A program made the translations under genes and the position numbers. Of a stretch of 64,000 nt of DNA, positions 1 to 64,000 are shown piece by piece. This stretch comes from Woeseiaceae bacterium (lineage in GTDB: Bacteria; Pseudomonadota; Gammaproteobacteria; Steroidobacterales; Woeseiaceae), in contig JAJFKR010000020.1 in the NCBI GenBank assembly GCA_021773095.1, positions 248,001 through 312,000 on the forward strand, given 5' to 3'. Each line of letters opens with the position of its first letter. Positions within the stretch are counted from its first letter, which is position 1. The notes under the pieces are model-generated. The model made no database searches and had not been told where the DNA came from. It saw nothing but the letters and a program-made list of their open reading frames with translations.

Positions 1-581
1 CGTCGGATGATCTGGCTGGTGGCCGTTCGACGTTCATGGTGGAGATGACCGAAACTGCGACGATCCTGAACAATGCGACAGAACAAAGCCTGGTGCTCAT
101 GGATGAAATAGGTCGCGGCACAAGCACCTTCGATGGCTTGTCACTGGCCTGGGCCGCGGCCCACCGTATGGGCGAGAAAACGAGGTCTTTCACGCTATTC
201 GCGACACATTATTTCGAGTTGACCGCGCTCGCACAGGAGCTATCCGGCTGCAACAACGTTCATCTGGATGCGACCGAGCACGATGGCCAGCTGGTGTTCC
301 TGCATGCAGTAAAAGCCGGACCTGCGAATCAAAGTTACGGTCTGCAGGTGGCCTCTTTAGCCGGCGTTCCAAACGACGTGATTCGCCGGGCGAAGTCTTA
401 TCTCAAGACGCTCGAGTCTCACCAGGCAGAGCACTCATTCAACCCACAGGGACAACTAAGTCTAAGCGTTGAAGAACCGGTCGATGACGATCCGGTTCGA
501 AGCGCCGTCGACGAACTCAGTCCAGACACCATGACACCGCGCGAAGCGCTCGACGCACTCTACAAGCTAAAAAACCTGTGA
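1..581 (+). CDS. mutS: DNA mismatch repair protein MutS, C-terminal part
   Basis: The gene enters from the left edge; the reading frame begins at base 3. The visible 192 residues are the end of the ABC-type ATPase domain of MutS, which binds mismatched DNA and recruits MutL. Visible landmarks are [15 protein letters not shown], the Walker B segment [16 protein letters not shown] and the ATHYFEL loop, followed by the helical C-terminus. A QLSL stretch near the end resembles a beta-clamp-binding motif, and the tail [15 protein letters not shown] matches the usual MutS ending. The N-terminal mismatch-binding, connector and lever domains lie outside the window. The TGA stop touches the family B hairpin that follows. 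It converges with the hydrolase gene at 634-1284. Confidence 0.97.
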
Positions 582-639
582 GATAAGGTGACAGTGACCT
601 TATCTCGGGGGTGGAGATAAGGTCACTGTCACCTTATCT
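581..639. repeat. Family B palindrome, probable bidirectional terminator
   Basis: A perfect 26-bp inverted repeat (581-606 and 614-639) with a 7-base G-rich loop. Each arm contains GGTGACAGTGACC or its complement. It fills the gap between the convergent mutS and hydrolase genes. Its first base is the last base of the mutS stop codon, and its right arm supplies the TAA stop (634-636) of the hydrolase. Related arms occur at 11679-11743 and 52081-52268. A terminator role is inferred from position and stem strength; there is no long T-tract here. Confidence 0.75.
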
Positions 640-1284
640 TAATCTTAGAAATTCGCCGCGCTTGATGAAGGCCGCTGCCTGGTCGGCGACGGCTGACGAG
701 ACCAGCATACCCTTGTGGCTCACCGACATGATCAGGTGATCCCTGGCGCCATCGAGGCGCGTCTCGGAAACGCCGATCGTGCCATCATTGTCTTCTTCAA
801 AGTTAGCGAAAAGACGTCCGAACCCCAGCGGCACCGTCCCGGCGATCACACCTATTTCCCGATGTTCCGCAACATGTGCCGCCCAGTCATTGGCGGTTTG
901 ATGAATGATCCCGTCCGGCAATGACCGACCGACAATTTCTTCAGCCCATTCGAGCTCATTCAGGTAAGTAGCTGCTCGGGATCCGGTTAGTGGCGAGCCC
1001 AGACAAACAACCCTTCCCGGCAGGAAATCCGGATTGTTGGCGTGCATGCGCAACGCAAGTACACCGCCAAGGCTGTGGCCAACAATATGAACACGATCGA
1101 CATTTTTCCCGCGGACAAAGGCGGCCAGAGCGGCTGCATTTTCATCGAGCGTTCCTCGAACGGACGGATAGCTGAACAGCAGCACGTGCATGCCGTACTC
1201 ACGCTCCAGTCGCCGTTTGATCAAGTACATGCCGGCACCGTGGGAGAGATAGCCGTGGACGCAGATGACGGTTTCGGTTGGCAT
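634..1284 (-). CDS. Alpha/beta-hydrolase (lipase-like), 216 aa
   Basis: A small single-domain alpha/beta hydrolase with no signal peptide, so probably cytoplasmic. The N-terminal strand VICVHGYLSH is an oxyanion-hole type HG motif. The nucleophile elbow GHSLGG puts the catalytic serine at about residue 70. A likely acid is Asp164 or Asp166 in EEDNDGT, and the histidine is about 189 in SVSHKG. The layout resembles YheT/lipase-class proteins and the PGAP1-like esterases acting on lipid or ester substrates; the substrate cannot be read from the sequence. It lies downstream of aspS on the same strand, separated by a REP. Its stop codon lies inside the family B repeat. Confidence 0.8.
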   Translation of the reverse strand: MPTETVICVHGYLSHGAGMYLIKRRLEREYGMHVLLFSYPSVRGTLDENAAALAAFVRGKNVDRVHIVGHSLGGVLALRMHANNPDFLPGRVVCLGSPLTGSRAATYLNELEWAEEIVGRSLPDGIIHQTANDWAAHVAEHREIGVIAGTVPLGFGRLFANFEEDNDGTIGVSETRLDGARDHLIMSVSHKGMLVSSAVADQAAAFIKRGEFLRLR

Positions 1285-1289
1285 TGTTG

Positions 1290-1314
1290 TCGCGCGCTGG
1301 GCGCGCTCCTACTA
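1290..1314 (-). repeat. Solo family A REP at the aspS stop codon
   Basis: On the minus strand this reads TAGTAGGAGCGCGCCCAGCG followed by CGCGA, an imperfect GC-rich palindrome. The first TAG is the aspS stop codon, and the REP starts on the next base. The same unit occurs at 27497-27521, 32519-32546, 32658-32685 and 56104-56179. Confidence 0.75.
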
Positions 1315-3084
1315 TTCGGTTCGCGGGGTGCGTAGGCGAATGCCGGTTTCCTTGAGTTGCTCTGCCGATACCTCGCCCGGTGCGTTGGTCAGCGGGCAGC
1401 TGGCCGTTTGTGTTTTCGGGAACGCAATCACGTCGCGAATGCTTTCGGCGCCGGCCATCAGCATGATGATGCGATCGAGGCCAAATGCGACGCCACCGTG
1501 CGGCGGGCAACCGTATTGCAGCGCTTCGAGAAGGAAACCAAACTTCTCCTCGGCTTCTTCCTTGCTGATTCCCAGAACGTCAAATACGGCAGCCTGGATG
1601 TCCTGGTCGTGAATACGAATAGATCCGCCACCAATTTCGGAACCATTCAGGACCATGTCGTAGGCGCGTGACAAAGCATTCCCGGGATCCGACTTCAGTG
1701 CTTCGACATTGTTCTCGGACGGTGCTGTGAACGGATGGTGCAATGCAGTCCAGCGTTTGTTTGCCGCATCCTTCTCAAACATCGGAAAATCAACAACCCA
1801 AAGCGGCGCCCAACCGTCGGCAACAAGGCCCCGGTCTTCGCCAACTTTGACGCGCAAGGCACCAAGAGCGTCATTAACCACGCGTGCCTTGTCAGCACCA
1901 AAGAAGATCAGGTCGCCGGATTTGGCCCCGGTGCGCTCGATGATGCCGGTAACTGCATCATCCGGCAGGAATTTGAGGATGGGTGATTGCAGGCCATCGC
2001 GACCTGCATCGACATCGTTAACCTTGATGTAGGCAAGGCCGCGGGCGCCGTATCGACCAACGTAGGCTGTGTAGTCATCAATAATCTTGCGACTCATCTC
2101 GGCGCCGCCCGGTACGCAAAGTGCGGCCACGCGACCTTCGGGGTCACCCGCAGGTCCTGCAAACACCTTGAACTCCACCGAGTTCATGATATCGGCAACC
2201 TCGACCAATTCGAGATCGATGCGAAGATCCGGCTTGTCCGAACCATAACGGTGCATCGCGTCCGCGTAGGTCATGCGTGGGAATATCGCGGGCAACTCAA
2301 CATCCATGGTCTCTTTGAAGAGATGGCGAATCATAGCTTCCATCTCCCCCGTAACCCTCTCTTCGTCGACAAAGCTCATCTCGACGTCCAACTGTGTGAA
2401 TTCCGGCTGGCGATCGGCACGCAAATCTTCGTCGCGGAAACAACGAACGATCTGGTAGTAGCGATCCAGTCCCGACATCATCAAGAGTTGCTTAAATATC
2501 TGCGGAGACTGCGGCAACGCAAAGAACTTGCCGGGATAGGTGCGACTCGGAACGATGTAGTCGCGAGCCCCTTCCGGGGTCGCACGCGTCAGCATCGGTG
2601 TTTCCACATCGACAAAACCATTGCCGTCGAGGTAGCTGCGCATGGCCATGGTTACTTTATGACGCAACATCAGGTTGCCGAGCATATTTTCGCGGCGCAA
2701 ATCGATATAACGGTACTTGAGGCGTATGTCTTCGTTGGCCTGCTCATCATGGTGAAACGGCGGCGTTTCGGACTTGTTAAGAATCTCAAGTTCATGCGCC
2801 AGCACTTCGACCTGGCCAGTACGCATATTTGGGTTAACAGTGCCGTCAGGACGCGGGCGCACCAGGCCCTTCACTTTGAGTACGAACTCCGAACGGATGC
2901 GCTCCGCCTGGGCGAAAATTTCGGCCCGATCGGGGTCAAAAACAACCTGTAACAGACCTTCCCGGTCGCGAAGATCGATGAATATCACGCCGCCATGGTC
3001 ACGCCGCCGGTGAACCCAGCCACAGACGTCGATTTCAGTACCTGTCAGAGATTCGTTGATCTCTCCGCAATAATGGCTACGCAT
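1312..3084 (-). CDS. aspS: Aspartyl-tRNA synthetase
   Basis: Full-length bacterial-type class II AspRS (590 aa, the usual size), which charges tRNA-Asp with aspartate in the cytoplasm. The N-terminal OB-fold anticodon-binding domain (about 1-110) begins [32 protein letters not shown] (shown here as two parts: [15 protein letters not shown] and [17 protein letters not shown]). Motif 2 is [18 protein letters not shown], and motif 3 is [13 protein letters not shown] near residue 535. The bacterial GAD insertion domain lies between motifs 2 and 3. Discriminating versus Asp/Asn-nondiscriminating specificity is not settled here. FmdB-DUF502-aspS is a common neighbourhood, but here the SUMF1-like/hydrolase gene sits between DUF502 and aspS. 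Confidence 0.98.
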
Positions 3085-3155
3085 CGTAAAAAAACCTAAG
3101 GAAAACCCGTCAAAAACGAGGCGGAATGGTACGGGCAGAGGCCCTCTGAAGCAAG

Positions 3156-5462
3156 CTAATCCACCGGGCCCAGATACTTGTCCAGCCAGTCCAGAGTCTC
3201 GCCCGTGACAACGGTGGTATCCACGAAGTGCCCCGTTGGCTCGACAACGTGTTTCTTGTCCTGATCCGCAGTACCCAGTCTTGCAAAAAACGGCTTTGAC
3301 GATGTCTCGAACCTGAAGTCAGTGTCGTACAGACCACTGAAATGCAGCACCGGAGTATCGACTCTCGGTAGAAAATTGATGACATTAATATCCGCGTGAT
3401 CGCGAGTGTTAATGCCCGCCTGATTCAGCACTGCGACCTTGAATCGATCCTCAACGGCAAGCACGATTGCGCCAACCCGTCCACCCCAGCTGAAGCCTGC
3501 GTAGCCCAGATTGTCGGACTCTATGTCGGCTCTTGTTTCCAGGTAGTCTATTACCCGGCGAAATTCGCGGACTTGTTCGATTGCCAGATTCCTACCGGCG
3601 TGCGTCCTCCAACTCGGCCGGGCCGCAAAACGCCGTTCATACATTCCCTTTAGTACCGGTATAGCAACCGCACGACCATTTCTCAGCACAAAACTCAGCT
3701 GGAACGCGGTGTCGTCTACCGAGTCAAGGATCTGCGTAGCAGCACCCGGCCAGTACAGCAACGCCTGATGCCGCGATGACTCACGCTTCGGCAAATACAG
3801 GTAGATGGGTATACGCTCTTCGCCGTTGGCGCTATCAATGCTGATACGCTGACGGGTCCAGTGGCGCGACTCTATCGTCATCTCAATTTCCGCGTTGAGC
3901 GCTGTGTGGTCGTACTCAAAATCGCTTAATTTTGCCGTGAAAACTTCATCGGAAACAGGTTCTGGAATTGGCGCGGGACCCACATCGACCACCGCCGCCC
4001 TCGTCGCATCAACCACACTGGATTCATCGTTAGTTGTAGCAAGACGCAATCCGTTCATCGGCGCACGATCCAACGCCGGCATCCGAAATGGCGCAGCTAC
4101 ACCTTGCTCCACCATATAGGGCGCATCATCCCAGGCTCCACCAACGATCACCTTTTGCCCGTCCTCGGTCGAGTTGAAACACCACTCCCGAACGTTGCCG
4201 AGCATGTCGTAGGTTCCAGTCCAGCCAATGCCCAGGTTGTCGCCGACGGGTCTGATGCCGTCGCGATCTACATTGCTGGCCGGCAATTCAAACGCGAGTA
4301 GCGCGACAGCGAAGGCGCGACGCCAATGATGAATAGTCGGCAGCTCACGACCGACAAAACGGGCGTACGCGGCCGCCTCGTACCAACTGACTCCCGCCAC
4401 CGGGAAATCGTCTTCACCGCTGCGATAAGTACCTGCCACCCAGGTACTCGGACCCGTACGGCCCGAGCTGTCAATGAACACGGCCATGGCATCATCGAAT
4501 GACAAAACGCCCTCGTCACCGACGAACTCGTGTTCCCACAGATCTCGCCGGCTGTAACCTCCCGCATCAACGAACTTCTGAAACTCCCTGTTTGTTACCT
4601 CATGGCGCCCGAGCAGAAAGCTACGAAATGTTACCGAATGGTCGTCGATTGACGCCGTCCCTTGCGGAACACGTACCATATCACCCGGTATCGAGGATTC
4701 GGTTTCCAGCTGAAACAACTCCGGGTTGACGGTAACAAAGTCCGCCGACGGCACTTTCTGCACACTCAAATTCGCCAGTGTCGCCATACCACCGCCAATA
4801 ACTCGCAGCAGTGGCAAATATCCCGGTGCTTCCAGTCGCAATACGGACGGCCCAAAGGGAACGCGGATATCGTAGAGTGGCGTAACGCCAAGCTCCTGCC
4901 ACTCGGCATCCGGGTTGTTGTATGCACGGCGATATACGGTGGCTCCCTGCGGGTCCGACGGAATCGATGTTGTCCAGGAAAACGTATCCCAGATATCCGC
5001 CATTTCAGCGTCATTCGGAATCGCTGATTCGACCTGCATGGCCAGTGAAAAGGCTGCCTCAGAATCGCCGTTTTCCAGGAGTTCTTCGATCGCCGGCATT
5101 GCCTTACTTCTTGCCCAGCGAGCGTCTTGGCCTGAATACCAGTAAGCACCGATCACCAGTCCAATTACCACAACAGCAACGGCTAGGACAATTGGGCCGC
5201 CAAGGCTACTGGCCGGGATACCATTGGGGCTGGCTGTTACCTCAACGCCATCCGTAGTGAGGTCATACGCCCACCCCAGAATCAGCGATGGAACAAATCC
5301 AATGAGCAGGACAAAGAATACGAGTTTGGAGGACCACGTTGGCAGGTCGAGGATCGGCGAGAGCAAGTCCGCTACTTGCAACAAGACCCACGATGCGACG
5401 ACATAGGCTGCAGCAACGCGCAGCACTTTTCTCCGCTTCAATTCATTTAGGAATGTCCCCAA
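3156..5462 (-). CDS. Membrane-anchored SUMF1-like/alpha-beta hydrolase fusion, 768 aa
   Basis: A multidomain protein of unknown function. The N-terminus ([20 protein letters not shown]) and first two membrane segments (about 14-36 and 46-66) match the membrane head found on many TolB-like and cyclase-like regulators. A third segment lies at about 89-108. Residues 165-225 look like a PEGA-type beta-sandwich ([18 protein letters not shown]). Residues 260-476 are a formylglycine-generating-enzyme-like (SUMF1) fold ([40 protein letters not shown]). Residues 520-768 are a dienelactone-hydrolase/acetyl-xylan-esterase-like domain with Ser658 (GFSWGG), Asp713 and His745 as a plausible triad. The SUMF1 part lacks the C-terminal cysteines needed for sulfatase activation, so it is probably non-catalytic. 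The start is TTG. Hydrolase activity is likely; substrate unknown. Confidence 0.75.
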
Positions 5463-5507
5463 TTGCCTGCTCTTGTTATTCGCTTCGGCCGGCGTAAAGA
5501 TACCATG

Positions 5508-6182
5508 CTATACGCTGTCGTCCGGCAGGTCGAACGGCAATTCTGCCGTCTGATCCTTTCTCCAGGTCGGTACCACCACACCAAGCGATATGATCATCTT
5601 GAGTGCTTCGTCGACTTCCATGTCCAGCACGATGACATCTTCCCTGGGCACAACGATGACGACGCCCGATGTGGGATTCGGAGTCGTGGGCACGAAACAA
5701 CAAACAACCTCGCCACCGGTTCGTTCCTGTACCTCGCCCAGCGCGGTGGAGGTTTGAAACGCCAGGCTGTAAAGACCCTTGCGCGGATATTGAAGCAACA
5801 GCACTTTCTTGAAAGACTGGCTGGAATCTGAAAATACGATTTCTGCGAAATTCTTGGCCGCCGAGTATATCGCCCTGACCACCGGTATCCGGTCAAGCAA
5901 CGATTCCCAACCACCGACGAATGCACGACCGACGAAGTTCGCAACGAAAACGCCCGTTAATAAAACGACAATAAAGATCAGGATTACACCAAACCCCGGG
6001 ATCTCTACCGGATCGACTGTCCCAAACCAATTCTGCAGCAGTATGCTCGGCTGATAGTCATCCGCAATCAGCCCGATCGATTTGTCCATCTGCTCGACGG
6101 CAAAGCCGATCAGTAACAAAGTTGCGCCAAGCGGTATCCAAACCAATAGCCCCGCAACCAAATATCGACGAAGCCGTTTCAC
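5508..6182 (-). CDS. DUF502 family inner-membrane protein
   Basis: The open frame extends further upstream, but residues before VKRLRRYLVAGLLVWIPLG are arginine-rich and antisense-like. The GTG at 6182, preceded by GAGG at a good distance and 10 bp after the fmdB stop, is the likely start, giving 224 aa. There are two hydrophobic segments near the N-terminus (about 5-28 and 55-80), then a soluble domain with the family signatures IPVVRAIYSAAKNF and FVPTTPNPTSG. DUF502 proteins are widespread inner-membrane proteins of unknown biochemical role. It is probably co-transcribed with fmdB upstream and the fusion gene downstream. Confidence 0.85.
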   Translation of the reverse strand: MKRLRRYLVAGLLVWIPLGATLLLIGFAVEQMDKSIGLIADDYQPSILLQNWFGTVDPVEIPGFGVILIFIVVLLTGVFVANFVGRAFVGGWESLLDRIPVVRAIYSAAKNFAEIVFSDSSQSFKKVLLLQYPRKGLYSLAFQTSTALGEVQERTGGEVVCCFVPTTPNPTSGVVIVVPREDVIVLDMEVDEALKMIISLGVVVPTWRKDQTAELPFDLPDDSV

Positions 6183-6192
6183 GCCGTGAGCC

Positions 6193-6501
6193 TCATGCCG
6201 ATTTGACCTTAGCGTCAGGCTTGGGTGTCTTTGCATCCGTCTTCTTCGCGGTCTTATCCGAATCTTTCTTTTTGGTATCGGACTTCTTGTCAGCATCACC
6301 CGCAATGTTGCGTTTGTCGCCGGTCTTGAAGTCAGTCTCGTACCAACCCTTACCCTTGAGACGAAATTTAGGTGCGGACAATTGTTTCTGCAGCGTTGCA
6401 TCGCCGCACGACGGGCAGTCGACCAACTTCGGGTCACTCATTTTCTGGAGCGCATCGAACGCGTGTTCGCAGCTCTTACAGGCGTATCCGTAGATCGGCA
6501 T
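6193..6501 (-). CDS. FmdB-type zinc ribbon protein
   Basis: A 102-residue protein. The N-terminal half is a single zinc ribbon: MPIYGYACKSCEHAFD and a second CPSC pair about 20 residues later form a four-cysteine site. The C-terminal half is a low-complexity Lys/Asp/Thr tail, probably disordered. The family was first noted near formamidase genes and is often called a putative regulatory protein, but its function is not established. An upstream GGAG and a TATAAT at 6544-6549 suggest that transcription of fmdB-DUF502-fusion-aspS starts here. Confidence 0.85.
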   Translation of the reverse strand: MPIYGYACKSCEHAFDALQKMSDPKLVDCPSCGDATLQKQLSAPKFRLKGKGWYETDFKTGDKRNIAGDADKKSDTKKKDSDKTAKKTDAKTPKPDAKVKSA

Positions 6502-6543
6502 TTACAAAAACTCCGTATTCATATCGATTACCGAAGGTCGGCG

Positions 6544-6549
6544 ATTATA
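6544..6549 (-). promoter_or_regulatory. Candidate -10 element upstream of fmdB
   Basis: Minus-strand TATAAT 43 bp before the fmdB start, in the gap between the clpB stop and fmdB. No convincing -35 box lies 16-18 bp upstream, so the call rests on the -10 and the position. Confidence 0.4.
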
Positions 6550-6573
6550 GCCCAGATGTGAAGATCACCTGCA

Positions 6574-9159
6574 TTATGCTCCGCAAAGAAACATCAGGCG
6601 ATCGTCTGCAACGCCGACTTCGATCGTATCACCGGGCTGGAAGTTGCCTTGCAGAATCTCCTGCGCCAGTGGATTTTCGACTTGTTGCTGAATGGCGCGC
6701 TTCAGCGGCCGCGCACCGTACACGGGGTCGAATCCGGCGTCGGCAAGCTTGTCGCACGCCTCGTCGGATAAATGAATGTTGATATCCCGCTCAGCCAGGC
6801 GCTCGTGCAGGTAGCCCAGCTGAATATCCACGATCTTGCGAATGTGGTCGCGACCCAGTGGATGGAACACAACCAAGTCATCGATGCGGTTCACAAACTC
6901 GGGCCGGAAGTGACCACCAACGATTTCCATAATCGCATTTTTCATCGCATCGTAATTATCTTCGCCCGTCATTTCCTGAATCAGTTGAGAGCCAAGATTT
7001 GATGTCATGACAATCACGGTATTACGAAAATCAACCGTGCGACCGTGACCGTCGGTCAATCGACCGTCATCCAGCACCTGTAACAACACGTTGAAAACGT
7101 CCGGATGGGCTTTCTCTATCTCGTCGAGCAGAATCACTGAATACGGACGGCGACGAATCGCCTCTGTCAGGTAGCCACCCTCTTCATAACCGACATATCC
7201 CGGCGGCGCGCCGATGAGCCGTGCGACAGAGTGCTTCTCCATGAACTCCGACATATCAAGACGCACCATCGCCTCGTCTGTATCGAAAAGGAAATCCGCC
7301 AGTGCCTTCGTCAGCTCAGTCTTGCCGACGCCAGTTGGCCCGAGAAAAAGAAACGAGCCAATTGGGCGTTGCGGGTCCGACAGTCCGGCGCGCGAGCGCC
7401 GAATAGCATTTGACACAACCGTGACAGCCTCATCCTGTCCGACAACGCGCTGTTGCACCACGGCTTCCATCTGCAGGAGTTTTTCCTTCTCGCCCTCGAG
7501 CATCTTGCTGACAGGAATTCCGGTCCACTTCGATACGATCTCGGCAACCTCCTCCTCTGTAACGTTATTTCGAAGCAACGTGTTCTCTTTGTGCTCGACC
7601 TGCATCGCGCTCTCAAGCTGCTTTTCCAGCTCGGGAATCTTGCCGTACTGTAGCTCTGACATGCGCGCAAGGTCGTTGGCCCGGTGTGCCGTCTCCAGTT
7701 CGAGACGCGCGCGTTCGAGCTCTTCTTTTATATGCGTCGCCCCTTGCATTGCGGCCTTTTCAGCTTTCCAGACCTCATCGAGGTCAGCGAAGTCACGCTC
7801 GAGCCCCTCAAGCTGTGATTCGATATCAAGCAGTCGTTTTGCCGACGCTTCATCCGCTTCTTTCTTCAGCGCCTCACGTTCGATCTTCAACTGGATAATG
7901 CGTCGTTCCAGTTTGTCCATCTCTTCGGGCTTTGAGTCAATCTCGATACGAATCCGCGAGGCAGACTCATCGATCAAATCAATCGCCTTATCCGGTAGCT
8001 GCCGGTCAGTGATGTATCGGTGTGACAGGGTGGCCGCAGCGACAATCGCCGGATCAGTAATTTCAACGCCGTGGTGAACTTCGTATCTTTCTTTCAGACC
8101 GCGCAATATTGCGATCGTGTCTTCCACCGTCGGCTCTTCGATCAAGACCTTTTGGAATCGTCGCTCAAGCGCTGCGTCTTTTTCGACGTACTGGCGGTAT
8201 TCATCAAGCGTGGTAGCGCCGACGCAATGAAGCTCTCCCCGAGCGAGTGCGGGCTTGAGCATGTTGCCCGCATCCATTGAGCCCTCGGCTTTACCCGCGC
8301 CGACCATGGTGTGCATCTCGTCTATGAAGAGAATGATCTGGCCTTCCTGCTTCGCGAGGTCGTTTAATACGGCTTTGAGTCTCTCCTCGAACTCACCACG
8401 AAACTTCGCACCGGCGATCAATGCGCCCATGTCGAGCGCCAGTATCCTCTTGCCGCGCAGGCCTTCCGGGACTTCATTATTGACGATTCGCTGCGCAAGC
8501 CCTTCCAGGATCGCGGTCTTGCCGACACCGGGTTCGCCGATAAGGACCGGATTGTTTTTGGTTCGCCGTTGCAGAATCTGAATGGTGCGACGGATTTCAT
8601 CATCCCGACCAACGATAGGGTCCAGCTTCCCCTGTTCGGCCTGCTCGGTCAGGTCGATCGTGTATTTGTCCAGCGCCTGTCGTGTGTCTTCGGCATTCGG
8701 GTCATTCACTGACTGCCCGCCACGCAGGTCGTCTATCGATTTCTCGATAGCTCCCCTGACAGCACCCGCCTGTTCCAGCACGGCCTTGAGCGGCGACTTT
8801 CCGTCAACGGCCGCAAGCACGAATAACTCACTGGAGATGTACTGATCTTCCCGCTCCTGCGCGAGTTTATCGGTGATATTGAAAAGCTTCGACAGTTCAG
8901 TGCCCATGTGCACCTCGCCAGCCGCGCCCTCGACTTTCGCGAGGCGATCAAGCGCGTCACCCAGCTGCGAACGCAGCAGATTCACATTCACACCGGACTT
9001 TGTCAGCAAGCCGCGTACGCTGCCGCCCTGCTGATCGAGTAGCGCGACCATGACATGGACGGGTTCTATGAATTGATGGTCCTGCCCAACGGCCAGTGAC
9101 TGGGCATCAGCCAGCGCCAGCTGGAACTTGCTTGTCAGTTTGTCCAATCGCATTTGCAT
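6574..9159 (-). CDS. clpB: ClpB disaggregase
   Basis: AAA+ disaggregase (about 861 aa) that works with DnaK to rescue aggregated proteins in the cytoplasm. Domains in order: Clp-N repeats (1-145); AAA module 1 with Walker A GEPGVGKT near 206 and [10 protein letters not shown]; a long coiled-coil middle domain (about 410-520, rich in E/K/R); AAA module 2 with Walker A GPTGVGKT near 605 and Walker [15 protein letters not shown]; and a C-terminal D2-small domain. Starts are possible at GTG 9162, ATG 9159 and ATG 9153; the family N-terminus [14 protein letters not shown] favours 9153 or 9159. It lies downstream of rluD-pgeF as in E. coli, with its own heat-shock-type promoter. Confidence 0.98.
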
Positions 9160-9198
9160 CACCCGGGCCGAAAATCGGCGAATCCTTGAACTGCACCA

Positions 9199-9229
9199 TA
9201 AATTGCGGCTGCAGGGCCTTTTTCAAGGG
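9199..9229 (-). promoter_or_regulatory. Sigma-32-type heat-shock promoter of clpB
   Basis: The minus strand carries CCCTTGAAA (9229-9221), a 12-13 base spacer, then CCGCAATTTA (9208-9199), close to the sigma-32 consensus CTTGAA-N13/14-CCCCATnT. The -35 overlaps the last codons of pgeF. Predicted transcription would start near 9191, about 35 bases before clpB. This fits the known heat-shock control of clpB. Confidence 0.6.
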
Positions 9230-9873
9230 CTCTGCAGGCTGACAAAAGAGACCAGGCGGCCGCAGTCCGGATTCCGGCGGTAGGAGAAAAAACGTTCCGC
9301 ATCAAGATAGGTACAAAAATCACCGCCGAAGATATTGACAACGCCGGCCGCGTTCAGCCGCTGCCTTGCAAGACCGTATAAATCCGCCTGCCAGCGACCT
9401 CGAGCATTGGCGACAAAACAGGAGACGGCGCCACCATCCGTTGCAAGAAACGCTTCCCTGACCTCGTCGCCAACTTCGAAGCAAGGCTGGGATATCGCCG
9501 GACCCAGCCAAACCAGAATCTCATTGGGATCGACGGCCAGCTTCGCGAGCGTATTCTCGATAACACCCGCGGCCAGACCCCGCCATCCCGCGTGCGCCGC
9601 GGCGAAAACACGACCGTCGGTGGAACACATGAGAACCGGAAGGCAATCCGCCGTTCGCACAACACAGACGGGCCCCGACGGCCCGCTTACGGATCCGTCC
9701 GCTGCTGGCGGTGAATCGTAGTGACCTGCACTGATGATGTTCGTACCGTGAACCTGATTGAGCCAGCAGTAATTACCGGTGACGGGTAACGTCGCCAGAT
9801 CGTTCGTCCGCAGCGTCGTGCCCGCGACGATATTTTCGGGTGCAGGCCAGTCCGCCGCGAGCCAGTCACTCAC
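9223..9873 (-). CDS. pgeF: Peptidoglycan editing factor PgeF (YfiH/LACC1 family)
   Basis: A 216-residue member of the YfiH/laccase-domain family. E. coli YfiH is a cytosolic amidase that removes mis-incorporated L-serine from UDP-MurNAc-dipeptide; older annotations call the family polyphenol oxidase. The conserved metal-site residues appear in VVRTADCLPVLM (Cys) and AAHAGWRGLAAGV (His), with a third histidine in NQVHGTNI near residue 43. The start overlaps the rluD stop by 8 bp, so rluD and pgeF are translationally linked. Confidence 0.9.
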   Translation of the reverse strand: MSDWLAADWPAPENIVAGTTLRTNDLATLPVTGNYCWLNQVHGTNIISAGHYDSPPAADGSVSGPSGPVCVVRTADCLPVLMCSTDGRVFAAAHAGWRGLAAGVIENTLAKLAVDPNEILVWLGPAISQPCFEVGDEVREAFLATDGGAVSCFVANARGRWQADLYGLARQRLNAAGVVNIFGGDFCTYLDAERFFSYRRNPDCGRLVSFVSLQSP

Positions 9874-10819
9874 TGACAGCGTCCCGGCGCATTGTCTCGA
9901 TCAGCACCCGGAAATCCTTGGGTGGTGCGACTTCGAGATCCACCCTTTCACCACTGGCCGGATGCTCGAATGCCAACCTTGTGGCGTGCAGGGCCTGCCG
10001 TTTGAAATGACGCAGAACCTGGATCAGCTCATCAGAAGCGCCTTTCGGTAATGCAAGCCGGCCGCCGTAGACCTGATCGCCAACCAGCGCATGCCTGCGA
10101 TGCGCGAAGTGAACCCTTATTTGATGCGTCCGTCCGGTCTCGAGTTTCACATTGACACAGGTGAATGCGGCGAAGCGCTCCTTGACGATGAAGTGCGTGA
10201 CGGCCGGTTTCCCGTTTTGCTGCACGCTCATTCGTTTGCGGTCAACCGGGTGGCGAGCGATCGGCTCGCGAACCGTGCCGCCACCGGTCAAAACACCATT
10301 GCAAACAGCCAGGTAATGGCGCGCAATTTCTCTATCGGCCAACAAGCGAACCAGCGCCGTATGCGCAGTCAATGACTTGGCAACCAGCAGCAATCCGCTG
10401 GTGTCTTTGTCAAGACGATGAATGATGCCGGCGCGCGGAATCTCCTCTAACGTCGGAACACGATGCAGGAGCCCGTTCATCAACGTTCCATTTGGGTTGC
10501 CAGCACCCGGATGCACAACCAGTCCGGCCGGCTTGTTCACAACCAGCAGGTCGTCATCTTCATGAACGATTTCCAGGTCGATCGGCTCCGGTTTGGCCCT
10601 CACGCTGACTTCCGCCTGAGGCTGCAAGGTCACCGTTTCACCCCCGGAAACGCTATCGCGGGGCCGTTTTGGCCCGCCCTGCACCGTTATCGCTCCAGCC
10701 AGCAACCATTCCTTTAGCCGGCTCCTCGAATATTCGGGAAACATCCGCGCCAAGGTCTGGTCCAACCTCAAACCGGCGAACTCGGTGGGAATCACAGCTG
10801 TTTGTTTTTCGGCGTTCAT
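9866..10819 (-). CDS. rluD: 23S rRNA pseudouridine synthase RluD
   Basis: A 317-residue RluA-family pseudouridine synthase that modifies helix 69 of 23S rRNA (positions 1911, 1915 and 1917 in E. coli). An N-terminal S4 RNA-binding domain (about 15-80, LDQTLARMFPEYSRSRLKEW) is followed by the catalytic domain with HRLDKDTSGLLLVAK, which carries the catalytic aspartate. The RTHQIRVHFAHRRHALVGD segment is also conserved. It diverges from bamD across about 75 bp, the same arrangement as in E. coli, and precedes pgeF and clpB. Confidence 0.96.
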   Translation of the reverse strand: MNAEKQTAVIPTEFAGLRLDQTLARMFPEYSRSRLKEWLLAGAITVQGGPKRPRDSVSGGETVTLQPQAEVSVRAKPEPIDLEIVHEDDDLLVVNKPAGLVVHPGAGNPNGTLMNGLLHRVPTLEEIPRAGIIHRLDKDTSGLLLVAKSLTAHTALVRLLADREIARHYLAVCNGVLTGGGTVREPIARHPVDRKRMSVQQNGKPAVTHFIVKERFAAFTCVNVKLETGRTHQIRVHFAHRRHALVGDQVYGGRLALPKGASDELIQVLRHFKRQALHATRLAFEHPASGERVDLEVAPPKDFRVLIETMRRDAVSE

Positions 10820-10894
10820 GACTTTAGTTTACGGTATACTCGCCGACCTTGAACCACCCTTAAGGCTTTGGCGGCAGCCCAAAAAGACGACAGT

Positions 10895-11668
10895 ATGCAA
10901 CTAATCTCACATTCCAACTCAGTATTTTTTCGGCGTGTTCGCCTGCTTTTGATCGCCCTTGTCGGCAGCACTTTGCTCGCCTGTGCCGGCAACGATGAGG
11001 TTCAAACCCAAATTGAGAGCATCACCGAAGCTTATGAATTGGCGCAGGAATCAATTGACCGCAAGAATTTTCGCAAGGGAATTCAGATTTTTGAGGCAAT
11101 ACAGGCTCGTTTCCCCTTTAGTGACCTGTCACGACAAATTCAGCTTGAATTGATGCACGCCTATTACAAGAGTGGTCAGATTGAGCAGGCAATCGAAACT
11201 GCGGACACGTTTATGCGCGAAAATCCAACCCACGCACGTGTCGACTATGCGCTGTACATCAAGGGTCTGTCTTACTTTGAAGGGGGAAAGGGCCTGCTTG
11301 AGCGCTGGTTCAAGAGGGACACAACGAATAGACCGCCACAGGACGTAGACCTCGCCTACTCCTCGCTACGGCGACTCGTTGAACGCTACCCGACAAGCGA
11401 GTATGCCGCGGACGCTGAACAACGGATGTTGGCTATCAAGGAACGCATGTCTGCTTATGAAAATCACGTGGCAGATTATTATTTGCGTCGAGGCGCGTAC
11501 GTTGCGGCCGCCAATCGCGCAAAATCAGCGCTGGAGGAATACAACGGCGCTAGCGGTAATGCCGAATCGCTCAGAATTATGGTTGAGGCCTACGAGCAGC
11601 TCGGCATGACCGACCTGGCCAATGATGCGCGCCGGGTCCTCATCGCCAACTTCCCTGACGAAGGCTAA
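10895..11668 (+). CDS. bamD: Outer-membrane assembly lipoprotein BamD
   Basis: Essential BAM-complex lipoprotein that helps fold beta-barrel proteins into the outer membrane. An in-frame TTG exists 27 bp upstream, but the ATG at 10895 gives a normal lipoprotein signal: positively charged FFRRVR, a hydrophobic core, and lipobox LLAC with Cys30. The mature part is five TPR-like helical pairs, including IDRKNFRKGIQIFEAIQARF and MHAYYKSGQIEQAIETADTF. Length is 257 aa, near the family norm. A TATACT at 10835-10840 may serve as its -10. It converges with nadE, the two being separated by a family B hairpin. Confidence 0.95.
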   Translation: MQLISHSNSVFFRRVRLLLIALVGSTLLACAGNDEVQTQIESITEAYELAQESIDRKNFRKGIQIFEAIQARFPFSDLSRQIQLELMHAYYKSGQIEQAIETADTFMRENPTHARVDYALYIKGLSYFEGGKGLLERWFKRDTTNRPPQDVDLAYSSLRRLVERYPTSEYAADAEQRMLAIKERMSAYENHVADYYLRRGAYVAAANRAKSALEEYNGASGNAESLRIMVEAYEQLGMTDLANDARRVLIANFPDEG

Positions 11669-11678
11669 GAAAAAAGAT

Positions 11679-11743
11679 AAAAAGATAAGGTGACAGTGAC
11701 CTTAACTCGAACGGAGTTAGGGTCACTGTCACCTTATCTTTTT
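11679..11743. terminator. Family B hairpin, bidirectional terminator between bamD and nadE
   Basis: A 30-bp inverted repeat with one mismatch (11679-11708 and 11714-11743) and loop GAACG. The stem starts with AAAAAGATAAGG and ends with the complementary CCTTATCTTTTT, so each strand has a stem followed by a T-run, as a bidirectional intrinsic terminator requires. The inner arms are the family B unit GGTGACAGTGACC. The nadE TAA stop (11734-11736) lies inside the right arm. Confidence 0.75.
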
Positions 11744-13383
11744 GAGGGGTCCTGGTGCGGGAATTGGTAGCCTGAGGTGATCGGGTATCGCCAGTCGCGG
11801 CCGAATGCCCGACCACTGATTCGTATTCCTGGCGGTGCCTGGCGACGTTTGTACTCATTACGTTTGACCATCTCCAGAATACGCACAACCGTGTCACGGT
11901 CAAACCCGCGTTTTGTGATTTCGGAGACCGGCAGGTCCTCCTCGATAAACGCCTCTAGAATCGGATCAAGGGTCCCGTAATCCGGCAGCGAATCGCTGTC
12001 TTTCTGGTCCGGCCTGAGCTCCGCTGACGGCTCTCGAGTGATAACTCGCTCAGGAATCGCTTCGCTCAATGAATTGCGGTACCTGGCCAGGCGATAAACC
12101 AGCGACTTGCTGCAATCCTTTATGGGTGCGAAGCCCCCGGCCATATCACCGTACAACGTCGCATAACCAACCGCCATCTCGCTCTTGTTACCCGTCGTAA
12201 GAAGCATGCGACCCGTTTTATTAGAGATCGCCATTAGTAGCAACCCTCTACAACGCGCCTGAATATTTTCCTCCGTTGCGTCAGGCTCACGTTCGCCGAG
12301 CACAGGGTCCAGTTGTGCGATTGTCGCTTCATACATGGGTTCGATCGGTATTACGTCGTAGCCAATGCCCAGCACCGCAGCCTGCCTGGCCGCGTCCTCC
12401 TGGCTCATATTGGATGTGTAACGAAACGGCATCATCACCGCACGCACACGATCGGCGCCGATCGCATCGCAGGCGATCGTCGCTACCAATGCCGAATCTA
12501 TGCCGCCGGACAGACCGAGGATGACGCCTGGGAAACCGTGCTTCGTGATGTAATCGCGCGTGCCTGTGACGAGGGCCTTATAGACGCTCGCTTCAGTATC
12601 GAGCAAAGCGGCACAGTCGCCTGCATGGGGCACGACGCCCGTAGCCGTGCCTCGCAGCACGATCTCGTGCAGACCCTCCTCGAACGCCGGGGCACGAAAG
12701 CGGATTTCACCCTGCGCTGACATCGCGAACGAACCGCCGTCAAAGACAAGTTCGTCTTGCCCACCAACCATATTCACGTAAATCACCGGAATCTGAACTT
12801 CTGCAACCCGCAGTCTCAGCTGCGCTTCGCGGTTCATCTGGCTGCGTATATCGTAGGGCGAGCCATTGATCGCGATCACGCACTCCGCCCCGGCCGAACG
12901 ATTCGAAGCCATGGGGGCCGGGCCCCAAACATCTTCACAGATATTGAGCCCGATACGAACACCATTTATCGTGAATACGGACGCCTCTTTACCGCGCGTG
13001 AAATAGCGTTCTTCGTCGAAAACGCTGTAATTAGGCAAGCTCTGCTTTCGATAGTGCGCAAGCACTTCACCGTCCTGAAACACGGAACAGACGTTGAAAA
13101 TTTGGTTCTGGTGGTATTCAGGATAACCAATCAATACAGCGATACCCGCGACCTTCTCCCGGATTTCGGCAATTGCGTTCTCAACCTTGTAGCGCAGGCC
13201 GACATGAAACAAGAGATCTTCCGGTGGATAACCGCAAATGCTGAGTTCGGGGAACACGACCAGATCGGCGCCGAGCTCAGCTCGGGCGCGATTTACATAA
13301 GCAATGATTTTCCCGGTATTGCCGGCAACATCGCCGACTGCAAGATCAACCTGCGCCAGCGCGACTTTGACATTGTGGTCCAT
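11734..13383 (-). CDS. nadE: Glutamine-dependent NAD+ synthetase
   Basis: A two-domain enzyme (549 aa) that converts deamido-NAD+ to NAD+ using glutamine. The N-terminal nitrilase-type glutaminase (about 1-260) shows the Glu-Lys-Cys triad in VVFPELSICGYPPEDL, HYRKQSLPNY and LNICEDVWGP. The C-terminal synthetase domain carries the ATP-binding loop LGLSGGIDSALVA and the TTGNKSEMAVGY segment. This is the long glutamine-using form, not the short ammonia-only NadE. It follows sucD by 24 bp on the same strand and is probably in the sucCD transcript. Its last codons (SKR, stop) are made by the family B repeat. Confidence 0.96.
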   Translation of the reverse strand: MDHNVKVALAQVDLAVGDVAGNTGKIIAYVNRARAELGADLVVFPELSICGYPPEDLLFHVGLRYKVENAIAEIREKVAGIAVLIGYPEYHQNQIFNVCSVFQDGEVLAHYRKQSLPNYSVFDEERYFTRGKEASVFTINGVRIGLNICEDVWGPAPMASNRSAGAECVIAINGSPYDIRSQMNREAQLRLRVAEVQIPVIYVNMVGGQDELVFDGGSFAMSAQGEIRFRAPAFEEGLHEIVLRGTATGVVPHAGDCAALLDTEASVYKALVTGTRDYITKHGFPGVILGLSGGIDSALVATIACDAIGADRVRAVMMPFRYTSNMSQEDAARQAAVLGIGYDVIPIEPMYEATIAQLDPVLGEREPDATEENIQARCRGLLLMAISNKTGRMLLTTGNKSEMAVGYATLYGDMAGGFAPIKDCSKSLVYRLARYRNSLSEAIPERVITREPSAELRPDQKDSDSLPDYGTLDPILEAFIEEDLPVSEITKRGFDRDTVVRILEMVKRNEYKRRQAPPGIRISGRAFGRDWRYPITSGYQFPHQDPSKR

Positions 13384-13407
13384 GGTCCGCTCCGGCGCTT
13401 GTAAGCC

Positions 13408-14283
13408 CTAGCCGCCGATGACTTCCTGCATCTTCGAGCCAAGTTCCGCTGGCGATCGCACGGTTGCGACACCGGCGGCATCCAACGCCTTGAATTTGTC
13501 CTCGGCAGTGCCCTTGCCGCCAGCGACAATTGCGCCGGCATGACCCATTCGCTTACCCGGAGGCGCCGTCACGCCCGCAATATACGCCACAACAGGCTTC
13601 GTCACGTTGCTCTTAATGAACTCTGCGGCCGCTTCTTCGTCCGTACCACCGATCTCGCCGACCATGATGACGCCGTCGGTGTCGGGGTCTTCCTGGAACA
13701 ACTCCAGACAATCGATAAAGTTCATGCCCCGCACCGGATCACCGCCGATTCCTATGCAAGTACTCTGGCCCAGGCCATTGGTGGTCGTCTGATACACCGC
13801 TTCATAGGTCAGCGTTCCTGAACGCGACACCACTCCGATACGCCCTTTCTGGTGAATAAAGCCCGGCATGATGCCAATTTTGCACTCGTCCGGCGTAATA
13901 ATGCCCGGACAGTTCGGCCCAATCAGTCGACAACTGTTATCTCGGAGAGCCGATTTCACCTTGACCATGTCATTAACAGGAATCCCTTCGGTGATGCAGA
14001 CGATCAGAGCAACACCCGAATCGGCCGCTTCGAGGATCGCGTCGGCGGCGAACGGCGGTGGCACATAAATCATGCTGACATCGGCACCCGTGGCATCGAC
14101 TGCGTCACGCACGGTGTTATAGACGGGTACGCCGAGGTGGTCCTGACCGCCGCGTCCCGGTGTCACTCCGGCTACAACCTTAGTGCCATATTCGATGCAT
14201 TGCTCGGTGTGGAAAGAGCCCTGATTACCGGTGATGCCCTGGCAGATAATCTTACTGTTCTTGTTAACCAAAATACTCATCAA
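13408..14283 (-). CDS. sucD: Succinyl-CoA synthetase alpha subunit
   Basis: A 291-residue alpha subunit of the TCA-cycle ligase that interconverts succinyl-CoA and succinate with ATP or GTP formation. The N-terminal Rossmann CoA-binding domain contains [15 protein letters not shown] and GVTPGRGG. The phosphohistidine is in [18 protein letters not shown] near residue 247. It lies 22 bp downstream of sucC on the same strand, a standard sucCD pair. SucA, SucB and other TCA genes are not in the window. Confidence 0.98.
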
Positions 14284-14305
14284 TACGTCTCTTCAGATCT
14301 ACTTA

Positions 14306-15466
14306 TCAGGCTGCCGAGGCAACCACCTTGCGTGCTGCGTCGGTCAGATCCTCAGCTGCAATAATGTCGAGGCCACTGGATGCCAGCAGCTCGCGCCCTT
14401 TGTTTACGTTCGTGCCCTCGAGGCGTACCACTACCGGCACTTCCACACCGACCTCTTTCACGGCGCTGATGATGCCTTTGGCAATATCATCGCAACGCAC
14501 AATACCGCCGAAAATGTTCACCAGGATTGCGGTCACCTTCTTGTTCGAGAGAATCAGCTTGAACGCTTCTGCAACACGCTCCGCCGTCGCACCACCTCCT
14601 ACGTCGAGGAAATTGGCAGGTTCACCGCCGTGCAACTTGATCAAATCCATCGTCGCCATGGCGAGCCCGGCACCGTTCACCATGCAGGCAATGTTGCCGT
14701 CGAGCGATACGTAGTTAAGGTCGTGTTCCGCCGCTTCGCGCTCCGCGGCATCTTCCTGTGAGGGATCACGCAAGGCAGCGACCTCAGCCTGGCGAAACAA
14801 AGCGCTGCCGTCTATGTTGATTTTGCCATCAAGGGCGATGACATCACCCGCTTTGTTGGTAATCAGCGGATTCACCTCAACCAAACTGGCGTCTGTATCG
14901 AGATACAGCTGATACAGCTTCTTCAGCAAGTCGCCGAATTGCCGCATTTGCTTCTTGTCGAGCTCAAGACCGAATGCAAGTTGCCGGGCCTGAAAATCCT
15001 GCAGACCAACATCCGGTGCGATTGCAATCGAGAAAATCCGCTCCGGCGTCTCTGCGGCCACCTTTTCGATATCCATTCCGCCAGCCGCTGAAGCGATAAA
15101 TGACACACGACTGACCTCCCGGTCGACCAGCATGCTCAGGTAAAGCTCACGGTCGATCTCGGAGCCTTCCTCGACGTACACCACCTTAACGGGCAGTCCC
15201 TCGGGTCCCGACTGATGGGTGACCAGCTGGATTCCGAGCATGCCTTCAGCAAACTCCCGAACCTCATCCAGCGTTCTTGCGAGCTTGACGCCGCCCGCTT
15301 TGCCTCGACCACCGGCATGCACCTGTGCTTTGACAACCCAGAGATCGCCGCCCAGCTCTTCGGCCGCCCTTACGGCCGCGTCGGCTGAGTCAGCAGGAAT
15401 GCCGCGCGGTACCGCGATACCGTAGTCGGCGAACAATCGTTTCGATTGGTATTCGTGAAGATTCAT
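14306..15466 (-). CDS. sucC: Succinyl-CoA synthetase beta subunit
   Basis: The frame is open further upstream, but the conserved N-terminus [17 protein letters not shown] sets the start at 15466, giving 386 aa, the expected size. The N-terminal half is an ATP-grasp domain ([19 protein letters not shown]). The C-terminal half is the CoA-ligase domain with [17 protein letters not shown]. It forms the nucleotide-binding half of the SucCD complex. It diverges from pilS across about 120 bp, with no clear consensus promoter visible for either gene. Confidence 0.97.
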
Positions 15467-15585
15467 TGTCTCACTTCTTGGGGATTTCTTGTGTTGGCGA
15501 GGAGGATTTCGCGGCCAGCGCGAAAAAGACGCCGTATTTTGTAGGTTTGCGGGACCGAAGTCCATATTCAGTCTACAATTCGCGC

Positions 15586-17214
15586 ATGAATCAGGCGCAG
15601 AAAACGATTGACGAGCCAGATCTGACCTGGCGCGTACTCATTACTCTGAACGCGTTTCGCTTGCTGACCTGTATTGCGTTTATTGCGATTTTTTTTGCGA
15701 AAGCCGACCCACGCTTTTTCGGGCACTCGAACCCTGGCTTGTACATAGCAACATCGGCCGGTTATCTGGTGTTTGCCATTTTGTCCGGCATCGCTTTGCG
15801 CCAGTACTGGGTCCCGGTAACGATCCTCGGCACCGCACAGACCGTCGTCGATATCGCCGCCATCGTGGCGCTTATGCACGCGAGCAGTGGAATCTCCAGT
15901 GGTATTGGCGGCCTGCTCATCATATTTGTTGGTGCCGGTAGCCTGGTACTGCCGGCACGGTATCCAGCGATATTGGCCGCCCTCGCGACATTCGCCATCC
16001 TGGGTCAGCAGGTTCTGGCACAAGTTGTCGGACTGACCGCACCGACCAATTATCCGGCCGCCGGTATCCTGAGCGGCATCATATTTGCGATAGCTTTGGC
16101 TGCACAGCCGCTGGCAAGGCGGATCCAGGCCAGCGAAGCCCTGGCCCGCCAGTTCGGGGTCGACCTCAAGAATCTCTCCGAGCTCAATGAATACATCGTG
16201 CAGCACTTGCGCGAAAGCATTGTCGTCATCGATGCCGAGGGCGATGTGCGCCTGATCAACAGCTCGGCCCTGAGCTTGCTTGGGGCAACTGGCACGCTCG
16301 CCGGAACTCCACTTGCCAGTACGTTTGAACCCCTTGCCGCATATATTCGCGATTGGCGTGCCGACACCTCCCAAACGTCGCACCCGGAATTCACTCTTAT
16401 TACCGAGCATGACAATGCCCGGGTAACAGCACATCTTGCGCCGCTCGGTAAGAACGGTCAGCGTGCCGGCCCTATTTTGATATTTCTCGAGGATGCCAGT
16501 GTAATGAACGCGCGCGTGCAGCAATCCAAGCTAGCGTCACTGGGCCGCCTTAGTGCCAGCATCGCGCACGAGATTCGCAATCCGGTCGGCGCTATGAGTC
16601 ATGCCGCCCAGCTTCTGGGAGAATCCGTTGCTTTGACGGATGACGATGTGCGCCTCACAGAGATTATTCAGACTCACTCGAGCCGGGTCAGCCACATCAT
16701 CGACAATGTGCTGCAACTATCGCGGCGAGATTCGAGTCGTCCGGAACGCCTGCCGCTAAAGGCCTGGCTCGATGACTTTGCCGAGGAATTCGTCCGCACA
16801 CTTGAATTGCAGGAAGGCGAATTTTCTGTGGCGAAAGTGGCGCCCGGGATCGAGGTACGCATGGACCGCAGCCATCTGCGACAAGTACTCTGGAACTTGT
16901 GCGACAACGCAATAAAGTATGCGAGCGAAACAGGTGGCATCATGGTCGAGATTCAGGCCGGTCAAATGCCAGGCAAAGGCCGGCCCTACATAGAGGTCCT
17001 CGACTATGGCCTGGGTGTCGAAAAGGCGACGGCGGACAAAATATTCGAGCCCTTCTTCACCGCGCGCTCGGGTGGCACCGGTTTGGGTCTGTATATATCC
17101 AGAGAACTCTGTGAATTGAACCGGGCCACGCTGGTATACCTTGACCGCCCCGGTGGAGGCAGTATCTTTCGCATCGTGTTTGCCGATTCAACACGCTGGG
17201 ACCCACAGGACTAA
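15586..17214 (+). CDS. pilS: Sensor histidine kinase PilS
   Basis: A 542-residue membrane kinase that controls pilin transcription through PilR; in Pseudomonas it senses pilin in the membrane. The ATG at 15586 gives a short cytoplasmic start ([18 protein letters not shown]). Six hydrophobic segments fill about 18-175, followed by a PAS-like region (about 195-300). The dimerization/phosphoacceptor box is [16 protein letters not shown] with His328. The HATPase has an N-box [12 protein letters not shown] and G-boxes EVLDYGLGV and GGTGLGLYI. The stop is 2 bp before pilR, and the pair directly precedes its target pilA. Confidence 0.93.
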
Positions 17215-17216
17215 AA

Positions 17217-18524
17217 ATGAACCAACCGCTTGCCCTGGTCATCGATGACGAACCTGACATCTGTGAATTGCTGACGCTAACGCTCGGACGTATGGATGTG
17301 CAGACCGAGTCGGCCACCGATGTCGCGAGTGCGAAGACCTTGCTGGGCAAACACGATTTCGATCTTTGCCTTACAGACATGCGCTTGCCGGACGGCGACG
17401 GGCTCGAACTGGTCGATTGGATGCAAACCAACGTGCCCGGCGTACCGGTTGCCGTGATCACCGCGCACGGCAATGTCGAAACCGCGGTGCAAGCGCTGAA
17501 ACTTGGCGCATTTGATTTCATTTCCAAGCCGCTCGATCTGGGAAATCTGCGCAATATTGTTGAAAATGCTTTGCGCATTGACGCTGTCAGCCAGCAAAAA
17601 TCGAAACTCCTCGGTGACTCGTCTCGAATGCATGAGTTGCGCGAGATGATCGACCGGGTCGCACGATCACAGGCGCCCGTGCATATTTCTGGCGAATCGG
17701 GCACCGGCAAAGAACTGGTCGCCAGACTGATTCACGATATCGGACCGCGGGCCGAAGGACCGTTTGTACCGGTCAACTGTGGCGCTATCCCCGCCGAACT
17801 CATGGAGAGCGAGTTCTTTGGGCATCGCAAAGGTAGTTTCACGGGTGCCGTGAATGACAAGGCCGGACTCTTGCAATGCGCGCAGGACGGCACGCTTTTT
17901 CTGGATGAGATCGCCGATTTGCCGCTGGCGATGCAGGTCAAACTGTTGCGCGTGATCCAGGAGAAAAAGGTCCGTCCCGTGGGCGCCGCTCAGGAAGAGA
18001 CCGTCGATGTGCGAATTCTGTCGGCGACGCACAGAAATCTCTCATCAATGGTCGCCGGCGGTGACTTCCGCGAAGACCTGTACTACCGGATCAACGTCAT
18101 CGAACTGAATGTACCTGCATTACGCGAACGCGGCGATGACGTGCTGATGCTCGCAGATCACATATTGAAGAGACTGAAAGGTACAGCAACCCTGCACGAG
18201 GATACGCGCAACGCGTTCCTGACCTATGCGTTCCCTGGCAACGTCCGGGAGCTTGAAAACATGCTCGAAAGAGCGGTCACGCTTTGTGCGAGCGGCACGA
18301 TAATGCCTGTTGACCTGCACATGCGCGATGCGGCCGAGCCATCGACGCCTCTCAAGATTTCGGCGCCGGGCGCCAAACTTGGCGATCAGGTTGAGGACGT
18401 GCAGCGTCAGGCCATCGTTGAAGCGCTGGAGAAAACGCGCTACAACAAGACAGCCGCCGCCAAGCTTCTCGGACTGTCATTCCGTCAGCTCAGGTATCGC
18501 ATCAAGAAACTCGGTATTGACTGA
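17217..18524 (+). CDS. pilR: Sigma-54-dependent response regulator PilR
   Basis: A 435-residue NtrC-family activator. The receiver domain (1-120) has the acidic pair Asp10/Asp11 and phosphoacceptor Asp54 in LCLTDMRLPDGDG. The AAA+ domain (about 130-365) has Walker A GESGTGKE, the sigma-54 contact loop as GSFTGA (Ser in place of Ala in GAFTGA) and DEIADLPLAMQVKLLRV. The C-terminal Fis-type helix-turn-helix is NKTAAAKLLGLSFRQLRYRI. Its expected target, a -24/-12 promoter with TGTC-type half sites, lies directly downstream before pilA. Confidence 0.95.
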   Translation: MNQPLALVIDDEPDICELLTLTLGRMDVQTESATDVASAKTLLGKHDFDLCLTDMRLPDGDGLELVDWMQTNVPGVPVAVITAHGNVETAVQALKLGAFDFISKPLDLGNLRNIVENALRIDAVSQQKSKLLGDSSRMHELREMIDRVARSQAPVHISGESGTGKELVARLIHDIGPRAEGPFVPVNCGAIPAELMESEFFGHRKGSFTGAVNDKAGLLQCAQDGTLFLDEIADLPLAMQVKLLRVIQEKKVRPVGAAQEETVDVRILSATHRNLSSMVAGGDFREDLYYRINVIELNVPALRERGDDVLMLADHILKRLKGTATLHEDTRNAFLTYAFPGNVRELENMLERAVTLCASGTIMPVDLHMRDAAEPSTPLKISAPGAKLGDQVEDVQRQAIVEALEKTRYNKTAAAKLLGLSFRQLRYRIKKLGID

Positions 18525-18579
18525 CAATGTTTGTCACTTTGTGACAACAAACTGACAATTCGATAGCACGATTGTCACC
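18521..18579. promoter_or_regulatory. Probable PilR-binding region upstream of pilA
   Basis: A perfect 17-bp palindrome TTGTCACTTTGTGACAA (18531-18547) is flanked by CTGACAATG (18521-18529), CTGACAATT (18552-18560) and ATTGTCACC (18571-18579). PilR in Pseudomonas binds TGTC-containing half sites upstream of pilA. These sites lie about 80-140 bp before the sigma-54 promoter, a normal enhancer distance. Binding is inferred. Confidence 0.6.
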
Positions 18580-18656
18580 TATTGCAGACGCCGCTTATGG
18601 TGACTACTGCGCCGTCAAACCTTTTAAATCAGTTACTTAACTGTGTTCTAATAAAC

Positions 18657-18673
18657 TTGGCACGGTGCTTGCT
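18657..18673 (+). promoter_or_regulatory. Sigma-54 (-24/-12) promoter of pilA
   Basis: TTGGCACGGTGCTTGCT has GG at 18659-18660 and GC at 18671-18672, with exactly 10 bases between them, and matches TGGCAC-N5-TTGC. Predicted start is near 18684, leaving about 56 bases of leader before the pilA ATG at 18740. PilR is encoded immediately upstream. Confidence 0.88.
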
Positions 18674-18739
18674 TTATCACTCGTACAGGCGATTTCGCCG
18701 TTTATTTTTGAATACTCTCAAATTCATGGAGATTACGAG

Positions 18740-19171
18740 ATGAAGAAGCAACAGGGTTTTACACTAATCGAACTCATGATCGTTGTAGCGATCATTGGTA
18801 TTTTGGCGGCTATCGCTATTCCTGCTTACTCGGACTACACGATCCGCGCGCAGGTTTCTGAAGGTCTGAATCTTTCAGGTGGCGCTAAGGCTGCAGTTTC
18901 TGAGTTCTCAATGGACACAGGTCGTTTTCCGTCCGACAACACAACGGCGGGTATTGCGACGACAGCAACCGACATTAACGGCAAGTACGTTGTTAGCGTA
19001 ACGGTAGCGGACGGCGTCATTACTGTTCAATACGGTAACGATGCGCACGCGACACTGACGGGCTCTCAGCTCGACCTGTCGCCGTCAACCAATGCAGGCA
19101 GTGTTGAGTGGGCCTGCATGTCGGGTACCACTGTAATTGCTGCGAAGCACTTGCCGGCAGCTTGCCGATAA
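18740..19171 (+). CDS. pilA: Type IV major pilin PilA
   Basis: A prepilin of 143 aa. The ATG at 18740, preceded by GGAGATTACGAG, gives a six-residue leader MKKQQG. Cleavage before [10 protein letters not shown] by PilD and N-methylation follow, with Glu5 of the mature protein present. The hydrophobic helix [15 protein letters not shown] builds the pilus core. Two C-terminal cysteines (WACMSG and AACR) can close the usual D-loop. It is driven by the sigma-54 promoter upstream and followed at once by a strong terminator, so it is a highly expressed monocistron. A second pilin gene follows at 19368. Confidence 0.95.
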
Positions 19172-19208
19172 CAGATTGACCTGAGTATTTCGTCATACTC
19201 AAGTCGGA

Positions 19209-19239
19209 AAGCCCCGGCCGTAAACCGGGGCTTTTTTTT
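19209..19239 (+). terminator. Intrinsic terminator of pilA
   Basis: Stem AGCCCCGG/CCGGGGCT with loop CCGTAAA, then eight T residues. It lies 38 bp after the pilA stop and separates pilA from the second pilin. Confidence 0.92.
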
Positions 19240-19268
19240 ACCCTGATTTCGTAAATTCCGGGTGAGTA

Positions 19269-19284
19269 TGTGACCTTCGTCACA
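19269..19284. promoter_or_regulatory. CRP/Vfr-like binding site upstream of the second pilin
   Basis: TGTGACCTTCGTCACA fits the CRP consensus TGTGA-N6-TCACA exactly. Its centre is about 70 bp upstream of the start expected from TAGAAT (19334-19339), a class I distance. There is no good -35 box, as is common in activator-dependent promoters. Vfr, a CRP homologue, controls pili in Pseudomonas; the link here is inferred. Confidence 0.55.
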
Positions 19285-19367
19285 GTCTGCAATTCCACCA
19301 GGCAAACTGCTCGTAGCCAGAATTCAAGTACGTTAGAATGACAGTGCTTGAGAGGTTGATCGACATT

Positions 19368-19865
19368 ATGAATAAGGTTCAAAAAGGATTCACACTGATT
19401 GAATTGATGATCGTTGTTGCGATCATCGGCATCCTCGCGTCCCTGGCCATTTCTGCCTACCAGACCTATACCGTACGTGCCCAGATCGCGGAAGGCCTCA
19501 ACATGGCGGTAAGCGCAAAAGTACCCGTTGTCGATGCGTACAATATGAACGGCGAGCCTCCGGCCGATCGGCAAGAAGCGGGCATGTCAATATTAGCCAC
19601 GAGCACGAAGGGGCGCTACGTAGCCCAAGTGGACATTATAATGGGCAGAGTTGACGTGACGATGGGCAACTTTGTCCATGCGGATGTATCTGGAGACATC
19701 GTTACGTTCACACCGTACCTGACTCCGTCTGGCGGTATTGTATGGCGCTGCGGCAGCGCCACGCCTCCAACAGGGGCTGTTCTGCTCAACGGCAATGGCA
19801 ACGCAACTGTGTACCAGGCGCCCACTGTGGAAGCTCGATATCTGCCGTCAAGCTGCAGAAACTAG
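19368..19865 (+). CDS. Second type IV pilin-like protein
   Basis: A 165-residue prepilin paralogue of PilA. The ATG at 19368 gives leader MNKVQKG before [16 protein letters not shown]; an ATG at 19338 would give an unusually long leader. The N-terminal helix is nearly the same as in PilA, but the kink proline is replaced (LAISAYQTYT against [10 protein letters not shown]) and the globular part has diverged. The C-terminal cysteine pair is kept (VWRCGS and PSSCRN). It could be an alternative major subunit or a minor pilin. It has its own promoter region with a CRP-like site, after the pilA terminator. Confidence 0.88.
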   Translation: MNKVQKGFTLIELMIVVAIIGILASLAISAYQTYTVRAQIAEGLNMAVSAKVPVVDAYNMNGEPPADRQEAGMSILATSTKGRYVAQVDIIMGRVDVTMGNFVHADVSGDIVTFTPYLTPSGGIVWRCGSATPPTGAVLLNGNGNATVYQAPTVEARYLPSSCRN

Positions 19866-20001
19866 CCGATTCTTGCCTAAAGCCGGCGTTTTACTTAATC
19901 AAATTCCGTAATTGTGAACAGCAGCACAAAATCCAGTTGAATCGGGGACTTGGATCAGTAAGACTGTAACGCTGATAGAAACGCGACAGCACTAGATTCT
20001 T

Positions 20002-21720
20002 ATGGCCGCAACAGCTTCACAAACAAATCTTGCAGGCTTGCCCAGGCGCATGGTCCAGGATGGTATTGTTTCCGAGGAACAGCTTGCCGAAGCAACTGAC
20101 GGCGCCAAGAAAGCCAAAATGACGCTGATCGCTTATCTCGTCAATGAGGAGCTGGCCGACGCACGAGCAATTGCCGTTGCTGCATCACACGAATTCGGTG
20201 TACCACTGCTTGATCTGGACGCGGTTGAGGTTGATCTTGAGGTCATCCGGGCCGTTGATCAAAAGCTCATCAACAAGCACCGGGTCCTGCCGCTCGTCAA
20301 ACGCGGACAGAGACTATTCCTAGGCATCTCGGATCCAACCAATCTGCAGGCAATTGACGACATCAAGTTCGCGACCAGCCTTCGCATTGACCCGGTTGTC
20401 GTCGAGCAGGATAAGCTTGAAGAGCGCATAACCAAAGCCATCGAGGCCGTCGACACGTCGATGGGTGGTCTCGACGACGACGATTTCGATCTCGAAAACC
20501 TCGATGTCGCCGGCGATCCTGAAGAACAGGAAGATGATCACCGGGACGATGTTGAAGACGCGCCGGTGGTTCGGTTCGTCAATAAAGTGTTGCTGGATGC
20601 CATCAAACGTGGCGCGTCCGACGTTCATTTCGAACCTTACGAGAAGATCTTCCGCGTTCGTACCCGTCTCGATGGCGTTCTATCCGAGGTTGCCACTCCA
20701 CCTGTCATTTTGTCGAATAAGGTCTGTGCACGCCTCAAAGTCATGTCGAGAATGGATATTGCCGAACGTCGCGTGCCACAGGATGGACGCATCAAGATGC
20801 GCCTGTCGAAAAACCGTGCCATCGACTTTCGTGTTAACACCTGTCCGACACTGTTCGGCGAGAAGATCGTGCTGCGTATACTGGACCCCTCGAGCGCGAA
20901 GCTTGGCATCGAGATGCTCGGCTACGAGGAACACCAGCAGGTGATGTACGAAAAGCATCTCGCGAAACCGTATGGAATGATCCTTGTCACGGGACCAACA
21001 GGGTCCGGTAAGACGGTATCGCTGTATACCGGTTTGAATATCCTCAATACCGAAGATCGCAATATATCGACAGCGGAAGATCCGGCGGAAATCAACCTGC
21101 CGGGCATCAATCAGGTCAACGTAAACCCAAAGGTTGGACTGACGTTCGCCTCCGCACTCAAAGCTTTCCTTCGTCAGGATCCGGACGTCATCATGGTCGG
21201 TGAGATTCGAGATCTGGAGACGGCTGAGATCGCGATCAAGGCCGCACAGACCGGTCACCTGGTTTTGTCCACCCTGCATACCAACGATGCCCCGAAAACA
21301 CTGACTCGTATGGTTGACATGGGTGTGAAACCCTACGCTATCGCAACATCCGTCAGCTTGATTATCGCTCAGCGACTGGCTCGTCGACTTTGCGACAACT
21401 GCAAGGAAGTTAAAGAGGTTCCACGTGAGGCACTCGAGAAAGAAGGATTTGCCGCCGAAGAGCTTGATGCCGGTATTACGATATTTGGGCCGAAAGGCTG
21501 TAAGGCGTGCAACGGTGGATATAAAGGCCGACTCGGTATATTCCAGGTAATGGAAGTATCAGAGACAATGGGCCGAATAATAATGGAAGGCGGCAACGCG
21601 ATGCAGATCGCCGATCAGGCTGCGCAAGAGGGGGTCATCGATTTACGACAAGCCGGATTGAACAAAGTCAAGGACGGGGTTACCAGCCTTGAAGAGGTCA
21701 ACCGGGTTACCATTGAATAG
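20002..21720 (+). CDS. pilB: Type IV pilus extension ATPase PilB
   Basis: A 572-residue GspE-family hexameric ATPase that powers pilus extension. The N-terminal MshEN-type regions (about 1-160) are followed by the ATPase core with Walker A GPTGSGKT (331-338), an Asp box, Walker B DPDVIMVGEIRD and His box TGHLVLSTLHTNDA. A tetracysteine zinc element (CDNCKEV and CKACNGG) lies near 460-510. It heads a pilB-pilC-pilD run on the plus strand, 136 bp after the second pilin. No retraction ATPase (pilT/pilU) is in the window. Confidence 0.96.
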   Translation: MAATASQTNLAGLPRRMVQDGIVSEEQLAEATDGAKKAKMTLIAYLVNEELADARAIAVAASHEFGVPLLDLDAVEVDLEVIRAVDQKLINKHRVLPLVKRGQRLFLGISDPTNLQAIDDIKFATSLRIDPVVVEQDKLEERITKAIEAVDTSMGGLDDDDFDLENLDVAGDPEEQEDDHRDDVEDAPVVRFVNKVLLDAIKRGASDVHFEPYEKIFRVRTRLDGVLSEVATPPVILSNKVCARLKVMSRMDIAERRVPQDGRIKMRLSKNRAIDFRVNTCPTLFGEKIVLRILDPSSAKLGIEMLGYEEHQQVMYEKHLAKPYGMILVTGPTGSGKTVSLYTGLNILNTEDRNISTAEDPAEINLPGINQVNVNPKVGLTFASALKAFLRQDPDVIMVGEIRDLETAEIAIKAAQTGHLVLSTLHTNDAPKTLTRMVDMGVKPYAIATSVSLIIAQRLARRLCDNCKEVKEVPREALEKEGFAAEELDAGITIFGPKGCKACNGGYKGRLGIFQVMEVSETMGRIIMEGGNAMQIADQAAQEGVIDLRQAGLNKVKDGVTSLEEVNRVTIE

Positions 21721-21757
21721 GTTTTCACCGGAAAACTTAAGCTAACGGACATTACAG

Positions 21758-22978
21758 ATGGCTAATACAGCAGTAGCAAGTAACACGCCTTTCATGTGGG
21801 AAGGAACCGACAGAAACGGCAAAAAGATCAAGGGCAAGAGTCTCGCGACTGATGAAGCGACAGTGCGTGCTGACCTGCGCCGCCAGGGTGTTGTGCCAAC
21901 GCGCATCAAGAAGCAGAGTAAAGGTCTGTTTTCGGGTGGTGGCACAATTACCAGTGGTGACATCTCAATTTTCAGCCGCCAGCTGGCGACTATGTTAGCC
22001 GCCGGTATTCCTTTGGTCCAGGCGTTCGAAATTGTCGGTAACGGCCATGAGAATGCGGCCATGCAAAAGCTCATACTTTCCATCAAGGCGGACGTCGAAG
22101 GTGGTAGTTCGTTAGCGGAGGCCTTGTCGAAACAACCACTTTATTTTGACGATCTTTTTGTCAACCTTGTCGAGTCTGGCGAGCAAGCCGGTGCGTTGGA
22201 GTCGTTGCTCGACAAGATCGCCACGTACAAAGAAAAAACAGAGGCCATCAAGAAGAAAATCAAGAAAGCGTTAACCTACCCCGCAGCGGTATTGGTCGTC
22301 GCCTTTGTCGTCACGACTATTTTGCTGATTTTCGTGATTCCGTCCTTCGAGGATCTGTTCAAGGGATTTGGTGCTGACTTGCCGACTTTCACGCGCATGG
22401 TCATCGACCTGTCTGCGTTCGTGCGCGAAAAGGGCTTTTTTATCGTCGTCATCGTATCCGGTGCGGTCGGTACGTTTCTCTATTTCAAAAAACGATCGCG
22501 ACCCATGCGGCACTTCCTGGACAGGATGATGCTCAAGTTTCCGATTATTGGCCCGATCCTCCAAAAGGCCTCTATCGCACGATACTCACGAACGCTGTCG
22601 ACGATGTTTGCTGCCGGCGTTCCGCTGGTTGAAGCATTGGAATCTGTCGCTGGTGCGACCGGTAATATCGTCTACGAGACTGGCGTAATGCAGATGCGCG
22701 ACGAAGTCGCGACAGGTCAGCGTCTGCAACAGGCAATGGAAAATACGGATCTGTTTCCAAACATGGTTATCCAAATGATCGCGGTTGGTGAAGAGTCCGG
22801 GTCGCTTGACGAAATGTCCGGTAAAGTTGCTGACTTCTACGAAGCCGACGTTGACGACGCGGTGGACAATCTTTCAAGTTTGCTGGAGCCGATGATCATG
22901 GCGATTCTCGGCGTCCTCGTCGGCGGTCTGGTTGTAGCCATGTATCTGCCAATTTTCAAACTGGGCGCAGTTGTCTAG
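21758..22978 (+). CDS. pilC: Type IV pilus inner-membrane platform protein PilC
   Basis: A 406-residue T2SF-family protein that forms the inner-membrane platform on which PilB adds pilin subunits. It has two homologous cytoplasmic T2SF domains, each starting with a phenylalanine-rich FSRQLATMLAAGIPLVQAF or YSRTLSTMFAAGVPLVEAL segment, and each followed by membrane helices (around 175-200, 220-245 and 375-400). It follows pilB by 37 bp and ends before a good terminator. Confidence 0.96.
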   Translation: MANTAVASNTPFMWEGTDRNGKKIKGKSLATDEATVRADLRRQGVVPTRIKKQSKGLFSGGGTITSGDISIFSRQLATMLAAGIPLVQAFEIVGNGHENAAMQKLILSIKADVEGGSSLAEALSKQPLYFDDLFVNLVESGEQAGALESLLDKIATYKEKTEAIKKKIKKALTYPAAVLVVAFVVTTILLIFVIPSFEDLFKGFGADLPTFTRMVIDLSAFVREKGFFIVVIVSGAVGTFLYFKKRSRPMRHFLDRMMLKFPIIGPILQKASIARYSRTLSTMFAAGVPLVEALESVAGATGNIVYETGVMQMRDEVATGQRLQQAMENTDLFPNMVIQMIAVGEESGSLDEMSGKVADFYEADVDDAVDNLSSLLEPMIMAILGVLVGGLVVAMYLPIFKLGAVV

Positions 22979-23005
22979 TTAGCGCAACGCCATTTGCAAA
23001 ATATC

Positions 23006-23037
23006 GGCGTTCGGAGGACACTCCGGACGCCTTTTTT
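23006..23037 (+). terminator. Intrinsic terminator after pilC
   Basis: Stem GGCGTTCGGAG/CTCCGGACGCC (11 bp, one G-U pair), loop GACA, then six T residues. It lies between pilC and pilD, so pilD-coaE may need read-through or a promoter of their own. Confidence 0.85.
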
Positions 23038-23070
23038 GTACCCATTTCATTCATTTGACGGAGACCCCGG

Positions 23071-23958
23071 ATGCTTGAACTGATGCACGAATCAGCGACG
23101 GTATTCATCGTTGTCGTTTTTGCTTTTACGCTGCTGCTTGGTAGCTTTCTCAATGTTGTCATTTATCGCTTGCCCATCATGATGGAGCGCGAGTGGCGTG
23201 AACAAGCCGAAGAGTTATCGAATACGCCATCAGAAAACGACCTGCCAGAGGGCCGTTTCGATCTGGTTATGCCGCGCTCAGGATGTCCTTCTTGTGGCGC
23301 ACTGATAACGGCCTGGCAAAACATTCCTGTTATCAGCTATCTGGTCCTGAAAGGCCGATGTGCAACGTGTAAAACTCCGATACCTTTACGCTACCCACTC
23401 ATAGAGCTTTCGACGGCGCTGCTCGCCGCAGTGGTCGCCTGGCATTTTGGTGTCGGTTGGGAGGCTCTGATGGCGATTGGATTGACCATCACGCTGATGG
23501 CTATCGCGATGATCGATGCCGACACACAGCTGATCCCGGATTCGATCGTACTCCCGTTAATGTGGCTTGGCCTCGCGATGAGCTTGTTCCACCCATTGCC
23601 AGGCACGAACACTCTGTTCATCGGCCCATCGGATGCCATCGTTGGAGTCATGGCGGGTTATTTAACGCTGTGGAGTGTCTTCTGGGTTTTCAAGCTTGTC
23701 ACGGGGAAAGACGGTATGGGCTATGGTGACTTCAAGTTACTGGCCGCACTGGGAGCATGGCTTGGCTGGCAACAGCTACCAATGATCATCATGATGTCCG
23801 CTATCGTCGGCGCCGTCATCAACATTGTCATGATTATCGCGAAAGGTAAGGATCGCAGCATACCAATCCCATTTGGCCCTTATCTGGCAGCCGCCGGCTG
23901 GATCACGATGCTCTGGGGTGAGAACATCAAGAATACCTACATTGACCTGATGTTCTGA
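23071..23958 (+). CDS. pilD: Prepilin leader peptidase/N-methyltransferase PilD
   Basis: A 295-residue integral membrane enzyme that cleaves the prepilin leader and methylates the new N-terminus; substrates here would include both pilins. The N-terminal cytoplasmic loop has the paired CPSC and CATC cysteines. The two catalytic aspartates are in MIDADTQLIPD (Asp149) and GYGDFKLL (Asp220), typical of the GxGD-type family. About eight membrane helices are visible. The stop codon is directly followed by the coaE GTG start. Confidence 0.97.
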   Translation: MLELMHESATVFIVVVFAFTLLLGSFLNVVIYRLPIMMEREWREQAEELSNTPSENDLPEGRFDLVMPRSGCPSCGALITAWQNIPVISYLVLKGRCATCKTPIPLRYPLIELSTALLAAVVAWHFGVGWEALMAIGLTITLMAIAMIDADTQLIPDSIVLPLMWLGLAMSLFHPLPGTNTLFIGPSDAIVGVMAGYLTLWSVFWVFKLVTGKDGMGYGDFKLLAALGAWLGWQQLPMIIMMSAIVGAVINIVMIIAKGKDRSIPIPFGPYLAAAGWITMLWGENIKNTYIDLMF

Positions 23959-24588
23959 GTGGCCCGCAGCGACTACAAGAAAACTCTTCGAATTGGCCTG
24001 ACTGGCGGTATCGCCAGCGGCAAGACCACTGTCGCTAAAATGTTCGACGACCTCGGCGTATCGGTCATTGATACAGATGTCATTGCGCGCGAGGTCGTTC
24101 GACCGGGTGAACCGGCGCTCGAAGCAATCCGCGATCGATTCGGCGATGCTGTTATTGATGAAACCGGCAATCTGAACCGTGTCGCCATGCGCAAACTGAT
24201 TTTCGCCAACGAGAGCCTGCGACTGGATATCGAAGGGATTTTGCACCCACTCATTGGCGTGGAAACTCGCAGGCAAGCCAATGCAGAGACCGGACCCTAT
24301 CAGATCATCGTTGTTCCGCTGCTTGTCGGCTCACCGTTAATGCAATTCGTCGATCGTGTGCTGGTCGTTGACTGCGATGAGGAAACACAAATGCAACGGC
24401 TCTTGACCAGGGACTCAGAGACTGTCGAGCAAGCGCAGAGGATTATTGCAGCGCAGTCCAGCCGTGCCGAACGTCTGGCAATAGGTGACGACATTATTTC
24501 AACTGACAAACCTTTCGACGCTATTCGAGAACATGTCCTGATTCTCGATACGATGTACCGTAATTTGGCGAGTCAGGATCCACCTTGA
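23959..24588 (+). CDS. coaE: Dephospho-CoA kinase
   Basis: A 209-residue P-loop kinase that performs the last step of coenzyme A synthesis. Walker A is GLTGGIASGKTTVAKMF, followed by VIDTDVIAREVV and the lid segment RDSETVEQAQRIIAAQ. The GTG start follows the pilD stop without a gap, the usual pilD-coaE coupling. The last 16 bp overlap the convergent GT-C-like gene. In E. coli the next gene is zapD; here that pair is separated by the gene at 24573-26549. Confidence 0.96.
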   Translation: MARSDYKKTLRIGLTGGIASGKTTVAKMFDDLGVSVIDTDVIAREVVRPGEPALEAIRDRFGDAVIDETGNLNRVAMRKLIFANESLRLDIEGILHPLIGVETRRQANAETGPYQIIVVPLLVGSPLMQFVDRVLVVDCDEETQMQRLLTRDSETVEQAQRIIAAQSSRAERLAIGDDIISTDKPFDAIREHVLILDTMYRNLASQDPP

Positions 24589-26549
24589 TCATTCGACGCG
24601 GCGGCTTCCCGGTCCGCCCGTACAACCGCTTGAAACGCGAGTACATCGTTCCTCGTCACTCGAGCGATATCGAGCAAATCAGTTTGCATAACGTCCAGTT
24701 GTGACAACGCAATATTCGAAAACTCGATTGCCTCGTCAAAATATTCCGCCGTAGCAAGGTGCGCTGCCATCAGCATTGCGTGTTGCGCCCCAGGACGTGT
24801 CTTCAATGACAGACCGAATGCAGCAGTAGCTCCAGGTAGATCTTGCATGTGTACCGACGCGAAACCGATTAAATACTGGATCTGTGAGAATGCCAGCGAT
24901 GTCGGATCGGCGTTTCTCGGCACGTTCAGCATGTCCGAATACATCGATCGAAGCCCTCCAGTCTGAACATTTTTGCACTTGTCATTGATCACCAATGACG
25001 AAAACTCGGAATACAGTTTGACCGATCTTGGATCGTAGGGACGCTTGGACAAGATCGCCGCAACGCTATCGAATTCGCCCTTCGTATCGACACCCAAATT
25101 GCACAGGATTATCAATCGATTCACCAACAATAACGGACGTTCGCTATTATCAATCTCGATCGCCTTGCTAATGACGTCCAGGGACGCCTGATGGTGTCCT
25201 TCGTTAAATAGCTGCGTTGCATATTGTGCCTGAGCTCGCACCGATGTCGGCGCCTTACGGGCCGACACTTCGACAATGCTCGCGAAATCTTGCCAGACCG
25301 TCGCCGAATATCGAGTAAATCCGCCTAACACGAAAACGGCGACTACGGTCACCGCCAGAACCGTCTGCCGCTTTGCTCGCTGCTGCAAGATTGCGATCAA
25401 AGGGACGAAAAGAAATACCGCAGCAAGGTAATTGCGGTGCTCGAAATACAACTCCAAATTCAGGACCGTAGACTCAAGCAGATGACTGGCATAGAAAAAT
25501 AAAGCGGCAAATGCGAACAATGGCCATTTGCGTCGATAGGCAATCGCTGCGGTTACTATGGCCGCATGCGCAAGGAAACTCAGCGCTGTTGTGACGGGCG
25601 AAAAGAATCCGGTGGATTTGGGAAAATGATCCTGAAAGATACCGGTCGTATACAATTCCGGAACAAACCAGTGTTTCAGGTAATCCATCAGTACCCGAGG
25701 TTGGGTCAGAAAGCGCTCATAAACACTGAATTCCCGTGGCGGAACAATTTCGAAAAAGTTACCACGCAGTGGTTTCTCCAACAAATACAGAAAAATAATC
25801 GCCGACGGGATAATGATAAAAATAATTGCCCAGTTTCGATTGAGACCTTCAAGGCGATGACGCTGGCTCGCGAATATTGTTAGCTCAGTAACGCCAATCA
25901 ACAACGGCAGTAATATGCCATTTTCTTTCGACAGCATCGCCAACAGGGTAAATAGTACAACCGACAATGTCAGAACCGCATAGCCTGTCACCAGGTTGCG
26001 GGAAATCAGTGCGCGCCCGACAAAATGGACGTTGAGTCCCGCAAGTATGAACAGTGTCGACAGTTGCGCCATGCGTTGCACGACGTACAAGGTTGTCGAA
26101 ACCAGGAATGGATGAAGCACCCAGCAAGCAGTCGACATTAGCGCAATCCAGCGTGCGTTCTGCTCCTCTACCTCAAGCACGCGAAGTAACCTGACAATTA
26201 ATGACCCAAGCAAAGCTGCATTGATCAGATGAATTGCCAGATTCGTACGCTTAAACGGCCACGGATCAGCTGGCCAATTATTTGCATCTATCAGAAAGCT
26301 CAGTAGCGATATTGGTCGGCCCGTCGGTCCTGAATGGCCGCCAAAGACGAAAATTTTGAATGTTTCCCAATCCGTAATGCCACCGAAATTACCGAGATCT
26401 GCAATTGACCCGTAGTCATCCAGCAAGAAAGGGCCGCTGAGGCCCGGAAAATAAGCAAGTACAGCAATTGCAAACAAGAGTAACCAGCCGCCGAAAATGA
26501 GCATTATTTTTGGCCGGGCGCTCGCGTGCTCTGAAATTCGATCGATCAT
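24573..26549 (-). CDS. Multi-pass GT-C-like membrane protein with C-terminal TPR region
   Basis: A 658-residue inner-membrane protein. About 10-12 hydrophobic segments fill residues 12-410, and a soluble helical TPR-like tail (about 420-640) includes YATQLFNEGHHQASLDVISK. The first periplasmic loop carries an acidic LLDDYGSI motif, and GRPISLLSFLID follows, a pattern seen in TMTC/PMT-like GT-C glycosyltransferases that use polyprenyl-phosphate sugars. A role in pilin O-glycosylation is suggested only by its position beside the pilus genes. It is inverted relative to its neighbours and separates coaE from zapD. No Wzy-type ligase signature was seen. Confidence 0.6.
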   Translation of the reverse strand: MIDRISEHASARPKIMLIFGGWLLLFAIAVLAYFPGLSGPFLLDDYGSIADLGNFGGITDWETFKIFVFGGHSGPTGRPISLLSFLIDANNWPADPWPFKRTNLAIHLINAALLGSLIVRLLRVLEVEEQNARWIALMSTACWVLHPFLVSTTLYVVQRMAQLSTLFILAGLNVHFVGRALISRNLVTGYAVLTLSVVLFTLLAMLSKENGILLPLLIGVTELTIFASQRHRLEGLNRNWAIIFIIIPSAIIFLYLLEKPLRGNFFEIVPPREFSVYERFLTQPRVLMDYLKHWFVPELYTTGIFQDHFPKSTGFFSPVTTALSFLAHAAIVTAAIAYRRKWPLFAFAALFFYASHLLESTVLNLELYFEHRNYLAAVFLFVPLIAILQQRAKRQTVLAVTVVAVFVLGGFTRYSATVWQDFASIVEVSARKAPTSVRAQAQYATQLFNEGHHQASLDVISKAIEIDNSERPLLLVNRLIILCNLGVDTKGEFDSVAAILSKRPYDPRSVKLYSEFSSLVINDKCKNVQTGGLRSMYSDMLNVPRNADPTSLAFSQIQYLIGFASVHMQDLPGATAAFGLSLKTRPGAQHAMLMAAHLATAEYFDEAIEFSNIALSQLDVMQTDLLDIARVTRNDVLAFQAVVRADREAAASNDQGGS

Positions 26550-26661
26550 TAATTAAAGTCCAATGTGGCTTGCCGTGGGCATTCTAGCCCGGCGATGCAA
26601 CGACTTCACCCAATCCGTTCACCCATTTGCCACCCGGCTCGCGGTGGCGCAAAATAGCCCA

Positions 26662-27462
26662 ATGGCCAAACCTGCCGGAAAAATCGCCGCACAGCCCGCC
26701 CCGGGCATAGCACACTATGAGCAGCCCCTGTCGGAGCGTATGCGGACGTTTCTCCGGCTTGAGTTTCTATACCATCCGATGCTTCGCAATAGCGAAAGAG
26801 ACGAAGACTGGGCGACTCGCACCACTGTTTCGACACTGATGGAGATTTTGGCGATATTGTCCCGTGGAGACGTCCGCAGCGAGGTTTTGAACGAACTGGA
26901 CCACCAGATTAGCGCTTTGGAGCGCTTCCACAGCCACACGGGCGTTGATGGTGGCCGTTTGGACAACCTGATGCACAATTTATCGGCGAGCCGGGAAGAA
27001 ATCTCAACGATCGGCACAGGATTCCTGCAGCCACTCAAAGACAGCGACTTTCTTAACGCGATTAAGCATCGCAGCGCGATTCCAGGCGGAACCTGTGAAT
27101 TCGATCTGCCCGAGTACAGTCATTGGTTGCGGCAGCCTATCGATCGCCGGCAACAGGATCTCGCTGAATGGATTCAGTCGGTCCGGCCCCTTTGCCTGGG
27201 AGTCTGTGAGGTGCTTTGGTTAATCCGCGAAAGCGCGCAGCCGAATGAGGAACAAGCCGTTAATGGCATGTACCAGCACAGCATGCAAAAAGACGGCCAT
27301 TGTCGTTTATTAAGGGTCAGCCTGGCAGAACAATCACCACTTTTTCCCGAGATCAGTGGCAGCCAGCACCGCTTCACGGTGCGTTTTCTGGAGTGGTCCA
27401 CCGTCGATAGCCGTGCAGTGCAAACCAGTCAGGATGTGCCGTTCCAGCTTTCTATTTGTTGA
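26662..27462 (+). CDS. zapD: Cell division protein ZapD
   Basis: A 266-residue cytoplasmic protein that cross-links FtsZ filaments. The open frame begins about 100 bp earlier, but residues before MAKPAGKIAAQPAPG do not resemble the family. The ATG at 26662 leads into the conserved YEQPLSERMRTFLRLEFL block. Other matches to E. coli ZapD are RSAIPGGTCEFDLPEYSHWL and PLFPEISGSQHRFTVRFL. E. coli order is coaE-zapD-yacG; no yacG is found after it here, and mutT follows in the opposite direction. Confidence 0.95.
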   Translation: MAKPAGKIAAQPAPGIAHYEQPLSERMRTFLRLEFLYHPMLRNSERDEDWATRTTVSTLMEILAILSRGDVRSEVLNELDHQISALERFHSHTGVDGGRLDNLMHNLSASREEISTIGTGFLQPLKDSDFLNAIKHRSAIPGGTCEFDLPEYSHWLRQPIDRRQQDLAEWIQSVRPLCLGVCEVLWLIRESAQPNEEQAVNGMYQHSMQKDGHCRLLRVSLAEQSPLFPEISGSQHRFTVRFLEWSTVDSRAVQTSQDVPFQLSIC

Positions 27463-27496
27463 TCTTTTTTGCAGCCCTTCGGGCTGCCGCTTCGCT

Positions 27497-27521
27497 TCGC
27501 GCGCAGGGCGCGCTCCTACTA
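27497..27521 (-). repeat. Solo family A REP at the mutT stop codon
   Basis: Minus strand TAGTAGGAGCGCGCCCTGCG followed by CGCGA. The first TAG is the mutT stop, and the REP begins on the next base, exactly as at aspS and sspB. It lies in the 56-bp gap between the convergent zapD and mutT. Confidence 0.75.
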
Positions 27522-27911
27522 GTGTCTTTGCCGCAGCGCTTCTACGACTGGCACGTCGGCCGGCAAAAGCTCATCGGCATCCAGCAACTCCGCCGGCACC
27601 CAGCGTAACGCTTGTCCTTCCCGTCCAACGGGTTCGCTGTTCCATTCGCTGACCAGGAAAAACTCAATGGTTACGACTCGATCTTCGTATTCGTGACTTA
27701 AATGCATGAATGACGAACAATTCGTCACCTCAATACCGAGTTCCTCTGCGAGCTCTCTGACCAGAGCCTGCGATGCGGTTTCACCAGCGACCATCTTGCC
27801 GCCCGGAAACTCCCACAGACCATGAAATTGACCACCGCCCAGCCGCTCCGCGATCAGTACCCGTCCTTTGGGATCGCAGAGTATTCCTGCCGCAACGTCG
27901 AAATGGTCCAT
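27519..27911 (-). CDS. mutT: 8-oxo-dGTP diphosphatase MutT
   Basis: A Nudix hydrolase of 130 aa that removes 8-oxo-dGTP from the nucleotide pool. The frame is open upstream into the secA end, but MDHFDVAAGILCD at 27911 is the natural start, 8 bp after the secA stop. The Nudix box runs from GGKMVAGE to RELAEELGI with all consensus Gly, Glu and Arg positions. The secA-mutT order matches E. coli. The stop codon abuts a family A REP. Confidence 0.93.
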   Translation of the reverse strand: MDHFDVAAGILCDPKGRVLIAERLGGGQFHGLWEFPGGKMVAGETASQALVRELAEELGIEVTNCSSFMHLSHEYEDRVVTIEFFLVSEWNSEPVGREGQALRWVPAELLDADELLPADVPVVEALRQRH

Positions 27912-27919
27912 CGCCTGAG

Positions 27920-30799
27920 TCAGGCGTTCAGCTTGCCGTGACACTGTTTGAATTTCTTGCCGGAGCCGCACGGGCACGGCTCATTGCGGCCAACTTTTCG
28001 GCCATCGCGAACGAACGGTTCTGCCTGTGGCGCTGCACCTTGTTGCTGACCCTGCGGCTGCCCACCCGGCGATTGATTACCGAGCGCCGATGCCTGTGCG
28101 TGTTGAAATTTCATCGAATCAGCAGGCTGCCTGCGCTCTGCCATTTCGTTCAAATCGTCTTCGCCCTGGATTCGGATGCGCGACAGTATGCTGATCGTGT
28201 CGTGTTTGACCTGTTCAAGCATCGTACCGAACATTTCGAAAGCTTCACGCTTGTATTCCTGTTTTGGATTCTTCTGTGCGTAAGAACGCAAGCCGATACC
28301 CTGCCGTAAATGGTCCATAGACGCCAGGTGTTCTTTCCAGTGATGATCGAGTTGTCGCAACATCACCTGTTTTTCCACACCGCGCATCAGGTCGGCGCCG
28401 ATATTGCCAACTTTTTTCTCATACGCCAGATTCGCCTCATCAATACAACGATCAGCGATACCCTCGGAACTCAGAGTCTTGTCATCTTGAGCCCAGCGAC
28501 CGACGTCCGCGCGTATACCGAATTCGGATTCCAGCGCCTTACTCAATCCCTCGGCGTCCCACATCTCGTCGAGGCTACCGGGGGGTATGTACTGCTCAAC
28601 AGTAATACTGACGACTTCTTCACGAATGGCTGCGACGGACTCTTCGATCTCGTCGGCATCCATGAGTTCGGCACGCTGATGGTAAACGACCTTACGCTGG
28701 TCGTTAGCGACATCGTCGTACTCGAGCAGGTTTTTTCTGATATCGAAGTTATGTGACTCTACCTTTCGTTGCGCGCGTTCGATTTGACGCGTCAAGAGCC
28801 TGCTCTCTATGGCTTCTCCTTCACGCATCCCGGCACGAGATAAAAGGTTCTTGGTGCGCTCCGGGTCACCGAAAATACGCATCAGCGTGTCTTCCATCGA
28901 CAGATAGAATCTCGATGATCCAGGGTCGCCCTGACGTCCGGAGCGCCCCCTTAGCTGGTTATCGATACGCCGCGACTCGTGCCGCTCCGTACCCACAATG
29001 TGCAATCCTCCGGCTTCGAGCACCCGGTTGTGGCGTTGCTTCCACTCCGCCTCAATACCAGCGCTATCGGCGTTCTCGCCGGCCTCCGCGAGCACCGCAT
29101 CCAGACTGCCACCGAGCACGATATCAGTACCACGACCGGCCATATTCGTAGCGATCGTGATCGACCCTGGCCGTCCGGCGTTTTGCACAATTTGTGCCTC
29201 ACGTTCATGCTGCTTGGCGTTGAGGACGCTGTGCCTGATGCTTTGCTTCTTGAGAAATGACGACAACAGCTCGGACGCTTCGATCGACGTTGTGCCCACT
29301 AAAACTGGCTGGCCACGCTCGCTGCAGTCGACAACGTCCTCGATAATCGCTTCAAACTTGTCTTTCTCCGTTAGGTAAACAAGGTCCGGTTGATCATCAC
29401 GGATCATGTCCTTGTGCGTTGGAATGACCACCACTTCCAGCCCGTAGATTTGCTGGAACTCGAATGCTTCAGTGTCCGCTGTGCCAGTCATTCCCGACAG
29501 GTTGTTATAAAGCCGGAAGTAATTCTGAAACGTGATCGACGCGACCGTCTGATTTTCCTGCTTGATCGAGACGCCTTCTTTCGCTTCAACCGCCTGGTGA
29601 AGTCCGTCGCCCCATCGGCGACCTGGCATTGTGCGACCGGTGAATTCGTCAACGATGACGACTTCACCGTCCTTGACGATGTAATCCACGTCACGCTGAT
29701 ACATCGCATGCGCCCGCAAGGCCGAATTCAGGTGGTGCAACAAGCGGATGTTGCCGGCATCGTACAGGCTCTCCCCTTTCGCCAGCAGACCCGCCTGACC
29801 CATCAGCGTCTCAACGTGAGAATGGCCTTCCTCTGTCACGTGCGCCTGCTTGGCTTTTTCATCGACGGTGTAGTCACCGCGTTTGACGATACGGCATTGA
29901 GCTATTTTGCCGTCCTTTTCGGTCATCACGAGATCGGCATCGCGATCTTCAGCAATACCAACCGCTTCATCCAGGGTCATGTTGTCGGAATCTTCACCGA
30001 TTAACGAGACGGTGTTCGCCAAAATATCAAAGTTGGTCGGGTCCTCCGTCTCTTCGTGTTTGCGCAGCTTGGGGATCATTTTGTTGATTTGCGCGTACAG
30101 ATCCGTGCTCGATTCAGTAGGCCCGGAGATAATCAGCGGCGTCCGCGCCTCGTCGATAAGAATCGAGTCTACTTCATCGACAATCGCGAAGTTCAGCTCG
30201 CGCTGCGCCTTATCCGCCGTTGCGAAGGCGAGATTGTCTCGCAGATAATCAAAGCCGAGCTCATTATTCGTTGCATAGGTGATGTCGCAATCATACGCCT
30301 CGCGTTTTTCATCCGACGTCTGGCCGCTTTTCGAAACTCCAACACTCAAGCCCAGGAACGCATAGATCGGGCGCATCCAATCCGCGTCACGTTGTGCCAG
30401 ATACTCGTTGACGGTGACGATGTGCACACCATCACCGCTAATCGCATTCAAGTATGCGGGCAGCGTCGACATCAGTGTCTTGCCTTCACCCGTACGCATT
30501 TCGGCGATATTGCCGTCGTGCAATACCATGCCGCCGATTAGCTGCACATCGAAAGGCCGCATATGCATCGTGCGAACCGAGGCTTCGCGAGCAACTGCAA
30601 ACGCTTCGGGTAACATTTGCTCCAGCGTCTCGCCGTCGGCGTAGCGCTTCTTAAACTCTGTAGTCCTGGCTCTCAGCGCCGCATCGTCGAGGGCTTGCAA
30701 GCTCTCTTCAAGAGCATTAATCGCCTCTACGGATTTTGCGTACTGACGCACCAGCCGCTGATTGCGACTGCCAAATATGCGTGTCAGGAAATTGGCCAC
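27920..30799 (-). CDS. secA: Preprotein translocase ATPase SecA
   Basis: The motor ATPase (959 aa) that pushes preproteins through SecYEG. Start is GTG with AGGAG five bases upstream. The DEAD-like core has Walker A RTGEGKTL (102-109) and [14 protein letters not shown]; the second helicase domain has [13 protein letters not shown]. The C-terminal linker is Gln/Pro/Gly-rich (about 905-935) and ends in the SecB/zinc-binding motif [14 protein letters not shown]. It lies between the M23 peptidase gene and mutT at the end of the dcw neighbourhood. No secM-like leader gene was found. Confidence 0.98.
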
Positions 30800-30836
30800 A
30801 CAGGCTCCTAAGGATCCGGTCGAAACAAAGGCCGCT

Positions 30837-30864
30837 ATTCTATAGGTTTTGCGGAGTTATTGAA
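30837..30864 (-). promoter_or_regulatory. Candidate secA promoter
   Basis: Minus strand TTCAAT (30864-30859), 16-base spacer, TAGAAT (30842-30837). Predicted start is near 30830, about 30 bases before the secA GTG. The -35 is weak. Confidence 0.4.
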
Positions 30865-30965
30865 TATCTAATGTCGCCATTTGAGGGTGTTTCTCGCGAT
30901 CACAAGGACGGTCATACAGACCCGGGACCGGGGCTGAAAATTACACAAAACCGGGTATTGCGAGA

Positions 30966-31910
30966 TTACTTGGAGGAATCGCGAATAAACCGGACCGGAT
31001 TGACCCGGCTGCCGTTGTGTAACACCTCAAAATGCAGGTTCGGTCCCGTCGCGCGGCCCGTCTCGCCCATTAGAGAAACGACCTGGCCTTTCTTCACCTC
31101 GTCTCCGACAGACACGAGATTTTCAGAATTATGTGCATAGCGTGTTGAGTAACCGTTGCCATGGTTGATTTCGACCATGATACCGTAGCCATAACGATCG
31201 CCTGACCAGGTGGTTACGCCGTCGGCAACCGCAACGATTTCAGCCCCGTTCTTACCGGCGAAATCAATACCGGTGTGATTGGCCGCCTTACCCGTAAAGG
31301 GATCAGTTCGCGTGCCAAAATACGACGAAATCCACCCGGAACCGACCGGCCGACCCTGCGGATAGACGCGCTCTTTAAGATTCTGGTTCATCAGCACACC
31401 TTCAAGAACATCAAGCTGCGCTTCACGATTGTCCAACCGGGCACTAAACGTATTCATCGCATCGAGCATTTCCGGAACGGCTACATTCGATCCGGCCACC
31501 ATTCCCCCTGCCACCGGCTCTTCCGGTCCGCCCATTGCCGGATGGGTGTCGAAATCAAATTCACCATCATCAATCTCGGCCATGTCTGTCAAACGACGAC
31601 CCAGCGCATCGAGTCGGATCATACGTGCGTTCATTTGTGCAATGCGTATGGACAATGCATCCAGCGTATCTTCATTTTCCTGGCGAATGGTGTGGATGCT
31701 GGCTCGCTGTTCCTGCAGCTCGCTGTTAAGACCTTCCAGTTCGCCAACACTGACGCCTGATCCGGTCAGTGATGCATGCCATGCGCCGACCAGAAATCCG
31801 ACACTCGTGATAAGGCCGACAATAACCGCAACAGACAAACCAGCCCTTATACCCGTCAGGTTCACCTGCCTGGGGCTGCCATACCCCTTGCCGAAAATCA
31901 CTACATTCAT
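30966..31910 (-). CDS. M23 (LytM-type) peptidase with altered catalytic histidine
   Basis: A 314-residue membrane-anchored protein: one helix at about 22-44, a coiled-coil region (55-110 and 148-180), then an M23 domain (about 190-305). Zinc ligands are His212 and Asp216 (HTGIDFAG) and His293 (LHFEV), with His260 in YSTRYAHNSE. The first histidine of the usual HxH motif is Asn291 (GPNLHFEV), so one of the two histidines that normally assist catalysis is missing. It may be a weak enzyme or a regulator like EnvC/NlpD. It lies between lpxC/dciA and secA, a common place for an M23 gene. Confidence 0.85.
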   Translation of the reverse strand: MNVVIFGKGYGSPRQVNLTGIRAGLSVAVIVGLITSVGFLVGAWHASLTGSGVSVGELEGLNSELQEQRASIHTIRQENEDTLDALSIRIAQMNARMIRLDALGRRLTDMAEIDDGEFDFDTHPAMGGPEEPVAGGMVAGSNVAVPEMLDAMNTFSARLDNREAQLDVLEGVLMNQNLKERVYPQGRPVGSGWISSYFGTRTDPFTGKAANHTGIDFAGKNGAEIVAVADGVTTWSGDRYGYGIMVEINHGNGYSTRYAHNSENLVSVGDEVKKGQVVSLMGETGRATGPNLHFEVLHNGSRVNPVRFIRDSSK

Positions 31911-32217
31911 TTCTTACGCCCTGGATGCGTCTCAATCGATCGCGTCGTGGTTATGCAAGTCGCGGAGTCGCATGGCATCAGCCTGCGTCCGCTTATTCGC
32001 GTTGTTGTAAACTTGCTGTCCCTGCTCACTTCGGTGGCCCCGCTGTCCTAGGATAGTCCCTTAGACCGGTGGTTTTGCGCCCCCACCTTTCGACGGGTTT
32101 GCCTTTATCGTGTGCAACAATATGCATAATGTCGGAAATCATTACAAGGAAAGGGCCCGGGAACGGTGACCATAATCACCGGAAAGAGGACAAAAGCGCT
32201 AACTGCGTCACATTTTT
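31911..32217. other. Divergent intergenic region, M23 gene and dciA
   Basis: 307 bp without a gene. It should hold promoters for both flanking genes, but only a loose -10 (CATAAT, 32125-32130, plus strand) is visible. No repeat of families A, B or C and no convincing terminator or small ORF was seen. Confidence 0.5.
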
Positions 32218-32517
32218 ATGCCAACCAGCAAACTCAAAAATCTGCTAAACCCCTGTAATGAAGGGGATTTAGGTAGCCTCATTGGTCGTGCTCAACGCAT
32301 GGGTGAGCTCACCGATGTTCTTTGCAATGCCCTGCCCGAATCGGACCGAAGCGCCATCGTCGCCGCAAATGTCCGGGAGGACGGAGAATTGGTCGTTATT
32401 TGCGCATCGTCTGCCTGGGCATCGCGGCTTCGATATGAATCCGAGAAACTCCTGAAGGCCGCCAAAGAGGCCGGCGTTTCCGCCCATACCTGTCGGGTAC
32501 GTGTTTCGCAAGGATAA
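32218..32517 (+). CDS. dciA: DciA-like DUF721 protein
   Basis: A 99-residue DUF721 protein. DciA is the DnaB helicase operator used for replication initiation in bacteria that lack DnaC/DnaI loaders. The DUF721 core is recognisable: LSDVLCNALPESDRS-like segment at about 35-50, then GELVVICASSAWASRLRYE and LLKAAKEAG. The chain is short, so it covers only the compact KH-like domain. Location beside lpxC and divergent from the M23-secA genes is typical of Pseudomonas-like genomes. The stop codon lies one base before a family A REP. Confidence 0.85.
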   Translation: MPTSKLKNLLNPCNEGDLGSLIGRAQRMGELTDVLCNALPESDRSAIVAANVREDGELVVICASSAWASRLRYESEKLLKAAKEAGVSAHTCRVRVSQG

Positions 32518-32518
32518 C

Positions 32519-32685
32519 CGTAGGAGCGCGCCTTGCGCGCGACCTCGTGACGATCATCGCACGCGTCGGTCGAGATACTGTTTACTGGAATGGCTCCCTT
32601 CGGTCCGCTTTATTTCCTGTAAACAGTATCTCGACCGCCGCTTATGACCCTTGTAGTGAGGTCGCGCGCAAGGCGCGCTCCTACG
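32519..32685. repeat. Composite palindrome: family A REPs around a family C hairpin
   Basis: Two perfect 28-bp inverted family A arms (32519-32546 and 32658-32685) enclose linkers and a 19-bp inverted repeat (32567-32585 and 32619-32637) belonging to family C. The whole 167 bp fills the gap between the convergent dciA and lpxC genes. A core-less relative lies at 56104-56179. Confidence 0.8.
32567..32637 (-). mobile_element. Family C hairpin element, copy 1
   Basis: Arms CGGTCGAGATACTGTTTAC and GTAAACAGTATCTCGACCG are perfect complements around a 33-base centre (32586-32618). The 51-bp core at 32577-32627 is identical to that at 61212-61262, in opposite orientation. The outer arm bases differ between copies but stay paired. 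No coding capacity; mobility is inferred. Confidence 0.6.
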
Positions 32686-32697
32686 GTGGCTCGATGG

Positions 32698-33606
32698 TTA
32701 CGCGTAGGAGGGCGTCGCGTAGGAGATGGGTGCTTTCTTTGAGTCCTTAAACGTCACTTCTTCCCAGGCTGTTGCGTCGGCCAGCATGGCCCGAAACAGT
32801 TTGTTATTCAGATCATGACCGGACTTATAGGCACGCAGTTCACCAATCAGACTGTGCCCCAAAAGATAGGCATCGCCGATGGCATCGAGAATTTTGTGAA
32901 TGACGAACTCGTTCGAATAGCGAAGGCCGTCTTCGTTAAGGATGCGGTAATCATCGAGAACGATCGCATTGTCCATGCTACCGCCCAGGGTCAGATTACG
33001 CTCTCGTAACGCTTCAACATCTCGCAGGAAACAAAAGGTACGCGCGCGACTGACTTCTTTTAGAAACGACGTCGATGAAAAGTCGATGGTCGCCTGCTGA
33101 CTGAGTTTGTTAAACACGGGGTGATTGAAATACACCTCGAAGTTCACTTTGAAACCGTTGAACGGCACAAGCTCAGCCCACTTGTCACCCTCCTCAACTC
33201 GCACGGTCTTCTTGATGCGAATGAATTTCTTCAGCGCCTTTTGTTCTTCTATACCGGCCGACTGCAGCAAAAATACAAAGGGTCCAGCACTGCCGTCCAT
33301 GATCGGAACTTCGGGGGCCGAAAGATCAATGTTCAGATTGTCGATGCCGAGACCGGCCAACGCTGACATCAGGTGCTCAACGGTCGCAACTTTGACATCG
33401 TCTTTGATGAGCGTAGTGCCGAGCATGGTCTCGCCAACGAGTTGCGGATCGGCTGGTATGTCCACCGGCTCTTCGAGATCAATTCGTCGAAACGTAATTC
33501 CGGAGTTCGCCGCCGCAGGCCGAAGAGTCATATAGACCTTCTCGCCCGAATGCAGACCAACGCCAGTGGCTCGGATCGTGGTTTTTAGAGTTCTTTGTCT
33601 GAGCAT
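32698..33606 (-). CDS. lpxC: UDP-3-O-acyl-N-acetylglucosamine deacetylase LpxC
   Basis: A 302-residue zinc amidase that commits UDP-GlcNAc to lipid A synthesis. The start at 33606 ([21 protein letters not shown]) matches the family. Zinc ligands are in [11 protein letters not shown] and in [17 protein letters not shown], with the catalytic His in [16 protein letters not shown]. It is the last gene of the dcw run, 189 bp after ftsZ; an extended -10 TGTGATAAT lies at 33627-33619. The last codons repeat the bases CGTAGGAG (on the plus strand), which also begin family A REPs, so the short tail ATPSYA may be REP-derived. Confidence 0.97.
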
Positions 33607-33682
33607 TTCGCCGCGAAGATTATCACAAAAGAAAAGCGAATCCAAAAAGGCTCAGAAATTCAAACTGTTAGAGAGAAGCCTG

Positions 33683-33753
33683 CGCCCCGGGGTCGATCAG
33701 GTAGCTGGCCCGGATGAATCCGGGCCAGCAAGCGGAGTTACCTGCCCCGGGCG
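33683..33753. repeat. Nested GC-rich palindrome between ftsZ and lpxC
   Basis: Inner perfect hairpin CTGGCCCGGAT (33705-33715), loop GA, ATCCGGGCCAG (33718-33728). Outside it CAGGTA (33698-33703) pairs with TACCTG (33739-33744), and CGCCCCGGGG (33683-33692) pairs imperfectly with CCCCGGGCG (33745-33753). No T-tract follows. It could pause or stabilise the ftsZ transcript ahead of lpxC. Confidence 0.65.
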
Positions 33754-33795
33754 GTCAGACAGCCCGGACTACACCGGCCTTAGACCATCCCTGGC

Positions 33796-34938
33796 CTAAT
33801 CAGCCTGGCGGCGCAGGAATGCCGGGATATCCAACAGCTCGTCCTGCAGACCACTAGCCTCTAGCCCGTCTCCAACTGCACGCTGACGTTGTACTGTTGG
33901 CTTATCCAGCGTTTGATAATTGGGCTCGGCCTGGGTTTCGGGGCGACGGACAATTCGCATGGGTGATTCTGCATTCGCGGCCTGCTGCCCAAGTCCTGTT
34001 GCAACCACAGTCACGCGAATTCGATCCGTCATTTCGGGATCGATTACCGTACCAATAACGACGGTCGCATCGGGTGATGCGTATTCTTTCACCGTGGTAC
34101 CCACCTCCTGGAATTCGCCGATCGACAGATCCATACCAGCCGTGACGTTTACGAGGATGCCGTTGGCCCCGGCCAGGTTGATATCTTCGAGCAATGGGCT
34201 GGAGGCAGCCGCTTCCGCCGCCTCCCGAGCGCGGTCTTCACCGGATGACGTACCCGACCCCATCATTGCCATACCCATCTCAGACATTACTGTACGGACA
34301 TCCGCGAAGTCGACGTTGATGAGACCCGGCCTCGTGATCAGTTCGGCGATACCCTGAACGGCTCCTTGAAGGACCTGGTTTGCCGAACGGAATGCATCGA
34401 GCAAGGTCGTTTCACCACCGAGTACCGTTAGCAGCTTTTCATTGGGAATAGTAATCAGTGAATCAACATACTTGCCGAGCTCACTGATGCCATGTTCCGC
34501 GATCTGCATACGCTTGGTACCTTCCATCTGGAATGGCTTGGTAACGATCGCAACAGTCAGAATGCCAAGTTCCTTGGCGACCTGGGCCACAATCGGTGCA
34601 GCACCGGTACCGGTACCACCGCCCATTCCGGCCGTGATGAACAACATGTCTGCACCCTCGATGACTTCGAGAATACGGTCACGATCTTCCATCGCCGCCT
34701 GGCGACCAATGTCCGGATCGGCGCCAGCACCGAGTCCTTTTGTAATGTTGCACCCAATCTGCAACGACGTACGTACGTGTGATCCCTTCAGCGCTTGCGA
34801 GTCGGTATTCGCACAGATGAAATCGACACCTTCGATGCCGGTATCGACCATGTGAGCAACCGCGTTGCCACCGCCACCACCCACACCGATGACCTTGATG
34901 ACAGCGTTCGAGCTGTGCGCATCCATTAATTCAAACAT
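33796..34938 (-). CDS. ftsZ: Cell division GTPase FtsZ
   Basis: The tubulin homologue (380 aa) that forms the Z-ring. GTP-binding motif GGGTGTGAAPIVAQ, an N-terminal glycine loop KVIGVGGGGGNAVAHM and T7 loop INVDFADVRTVMSEMG are present. A variable linker of about 50 residues leads to the conserved C-terminal peptide DIPAFLRRQAD, which binds FtsA, ZipA and ZapD (also encoded in this window). It follows ftsA by 42 bp and is separated from lpxC by a structured palindrome. Confidence 0.99.
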   Translation of the reverse strand: MFELMDAHSSNAVIKVIGVGGGGGNAVAHMVDTGIEGVDFICANTDSQALKGSHVRTSLQIGCNITKGLGAGADPDIGRQAAMEDRDRILEVIEGADMLFITAGMGGGTGTGAAPIVAQVAKELGILTVAIVTKPFQMEGTKRMQIAEHGISELGKYVDSLITIPNEKLLTVLGGETTLLDAFRSANQVLQGAVQGIAELITRPGLINVDFADVRTVMSEMGMAMMGSGTSSGEDRAREAAEAAASSPLLEDINLAGANGILVNVTAGMDLSIGEFQEVGTTVKEYASPDATVVIGTVIDPEMTDRIRVTVVATGLGQQAANAESPMRIVRRPETQAEPNYQTLDKPTVQRQRAVGDGLEASGLQDELLDIPAFLRRQAD

Positions 34939-34980
34939 TGAGTCTTCCTCCGCTTTGTAACTGTATTAATGCTTCTGTTA

Positions 34981-36219
34981 TTAAAATTGTCCCTGGAACC
35001 ACGACTTCATGCGGTCCCAGACTTCTCCTAAATTTCCACCGATCGGCGTACTGCGCCGATCCCGTCGCGAAAGATTTTCGAAGCCGTACAACAACAGACC
35101 CACGCCTGTGGCGTGAATCGGATTGCGTATGACATCCATCAAACCTTCTACGTAAGTCGGTGAGCCGAGTCGCACAGGCATATGAAACACCTCTTCAGCG
35201 AGTTCCACCGCACCTTCCATCTTCGCGCTGCCGCCGGTAATAATGACGCCCGCCGCGATCAACTCCTCGAAGCCGCTGCGTCGTAACTCATCGCGAACCA
35301 GGCCAAACAGTTCCTCATAGCGAGGCTCGACTATTTCGGCCAACGTCTGGCGCGCTAACCGACGAGGTGGCCTGTCACCAACGCTTGGTACCTCAATGGT
35401 TTCGTCCGGATTCGCGAGCTGCGACAGCGCGCAGGCGTACTTGATCTTGATCTCCTCGGCGTATTGCGTGGGCGTACGCATCGACACCGCAATGTCATTC
35501 GTCACCTGATCACCTGCGATGGGAATAACTGCGGTGTGCTGGATCGCGCCACCGAGAAACACGGCGATGTCCGTAGTACCACCGCCAATATCCACGATGC
35601 AGGAGCCGAGTTCCTTTTCATCGTCAGTCAAAACTGCGTAACTCGATGCCAGTTGTTCAAGAACGATATCGTCGACATCCAGCCCGCAACGCTGTACGCA
35701 TTTGACGATATTCTGTGCTGCACTTTCGGCCCCTGTCACCATGTGCACCTTCGCTTCAAGCCGCACACCGGACATTCCGATCGGCTCGCGAATACCGCCC
35801 TGATCATCGATGATGAATTCCTGCGGCAGGATGTGCAGGATTTTCTGATCGGCCGGGATCGCCACGGCTCGCGCGGCGTCAATTACGCGATCCACATCAC
35901 TACCGCTAACTTCCGAATCCCGAATGGCAACAATGCCGTGGGAGTTCAAACTGCGAACATGACTGCCGGCAATGCCGGTGTATACCGAATGGATATCGCA
36001 GCCTGCCATCAACTCGGCCTCTTCAACAGCACGCTGAATAGAATGCACAGTCGACTCGATATTTACGACGACACCCTTCTTCAATCCGCGTGATGGATGT
36101 GAACCGATACCAACGACCTCAATATCACCGCCTTCATTCACTTCACCGACGATGGCCACCACCTTCGACGTACCGATATCGAGTCCGACAATCAGATTTT
36201 TGTCAGGTCGTTTGGACAT
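34981..36219 (-). CDS. ftsA: Cell division protein FtsA
   Basis: An actin-like ATPase (412 aa) that tethers FtsZ filaments to the inner membrane. Nucleotide motifs are LIVGLDIGTSKVVAIVGE, IVDIGGGTTDIAVF and ITGGSAKMEGAVELAEEVF. The C-terminus WDRMKSWFQGQF is the membrane-targeting amphipathic helix. The start directly follows the ftsQ stop without a gap, the standard ftsQ-ftsA-ftsZ order. Confidence 0.98.
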   Translation of the reverse strand: MSKRPDKNLIVGLDIGTSKVVAIVGEVNEGGDIEVVGIGSHPSRGLKKGVVVNIESTVHSIQRAVEEAELMAGCDIHSVYTGIAGSHVRSLNSHGIVAIRDSEVSGSDVDRVIDAARAVAIPADQKILHILPQEFIIDDQGGIREPIGMSGVRLEAKVHMVTGAESAAQNIVKCVQRCGLDVDDIVLEQLASSYAVLTDDEKELGSCIVDIGGGTTDIAVFLGGAIQHTAVIPIAGDQVTNDIAVSMRTPTQYAEEIKIKYACALSQLANPDETIEVPSVGDRPPRRLARQTLAEIVEPRYEELFGLVRDELRRSGFEELIAAGVIITGGSAKMEGAVELAEEVFHMPVRLGSPTYVEGLMDVIRNPIHATGVGLLLYGFENLSRRDRRSTPIGGNLGEVWDRMKSWFQGQF

Positions 36220-37032
36220 TCACTGTGTTCCTCTTGCCGCGAGCATTTCTTTTTGCGCTCGTTCCGGATCGCTAACCGGAGTCTTCAATCCACCCTTCCA
36301 GCCAATCGTGAAACCGTTGCTATAACGCATATCGACATATTCGATATCCCCGGCCCGACCCGTTATGATGTCCGCTACGACATCCAGGAAAAGATCGGTA
36401 CGATCCGCTACCGCTCTGCGCCCGAGGCGAACTTCAATTCCGTTGCCCAATGTCATCTCCCAGGAGCCACGGGCATCGAGGTGCACACGACGAACATCCA
36501 GACCCAGCGGTATCAGTTGTTTTCTTACGGCGAGGTAGCGCATTGCGACCTCGGCGGAACTCGCATCGGGGCCACTCAGTCGCGGCAATTCTGCGGGCAC
36601 ATGCCGCAGTTTGTTGACGAACCGCTCACCACGCGTATTCAACAAACCACTGTCACCCCAAACGGCAGCCGGAACCTGCTCGGTCACTGTGATTGAAATC
36701 CTGCTTGGCCAGCGACGAGCGACACGTGCCTGATCAATCCACGGCAACGCCATAATTCGTTCCTGGATTTCGTCTATGTCGGCGCCAACGAAACCCGCTT
36801 CGATTTCTTCGCTGATCGCTGCTTCGATATGCAGTGCTGATACACGCTGGAACGGCCCGCTGATTTCAATCGACGAAATTTCACGGTCCAGCATCGTCAG
36901 GCTCAATTGATAGGTTGCGAACACAATGCCAACGGCCATCAAGGGCGCCAAAACTCTGCTGAAACGAATGCTTGGCATTTCGATCCGGTTGCTCGATTTC
37001 TGCTTGCGTCTTCTTGCTTGCTTACGTGCCAT
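36220..37032 (-). CDS. ftsQ: Cell division protein FtsQ
   Basis: A bitopic divisome protein (270 aa) that links early and late division proteins through FtsB/FtsL. A basic N-terminal tail (MARKQARRRKQKSSNR) is followed by one membrane helix at about 26-48, then a periplasmic POTRA domain starting SSIEISGPFQRVSALHIEAA and a beta domain containing WPSRISITVTEQVPAAVWG. It overlaps the ddl end by 11 bp. Confidence 0.95.
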   Translation of the reverse strand: MARKQARRRKQKSSNRIEMPSIRFSRVLAPLMAVGIVFATYQLSLTMLDREISSIEISGPFQRVSALHIEAAISEEIEAGFVGADIDEIQERIMALPWIDQARVARRWPSRISITVTEQVPAAVWGDSGLLNTRGERFVNKLRHVPAELPRLSGPDASSAEVAMRYLAVRKQLIPLGLDVRRVHLDARGSWEMTLGNGIEVRLGRRAVADRTDLFLDVVADIITGRAGDIEYVDMRYSNGFTIGWKGGLKTPVSDPERAQKEMLAARGTQ

Positions 37033-38023
37033 GAGCAGCCACCTCGACGTCAGCTTGAATTTCGTCAGCAGAAAAACTCGTTTCCAGAATTCTCCAGCAC
37101 AGTTCCTCGAAGTCGATCCCGTCTTCCAGCGCCGCGATTGGTACCAGGCTATGGCTGGTCATTCCCGGGACCGTATTCACCTCAAGCACAAGCGGCTGAC
37201 CGTCGTTTCCGGTCATGAAGTCGACTCGCCCCCAACCTGTGCAACCAAGCTCCGCAAAGGCCGCAACGGCGAGATCGGCGTATTGGCGCTCTTCCTCATC
37301 ATTCGCAGTTCCTTTGCAGATGTACTCGGTACGATCAGATTCATACTTCGCGCGATAATCGTAAAAAACCCGCGGCGTGACTATTCGAATACTCGGTAAC
37401 GCCTGTCCCTGCAGGACCGCCACCGTAAACTCATCTCCGTTGATGCAGCGCTCCAGTAACACGGTGTCGCCGTACTGCATGGCCACGTCGATCGCTGCGT
37501 TAAGCTCCGCTCGCTCGAACACTTTTGACATTCCAACACTTGAACCCTGGCCTGGCGGTTTAACGACTAACGGAAAGCCAATCTGCTCTGCAGCAACGGA
37601 GGCTTCGGCCTGCGACTCCGCAACCGCGTATTCGGGTGTCGGTATACCAGCCGCACGAAACAGATGCTTACTACGAACCTTATCCATCGCGATTGCTGAT
37701 GCCATAACACCGCTACCGGTATAAGGCACGTTCAGCCACTGCAATGCTCCTTGCAGTGCGCCGTCTTCACCGCCCGGGCCGTGCAACGCGATCCAGACCC
37801 GGTCAAACCCTGCTGTTGCGAAGTCGCTCATTGACTGACCCGATGGATCCCACGCATGTGCGTCTACACCTCTTGACTGCAATGCCCTTAGCACGGCCGT
37901 GCCGGTATCGAGTGACACTTCACGCTCACTGGAATTACCGCCGAGCATTACAGCGACGTGACCGAAGGCGGACGCGTCACTGACTGTGTACCGTTGATCG
38001 AGTGTAACCGTCGCGTCGCTCAT
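37022..38023 (-). CDS. ddl: D-alanine--D-alanine ligase
   Basis: An ATP-grasp ligase (333 aa) that makes the D-Ala-D-Ala dipeptide used by MurF. Conserved segments are VAVMLGGNSSEREVSLDTG, LHGPGGEDGALQGALQWL, FPLVVKPPGQGSSVGMSKV and GWGRVDFMTGNDGQPLVLEVNTVPGMTSHS (the last written here as two parts: GWGRVDFM and LVLEVNTVPGMTSHS). The specificity-loop tyrosine used for D-Ala is present in VFYDYRAKYESDRTEY. It is ddlB-type by position, between murB and ftsQ, and overlaps murB by 1 bp. Confidence 0.97.
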   Translation of the reverse strand: MSDATVTLDQRYTVSDASAFGHVAVMLGGNSSEREVSLDTGTAVLRALQSRGVDAHAWDPSGQSMSDFATAGFDRVWIALHGPGGEDGALQGALQWLNVPYTGSGVMASAIAMDKVRSKHLFRAAGIPTPEYAVAESQAEASVAAEQIGFPLVVKPPGQGSSVGMSKVFERAELNAAIDVAMQYGDTVLLERCINGDEFTVAVLQGQALPSIRIVTPRVFYDYRAKYESDRTEYICKGTANDEEERQYADLAVAAFAELGCTGWGRVDFMTGNDGQPLVLEVNTVPGMTSHSLVPIAALEDGIDFEELCWRILETSFSADEIQADVEVAAHGT

Positions 38024-38919
38024 TATTTTGCTACCCCGACAATGCGAACTTCGTGCACCAGACTCACGCCGTGCACATCGAGAATCGTCTGACGAACATA
38101 CTCAATCAGCTCTTCAATATCGGTTGCCGAAGCGCCGTCGCGATTGATGATGAAGTTCGCGTGTTTCTCAGAAACTTCTGCACCGCCAATTCGGTGACCT
38201 TTCATTCCGGCCGCCTCGATTAGACGAGCAGAGTGGTCACCCTCCGGATTCCTGAAAACCGATCCGCAACTCGGCAACCCGATAGGTTGCGTAGTCTTGC
38301 GGCGCAAGAGCATGCTGTTCAATACTTCAAGGCTCGGGATGACATCCTGTTCAAAACGAAAGCCTGCACCGAGGAACCATTCATTGGCCGGACCTTTCAC
38401 GCTACGATAGCCGACGTTGTATTCGCCCGGCGCACGCTCGTGGATCTCTCCATTGCGATCGATCGATCGTACTGATTCGACCCGCTCCCAGGTTTCACCA
38501 CCGTGAGCACCCGCGTTCATAGCCAGGGCACCACCGACGGACCCCGGTATACCCGCAAAGAATTCTGATGGCCCGAGTTCCCATCGCAAGCACTGGCGTG
38601 CCAGTTGTGTGCACGGCAGGCCGGCGCCCGCGCGAACCAGATATCGATCTACACGCTCGATGCTGCGCAGGATTTTTGTTGCGGATACAACGACACCGGA
38701 TATGCCGCCGTCACGGACTAACAGGTTACTGCCAACGCCGTGCCAGAATATTGGAGTATCGGTGTCGAGGTCGGCAAGAAACGCGGCCAAATCTTCTACG
38801 CTCGCGGGCACGAAAAATAATTCAGCCGGGCCACCGGTACGCCACGACGTGTGACGACTCATGGGCTCTTCGTAACGCAGTTCGCCCTGCACAGTCAGCT
38901 CTCTCGCAGCGGCCATCAC
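38023..38919 (-). CDS. murB: UDP-N-acetylenolpyruvoylglucosamine reductase MurB
   Basis: A FAD enzyme (298 aa) that reduces UDP-GlcNAc-enolpyruvate to UDP-MurNAc with NADPH. Motifs: [17 protein letters not shown], the FAD-binding [39 protein letters not shown], and [11 protein letters not shown] carrying the catalytic serine. The size and absence of the tyrosine-loop insertion indicate the short type II MurB. murC-murB-ddl clustering is common outside the Enterobacterales. Confidence 0.97.
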
Positions 38920-40352
38920 TTATGCACCCTCAATACCGGGCCGTCGCTGATCAATTCCGGCAACCCCGCAGCGTACGCGCCGATATCGCCGGCACCCATG
39001 GTCAATACCAAATCACCGTCTTGCAGCAGGTCCATAAGCACCGGCTGTAACGTGTCCAGAGATTCAACGAACACGGGTTCGACTGAACCGCGCGTCCGCA
39101 CCGCCCGCGCCATCGCCCGGCCATCAGCGCCAGCTATGGGCTCTTCACCTGCTGCATACACATCCAGCAATACAAGAACATCGGCATCAGACAACACAGT
39201 TGCGAAGTCGTCCATTAAATCGCGGCTGCGCGTGTATCGGTGTGGTTGAAATATCAGCACGACGCGCTTGTCCGGCCAGCCGCCTTTCGCAGCCGATAAT
39301 GTCGCTGCTATTTCTGTCGGATGGTGCCCATAGTCATCGACCAGCATTACAGTTCCGGCCGTGGTCTTGACTTCACCCATTTTTTGAAAGCGGCGGTCTA
39401 TACCTTCGAATTCCTTAAGCGCCTTTACGACGGTGTCGTTGCCAATCTGCAGCTCATCGGCGACGGTGATTGCCGCCAGTGCATTGCGTACGTTGTGCAT
39501 GCCCGGCAGGCCGAGTGTTACGTGCATGACCGGGGACGCCGTTCCCTTGTCCCCCTTTCGCACCACGTCAAACTCTGTATGCCCTTCGGAAAACGCGATG
39601 TTGATTGCGCGCACATCGGCATCATCGTTCGCTCCATACGTTGTAATCGAACGTCCGATGTCACCCAGCACATCGTTCACACCGGGATCGTCACCGCATA
39701 CAACCGCAAGACCGTAGAATGGCAAATTATGCAGAAACTCGATGAAACCGCTCTTTAACTTCTCGATGTCGCCGTCATAGGTCGACATGTGGTCCGCATC
39801 GATGTTGGTCACGACCGCGAGCATTGGCTTGAGATGTACAAACGATGCGTCGCTCTCATCGGCCTCGGCAACCAGGTAGTCGCCTTGTCCCAGCCGGGCG
39901 TTTGCATCGGCACTCTTGAGGCGACCGCCAATGACAAACGTTGGGTCGAGACCGCCCTCGGCGAGGACGCTCGCGATCAGGCTCGTAGTTGTCGTTTTGC
40001 CGTGTGTACCAGCAACAGCAATCGAATATCGGAAGCGCATCAACTCTGCCAGCATTTCGGCACGACTGACAACAGGCATCAACTGCTCTCTGGCAGCTGC
40101 AACCTCAGGGTTGCTTTCGTCGACCGCACTGGAAACGACGACGGCGTCCGCATCGCGGATATTTTCCGCAGCGTGGCCGATGAAAACGGTCGCACCCTGT
40201 TTTTCAAGGCGGTTTGTTTGTTTATTTCGCTTCAGGTCGGAGCCCTGCACTGCATAACCGAGGCTCAACATGACCTCCGCAATACCCGACATGCCCGAGC
40301 CGCCGATACCCACGAAGTGCACTGAGTTGATTCGGCGCATGCGCTTGATCAC
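38916..40352 (-). CDS. murC: UDP-N-acetylmuramate--L-alanine ligase MurC
   Basis: A Mur ligase (478 aa) that adds L-Ala to UDP-MurNAc. The N-terminal Rossmann segment [20 protein letters not shown] binds UDP-MurNAc. The ATP loop is [17 protein letters not shown]. Further central and C-terminal motifs are [29 protein letters not shown] and [17 protein letters not shown]. It overlaps murB and murG by 4 bp at either end. Confidence 0.98.
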
Positions 40353-41437
40353 GCTGTACCTCCCGCCTGCGCCAGGCAGATTCCGGTGATGCGCAAGAGA
40401 GCGTCTGGACTCGCAAGTGAGCGCGCCGTTTCAGCATTTTTCGTCAGCATGGCCCTCGACTGCAGCCATTTTTGCAAGCGACCGGCCAATAATTCCGGCG
40501 TCAGATCAGATTCCTGAATAATCGCAGCTGCGCCCGCTTCCACCATTGGCTTTGCATTAGCTGTTTGATGGTCGTCAACAGCAGCCGGGTAGGGAACGAA
40601 TAATGCCGGAACGCCCGCCGCACAAAGTTCCGCCACCGTGAGTGCGCCCGCTCTGCAGACAACCAGATCCGCCCAGGCATAGGCTTCGGCCATATCTTCA
40701 ATAAACGGCAGCAACTCGGCATCGACGCTGTGCTCGGCGTAGCGGTCTTTCGCAACCTGCAGCGTACGTTCGCCGCATTGATGTCGAACCTCGGGCCGTA
40801 CTGCCGTATCGAACAGGGCCAATGCTGCTGGCACGACCTGGTTCAGAGCCAGGGCACCCTGACTTCCTCCCAGCACAAGCAAGCGCAACGGTCCCTGTCG
40901 GCTGCCATAGCGAACCGCGGGCGTCGATATTGAAGCAATATCCTCGCGAACCGGATTGCCAACGGTTTGCGCGCTGACATCCGAGTTAAAACTGCCCGGG
41001 AAGGCTTGCAGCACAACCCGGGCAAGACGCGCCAGAAGACGGTTGGTCATACCCGCAGCAGCGTTTTGTTCATGGATCACGAGCGGACGGCGAGTTAGCC
41101 AGGCAGCAACACCACCCGGTCCACTGACAAATCCACCCATACCCAAAACGGCTGCGGGACGACGACGAATCATTACGGCCAGCGACTGCATTAGCGCCCA
41201 GGCCAGTTGCACCGGTGCGACGATCATCGCGAGCACGCCCTTGCGGCGCAGGCCCTTGATACTAATCCATTCCATATCAATGCCGGCCATGGGAATGATG
41301 CGTGACTCAAGACCACGATGCGTTCCCAGCCAGACCACTTCACGAGAGTTCGCCTGCAAAGCGCGCGCCACTGCGAGAGCCGGATACACATGTCCACCGG
41401 TACCACCGGCCATAACGAGGATCGGTCGGGAACTCAT
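40349..41437 (-). CDS. murG: MurG lipid II synthase
   Basis: A GT-B glycosyltransferase (362 aa) on the inner face of the membrane that transfers GlcNAc to lipid I. The N-terminal glycine loop [19 protein letters not shown], the central [19 protein letters not shown], and the C-terminal donor site [18 protein letters not shown] and [20 protein letters not shown] are all present. It overlaps ftsW by 4 bp and murC by 4 bp. Confidence 0.98.
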
Positions 41438-42636
41438 AAACGACTACCTGCATTGCGGCGTTTTCGGCGTTTCCTGTTGACGGGCTTGGTATCAACAACC
41501 AGCTCATGATGAATGCGCAACAACAAAGCGATGCAGATCATTGTAATAATCAGGCTACTGCGACCGTAACTGATCAGCGGCAGCGTCAAGCCCTTGGTCG
41601 GCAACATGCCCATGTTCACGCCAATATTGATAAACGCCTGAATGCCGAGCCAGGTTCCCAGACCGATAGCGATGTAGGCCTCGAAGAATCGCTCGGCATC
41701 GGCAGCACGCATGGCCAGTTTGAAAATGCGCCAGAGTAGCGCCAGAAATAATGCAATCAGGACGAGCGAGCCCAGCAAACCGAATTCTTCAGCGTAGACA
41801 GCGAACACGAAATCCGTGTGCGCCTCCGGCAGGTAGAAAAGTTTCTGCACGCTGTCACCCAGTCCAACACCAAACCATTCGCCGCGACCGATTGCGATGA
41901 GTGATTGCGTCAACTGAAATCCCGAATTGAACGGATCCGCCCAGGGATCCAGGAATCCAGTAATGCGCTGCATACGATAGGGCGACAGCAATGCCAGTGC
42001 GGCCAGTGCCGCAATTGCGGCGAGTAGAAATATGAGGAAGTCCCGAATTCGTGCACCGGCGACGAACATCATGACCATGGCGGTCGCGAGCAATACAACA
42101 GCTGCCCCGAAATCCGGCTCGGCCAGTAGCAGAATACAGGCAACACTGAGCACCAGCATTGGCCGCAGAAAGCCAAGGAACTCTTCCCGTAACGACTTGT
42201 TTCGCCGCACGAGGTAACCAGCGAGATACATGAGGAAGCACAGCCTTGCCGGCTCGGAAACCTGCATATTCAAAACGCCGAGACGCACCCAGCGCGTACT
42301 ACCGTTAACCGTGTGACCGACACCCGGCAAAAGAACGACGACCAATAGCAAGAACCCAACAAACAGAACCAGTGGGCCAAAACTGCGCCAGACCTGCATT
42401 GGAATAAACAGACAGACCATTCCTGCCGCCCCGCCGATCGCGGCAGCAATTAGTTGTCGCTGTACATAGAAAAACGGGTTACTCGTTGCGTTATCCGAAA
42501 TAGATATTGACGCTGATGCGAGAATTACGAAACCACCCATCAGCAGCGTCAGAACAATCGTCAATAAAACGGTGTCAATTTGTAATTCCGTTTTGATACG
42601 TGCCGGAAACGGCCAGGGAGCGCTGCGGGTCGTCAT
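41434..42636 (-). CDS. ftsW: Peptidoglycan glycosyltransferase FtsW
   Basis: A SEDS-family membrane polymerase (400 aa, about ten helices) that makes septal glycan strands together with FtsI. Visible signatures are NGSTRWVRLGVLNMQVSEPA (the extracellular loop), LLAEPDFGAAVVLL with the likely catalytic aspartate, and the C-terminal LPTKGLTLPLISYGRSSLI. The last ten residues are strongly basic ([14 protein letters not shown]). It overlaps murD and murG by 4 bp. Confidence 0.97.
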   Translation of the reverse strand: MTTRSAPWPFPARIKTELQIDTVLLTIVLTLLMGGFVILASASISISDNATSNPFFYVQRQLIAAAIGGAAGMVCLFIPMQVWRSFGPLVLFVGFLLLVVVLLPGVGHTVNGSTRWVRLGVLNMQVSEPARLCFLMYLAGYLVRRNKSLREEFLGFLRPMLVLSVACILLLAEPDFGAAVVLLATAMVMMFVAGARIRDFLIFLLAAIAALAALALLSPYRMQRITGFLDPWADPFNSGFQLTQSLIAIGRGEWFGVGLGDSVQKLFYLPEAHTDFVFAVYAEEFGLLGSLVLIALFLALLWRIFKLAMRAADAERFFEAYIAIGLGTWLGIQAFINIGVNMGMLPTKGLTLPLISYGRSSLIITMICIALLLRIHHELVVDTKPVNRKRRKRRNAGSRL

Positions 42637-43970
42637 TGCTTCAACGCCTCCACAGCATCACAAAACGAGTCACCTCGCTCCATATAGTTGCTGTACTGAT
42701 CGAGACTCGCGCAGGCCGGTGCAAGCAACACGGTGTCATCAGACTCCGCGCATTTCGCCGCCATGCTGACCGCCGCTCCCATTGTGTCCGCAAAATGCAC
42801 CGGCATGACGGTATCAAGTGAGTGCGCAAGCTTTTCCGCATCTTTTCCGATCAGAACGGCGCCACGTAGTTTATCTTCGATCGCGACAGCCAGCTCGCCA
42901 AAGTCACCACCTTTGCCGTCGCCGCCAGCAACGAGGACTAACATCGAATCGACCGATTCGATCGATGCTACCGCTGCGGCGACATTCGTGGCCTTCGAGT
43001 CGTTGATGTAATCGACCGCAGCAATGCGAGCGACGAATTGCATGCGATGCGGCAAGCCCGGAAACTCAACCAGGACTTGCAACATTGCTTCCATCTCGAG
43101 TCCGAGCATGTCGCCTGTTGCTAAGGCCGCAAGCGCATTGAGTTGATTGTGCCTGCCGTACATCTTGAGATCGCCAGTCGATAACAGCAGCGCTTCGCCG
43201 CGGGCCAGATAAGTCTCGCCGTTGTCAGTCCGCAGGCCGTATTGGCCGTCTTCCGGCGCATCCAGCCCAAAGCTCACCACTCGATCGCAGTGCTTCGCAT
43301 GTTGCGCTGCGGTTTCATCAGAGCGGTTGATGACCGCGGCCTTCGCTTCGGCGAAAACACGGTATTTCGACCGCCGGTATTCATTCTCATCGACGTGCCA
43401 GTCGAGGTGGTCCGGCGACACATTGAGCAAAACGGCAACTTCTGCGGGCAGATGTTGCGTGCGGTGTAACTGGAAGCTCGAAAGCTCCAGTACATAAATG
43501 TCCGGCTCATCCTCGTCGAGCAGATCCAGCGACGGTTCGCCCAGATTTCCACCGGCGATCACTTCACGACCGTCCGCCCGACACATGTGATAAACAAGCG
43601 TCGTCACAGTACTCTTGCCGTTCGACCCGGTGACCGCGACAAACGGCACGCTCGCCTCACGGGCGAACAACTCGATATCGGAAACGATTTCGATTTTCTT
43701 CTTGCGTGCCTTGGCTAACAGCGGATGGCTGTCTGGTACGCCTGGGGACGCGACGATTCGTTCAACGCCTCTTGGTAGTTTGCTGCCACCGAGCTGAATC
43801 TTCGCGTCGGGACAAATCTCACCGAGCTCTTCTAACCCCGGTGGCTCGTCGCGGCTATCAAAATAGATCGCGTTGTTATCACTGCGCTGAAAATACCGTG
43901 CAATCGACAATCCGGTTGCACCGAGGCCGACAACCATATCCTTTGCGACTTTTGATTTCTTGCCGCTCAT
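42633..43970 (-). CDS. murD: UDP-N-acetylmuramoyl-L-alanine--D-glutamate ligase MurD
   Basis: A Mur ligase (445 aa) that adds D-glutamate. N-terminal [19 protein letters not shown] is the UDP-substrate Rossmann motif. ATP loop [18 protein letters not shown] and central [20 protein letters not shown] are conserved, as are [17 protein letters not shown] and [19 protein letters not shown]. It overlaps mraY and ftsW by 4 bp, indicating coupled translation. Confidence 0.98.
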
Positions 43971-45049
43971 CGTATCTTCAGGCTCGCCAATCCGATCAAC
44001 ACGAGGATGACTGTAATGATCCAGAATCGAACGATAACTTTGGGCTCAGCCCAGCCTTTCAGTTCGAAGTGATGATGCAGCGGCGCCATACGGAATACGC
44101 GCTTGCCCGTGAGCTTGAATGAACTCACTTGGATAATGACCGACAGCGTTTCGATGACGAAGACGCCGCCCATGATTGCCAACACGAGCTCCTGCCGCAC
44201 GACGACCGCAACAGCCCCAAGCGCAGCGCCCAGAGACAACGCGCCGATATCACCCATGAACACCTGCGCCGGATAGGTGTTGAACCAGAGAAAGCCCAAC
44301 CCGGCCCCGGCCATCGCAGCGCAGAACACCATAATTTCACCGGTGCCGGATACGTAGGGAATGCCGAGATACTCGGAAAAGTTTGTGTTGCCTGTTACGT
44401 ATGCAAACAAACCGAGCGCACCGCCGACGAGTACCGTCGGCATGATCGCCAGTCCATCCAGGCCGTCAGTGAGGTTTACTGCATTGCTGAAACCGACAAT
44501 AAAAAAGTACGTTACGACGACTTGAAACATGCCAAGCGGGATCGAGAGATCCTTGAAATACGGAATCAATAATGAGGTTTGCACCTCATCAGTCGCCGTA
44601 ACGTACAGAGCAATGGCGGCGATAAGCGCCGCACTAGACTGCCAGAAGAGTTTTTGTTTCGCCGAGATTCCGGCGGGGTTTTGCAATACGAGTTTCTTGT
44701 AGTCATCAACGTAGCCGATGACACCGAATGACAGAGTGACGAAAAGAACAATCCAGACGTAATGGTTTTCAAGGTCGGCCCAAAGCACTGTCGCTGCCGA
44801 GATTGCGGTCAGTATTAATGCACCGCCCATCGTTGGCGTGCCCGCCTTTAGTAAATGCGTTTCCGGACCGTCCTCACGCACGGGTTGGCCAAGCTGGTTC
44901 ACGCTCAGGCTCTTGATCATCTTCGGGCCAACGATGAACGAAATAATCAGTGCCGTCAGCGCGCCGAGAATTGCGCGCATTGTCAAGTAATTGAATACGT
45001 TAAAACCGGATTCGAACTGGGCAAGATACTCGGTGAGATAGAGCAGCAT
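43967..45049 (-). CDS. mraY: Phospho-MurNAc-pentapeptide transferase MraY
   Basis: A ten-helix membrane enzyme (360 aa) that makes lipid I by transferring phospho-MurNAc-pentapeptide to undecaprenyl phosphate. Family motifs are [26 protein letters not shown] (Asp-Asp pair), [32 protein letters not shown] and the C-terminal [13 protein letters not shown]. It lies 2 bp after murF. Confidence 0.98.
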
Positions 45050-45051
45050 GG

Positions 45052-46410
45052 TTAGGCCTCCCTTATCTCAGGTGCAGCAACACGCAGAGCATCGACAACT
45101 CGCTCCATACGCATTGAGCGCGATCCTTTGACCAGCACATTCGTCGAAGCGCTCGCCGGGCCGACAGCAGCGATGAGTGCCTCAATATCCGCATACCAGT
45201 CCGCGCCATCACCGAATCCATCGACGCAATGTCGCGACAGGTCGCCAAGCGCGAACAAGCGATCAACGCCGCTTGCCCGTGCTGACGCCCCAACCTCGCG
45301 ATGCAGATCCTCTGCATCCTCTCCGAGTTCTTTCATGTCACCAAGGACCAGCCAACCTTCGCCATCGAGGCTCGCCAGAAAATCTGCTGCTGCCTTTGCA
45401 GACAGCGGATTTGCGTTATAGCTGTCATCAAATAACGTGCACCCGTTTGCGCCAACTAATGGCTGCAAGCGTCCAGCAACCGGAACAATGCTTTCGAGTG
45501 CGGATTTTATTTGAGCACCAGTAAGTTTGAGGGCCGTCGCAACGGCTGCTGCTGCACAGGCGTTGAGGACGTTGTGCACGCCAGGGAGCGACAGCGATAC
45601 CGGTAATGATGTATCTGGCAGGTGTAGAGTAAATTGCGATCCCGTCGCACTCGCTTCAATCGCGTCCGCGCGAACATCGGCTGATTCCCCGAACCCGAAA
45701 CTCAGTGTTTCTATGTCATCAACGAGCGAGATCCAGTAGTCGTAATAGTCGTCATCAGCATTGAGAACCGCGAAACTCGGCCGGGGATCCGTTTGCAGAA
45801 TTTCTCCCTTGGCATGTGCGACTCCCTCGACAGACCCAAACCCTTCCAGGTGCGCCGCAGCTGCATTTGTAATTACCACGACATCGGGAGCTGCCAATGC
45901 CGCAAGATAGGCAATCTCACCCGCGTGGTTTGCGCCCATCTCAAGTACCGCGTATGCGTGCTCATCCCTGATCCGGGCAAGCATTAATGGCATACCAATG
46001 TCATTGTTCAAATTGCCCTGAGTCGCCAGCGTGGACGCTTGTGAATCGAGACACGCGGCAACAAGCTCCTTCAATGTTGTCTTGCCGTTGCTTCCTGTTA
46101 TTCCAATCACGCGCACATTCTTGCTGTTACGCCACGCTGCGCCAAAGTGACCGAGCGCCAACTTTGCGTCGTCGACGGTAATTTGAGGAATGTCATGCGC
46201 GACCGTACTATTGACGACCGCGCCCGCCGCACCGTTTGCTTTGGCTTTGGCAACATAATCGTGGCCGTCGAAGTTGGGCCCGTGTAGCGCGAAGAATAAT
46301 TCGCCATCGCGAATCGAGCGTGTGTCAGTACTGATGCCGTCGAATGAACGATCCTCGCCGTACAAAACGCCATTCATGCAATCGGCAGCCGAGGTCAGCG
46401 AGTCAATCAT
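45052..46410 (-). CDS. murF: UDP-MurNAc-tripeptide--D-Ala-D-Ala ligase MurF
   Basis: A Mur ligase (452 aa) that adds the D-Ala-D-Ala dipeptide made by Ddl. The N-terminal domain has [23 protein letters not shown] (in two parts: [14 protein letters not shown] and HGPNFDGHD). The ATP loop is [19 protein letters not shown], with [22 protein letters not shown] and [14 protein letters not shown] downstream. It overlaps murE by 8 bp and is followed closely by mraY. Confidence 0.97.
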
Positions 46411-47908
46411 GCATCGCCTCCTTTTTTTCGGCAGCGGCAGTCGCTAAAGCACAGTCCGAAAACGCAAGGCGCTCGCCGCCAATGTCCTGATAGTCTTCGT
46501 GCCCTTTGCCCGCGATGAGTACAACGTCCGATGGCCCCGAGTTGCTAACCGCCCATGCGACGGCTGTCGCACGGTCTTCGATCACCGTTGCGTCGTTTGC
46601 GTTGCTGAATCCAGCCAGTATTTCGTTAATGATAATCTTTGGATCTTCGTTGCGCGGGTTGTCGGTTGTAACAATTACCTGGTCCGCCAGGCGCTCCGCC
46701 AGCCTGCCCATCAAGGGACGCTTTCCAGCATCTCGTTCGCCACCACAGCCAAACACGCACCAAAGCTTGCCGCGACAATGCGGGCGCAGCGCTCGAAGCG
46801 CCGAGTCGATAGCATCCGGTGTGTGTGCGTAATCGACATAGACAGCGCTACCCGTTGTCGATACCTGTTGCATTCGGCCAGGCGGTGCTGTCACCAGGCA
46901 CAGCACATCGCAGGCTTGCCCGATATCTGTGCCTGCTGTTAGTAAATAAGCGAGAACTATCGCTGCATTCGCGACATTAAAATCACCCGGCAACGGCAAT
47001 GTGAATTTGCCATCACCCCAGGAGCTGGTGATTGTGATATCGGAACCGCTCTTGTTCGCAACGACTGAGCGAACGAATACATAGGGGCGACCGTTGGCGA
47101 CCCGGTCAAAGTGAGTCGATACTGTAACGACGTTCGGTCCGCAAATTGCCGCCAGTTCGTAACCGTATTCCGAATCGAGATTGATAATCTTGTGCTTTGC
47201 GGTGTATGCGAGAAACAGGCTGGCTTTACTATCAAAGTAGCTTTGCATATCGCCGTGATAATCAAGATGGTCACGAGTCAGATTTGTGAACAGGACGGCC
47301 TCAAACTGCACACCATCGATTCGTCGTTGCGAAAGCGCATGGGATGAAACTTCGAGTGCTGCGTGGGTCGCACCTTGATTCGAAAAATCGGCAAGCCGGC
47401 CGTGCAATTCGATGGCCGCAGGTGTCGTCATTCCCTCTGCCCCCTGCAACTTATCAACACCGAAACCCAGCGTTCCGAGGTAACCGCAACGACGGTCAAG
47501 TTGGTGCAGGCACTGCGCCAATAACCAGGCAACTGTTGTTTTGCCGTTAGTGCCTGTGACGCCTATCGTTTCCAATCGGCTCGACGGATGGCCGTAGTAG
47601 CGATTCGCGATCTCACCAAGATGTGTCGTAAGATTCTCGACAGCAATCATTGGAATACCGATATCGACCGGCGCATTCGCCGTGCTCGCATCCCAGGCCA
47701 CCGCGCATACACCTGCGTCGCGAGCCTCTTGCAGATAATCAAGACCGTGACTGCCTTTGCCTTCACAGGCCAGAAATAGGAATCCACTCTTGAGTTGCCG
47801 GCTGTCACTCGCAATACCGGATACAGGGAGATCCGGTGCATCGGCATATCCGCTCAACAGCTCGGACAGTGTTGGTGTGGAATTCATCTGTATCGCCGGC
47901 ACGCTCAT
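46403..47908 (-). CDS. murE: UDP-MurNAc-L-Ala-D-Glu--meso-DAP ligase MurE
   Basis: A Mur ligase (501 aa) that adds the third stem residue. The DNPR sequence in VTTDNPRNEDPKIIINEIL marks specificity for meso-diaminopimelate, as expected for a Gram-negative. The ATP loop is GVTGTNGKTTVAWLLAQCL, with FTNLTRDHLDYHGDMQSYF and VYVDYAHTPDAIDSALRAL. It overlaps ftsI by 4 bp and murF by 8 bp. Confidence 0.98.
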   Translation of the reverse strand: MSVPAIQMNSTPTLSELLSGYADAPDLPVSGIASDSRQLKSGFLFLACEGKGSHGLDYLQEARDAGVCAVAWDASTANAPVDIGIPMIAVENLTTHLGEIANRYYGHPSSRLETIGVTGTNGKTTVAWLLAQCLHQLDRRCGYLGTLGFGVDKLQGAEGMTTPAAIELHGRLADFSNQGATHAALEVSSHALSQRRIDGVQFEAVLFTNLTRDHLDYHGDMQSYFDSKASLFLAYTAKHKIINLDSEYGYELAAICGPNVVTVSTHFDRVANGRPYVFVRSVVANKSGSDITITSSWGDGKFTLPLPGDFNVANAAIVLAYLLTAGTDIGQACDVLCLVTAPPGRMQQVSTTGSAVYVDYAHTPDAIDSALRALRPHCRGKLWCVFGCGGERDAGKRPLMGRLAERLADQVIVTTDNPRNEDPKIIINEILAGFSNANDATVIEDRATAVAWAVSNSGPSDVVLIAGKGHEDYQDIGGERLAFSDCALATAAAEKKEAMHD

Positions 47909-49647
47909 TGACCCGCGTTCCGGTCCGCCATTGCCTGCATGACGCTGCCGGATTCTCGTGCCGGCATCGCGTCAGGCGGTACTGCAAGCAATCGCAATGA
48001 TTCTGCCATCACATCTGCGAATACAGGGGCCGCTACATCGCTACCGTAGTAGAGCTCACCACCCGGCTCATCGATCACAACTACCGTTGCGAGCCGTGGG
48101 TTACTGGCGGGTGCCAGCCCGGCGAAGATCGAGATGTACTTGTCTTCCGAATAACCACCTTTCGCAAACTTCCAGGCCGTTCCGGTCTTGCCGGCTATGC
48201 GGTAGCCGTCGACGGAGGCTTTCGTACCCGTGCCGCCTGGCCGCACGACTTCTTCCAGCATGCGACGCACCGCATCGGCTGTGTCTCCTGAAACAATGCG
48301 GTCACCGCTAATGTTCTCGTCCGTTGCGAGCAGCGAAACAGGCTGCATGATGCCGCCATTGCCAATCGTGGAGTAAGCTTGCGCGAGCTGAAGGGGCGTG
48401 ACCGAGACCCCATAGCCATAAGCGATCGTCGCCTGGCTGATCGGGCGCCAGTTGCTGAAGTGCGTCAACATGCCCGCTGATTCGCCGGGGAATCCGCTGC
48501 TCGTCATTTCGCCAAAACCAAAGTACGTCATGGTTCTCCATAACTGGTCGGGCTGAAGTGTCATCGCCAGTTTGGTAACGCCTACATTGCTGGACCGAGC
48601 CAGAATGGTTGTCAGGCTGATTCGACCGAGATTGCGTCTGTCTTCGATTTTTTTTGCGCCCACCGTGACATATCCCGGCGCAGTATCGACAACACTGCTC
48701 GGTCGGTACTGGCCGCTTTCAAGCGCAGCCGCAACGATCAACGGCTTGATGCTTGAGCCGGGCTCGAAGATATCGGTGATTGCCCGGTTTCGATAGCGTT
48801 CTGCCACGAACTGCGAGCGGTCGTTCGGGTTATAGGTTGGCTGATTGACCATCGCCAATACTTCGCCCGTCTTAACGTCAAGAATAACGACGGATCCGGA
48901 TCTCGCGTTGTGCGTTTTGACGGCTGACTTCAGTGTTCGATACGCAAGGTATTGCAACCGCAAATCGATACTCGTTCGCAAGTCCTTGCCGTGACGTGGC
49001 GGGCGGATACTCTCTACATTCTCAATCGACCGACCCAGTCGATCCTTTAGTACACGCTTGGCACCGGGCTCACCTTCGAGCCAGTAATTCATCGCGAGCT
49101 CCAAGCCTTCCTGGCCTTCGTCATCGATATTGGTAAAACCAACCAGGTGCCCGGTCACTTCCGACGCCGGATAATAGCGACGATATTCACGTTGCACGTT
49201 AATACCCGGCAATTTCATCGCCATGACACGCTGTGCAACACTCGGCGTCAGGTGCCGTTTTAGATAAAGAAACTCTTTACCCATGCTACGCGTTATTCGC
49301 CGCATCAGGATTTCGGGTTTTAGTTGCAACGCCTTGGCCAGCTGAGGAACCTTGTCGACGGCCGTCGCAAATTCTTTTGGATTGACCCAGATACTGTCAA
49401 CGGGCGTGCTGATGGCAAGAGGCTCACCGTTGCGATCAACAATGGTACCGCGATGCGCCGAAATTGACTCGGTTCGCAGGTGGCGAGTATCAGCCTGCTG
49501 ATTCAGGAACTCTTTATCGAGTACCTGCAAGTGAATCGCGCGGGCGACAAGAGAAGACGCGATCAGACTGAAGAACGCCATCACCAGCATCACTCTGCCG
49601 TTGGTGCGTCGTGCAGTTTTTCGTTTTGTCTCTGCGCCGCGTGTCAT
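47905..49647 (-). CDS. ftsI: Septal peptidoglycan transpeptidase FtsI (PBP3)
   Basis: A class B penicillin-binding protein (580 aa) that cross-links septal peptidoglycan. A basic tail and one membrane helix (about 19-41) are followed by the pedestal domain (RGTIVDRNGEPLAISTPVDS) and the transpeptidase domain with SxxK in EPGSSIKPLIVAAAL, SxN in ARSSNVGVTK and KTG in AGKTGTAWKF. It works with FtsW and the FtsQ-FtsL complex. It overlaps ftsL and murE by 4 bp each. Confidence 0.98.
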   Translation of the reverse strand: MTRGAETKRKTARRTNGRVMLVMAFFSLIASSLVARAIHLQVLDKEFLNQQADTRHLRTESISAHRGTIVDRNGEPLAISTPVDSIWVNPKEFATAVDKVPQLAKALQLKPEILMRRITRSMGKEFLYLKRHLTPSVAQRVMAMKLPGINVQREYRRYYPASEVTGHLVGFTNIDDEGQEGLELAMNYWLEGEPGAKRVLKDRLGRSIENVESIRPPRHGKDLRTSIDLRLQYLAYRTLKSAVKTHNARSGSVVILDVKTGEVLAMVNQPTYNPNDRSQFVAERYRNRAITDIFEPGSSIKPLIVAAALESGQYRPSSVVDTAPGYVTVGAKKIEDRRNLGRISLTTILARSSNVGVTKLAMTLQPDQLWRTMTYFGFGEMTSSGFPGESAGMLTHFSNWRPISQATIAYGYGVSVTPLQLAQAYSTIGNGGIMQPVSLLATDENISGDRIVSGDTADAVRRMLEEVVRPGGTGTKASVDGYRIAGKTGTAWKFAKGGYSEDKYISIFAGLAPASNPRLATVVVIDEPGGELYYGSDVAAPVFADVMAESLRLLAVPPDAMPARESGSVMQAMADRNAGQ

Positions 49648-49934
49648 GGCCGTTCAATTACGTAGATTTCCGTGGCTGCAGGTCGCACGAGTGACAAGTC
49701 ATCAGTGGCGACCCGTTCAATTCGTGCGTGTGTGGCCCAGGTGCTCTGTTCAATTTGCAGCTGGCCCCATTCAATATTCAATTCATCGCGTTTTTGCGTC
49801 AGCTCTTCCAGCTCCACAAACAACTTTCTCGATTCGTGTTTTGTGTAAACCAATGCCATCGAGCTCAGGACGCATACCACGGCGAAAACGAATACGAGCA
49901 GGAATGACTGGCGTGATTTTTCCGACTGCATCAC
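49644..49934 (-). CDS. ftsL: Cell division protein FtsL
   Basis: A 96-residue bitopic protein with a short cytoplasmic tail, one membrane helix at about 11-31 (FLLVFVFAVVCVLSSMALVY), and a periplasmic coiled coil (ESRKLFVELEELTQKRDELN). It joins FtsB and FtsQ to activate FtsWI. The assignment rests on topology and its position between rsmH and ftsI, since FtsL sequences diverge greatly. Confidence 0.92.
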   Translation of the reverse strand: MMQSEKSRQSFLLVFVFAVVCVLSSMALVYTKHESRKLFVELEELTQKRDELNIEWGQLQIEQSTWATHARIERVATDDLSLVRPAATEIYVIERP

Positions 49935-50866
49935 ATGCGCTCCGCTATTCGCAGTCGTGCACTGCGTGCTCGACGATTCGAAGCAATCTCCGCACTCGTT
50001 GCCGCGATCATCTTGCCGACAGTCTTCAGCTTCGGCCGATACTCTTCCGGAATCGATGGCATACCACGGTATTGCTCAGGTTCTCGCGACGCGTCCCGCA
50101 TAAAGCGCTTCACGATACGATCTTCCAGAGAGTGGAAGCTGATTACGCATAGCCTGCCGCCCCTCTTCAGTACATCCACTGATTGATCGAGTACCATTTC
50201 GAGCTGCTCAAGCTCACCATTGATCGCGATTCGAATCGCTTGAAATGTTTTCGTCGCCGGATGTTTTTTTTGTGCGCGTGTTTTTGCCGGTACCGCTTTT
50301 TCTACGATATCTGCGAGCTGTTTCGTGCTGCGAATTGCCGAAGTTTCGCGCGCGATAAGAATCGCCCGGGCGATCCGAGCCGCGTGATTCTCTTCGCCGT
50401 AAATTCGTAACACCCGTTTCAGCCCTTGTTCGTCCACAGACTCCAGCCAGTCACTCGCTGACGTGCCTGAGTCCGGGTCCATTCGCATATCGAGTGGGCC
50501 GTCGCGGCGGAAACTGAAGCCGCGACGGGCTTCATCCAGTTGCGGTGACGAGACTCCCAGGTCAAAGAGGAGTCCATCGACTTCTCCGACAAGGTTTCTT
50601 TCACTAATGAATTTCTTAAGTTGCGCAAGCTCACCCCTGATCAATTCGAAGCGCGGATCGTCAGTCACGGATTTCGGTGCTGAAGCTATTGCGTCCGGGT
50701 CTCGATCGATACCGATCAATCTTCCGTTCGAATTCAAGCGCTTCAGTATTTCCCCGCTGTGACCACCGCGACCGAACGTTCCATCGACGTAACAGCCGTC
50801 TTTTTTTGTTTCCAGCCCATCAAGGACCGGCCCCAGCAGCACCGGCACATGCTCGTTGCTGCTCAT
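49931..50866 (-). CDS. rsmH: 16S rRNA (cytosine-1402-N4)-methyltransferase RsmH
   Basis: A SAM-dependent methyltransferase (311 aa) that modifies C1402 of 16S rRNA in the P site, the base also methylated at its ribose by RsmI (encoded at 52258-53094). Motifs are HVPVLLGPVLDGLETK, YVDGTFGRGGHSGEIL (SAM loop), FDLGVSSPQLDEARRGFSFR and ISFHSLEDRIVKRFM. It lies 15 bp after mraZ and overlaps ftsL by 4 bp. Confidence 0.98.
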   Translation of the reverse strand: MSSNEHVPVLLGPVLDGLETKKDGCYVDGTFGRGGHSGEILKRLNSNGRLIGIDRDPDAIASAPKSVTDDPRFELIRGELAQLKKFISERNLVGEVDGLLFDLGVSSPQLDEARRGFSFRRDGPLDMRMDPDSGTSASDWLESVDEQGLKRVLRIYGEENHAARIARAILIARETSAIRSTKQLADIVEKAVPAKTRAQKKHPATKTFQAIRIAINGELEQLEMVLDQSVDVLKRGGRLCVISFHSLEDRIVKRFMRDASREPEQYRGMPSIPEEYRPKLKTVGKMIAATSAEIASNRRARSARLRIAERM

Positions 50867-50881
50867 GCCAGGATCTGCTCC

Positions 50882-51331
50882 CTAGAAGGAAATCGATTCG
50901 AGGTCGGCGGGCATTTCCCCGTCATCCTCTTCTGCGAGCCACTCGTCGCGCTTTTCGTTCCAGGTTGCTTCATCCCACAATTCAAATTTGTTGCCCTGAC
51001 CGATCAGCATTCCCTGCTTCTCAAGGCTGGCGAACTCACGCAGCTCTTTGGAGACGAGAATTCGGCCATTGGCGTCCATATCGACCTCGGTCGCATAACC
51101 GACCATAATTCGCACGATTCGACGTGCGACTTTGTTCATACTGGGCAGGCGCACCAGTTTCTGCTCGAGCTCTTCCCAGTCGGGGAACGGATACACCAGG
51201 AGGCAGTGATCCTTGTCCACAGTTACTATCAATTGGCCTTCACAACGGGTGACAAGCCGCTCCCGATACCGGGTCGGTATTGCCATACGCCCCTTGGCGT
51301 CCAGTGATACTTTGGTTGCCCCTCTAAACAC
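50882..51331 (-). CDS. mraZ: Transcriptional regulator MraZ
   Basis: A 149-residue DNA-binding protein with two AbrB-like SpoVT domains (about 1-60 and 75-130) that represses its own dcw operon. The frame is open upstream, but the GTG at 51331 begins the conserved FRGATKVSLDAKGRMAIPTR. The second domain has GYATEVDMDANGRILVSKEL. A three-repeat operator with TGG every 10 bp lies at 51385-51409, just upstream, supporting autoregulation. The ribosome-binding site is weak. Confidence 0.95.
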   Translation of the reverse strand: MFRGATKVSLDAKGRMAIPTRYRERLVTRCEGQLIVTVDKDHCLLVYPFPDWEELEQKLVRLPSMNKVARRIVRIMVGYATEVDMDANGRILVSKELREFASLEKQGMLIGQGNKFELWDEATWNEKRDEWLAEEDDGEMPADLESISF

Positions 51332-51384
51332 GGTGGTTCGGACTTGCCGGGGATCGCTCTTCTGGCGCGATATCCGGGCTGTAC

Positions 51385-51409
51385 GCCCATCTCCTCCCAC
51401 TTTTTTCCA
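51385..51409 (-). promoter_or_regulatory. MraZ operator, three direct repeats
   Basis: On the minus strand TGGAA, TGGGA and TGGGC begin at 51409, 51399 and 51389, exactly 10 bases apart. E. coli MraZ binds three TGGGA-like boxes with 5-bp spacers, the same period. The operator lies just downstream of the predicted transcription start. A weaker TGTTG begins at 51419. Confidence 0.8.
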
Positions 51410-51418
51410 CTTTTCAAC

Positions 51419-51447
51419 ACTATAGGGACGGCCCTGATGGTGGTCAA
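51419..51447 (-). promoter_or_regulatory. Sigma-70 promoter of the dcw cluster
   Basis: Minus strand TTGACC (51447-51442), 17-base spacer, TATAGT (51424-51419). Predicted start is near 51412, which would put the MraZ operator at about +3 to +28. Confidence 0.75.
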
Positions 51448-51698
51448 CAACGCTGCTTGATTAGTTGTTGTTGTACAGGGACTTAGAGGCGATCTGGTGG
51501 CCCAAAAAGGGCGAAAAGTGGCAGGAATCGCGCTAATGAAATCAGTGAGTTATAACTGCTTTCTCGATATGACCTCAAAATCGAGTCGGAAAACGGCGAC
51601 AGGTGGTCATCTGGTTAAATTCCGCATCGATTTGCGCAAAGACATCCGGCACGGCCGTTGCTCATTATAACTCGCTGTTTTGAAAGGAATTGGTGGGT
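51448..51698. other. Spacer between mraZ promoter and rnpB
   Basis: With 51332-51447 this makes 367 bp without a coding gene. The only further signal is a minus-strand TATAAT at 51669-51664, just past the rnpB 3' end, without a clear -35. No hairpin with a T-tract for rnpB was found, and no small ORF with a credible ribosome-binding site. Confidence 0.4.
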
Positions 51699-52065
51699 GA
51701 GAAAGCCGGAGCCAGCAATAAGCCGGGTTCTGTCGTCGACAACCATTCATCTGGGATAGCTGTCACCAGCTACCTCAAGCAACCTACCCGGGAGTCCGTT
51801 CGGAACCGACGGTACGGGCGAACCCGTTTACTCCCCTATTTGGTCTTGCTCCGGGCGGGGTTTGCCGTGCCGCGAGCTGTTACCAGTCGCGCGGTGCGCT
51901 CTTACCGCACCTTTTCACCCTTACCGGCGATGCCGGCGGTATATTTTCTGTGGCACTTTCCATGGGCTCACGCCCCCCAGGCGTTACCTGGCGCCCTGTC
52001 CGAAGGAGCCCGGACTTTCCTCCATAGCGAACTACAGCGATTGTCTGGCCAACTCCGGCTTTCTC
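51699..52065 (-). ncRNA. rnpB: RNase P RNA (class A)
   Basis: The catalytic RNA of RNase P, which trims the 5' leaders of tRNA precursors. On the minus strand the ends GAGAAAGCCGGAG (52065-52053) and CTCCGGCTTTCTC (51711-51699) pair perfectly as helix P1. The conserved core GGAGGAAAGTCCGGGCTCC (P4/J3-4 region) follows near the 5' end, and AGAACCCGGCTTATTG near the 3' end, with GGTAAACCCC-like pairing and GGGTGAAAAGGTGCGGTAAG between. Length about 367 nt is typical. It lies between rsmI and mraZ on the same strand. Exact ends are inferred from P1. Confidence 0.95.
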
Positions 52066-52072
52066 ACCGGCA

Positions 52073-52101
52073 ATTCTAGCGAGTTAAGGTGACAGTGACC
52101 A
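52073..52101 (-). promoter_or_regulatory. Probable rnpB promoter
   Basis: Minus strand TAGAAT (52078-52073) would start transcription at about 52066, exactly at the rnpB 5' end. The -35 at 17 bp spacing is TGGTCA (52101-52096), which is part of a family B repeat arm. Confidence 0.6.
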
Positions 52102-52268
52102 TAACTCAGCAAAAAGGAGTTAAGGTGACAGTGACCTTATCTCTGGCACACGGCCGTCGAGCGAGACCCTGTTTCCGGTATGGGCGCGCTTCGCGGCGCT
52201 TTATTTCCTTTAAACTGTGTCCCGCTCGACGACCTCTAGGCTTAGTTATGGTCACTGTCACCTTAACT
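52081..52268. repeat. Family B repeats around a diverged family C hairpin
   Basis: Two direct family B units (52081-52107 and 52117-52143) and one inverted unit (52243-52268), each with GGTGACAGTGACC or its complement. The inner direct and the inverted units enclose family C copy 3 (52156-52230). The right unit contains the rsmI TGA stop (52258-52260); the left unit overlaps the rnpB -35. Confidence 0.75.
52156..52230 (-). mobile_element. Family C hairpin element, copy 3 (diverged)
   Basis: Outer arms GTCGAGCGAGAC (52156-52167) and GTCCCGCTCGAC (52219-52230) pair over 12 bp with one G-U. The centre shares GCTTTATTTCCT and CTGTTT/AAACTGT with copies 1 and 2 but has decayed elsewhere. The orientation is as in copy 1. 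Confidence 0.5.
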
Positions 52269-53094
52269 GCTTCAGTTCAAGCAATCTTTCATACAGAGCA
52301 TTGCGCTTCAGCCCGGTTGCATCAGCCGCGACCTTTGCCGCATCCTTCGCGGCCAGGTGCGATGACAGGGCCGTCAGGAGCCGGTCAACTTCCAATGGGG
52401 ATTCGTGCTGAGCGGTTGATCCTGCTACGACGACGACAAACTCGCCTTTACTGACTAGCGCCCCGCTTTCAAGCCGGCTTTGCAATTCGGACAGCGAATC
52501 CTGAACGCATTGCTCATGCATTTTGGTCAGCTCGCGGCCGATGAATGCCTGCCGATCAGACCCGAACGCCGCTGCCATGTCGGCGATACAGCCAGAGATT
52601 CGGTGCACCGACTCATAGAAAACCATAGTCCTGGATTCAGCGGCCAAGTCCGCCAGCACCTCCCTTCTCGCAGCCTGTTTGGACGGCAGGAACCCTTCAA
52701 AGCAAAATCGGTCTGTTGCGATTCCGGCCGACGAAAGCGCTGCAGTAACTGCGCTGGAAGCGGGGATTGGCGAAACGTCGATGCTGTTGGCATGGGCTTC
52801 TCTTACCAGTCGAAACCCAGGATCACTGACCAATGGCGTTCCGGCATCACTCACCAACGCCACATCGTTGCCATCTTTTAGTGATCTAATAATGCCGTGC
52901 ACAACTTTTTCTTCGTTATGATCGTGTAGCGCCATAAGTCGTGTTTTGCAGCCGATATGAATTAGCAATCGCCCGGTGTGCCGGGTATCCTCAGCTGCAA
53001 TGAGACTCACCTCGGCAAGCGTCTGGCGTGCTCGCGGTGTCAGGTCTTCAAGATTGCCTATCGGCGTTGCAACAACGAAAAGTGTGCCGCTCAT
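52258..53094 (-). CDS. rsmI: 16S rRNA (cytidine-1402-2'-O)-methyltransferase RsmI
   Basis: A tetrapyrrole-methylase-fold enzyme (278 aa) that methylates the ribose of C1402 in 16S rRNA, the same nucleotide modified by RsmH. Motifs: GTLFVVATPIGNLEDLTPRA, AAEDTRHTGRLL, ALVSDAGTPLVSDPGFRLV and PIPASSAVTAALSSAGI. It is divergent from lpoA, the standard arrangement. The last codons (QLR, TGA) lie in a family B repeat, so the C-terminus has been partly formed by the repeat. Confidence 0.97.
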   Translation of the reverse strand: MSGTLFVVATPIGNLEDLTPRARQTLAEVSLIAAEDTRHTGRLLIHIGCKTRLMALHDHNEEKVVHGIIRSLKDGNDVALVSDAGTPLVSDPGFRLVREAHANSIDVSPIPASSAVTAALSSAGIATDRFCFEGFLPSKQAARREVLADLAAESRTMVFYESVHRISGCIADMAAAFGSDRQAFIGRELTKMHEQCVQDSLSELQSRLESGALVSKGEFVVVVAGSTAQHESPLEVDRLLTALSSHLAAKDAAKVAADATGLKRNALYERLLELKQLR

Positions 53095-53141
53095 CTGGCT
53101 TTGGGTCCTTTTTCAGAATGACAATTTGACGAAACGACTAT

Positions 53142-55090
53142 ATGACGAATCCGCGCTTATATCCTGCAGGTAAATCGCGCTCACTGGCAAGCATTGTCGT
53201 ATTGCTCGCTACGTTGCTGGCCATCAGTTCGTGCGCAACGACTGGATTAGGCGGCTTATCCGGCTCGGCAGAGAAACGCGCCGAACGTCTGGCAAGAGAT
53301 GGCCAACACCAGGAAGCAGCAGGCGCTTACATTGGTCTGGCAACCAATGCTGTCGAATCCGAACGCGATCGCCTGACATTGCTGGCCGTTGAGCAATGGC
53401 TGGACGCCGGTGACGTAAGCCGTGCTCGCCGCGGTCTCGCCAGTATGCAGATGCCGGGTACGGGGTCATTGCTTGCGATCTGGCATACCAATACCGCGGC
53501 ACTTTCTCTTTACCGCGGCGACGCTGATGCTGCACTGCAGATACTGGAACCTCTGAGCAGACGGTCGCTGAGTTTGCGTGACCGTCTTCGAGTCGAGGCA
53601 TTGCGTGCCGATTCGTGGATCCAAAAGCAGGACCCCACCCGCGCCGTAGAATTAATGAAACAGCGCGAGAGCTGGTTAGGCAGCTCAAGAGAAATAGAAC
53701 GGAACCGAAACCGACTGTGGCAGGGGCTGTTGTTCAGCAATCCACAGGTGCTGCGTAAAGCCGCTCAAATAACGACCGACGATCAAACGCGCGGCTGGCT
53801 TACATTAGGATCACTGGCGACATCGACCGGGCAACAGGGTATCGGCTGGAGCAACGGAATATTTCGCTGGCGCGAAGCAAATCCCGGGCACCCCGCTCTC
53901 ATCGTGATCGGAGAGGCTGAAACATTTGATAGTGAATTGCTCAATTACCCGCGGAAGATCGCTCTGCTGTTGCCGCTTACGGGTCGATCTGCCGCAGCAG
54001 GCAAAGCAATTCAAAACGGATTTCTGGGCGCCTACTTCGCCACGGCGAGCGCGCTTGACGATCGACAGGCCGTCCGGATTTACGACGTAAACTCTGCGGG
54101 CGGTGCCAGTGCAGCCTATCAAAACGCAGTCACCGACGGTGCCGAATTCGTCGTCGGCCCGCTGTTGAAAAATAACGTTACCGAACTCGCTAACGACATT
54201 TTAGTCCCGGTTCCGGTGTTAACGCTTAACTATCTTCCAGACGGCACGCTGGCACCTCCAGGCTTGTACCAGTTCGCACTGGCACCGGAAGATGAGGCGG
54301 CATCCGCCGCGAGACGTGCATTGGGTGACGGTTACACGCGAGCTGTCGCGCTGGTACCCAACAATGACTGGGGTCGACGCGTATTGCGAAGCTTCGCAAC
54401 AGAGTTCGAAGGTCTGGGCGGCTTGCTGCTTGACTACAGAAATTACACACCTGACGAACAGGATTTCTCCAACGAGATCGAAATCCTGATGGGTCTGAGC
54501 GGCAGTGCCCAGCGATACAGACGATTGAAAGCCAACATTGGCGGCCTTCTGCAGTTCGATCCGCGGCGTCGGCAGGATGCGGAGTTTATCTTTCTGGCAG
54601 CCGCCGCGGGTCCAGGACGATTGCTCAAGTCGCAACTGAAATTTCATTACTCGGGTGATTTACCCGCGTATTCGACGTCGTCTGTTAATTCTCTGGACGG
54701 CCGCTCGAATTCCGATCTCAACGGAATCATGTTTGCTGACACACCGTGGTTAGTCGATCCGCAGCCCTGGATTCGTTATCTGCCACAAACCTACTCGGAG
54801 TATTGGCCCGAAGAGCGTCGCCTGAGTCGCCTGCACGCGATGGGTTATGACGCCTACAATCTCATTGCCTCGTTGTATGCTTATCGCGGTGGCGAGATGA
54901 CCGAACTGAATGGCGCGACTGGCGAGTTATTCCTAGATCAAAAAGGTCGCGTTCACCGACGCCTGGCCTGGGCTCAATTTCAACGTGGAGAGGCCGTCGC
55001 GTTGCCAGCACAGGAAGAACTGGGTGGCCCAATCCGGGACATCAGCGATGAAAACGAACAGCTTGCACCGGATGCAGTGGATGACCCACC

Positions 55091-55118
<28 letters not shown>
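53142..55118 (+). CDS. lpoA: Penicillin-binding protein activator LpoA (LppC/YraM)
   Basis: An outer-membrane lipoprotein (658 aa) that activates PBP1A from outside the peptidoglycan layer. The signal peptide SIVVLLATLLAISSC ends in a lipobox with Cys31. The N-terminal half is TPR-like (about 45-260). The C-terminal half is a periplasmic-binding-protein-like domain (KIALLLPLTGRSAAAGKAIQ, EFVVGPLLKNNVTELA, ALVPNNDWGRRVLRSF, MGYDAYNLIASLYAY). It is divergent from rsmI and overlaps yraN by 28 bp. Confidence 0.94.
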
Positions 55119-56176
<1,058 letters not shown>

Positions 56177-56179
<3 letters not shown>

Positions 56180-56584
56180 TTTGACGATCGTCAGGTGTGG
56201 ACGTGAGCGAGTTTCTTCGATATCGGTCGATAATTCAGGTGGCTCGATGTGATCGGCCGTCTCCGCATCGTGCGAAAAGATCATGCCCTGACCGGTTTCG
56301 CGAGCGTATATGCCCAGAATTGATTGCATCGGCACCCATACGTCGAACGGCACACCGCTAAAGCGAGCGCGAAAACTGACGCCGTCGTTGGTCAGTTTCA
56401 GATTGTGTGCGGCCGATTCACTGATATTCAGGATGATCTTGCCATCCTTTACATGTTCCATCGGCACGCTGACACCATCGACTGACGTATCCACGACAAT
56501 GTGAGGAGTATGCGAGTTATCCGCCATCCATTCATGCATGGCGCGGATCAGGTACGGACGTTTTGAGCGGCTGCGTTGTGTCAC
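56177..56584 (-). CDS. sspB: ClpXP specificity-enhancing factor SspB
   Basis: A 135-residue adaptor that delivers ssrA-tagged proteins to ClpXP. The N-terminal substrate-binding domain (KRPYLIRAMHEWMADNSHTP, GKIILNISESAAHNLKL, FDVWVPMQSILGIYARETGQ) is followed by an acidic linker. The C-terminal RPHLTIVK matches the XB peptide that docks on ClpX. It lies 90 bp after sspA in the usual sspA-sspB order. The TAG stop abuts the family A REP. Confidence 0.95.
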
Positions 56585-56674
56585 AAGTCTTGTTCTTTTA
56601 CTGAGCCGGAGGACGTTAGCTTACCACCAATTTGACCGCCCGCTTCAAACTTAACTTAAGACAGAGGACCGAAA

Positions 56675-57304
56675 CTAAAGACGCATCTCTTGTTCCAGCT
56701 CTGTAAGGCTCTGTTGAAACGACCGCCGAGCAAACACCCGATCCATATAGTCCTCAATCGCCTCAGCATCCTTACCAAGATCGATCCCGTACACCGGCAA
56801 ACGCCAAAGCAACGGCGCTATCGTGCAGTCCACCAGCGAAAACTCATCACTCAGAAAATAGGTCCGGGCGCCAAACAGCTCCGTGCTCTGCAGAATGCTC
56901 TCGCGCAACATCTTGCGGGCCTTCGTGCCCAGTTTGCCGTCTACGCTGGTTTCGGCCTCTGCTGCGATCGAGTACCAATCCGTCTCGATCCGAAACAGCG
57001 CCAGGCGAAATTGCGCTCGTGTCACCGGGTCAACGGGCATCAATGGTGGGTGTGGAAATCTTTCGTCGAGGTATTCGATGATCACTCGTGAATCGTATAA
57101 GGTCAGATCGCGGTCCACGAGCGTTGGAACCGTGTGGTACGGATTGAGATCCATCAGGTCCTCGGGCAAGTCCGGGCCCGCAACATTGGAGATTTCTATA
57201 TTGATGTTTTTCTCGGCGAGTACCAGCCGAGTGCGATGACTGTGAATATCCGTCGGTCGCGAAAATAGCGTCATTACTGAGCGCCTGTTGGCTACTACTG
57301 CCAT
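56675..57304 (-). CDS. sspA: Stringent starvation protein A (SspA)
   Basis: A 209-residue RNA-polymerase-associated protein with a glutathione-transferase fold but no expected transferase activity. The start at 57304 (MAVVANRRSVMTLFSRPTDI) matches E. coli SspA; the longer frame runs into petC. Thioredoxin-like domain: NPYHTVPTLVDRDLTLYDSR; helical domain: FLSDEFSLVDCTIAPLLWRL. Its ATG overlaps the petC TGA by one base, so it is coupled to the bc1 operon. Confidence 0.96.
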   Translation of the reverse strand: MAVVANRRSVMTLFSRPTDIHSHRTRLVLAEKNINIEISNVAGPDLPEDLMDLNPYHTVPTLVDRDLTLYDSRVIIEYLDERFPHPPLMPVDPVTRAQFRLALFRIETDWYSIAAEAETSVDGKLGTKARKMLRESILQSTELFGARTYFLSDEFSLVDCTIAPLLWRLPVYGIDLGKDAEAIEDYMDRVFARRSFQQSLTELEQEMRL

Positions 57305-58068
57305 CACTTTACGTCCTTCCAAATCTGTTTTTTGAGCATCCGCGCGATGATCAGGAAAAATATGAGATAGATCATCACCCATTTACCAAGGTTCATGCGA
57401 AAGCCGCGAATGGGCTCCGCCATGTAAGCGAGAAAATTAACGGTGTCGCGTACGAATTCATCGTAGTCCTCGGAATCCAGACTGCCTGGCGTTACCTGCT
57501 CAAACCCTTCAAACGTCGTCGTCACCGATCCGTCTTCGTTTTGATGCTCGGTAAAATGAGCCGTTTGGTAACCCTGCAGCTCCCACAGTACGTGCGGCAT
57601 ACTGGTCCCCGCCAATACCAGATTGTCTACGCCGGTTGGGCTGTCTGCATCGACATAAAATCCCTTCAGAAAATTATAGACGTGGTCCGCACCTTTGGCG
57701 CGCGCAATGAGCGACATGTCTGGCGGCGCCGTGCCATACCAGCGCGCCGCGTCGTCTGCGGGCATCGATGCCTGAATGGTCTCGAACGTCTTGTCAGCAT
57801 TGAACATCAGGTTATCGACGAGCATTTCCTCAGATAAATCGAGGTCTTTGCCTATTGTTTTGTAACGGACATATTGTGCTGAGTGACAACCGGAACAGTA
57901 ATTCATGAAGTTCGCCGCGCCACGCTGTAATGACTTGATGTTGTCCGGGTCAATATTGGCTGATGCCAGGTCTGCGCCACCACCGGAGGCAAGAACCTGC
58001 GCTGTCATGAAATACAGGCTAACCATCATGAGACCGGCTAATCGATACAATTTAGTCATGGTAGACAA
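57304..58068 (-). CDS. petC: Ubiquinol-cytochrome c reductase cytochrome c1
   Basis: The c-type haem subunit (254 aa) of the bc1 complex. A cleavable signal peptide (about 1-27) precedes the haem site CSGCH (Cys58, Cys61, His62) in FMNYCSGCHSAQYVRYK. The axial methionine is probably in LAGTSMPHVLWELQG. A C-terminal helix (VMIYLIFFLIIARMLKKQIW) anchors it to the inner membrane with the haem domain in the periplasm. It overlaps petB by 17 bp. Confidence 0.96.
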   Translation of the reverse strand: MSTMTKLYRLAGLMMVSLYFMTAQVLASGGGADLASANIDPDNIKSLQRGAANFMNYCSGCHSAQYVRYKTIGKDLDLSEEMLVDNLMFNADKTFETIQASMPADDAARWYGTAPPDMSLIARAKGADHVYNFLKGFYVDADSPTGVDNLVLAGTSMPHVLWELQGYQTAHFTEHQNEDGSVTTTFEGFEQVTPGSLDSEDYDEFVRDTVNFLAYMAEPIRGFRMNLGKWVMIYLIFFLIIARMLKKQIWKDVK

Positions 58069-59302
58069 CCCTCTCTGGAACGGGCTTCGTCTTGTCGATG
58101 GTCGTGTAGTACGGCATCAACAGGAAAAACGCGAAGTAGAACACTGAGAAAATTCTCGCGATCATTACGTAAAGGGGTTCGGCGGGCATTGTTCCGAGCT
58201 TGCCGAGCACGAAAAATGTGATGACGAACAGCGTCAGCGCAGACTTGTAAATCCAGCCGCGGTAGCGAATGGACTTCACTCGCGCGCGATCCAGCCAGGG
58301 CAGGAATAGCGGTAACATGACCGATAGTCCAAACAGTATGAATCCCCACAGTTTGTCAGGGACTGCTCGCAGAATTGCGTAGAACGGCGTGAAATACCAC
58401 ACCGGCGCAATGTGCTCCGGTGTCGCGGTCATATTCGCGGGCTCAAAGTTCGCGTGTTCCAGGAAGTAGCCACCCATATCAGGCGCGAAAAACACAACGC
58501 CACAGAAGATCATCAGGAATATAATAATCGCGACCAGATCCTTACTCGTGTGGTATGGATGAAAGGCAACACCGTCCAGCGGTACACCGTCCGGACCCTT
58601 GTTTTTCTTGATCTCAATGCCATCCGGATTGTTCGACCCGACCTCATGCAATGCCACGATGTGAACAAAGATCAGACCGATCAATGCCAGCGGCAACGCT
58701 ATGACGTGCAAGGCGAAGAAGCGATTAAGCGTGATGTCCGATATTGAGTAATCGCCACGAATAATTTCGACCAACGCATCACCGACCCAAGGAATCGCTC
58801 CAAATAGCGAGATGATCACCTGTGCACCCCAATAGGACATCTGTCCCCAGGGCAGCAAATAACCAGCGAACGCTTCTGCCATCAACACCAGGAATATCAG
58901 CATGCCGATGATCCAGATCAACTCCCGCGGCTTCTTGTACGAGCCATAAAGCATTGCCCGGAACATGTGCAGATAAACGACGATAAAGAAGAATGACGCC
59001 CCCGTTGAGTGCATGTAGCGAATCAACCAGCCCCATTCCACATCACGCATGATGTACTCAACTGACGCGAAGGCTTCCGCCGCGGCCGGTTTGTAATTCA
59101 TCGTCAGGAATATGCCGGTGAATAGCTGGATGAAGAGAACGACGAATGCCAGTACGCCAAAAACGTACCAAACGTTGAAGTTCTTGGAGGCATAGTATTC
59201 AGTCGCGTGATACTTCATCGTTTCCGTAAACGGGAAACGATCGTCGATCCATCTCATGAATCCGCCTTTCGGCTTGCCCACTTCTGCTTCGATTCTCGCC
59301 AT
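58052..59302 (-). CDS. petB: Ubiquinol-cytochrome c reductase cytochrome b
   Basis: The eight-helix di-haem subunit (416 aa) carrying both quinone sites. Haem ligands are His98/His112 and His199/His214, with the expected spacings. The Qo-site motif that is PEWY in mitochondria and alphaproteobacteria reads PVWY here (residues 300-303, EHIAPVWYFTPFYAI). It overlaps petA by 1 bp and petC by 17 bp. Confidence 0.98.
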   Translation of the reverse strand: MARIEAEVGKPKGGFMRWIDDRFPFTETMKYHATEYYASKNFNVWYVFGVLAFVVLFIQLFTGIFLTMNYKPAAAEAFASVEYIMRDVEWGWLIRYMHSTGASFFFIVVYLHMFRAMLYGSYKKPRELIWIIGMLIFLVLMAEAFAGYLLPWGQMSYWGAQVIISLFGAIPWVGDALVEIIRGDYSISDITLNRFFALHVIALPLALIGLIFVHIVALHEVGSNNPDGIEIKKNKGPDGVPLDGVAFHPYHTSKDLVAIIIFLMIFCGVVFFAPDMGGYFLEHANFEPANMTATPEHIAPVWYFTPFYAILRAVPDKLWGFILFGLSVMLPLFLPWLDRARVKSIRYRGWIYKSALTLFVITFFVLGKLGTMPAEPLYVMIARIFSVFYFAFFLLMPYYTTIDKTKPVPERVVYHD

Positions 59303-59889
59303 TACGCTGCTCCCGTATCCTGGCCGATCAATATCAGGTCATCCCTGACAAATCGGTGCGGTGGAACCCGCAAGTTGGTTGGCGCAGGCACACCTTTATG
59401 GACGCGACCGGCCAGATCGAATCTGGATCCGTGACAGGGGCAAAAGAATCCACCGCCCCAGCCTTCGGCCGGCCGGACGTCGAAATCCTCAAGTGGTGCG
59501 CAACCCAGGTGCGTGCACGAACCTTCAACGATCAGATATTCGCGTCTGACCGAACGAGTGTCATTGGCAGCATATTCGGGCTGCTGTTCAATCACTGCTG
59601 AATCCGGATCCCTCAGCACGTCCAGATTCTCATCAAGCCTTGAGAGCATCTCCTCAGAGCGCCGCAACACGAACACAAGCCTGCCACGCCACAATACGCG
59701 AATCATCTCGCCGGGCTGAATGGAGCCTATGGGCACCTCGACCGGGGCACCGAGAGCCTGCGCACGAGCACTCGGCTTTAGCGATGATAGGAAAGGAACA
59801 GCAACCAGACCCGCGCCGGCGGCGCCGGTGACAGCAGTTGCTACACTAAGAAAATGACGCCTGTTGCGATCAAGGTCGTCTTCGGTCAT
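59302..59889 (-). CDS. petA: Rieske iron-sulfur subunit of cytochrome bc1
   Basis: A 195-residue [2Fe-2S] protein that takes electrons from ubiquinol and passes them to cytochrome c1. The N-terminus RNRRHFLSVATAVTGAAGAG is a twin-arginine type signal-anchor. Cluster ligands are in CTHLGC (Cys125, His127) and CPCHGS (Cys150, His153), with the disulfide cysteines 130 and 152. It is the first gene of petA-petB-petC-sspA-sspB. Confidence 0.98.
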   Translation of the reverse strand: MTEDDLDRNRRHFLSVATAVTGAAGAGLVAVPFLSSLKPSARAQALGAPVEVPIGSIQPGEMIRVLWRGRLVFVLRRSEEMLSRLDENLDVLRDPDSAVIEQQPEYAANDTRSVRREYLIVEGSCTHLGCAPLEDFDVRPAEGWGGGFFCPCHGSRFDLAGRVHKGVPAPTNLRVPPHRFVRDDLILIGQDTGAA

Positions 59890-60032
59890 CAGGCACTCCC
59901 ATACGCCGTTCTATTGACGGCCTTAAATTTACAGCGCTTTGTTGCTGAATATCGATACTGGTAGATTTGCAGCAGGCCCGGTTTGCCGTCAGGATGACGT
60001 TGGCCCCGAGCCTCGATGCGGAACCACGGCGC

Positions 60033-60038
60033 ATTATA
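60033..60038 (-). promoter_or_regulatory. Candidate -10 element of the petABC operon
   Basis: Minus strand TATAAT in the 213-bp divergent region between petA and the DegS-type protease gene, which would give a leader of about 135 bases. No good -35 was found. On the other strand TATACT (60068-60073) is a possible -10 for the protease. Confidence 0.35.
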
Positions 60039-60102
60039 CACGGGGCCGATTGAAATTGGCTAGCCACTATACTAAGTCTGAGGAAGGTTACAGGAACATC
60101 GC

Positions 60103-61173
60103 TTGGCCAGATTGAAGTCAGCAGTTGTATTTCTTTTGCAGTCGATCGTCGTCGGTCTGGCGATTGCGTTTATTGTCGTGCTTTTCCGTCCGGACCTGAT
60201 GCCCGGTGTGGCAATTGACGATAAACCTGCCAGTTTTGCCGATGCTGTCGATCTGAGTTCCGCCTCCGTTGCCAATATCTATACTAAACGCCTGGTTCAG
60301 GACACCGGAGCCGGTGAGTCACAGGCCAAATTTCGGGTTGAAACCAGTTTTGCCTCGGCGGTCATTATCGATTCGGCCGGCTATTTGGTTACGAATTACC
60401 ACGTCGTTGCGACGGCCGCCGAGATACGAGTACAACTGAGCGATGGCCGCATTACGGATCCGGTGACCGTCGGTGTCGATGCTGAAACGGACCTGGCCCT
60501 ACTCAAAGTTGAGCTTGGAGATCTCCCGGCCATCCGCATAGGCAGATCCGACAATCTGCGTATCGGCGATGTGGTACTGGCGATTGGGAATCCCTACGGA
60601 CTAACAACGTCCGTCACCCAGGGAATAGTCAGCGCCACAGGACGCGGCCTGCTCAATCTCGTCACATTCGAGAACTTTATCCAGACTGACGCCGCGATAA
60701 ATGCTGGTAATTCGGGCGGCGCACTGATTAATAGTCTCGGCGAACTCGTTGGCATCAATACGGCTGTCCTCGCGCAGGAGCCTGGCACCGAAGGTATCGG
60801 TTTCGCAATCCCTGTTGACCTCGTGCGCGGCGTTATCGATCAAATCAAACGAAATGGCCGTGTAGTCCGCGGCTACATGGGGCTCCTGCCCAACGATCTG
60901 ACAAATTCAGAGCGTCTTGCCATGGGCATTGAAAGTGGCAACGGTATCCTGCTTACGGATGTCTACGATAATGGGCCGGCGGCCGCTGCTGATTTACGCA
61001 TTGGCGATGTCATTCTCGAATTAAATGGCGAACCGGTCTATTCGCAACGTCAGGCACTGCTAATCTCTGCAAGCACGAGCCCCGGCGACACGGTCGACGT
61101 CGTCGGACTCCGCGATGGTGAACGATTCACCACAACCGTTACGGCCACTGAACGCCCGGATGATCCCCGATAA
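60103..61173 (+). CDS. degS: DegS/AlgW-type periplasmic serine protease
   Basis: A 356-residue HtrA-family protease with an N-terminal membrane anchor (about 6-28) and one PDZ domain, the layout of DegS/AlgW, which senses misfolded outer-membrane proteins and cuts the anti-sigma factor RseA/MucA. Catalytic residues are His100 (NYHVVATA), Asp130 (DAETDLALLKVE) and Ser204 (NAGNSGGALI). The PDZ domain occupies about 250-345. The start is TTG with AGGAA upstream. The last 16 coding bases recur as an inverted copy at 61295-61315, around family C copy 2. Confidence 0.9.
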   Translation: MARLKSAVVFLLQSIVVGLAIAFIVVLFRPDLMPGVAIDDKPASFADAVDLSSASVANIYTKRLVQDTGAGESQAKFRVETSFASAVIIDSAGYLVTNYHVVATAAEIRVQLSDGRITDPVTVGVDAETDLALLKVELGDLPAIRIGRSDNLRIGDVVLAIGNPYGLTTSVTQGIVSATGRGLLNLVTFENFIQTDAAINAGNSGGALINSLGELVGINTAVLAQEPGTEGIGFAIPVDLVRGVIDQIKRNGRVVRGYMGLLPNDLTNSERLAMGIESGNGILLTDVYDNGPAAAADLRIGDVILELNGEPVYSQRQALLISASTSPGDTVDVVGLRDGERFTTTVTATERPDDPR

Positions 61174-61315
61174 TTAACACCGACAATCTTCGCAAGGTCG
61201 CCGACCCGGAGACTGTTTACAGGAAATAAAGCGGACCGAAGGGAGCCATTCCAGTAAACAGTCTCCGGGTCGGCGGCCCTGTGCCGCACTAAATGTTAAT
61301 TATCGGGGATGATCC
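61158..61315. repeat. Outer palindrome formed from the degS 3' end
   Basis: Bases 61158-61178 (the last 16 bases of degS, including its stop, plus five) recur inverted at 61295-61315 with one mismatch in 21. Between them is family C copy 2. The right copy serves no coding function, so it looks like an inverted duplication of the gene end. Confidence 0.75.
61198..61276 (+). mobile_element. Family C hairpin element, copy 2
   Basis: A perfect inverted repeat of 22 bp (61199-61220 and 61254-61275), extended by a wobble pair, around a 33-base centre. The 51-bp core 61212-61262 is identical to copy 1 in the reverse direction. The outer arms (CCGACCCGGAG/CTCCGGGTCGG) are unrelated to those of copies 1 and 3 but pair fully. 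Confidence 0.6.
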
Positions 61316-61356
61316 AACGCTACTGAATGACGCGCCGGTTCAAGCGGTGCAATAAT

Positions 61357-61605
61357 TTACGCTTCGCCGCCCTGCTCGCGCCATTCGTCCGGAGTTAGCG
61401 CCGTAATGGATAGCGCGTGTATTTCGTTGCCGACGAGCGCGCCAAGGGTCTGGTAGACCAGTTGGTGGCGCGCAAGCATCCGCTTGCCTTCGAATTCGGC
61501 AGCGACTACCAACGCTCCGAAATGAGTATTGTCGTCACTTTCGACCTTGACGATTGCGGCCTCGAAGCCAGCCTCGATTAACTGGCAAATGTCTGCTGGT
61601 TGCAT
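61357..61605 (-). CDS. ibaG: BolA-family protein IbaG
   Basis: An 82-residue BolA-like protein, in E. coli linked to acid stress and iron-sulfur delivery with monothiol glutaredoxins. The long upstream frame is not conserved; MQPADICQLIEAGFEAAIVK at 61605 is the natural start. The BolA core has VESDDNTHFGALVVAAEFEG, MLARHQLVYQTLG and HALSITALTPDEW. It is divergent from yrbG across 176 bp, as in E. coli, where it neighbours murA. Confidence 0.92.
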   Translation of the reverse strand: MQPADICQLIEAGFEAAIVKVESDDNTHFGALVVAAEFEGKRMLARHQLVYQTLGALVGNEIHALSITALTPDEWREQGGEA

Positions 61606-61781
61606 AATGTAAAACTCGCGTATTAGTCCATACTGACGAAAAAAGGGCGCCGAGTGTAACCGCAAAACGCAGTTCTTCCCACTGCCCGTCCATGTTTGTG
61701 TATTATATCCGGCCCGCGACGCTCGGCAGGGCGCTAAAGTCCCATTGTTCACCCGTCGCATTACGACAAATACGATAGCTT

Positions 61782-62762
61782 ATGATTGGCAATATCATTT
61801 ATTCAGATATCGGTTTCATTGTTGCTGGCCTGACCCTTCTGGTCTGGGGTGCCGACCGCTTCGTGCATGGCGCTTCGGCAACCGCGCGCAATATGGGCGT
61901 GGCTCCGCTACTGATTGGACTGACTATCGTCGCATTTGCAACCTCCGCGCCGGAAATTCTCGTGTCAGTCGTCGCCGCATCTCAGGGCCAGCCAGGACTC
62001 GCGTTCGGTAATGCTATTGGCTCCAATATCGTCAATATCGGCCTGGTATTGGGCATCACCGCGATAATCAGACCGATTCCACTTGAATCGGCAACGTTGC
62101 GCCGCGAGATGCCTGCTCTGTTGGCCGTATCACTTTTGACCGTATCGCTATTCCTCGATACGCACCTCAGTCGGCCTGACGGGATTGTCATGTTGACCGG
62201 ACTGGCGATTGTGATGATCTGGTTCGTCAGGCTGGGAATCCGGTCTGCAGAAAACGACCCGATCAAAATGGATTACGAAGCCGAAATTCCCAAAGACGTC
62301 AGTACGAAAATGGCCATTACCTGGTTATTGGTGGGCCTGAGTGTCTTGTTGATCGGAGCGGAATGGCTGGTTAGCGGGTCAATAGGCGTTGCCCAATCTC
62401 TGGGCGTCAGCGACGTCGTTATCGGCATCACAATCGTCGCATTCGGCACCAGCCTGCCCGAGCTGGCTGTCTCCCTGGTCAGTGCGCTCAGAGGCGAGTA
62501 CGGCCTCGCCATCGGCAATATTGTCGGCTCAAATATATTCAATTTGCTGGCGGTAATTGGCGTCGCTGCAACCATTCATCCTGCGGCCGTCGCCCCCAGC
62601 GTTTTGTCCCTGCACATTTTCGTGATGGTCGCCTTCACACTCGTATTGTTCGCGATGACCTACGATTACGACGGTAAAGCGCTGTTGTCCAGGATTGAGG
62701 GCGTGGCGTTATTGGCCGCCTACTTCGCTTACAGCGCCTACGTTGTGGCCCAAAACATATAG
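61782..62762 (+). CDS. yrbG: Calcium/sodium antiporter YrbG family
   Basis: A 326-residue cation/Ca2+ exchanger with about ten membrane helices. The two inverted alpha repeats show the ion-binding signatures IGLTIVAFATSAPEILVSVV (near residue 50) and ITIVAFGTSLPELAVSLVS (near 225), each followed by GNxxGSNxxN (GNAIGSNIVN and GNIVGSNIFN). Substrate specificity is inferred from the family. It stands at the head of yrbG-kdsD-kdsC, the usual lipopolysaccharide gene order. Confidence 0.93.
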   Translation: MIGNIIYSDIGFIVAGLTLLVWGADRFVHGASATARNMGVAPLLIGLTIVAFATSAPEILVSVVAASQGQPGLAFGNAIGSNIVNIGLVLGITAIIRPIPLESATLRREMPALLAVSLLTVSLFLDTHLSRPDGIVMLTGLAIVMIWFVRLGIRSAENDPIKMDYEAEIPKDVSTKMAITWLLVGLSVLLIGAEWLVSGSIGVAQSLGVSDVVIGITIVAFGTSLPELAVSLVSALRGEYGLAIGNIVGSNIFNLLAVIGVAATIHPAAVAPSVLSLHIFVMVAFTLVLFAMTYDYDGKALLSRIEGVALLAAYFAYSAYVVAQNI

Positions 62763-62807
62763 TCCAAAACGGTTAGAATAGAGTCTGGACAACCTTGGGG
62801 GCTTGCA

Positions 62808-63791
62808 TTGCCTGACCAGCTAACAAACGACGAATTGCTCAGATTTGCAGGCAATGTGCTCGCGATCGAATCCCGAGCTGTTGAGGCGCTGCGCGACCGA
62901 CTCAATGACGATTTCATTGCGGCCTGTGAGCTGTGTCTGCAAACGACCGGCCGTATCGTGGTCAGTGGTATGGGAAAATCCGGCCACGTCAGTAATAAAA
63001 TCGCGGCGACGCTGGCATCGACCGGCACACCCGCGTTTTTCATGCACCCGGCCGAAGCCAGTCATGGAGATCTCGGCATGATCACCAGCCAGGACCTGCT
63101 GCTCGCTATATCCTATTCCGGCGAAACCGATGAAGTGGTCACCATATTGCCGGTTGTCAAACGCATGGGAGCCAAGCTGCTCTCGATCACGGGCAACCCC
63201 CAGTCGACCATGGCTCAGGCTGCCGACGTTCATCTTGATATCAGCGTTGCAGAAGAGGCGTGCCCGCTAAACCTCGCGCCGACAGCCAGCACGACGGCCA
63301 CGCTTGCCATGGGCGACACGCTGGCCGTGACCCTTCTGAAAATGCGTGGCTTTACTGCCGAGGATTTCGCTCGCTCACACCCCAGCGGCAGCCTTGGCAA
63401 ACGTTTGCTGCTCAGGGTCTCCGATGTTATGCGCAGCAACGACCGGGTCCCGGCTGTGCAGGCTGGTGTCAGCTTGCGCGACGGGCTGATGGAGATGACT
63501 GACAAGGGACTGGGCATGACCGCGATCGTCTCCCAAGACCTGACGCTCGAAGGCATCTTCACGGATGGCGATCTGCGCCGAACGCTCGACAGCGGCGCGG
63601 ATATACACAAGACGAAGATTCGCGACGTCATGCAAAGCGACTGCAAAACGACCTCCGCCGATGTCCTCGCTGCAGAAGCCCTGCACCTGCTCGAGGAAAA
63701 CAAGATTACATCACTACTCGTGACCGATGAGAGCAACAAACTGATTGGTGCCTTGAATATTCATGATCTGTTCCGCGAAGGCCTGATGTGA
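62808..63791 (+). CDS. kdsD: D-arabinose-5-phosphate isomerase KdsD
   Basis: A 327-residue isomerase that turns ribulose-5-phosphate into arabinose-5-phosphate, the precursor of the lipopolysaccharide sugar Kdo. The N-terminal SIS domain has VVSGMGKSGHVSNKIAATLA, HPAEASHGDLGMI and AISYSGETDEV. Two CBS domains follow (about 205-325, SDVMRSNDRVPAVQ and IFTDGDLRRTL). The start is TTG preceded by a GGGGG run. It overlaps kdsC by 4 bp. Confidence 0.96.
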   Translation: MPDQLTNDELLRFAGNVLAIESRAVEALRDRLNDDFIAACELCLQTTGRIVVSGMGKSGHVSNKIAATLASTGTPAFFMHPAEASHGDLGMITSQDLLLAISYSGETDEVVTILPVVKRMGAKLLSITGNPQSTMAQAADVHLDISVAEEACPLNLAPTASTTATLAMGDTLAVTLLKMRGFTAEDFARSHPSGSLGKRLLLRVSDVMRSNDRVPAVQAGVSLRDGLMEMTDKGLGMTAIVSQDLTLEGIFTDGDLRRTLDSGADIHKTKIRDVMQSDCKTTSADVLAAEALHLLEENKITSLLVTDESNKLIGALNIHDLFREGLM

Positions 63792-64000
63792 GCAGTCGTA
63801 GCCTCAGCGGCATTCGGCTGGTCGCATTCGATGTCGATGGGGTGTTTACGGACGGACGTTTTTATCTATCCGATGACGGTGTAGAGACCAAGGCATTTCA
63901 TACTCAGGACGGGTTCGGCATACGCTGCTTAATAGACGCCGGAATCACCGTTGCCGTCATCAGCGGTCGCACGTCCGGCGCCGTAGAGAAGCGGATGTCG
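63788..64000 (+). CDS. kdsC: Kdo-8-phosphate phosphatase KdsC, N-terminal part
   Basis: The first 71 codons of a HAD-family phosphatase that releases Kdo from Kdo-8-phosphate. The catalytic motif is VAFDVDGVFTDGRFYLSDDG (nucleophile and acid aspartates in DVDG), followed by AFHTQDGFGIRCLIDAGI and the second motif VAVISGRTS. The start is GTG, overlapping the kdsD stop by 4 bp. The rest lies beyond the right edge. Confidence 0.95.
   Translation, partial: MSSRSLSGIRLVAFDVDGVFTDGRFYLSDDGVETKAFHTQDGFGIRCLIDAGITVAVISGRTSGAVEKRMS

Follow-up and report, generated by a model that had tools for sequence, protein, structure and literature searches.

Hairpin copies in the window

The window analysed here is a 64-kb stretch of a Woeseiaceae genome, from a lineage that is sediment-dwelling, abundant and little studied. 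It holds three copies of a hairpin, each enclosed by a larger outer inverted repeat:

32520..32543, + strand: GTAG-type REP (REP1), left half of the copy-1 REPIN
32567..32637, - strand: hairpin copy 1, conserved 31-nt tip at 32587-32617 read on the - strand; covariance-model match at 32569-32635, 83.2 bits
32661..32684, - strand: GTAG-type REP (REP1), right half of the copy-1 REPIN
52083..52100, + strand: REP3-type repeat GTTAAGGTGACAGTGACC
52119..52136, + strand: REP3-type repeat, second copy
52156..52230, - strand: hairpin copy 3, tip and stem diverged; covariance-model match at 52160-52226, 33.8 bits
52250..52267, - strand: REP3-type repeat, inverted, right of hairpin 3
61158..61179, + strand: left arm (22 nt) of the outer inverted repeat of copy 2, 3' end of a trypsin/PDZ (DegS-like) gene at 60103-61173
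61193..61281, + strand: hairpin copy 2, 33-nt arms, tip at 61222-61252 on the + strand; covariance-model match of 83.6 bits
61294..61315, - strand: right arm of the outer inverted repeat of copy 2, an inverted copy of the DegS-like gene end

Read directly, 32577-32627 is the reverse complement of 61212-61262, the same 51 nt. The original prediction took these 51 bp for one conserved core in opposite orientations; the identity stands, but family-wide only the inner 31 nt are conserved and the outer part is stem. The diverged third copy that it placed near 52 kb is indeed a hairpin, directly downstream of an rsmI-like gene (52258-53094, - strand). An inverted-repeat search gave arms of 74 nt for copy 1 (32517-32590/32614-32687, 84% complementary), 33 nt for copy 2 (61193-61225/61249-61281, 91%) and 61 nt for copy 3 (52114-52174/52212-52272, 77%). 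Folded as RNA, the three have z-scores (+ strand/- strand) of -8.1/-7.4, -9.9/-8.0 and -2.2/-4.6, respectively. Further copies exist in the genome, as anticipated: nine cores are exact and two are altered, one of these being the 52-kb copy and the other a copy on contig C23 whose tip carries a long insert.

Copy 1 is embedded in a GTAG-type REPIN past lpxC. REP1 is present in 69 forward and 82 reverse copies in the window genome (at most 2 mismatches), and REP3-like repeats adjoin PF01797 genes at loci L206, L204 and, in diverged form, L209. True REP-type repeats (REP1, REP3) are separately present and flank certain hairpins. Read by eye, the boundaries suggest that long REPINs lost the hairpin rather than short ones having gained it.

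The outer repeat of copy 2 raised the idea that the arms are copied from host flanks, which was dropped because such repeats are uncommon. Outer inverted repeats of 12 nt enclose 6 of 101 copies (mispaired flanks: mean 1.64, maximum 5), three of the six being the window's, and are thus mostly peculiar to the window genome.

Conservation of the tip at inherited sites

The hairpin is about 90 nt long. Its tip is made up of an internal loop, a short GC helix, a G/A loop and a C-GNA-G triloop, and below it lies a stem of 20-35 bp in which sequence is free and pairing is kept. Named RNA modules that the tip may resemble were considered for it and dropped. Copies were mostly found by a tip-pattern search with up to 2 substitutions (3 at rpsJ and lpxC, 4 at hemE), so tip conservation is partly built in and decayed tips are under-counted.

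Certain hairpin sites are inherited across species, and because the same hairpin can be traced at them, selection on the tip and on pairing is measurable against spread. Past rpsJ the hairpin is carried by 13 of 30 loci, with hairpin 1 uniform in orientation (11/11) and hairpin 2 the opposite way (10/10). Mean identity across the 13 loci was 0.905 for the tip, 0.837 for the coding flank, 0.81 for the non-coding flank and 0.705 for the arms; the tip exceeded the flank in 74 of 78 pairwise comparisons and the arms fell below it in 72. A search of the 30 loci by stem alone returned 19 stems of at least 20 bp, 15 with the tip, three with an extended-tip form and one with a shortened loop. At fixed positions, 13 of 18 rpsJ tips carry no substitution, two carry one, one carries two and two carry three. 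These two results answer the objection that the tip was the means of finding the copies. A decayed hairpin was seen by eye past rpsJ in G067.

At hemE the hairpin is carried by 7 of 30 loci; in three genomes of 1.4-1.5 Mb its place is taken by a gap of 7 nt. The tip exceeded the flank in 11 of 14 pairs; the arms fell below it in 7 of 14, with arm and flank means of 0.754 and 0.754. The orientation of the core is not constant among hemE orthologs.

Distribution and mobility

Of the order's 196 genomes, 40 matched the covariance model and 156 gave no match. One genome, G038, has 54 cores; G005 has 30. G284, a distant gammaproteobacterium, has six copies in which the loop halves are unchanged and the apical stem is longer. 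Outside both the genus and G284, the class draw (G321, G495) and the phylum draw (G514, G578, G863) gave one match per genome, at 28-43 bits. All five are hairpins; that of G321 has something like the 5' half of the tip and the other four something like the 3' half (CGAAG-S-GAGCC), a partial likeness of the kind that the model favours, so that they are at most candidate distant kin. An 86-nt query had no match in plasmid and phage collections, and viral contigs gave 0 exact pattern matches.

A selfish REP-like ssDNA element, possible but in our judgement unlikely, would account for such a distribution: copies and expansions are lineage-specific. The tip would be a putative nuclease or transposase site, the stem would need only to fold, and gene ends would be harmless insertion sites; REPs of other genomes have the same placement relative to genes, according to excerpts of PMC3733652. 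Two-hairpin units with related linkers (by eye, L070 compared with reversed L071) also fit, as do sites where the unit is missing. Past lpxC, 28 of the 29 other fetched loci have no core within 360 nt (some have different neighbours), and L254 has a decayed match; at C12:318962 the unit is missing in the three relatives with alignable flanks, of five fetched. No target-site duplication was found, the flanks at both empty sites being too diverged for one to be read. Against such an element, the search turned up neither a partner enzyme nor ends that are defined or fixed. No core lies beside the PF01797 (RAYT) genes of 30 fetched loci, up to 1.5 kb per side. Moreover, inherited tips outlast their flanks at both rpsJ and hemE, which is unexpected of dormant copies.

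The search for the partner transposase envisaged in the original prediction linked none to the hairpins. RAYT was rejected as mobiliser: the PF01797 count is unrelated to hairpin number (a single match in both G038 and G005), and cores occur without any PF01797 match in the incomplete drafts of G001, G008, G010, G012, G019, G022 and G025. An ORF between the L064 hairpins, considered as a transposase, was likewise dropped, being membrane-protein-like by eye.

The extragenic placement past gene ends and the inverted pairs of REPs are present in the family. Among the 206 outer flanks, 22 contain GTAG and 29 contain CGTC; CGTC is outranked by 58 other 4-mers and GTAG by more. What holds of the predicted MITE- or REP-like nature is a repeated, dispersed, non-coding hairpin that spread in part as a non-autonomous passenger. 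Membership of the REP class is unsupported because there is no GTAG/CGTC foot, the PF01797 loci lack the core, and the tip is conserved instead of the stem.

Covariation and strand asymmetry

Stem sequences vary among 186 distinct copies and pairing is retained. These matches yielded 103 non-redundant copies, of which 81 have 14 or more of the 18 stem positions paired; the main alignment keeps 64 of those 81, the other 17 having been removed by hand, and is thus enriched for good stems. In this selected alignment covariation was 0.889 vs 0.184 shuffled, and the covariation of the arms is genuine, as first proposed. Cells with both sides changed numbered 581 vs 153 shuffled and 104-133 slid, and RNAalifold returned the same 26 pairs. 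The tip pair 33/39 also covaries (C-G 48, G-C 15, G-U 1; n=64).

Separate alignments hold 15 of 18 rpsJ hairpins 1 (omitting a row of shifted register and two that are identical) and 10 of 11 rpsJ hairpins 2 (one identical row omitted). In the former 81.1% of cells are paired, rows of the other register being partly unpaired because the structure follows the majority register. Orthologs of rpsJ hairpin 2 alone have 33 cells with both sides changed, vs 12.0 shuffled and 2-7 slid. The arms had been described as unrelated yet pairing: they do pair, but at inherited sites they are homologous and changed by paired substitutions.

Counted over copies that were not selected for pairing, stem mismatches are strand-asymmetric, with G·T at 57 vs A·C at 18 (p 7e-6) and purine-purine at 59 vs pyrimidine-pyrimidine at 8. 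This tolerance is confined to one strand, which argues that the AAATAAAGCG strand folds alone. The family has the covarying helices, conserved loop and one-strand G·U tolerance of a structured non-coding RNA.

Stems might also stay complementary by mutation, through template switching between the arms and free of selection on structure. Template switching can make and maintain perfect stems (PMC8794818, excerpt). Between L129 and L146, two contigs of one MAG that perhaps mixes strains, hairpin 1 shows clustered paired changes within flanks that are 88-94% identical, and the differing core orientation at hemE is as expected from spacer inversion. We nevertheless regard this account as improbable, since it leaves unexplained why the tip is conserved although unpaired, why a pair within it covaries and why mismatches are tolerated on one strand only. 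The original choice between maintained structure and arms regenerated by copying leans to a single-strand structure that is maintained, given that mismatches differ between the strands and that the tip is conserved at inherited sites; templated copying may add to it.

Placement relative to genes

With genes called by a home-made hexamer method, 66 of 119 groups lie in convergent, 48 in codirectional and 5 in divergent gaps; comparison gaps (60-500 nt, contig loci) numbered 73, 131 and 67. The hairpins are mostly directly beyond gene ends. Neighbouring pairs face outward in 32 of 48 cases, often about 140 bp apart. In codirectional gaps the strand that folds is antisense 21 times and sense 8 times (p 0.024; 16:8, p 0.15, without G284), a weak bias that counts against a plain 3'-UTR element.

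Outward-facing pairs and a folding strand often antisense to the nearby gene would suit small RNA genes, each hairpin being transcribed separately from promoters in the linker. That is quite doubtful: linkers read by eye have no consistent promoter-like sequence, and many hairpins are single. In G002, G014 and G008 the hairpin fills nearly all of an 87-91-nt convergent gap. To our knowledge, intrinsic terminators have no need of a conserved tip. An ordinary bidirectional intrinsic terminator, although such gaps and the known compensatory evolution of terminator stems (PMC5381666, excerpt) agree with it, is very improbable and largely refuted by the absence of a T-rich stretch (A-rich on the left flank) to 80 nt beyond the arms, averaged over 103 non-redundant copies.

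A proposed role as a folded single strand at gene 3' ends

The reading that we favour, tentatively, is that the family functions at the 3' ends of genes in single-stranded, folded form, most likely as RNA. The hairpin would be a selected RNA (or ssDNA) structure that also spreads as a passenger. A host factor may recognise the tip, and the hairpin may protect transcript 3' ends or block read-through between convergent genes. New copies would arise as two-hairpin units and, in the window genome, also as REPIN passengers, and the arms may help to keep stems perfect by serving as templates for each other's repair. Against the RNA reading, the hairpin is dispensable, as the hemE loci and the order genomes without a match indicate; it also lacks a T-tract, its orientation bias is weak and antisense, and at hemE the arms are conserved no less than the flanks and the core turns both ways.

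Conceivably, though we think it rather unlikely, this is a new class: a host-selected, tip-read hairpin that marks many gene 3' boundaries in a bacterial order, with a freely replaceable stem and a tip that one putative protein would read throughout the genome. Palindromes dispersed in bacterial genomes are usually deemed selfish or mere terminators. This family offers a clean test of how stems keep pairing as their sequence turns over, and it points to a putative tip-binding factor in a sediment lineage.

Comparison with known systems

A literature search, which covered its sources in excerpt, returned no description of this hairpin. REPs and REPINs are GTAG- or CGTC-tagged palindromes, and excerpts of PMC3116915 and PMC3733652 describe them, like the present family, as extragenic, dispersed, often in inverted pairs, mainly in convergent and codirectional gaps, and predicted to fold as single strands. 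Unlike them, the hairpin family has a conserved tip and a variable stem, with neither the tagged foot nor the PF01797 association. Intrinsic terminators share the 3'-end location and the compensatory stem evolution (PMC5381666, excerpt), whereas the hairpin family has no T-tract, a conserved tip and a very long stem. The double-hairpin elements of Allomyces mitochondria are likewise mobile paired hairpins (PMC7218506, excerpt), although they belong to a fungal organelle and are likened here by description. Rfam 15 assigned the window hairpins to no family at gathering score; in 14 loci (E up to 5) it gave below-gathering matches only, chiefly to microRNA families, with one to a viral intronic RNA. 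With the structured RNAs of Rfam 15 the family nevertheless shares conserved loop residues, covarying stems and strand-asymmetric mismatches.

Copies in the window and across genomes

Copies 1 and 2 share an identical 51-nt stretch (the core) in opposite orientation, as direct reading confirmed. The original observation that the outer arms are complementary within each copy was upheld by sequence reading and an inverted-repeat search, and the third copy is genuine, though decayed. The features of the window are:

32567-32637 (-), hairpin copy 1
61193-61281 (+), hairpin copy 2
52156-52230 (-), hairpin copy 3, decayed
32029-32112 (-), c-di-GMP-I-GGC riboswitch aptamer, an Rfam match of 69.4 bits that lies upstream of the peptidase M23 gene 30966-31910

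Chance is ruled out for copies 1 and 2 because of the length of the identity and the RNA fold z-scores of the two strands (-8.1/-7.4 for copy 1, -9.9/-8.0 for copy 2). The proposed family held up in a genome-wide core search, which found further copies. The window genome (3.41 Mb, 42 contigs) contains 9 exact cores, the 52-kb copy and a copy on contig C23 with a long tip insert.

The core pattern, with up to 2 mismatches, matched in 23 of 60 genomes drawn as relatives (own genome counted). Within the order, 40 of 196 genomes, spread over 12 of 60 genera, matched a covariance model made from 64 copies. A contig scan of one genome per species gave at least 113 matching stretches. Among the matches listed, a single MAG that carries the label Rhodospirillales accounts for 10, and the remaining 103 come from Woeseiaceae, Woeseia, unclassified Gammaproteobacteria or Proteobacteria. 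The Rhodospirillales label may be wrong, in which case the MAG would belong to the order of the window genome. Outside the order, G284, a genome of another family, has 6 convincing copies. Five of 274 genomes matched in the class draw (the window genome, a congener, G284 and two with weak single matches) and five of 398 in the phylum draw (own, G284 and three with weak single matches). No matches were found in the viral contigs, plasmids and phages searched. Five loci of other gammaproteobacteria (L317, L318, L364, L365, L366) each have one hairpin with half of the tip, which may be distant kin or chance.

A conserved tip on variable stems

The inner 31 nt common to the family (the tip) approximate GGRAATAAAGCG-S-A-S-C-GNA-G-S-GA-GCCATYCC on the folding strand. 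Across 103 non-redundant copies, retrieved with a tip pattern allowing up to 2 substitutions, positions A4, A8, G10-C11-G12, C16, A19, G22 and G24-C25 never vary; in the GNA triloop the middle base is variable. The arms are diverse and they pair. The 186 distinct copies have 147 different left 12-mers and a mean stem score of 22.3/30 vs 5.0 for mispaired arms, with a score below 8 in a single copy.

In an alignment of 64 copies, whose rows were chosen for good stems, 96.5% of cells are paired vs 61.0% when shuffled. Unaided, RNAalifold predicted the same 26 pairs. Pair 33/39 covaries in this alignment (C-G 48, G-C 15, G-U 1; n=64), and pairs 19/49 to 21/47 covary too. In the unselected set of 103, each of 25 positions forms a Watson-Crick pair in 68-88% of the copies.

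The apical stem of G284 is longer, GGCC-GAA-GGCC in most copies, and the flanking loop sequences are retained. In this 1.5-Mb genome (L316, L320, L324, L326, L329, L332) the outer repeat flanks are mostly common, and the inner stems differ by copy and still pair. An extra or longer apical part lies between conserved loop halves in L172, L040, L381, L387, L395 and C23 of the window genome (L009/L010). A sister tip, approximately GACATAAAGCGAGCGCAGCGAGACAGTC, sits on similar stems in L330, L333 and L242. Two hairpins (L069:1251 and L077:1394) have intact tips and arms of two different arm types, as if tip-recombined, or misassembled.

Isolated mismatches inside the stem, with both neighbours paired, were counted on the AAATAAAGCG strand. 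G·T mismatches number 57 vs 18 A·C; per hairpin, G·T exceeds A·C in 33, A·C exceeds G·T in 7 and 63 are equal. Purine-purine mismatches are G·G 28, G·A 17, A·G 9 and A·A 5, and pyrimidine-pyrimidine mismatches T·C 3, T·T 2, C·T 2 and C·C 1. Such asymmetry is unexpected of a dsDNA cruciform, and from it we infer that the AAATAAAGCG strand would fold by itself, as RNA or ssDNA.

Inherited sites

Two sites are occupied in more than one species, 3' of rpsJ and in the gap between hemE and a convergent small gene (identified by Pfam S10 and URO-D). In the 78 pairs of 13 rpsJ loci, tip identity exceeds flank identity in 74, non-coding flank alone in 73 and coding part alone in 71, and arm identity is below flank identity in 72. 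Mean identities are 0.905 (tip), 0.837 (coding flank), 0.81 (non-coding flank) and 0.705 (arms). At hemE (6 loci, 14 of 15 pairs scorable) the tip exceeds the flank in 11 of 14 pairs and the arms fall below it in 7 of 14 (means: tip 0.858, arms 0.754, flank 0.754). These comparisons indicate a favoured tip at rpsJ and hemE alike, with faster arms at rpsJ only; the pairwise recount left the arm claim weaker at hemE and made the case for the tip at rpsJ stronger. One hemE-site core (L113) is inverted.

The element is present in 13 of 30 fetched rpsJ loci, where hairpin 1 of the pair points one way in 11/11 and hairpin 2 the opposite way in 10/10. A stem-only search of the 30 rpsJ gaps found 19 stems of at least 20 bp (15 with the tip, 3 with an extended tip, 1 with a shortened loop), and G067 has a decayed hairpin 3' of rpsJ. 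Covariation among orthologous hairpins 2 is 0.433; shuffling gives 0.204 and sliding no more than 0.110. For hairpins 1 it is 0.288, with 0.145 when shuffled and no more than 0.174 when slid, and there is no excess of pair types (20 vs 22.7 shuffled). At hemE the element occurs in 7 of 30 fetched loci in mixed orientations, and in three genomes hemE and the next gene are just 7 nt apart. The hairpin is thus retained where present, yet dispensable.

Carriers and placement

In the window genome REP-type repeats flank some of the hairpins, which thus ride in REP-type carriers. The arrangement 3' of lpxC (Pfam-identified) is REP1-hairpin-REP1, REP1 being a GTAG-type REP. Among the other lpxC loci (29 fetched, 360 nt scanned) only L254 has a core match, which is decayed. 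With up to 2 mismatches, REP1 has 69 + 82 copies in the own genome, many in inverted pairs, and by eye the short REPINs resemble the long one minus the hairpin. These REPINs fall into several length classes (L266-L285), and L272 and L273 contain REP3-type repeats. REP3, a second REP-type repeat, brackets copy 3 and another copy about 7 kb outside the window. This kind of repeat also adjoins genes with the RAYT-type transposase domain PF01797 (L206, L204, L209). The suggested partner transposase of REP type did not materialise: the 30 fetched PF01797 loci contain 0 cores.

No counterpart of copy 3 was found in the corresponding gap of the relatives G069, G016 and G008. The copy-2 site has an outward pair in G014 and none in G069, G016 and G008. 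At 61158-61315 the 3' end of a DegS-like gene recurs inverted 114 bp downstream, enclosing hairpin 2; the distance from the DegS-like to a bolA-like gene is about 1.3 kb in G069, G016 and G008.

By home-made gene calls, the 138 hairpin groups are 66 convergent, 48 codirectional, 5 divergent, 18 contig-edge and 1 gene-overlapping, vs 73 convergent, 131 codirectional and 67 divergent among comparison gaps of 60-500 nt in contig loci (hairpin-bearing included). An earlier, cruder count (n=78) gave 51, 21 and 6. Of 48 adjacent hairpin pairs, 32 face outward, and 30 of these are spaced 103-185 bp apart. In codirectional gaps antisense folding strands outnumber sense ones 21 to 8 (p 0.024; rpsJ counted once), or 16 to 8 (p 0.15) without G284. 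No T-rich stretch was found after the arms.

Mechanism and relationship to known elements

The likeliest reading, which we hold tentatively, is an RNA that folds at the 3' ends of genes and is read by its tip. An ssDNA element recognised by its tip ranks second and is rather unlikely. Templated repair of the arms may contribute. A cluster of paired changes is seen in L129/L146, two contigs of one MAG, and template switching is able to produce such changes according to PMC8794818.

For the hairpins in the window and in 14 loci, Rfam returned no family at gathering score, and no published description of this hairpin was found in the literature searched. The original suggestion of a REP-like element stands for placement, which is like that of REPs as described in PMC3733652; the hairpin itself differs, failing the tag test and the RAYT test. 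We place it, as a variant, among extragenic palindromic or structured-RNA elements.
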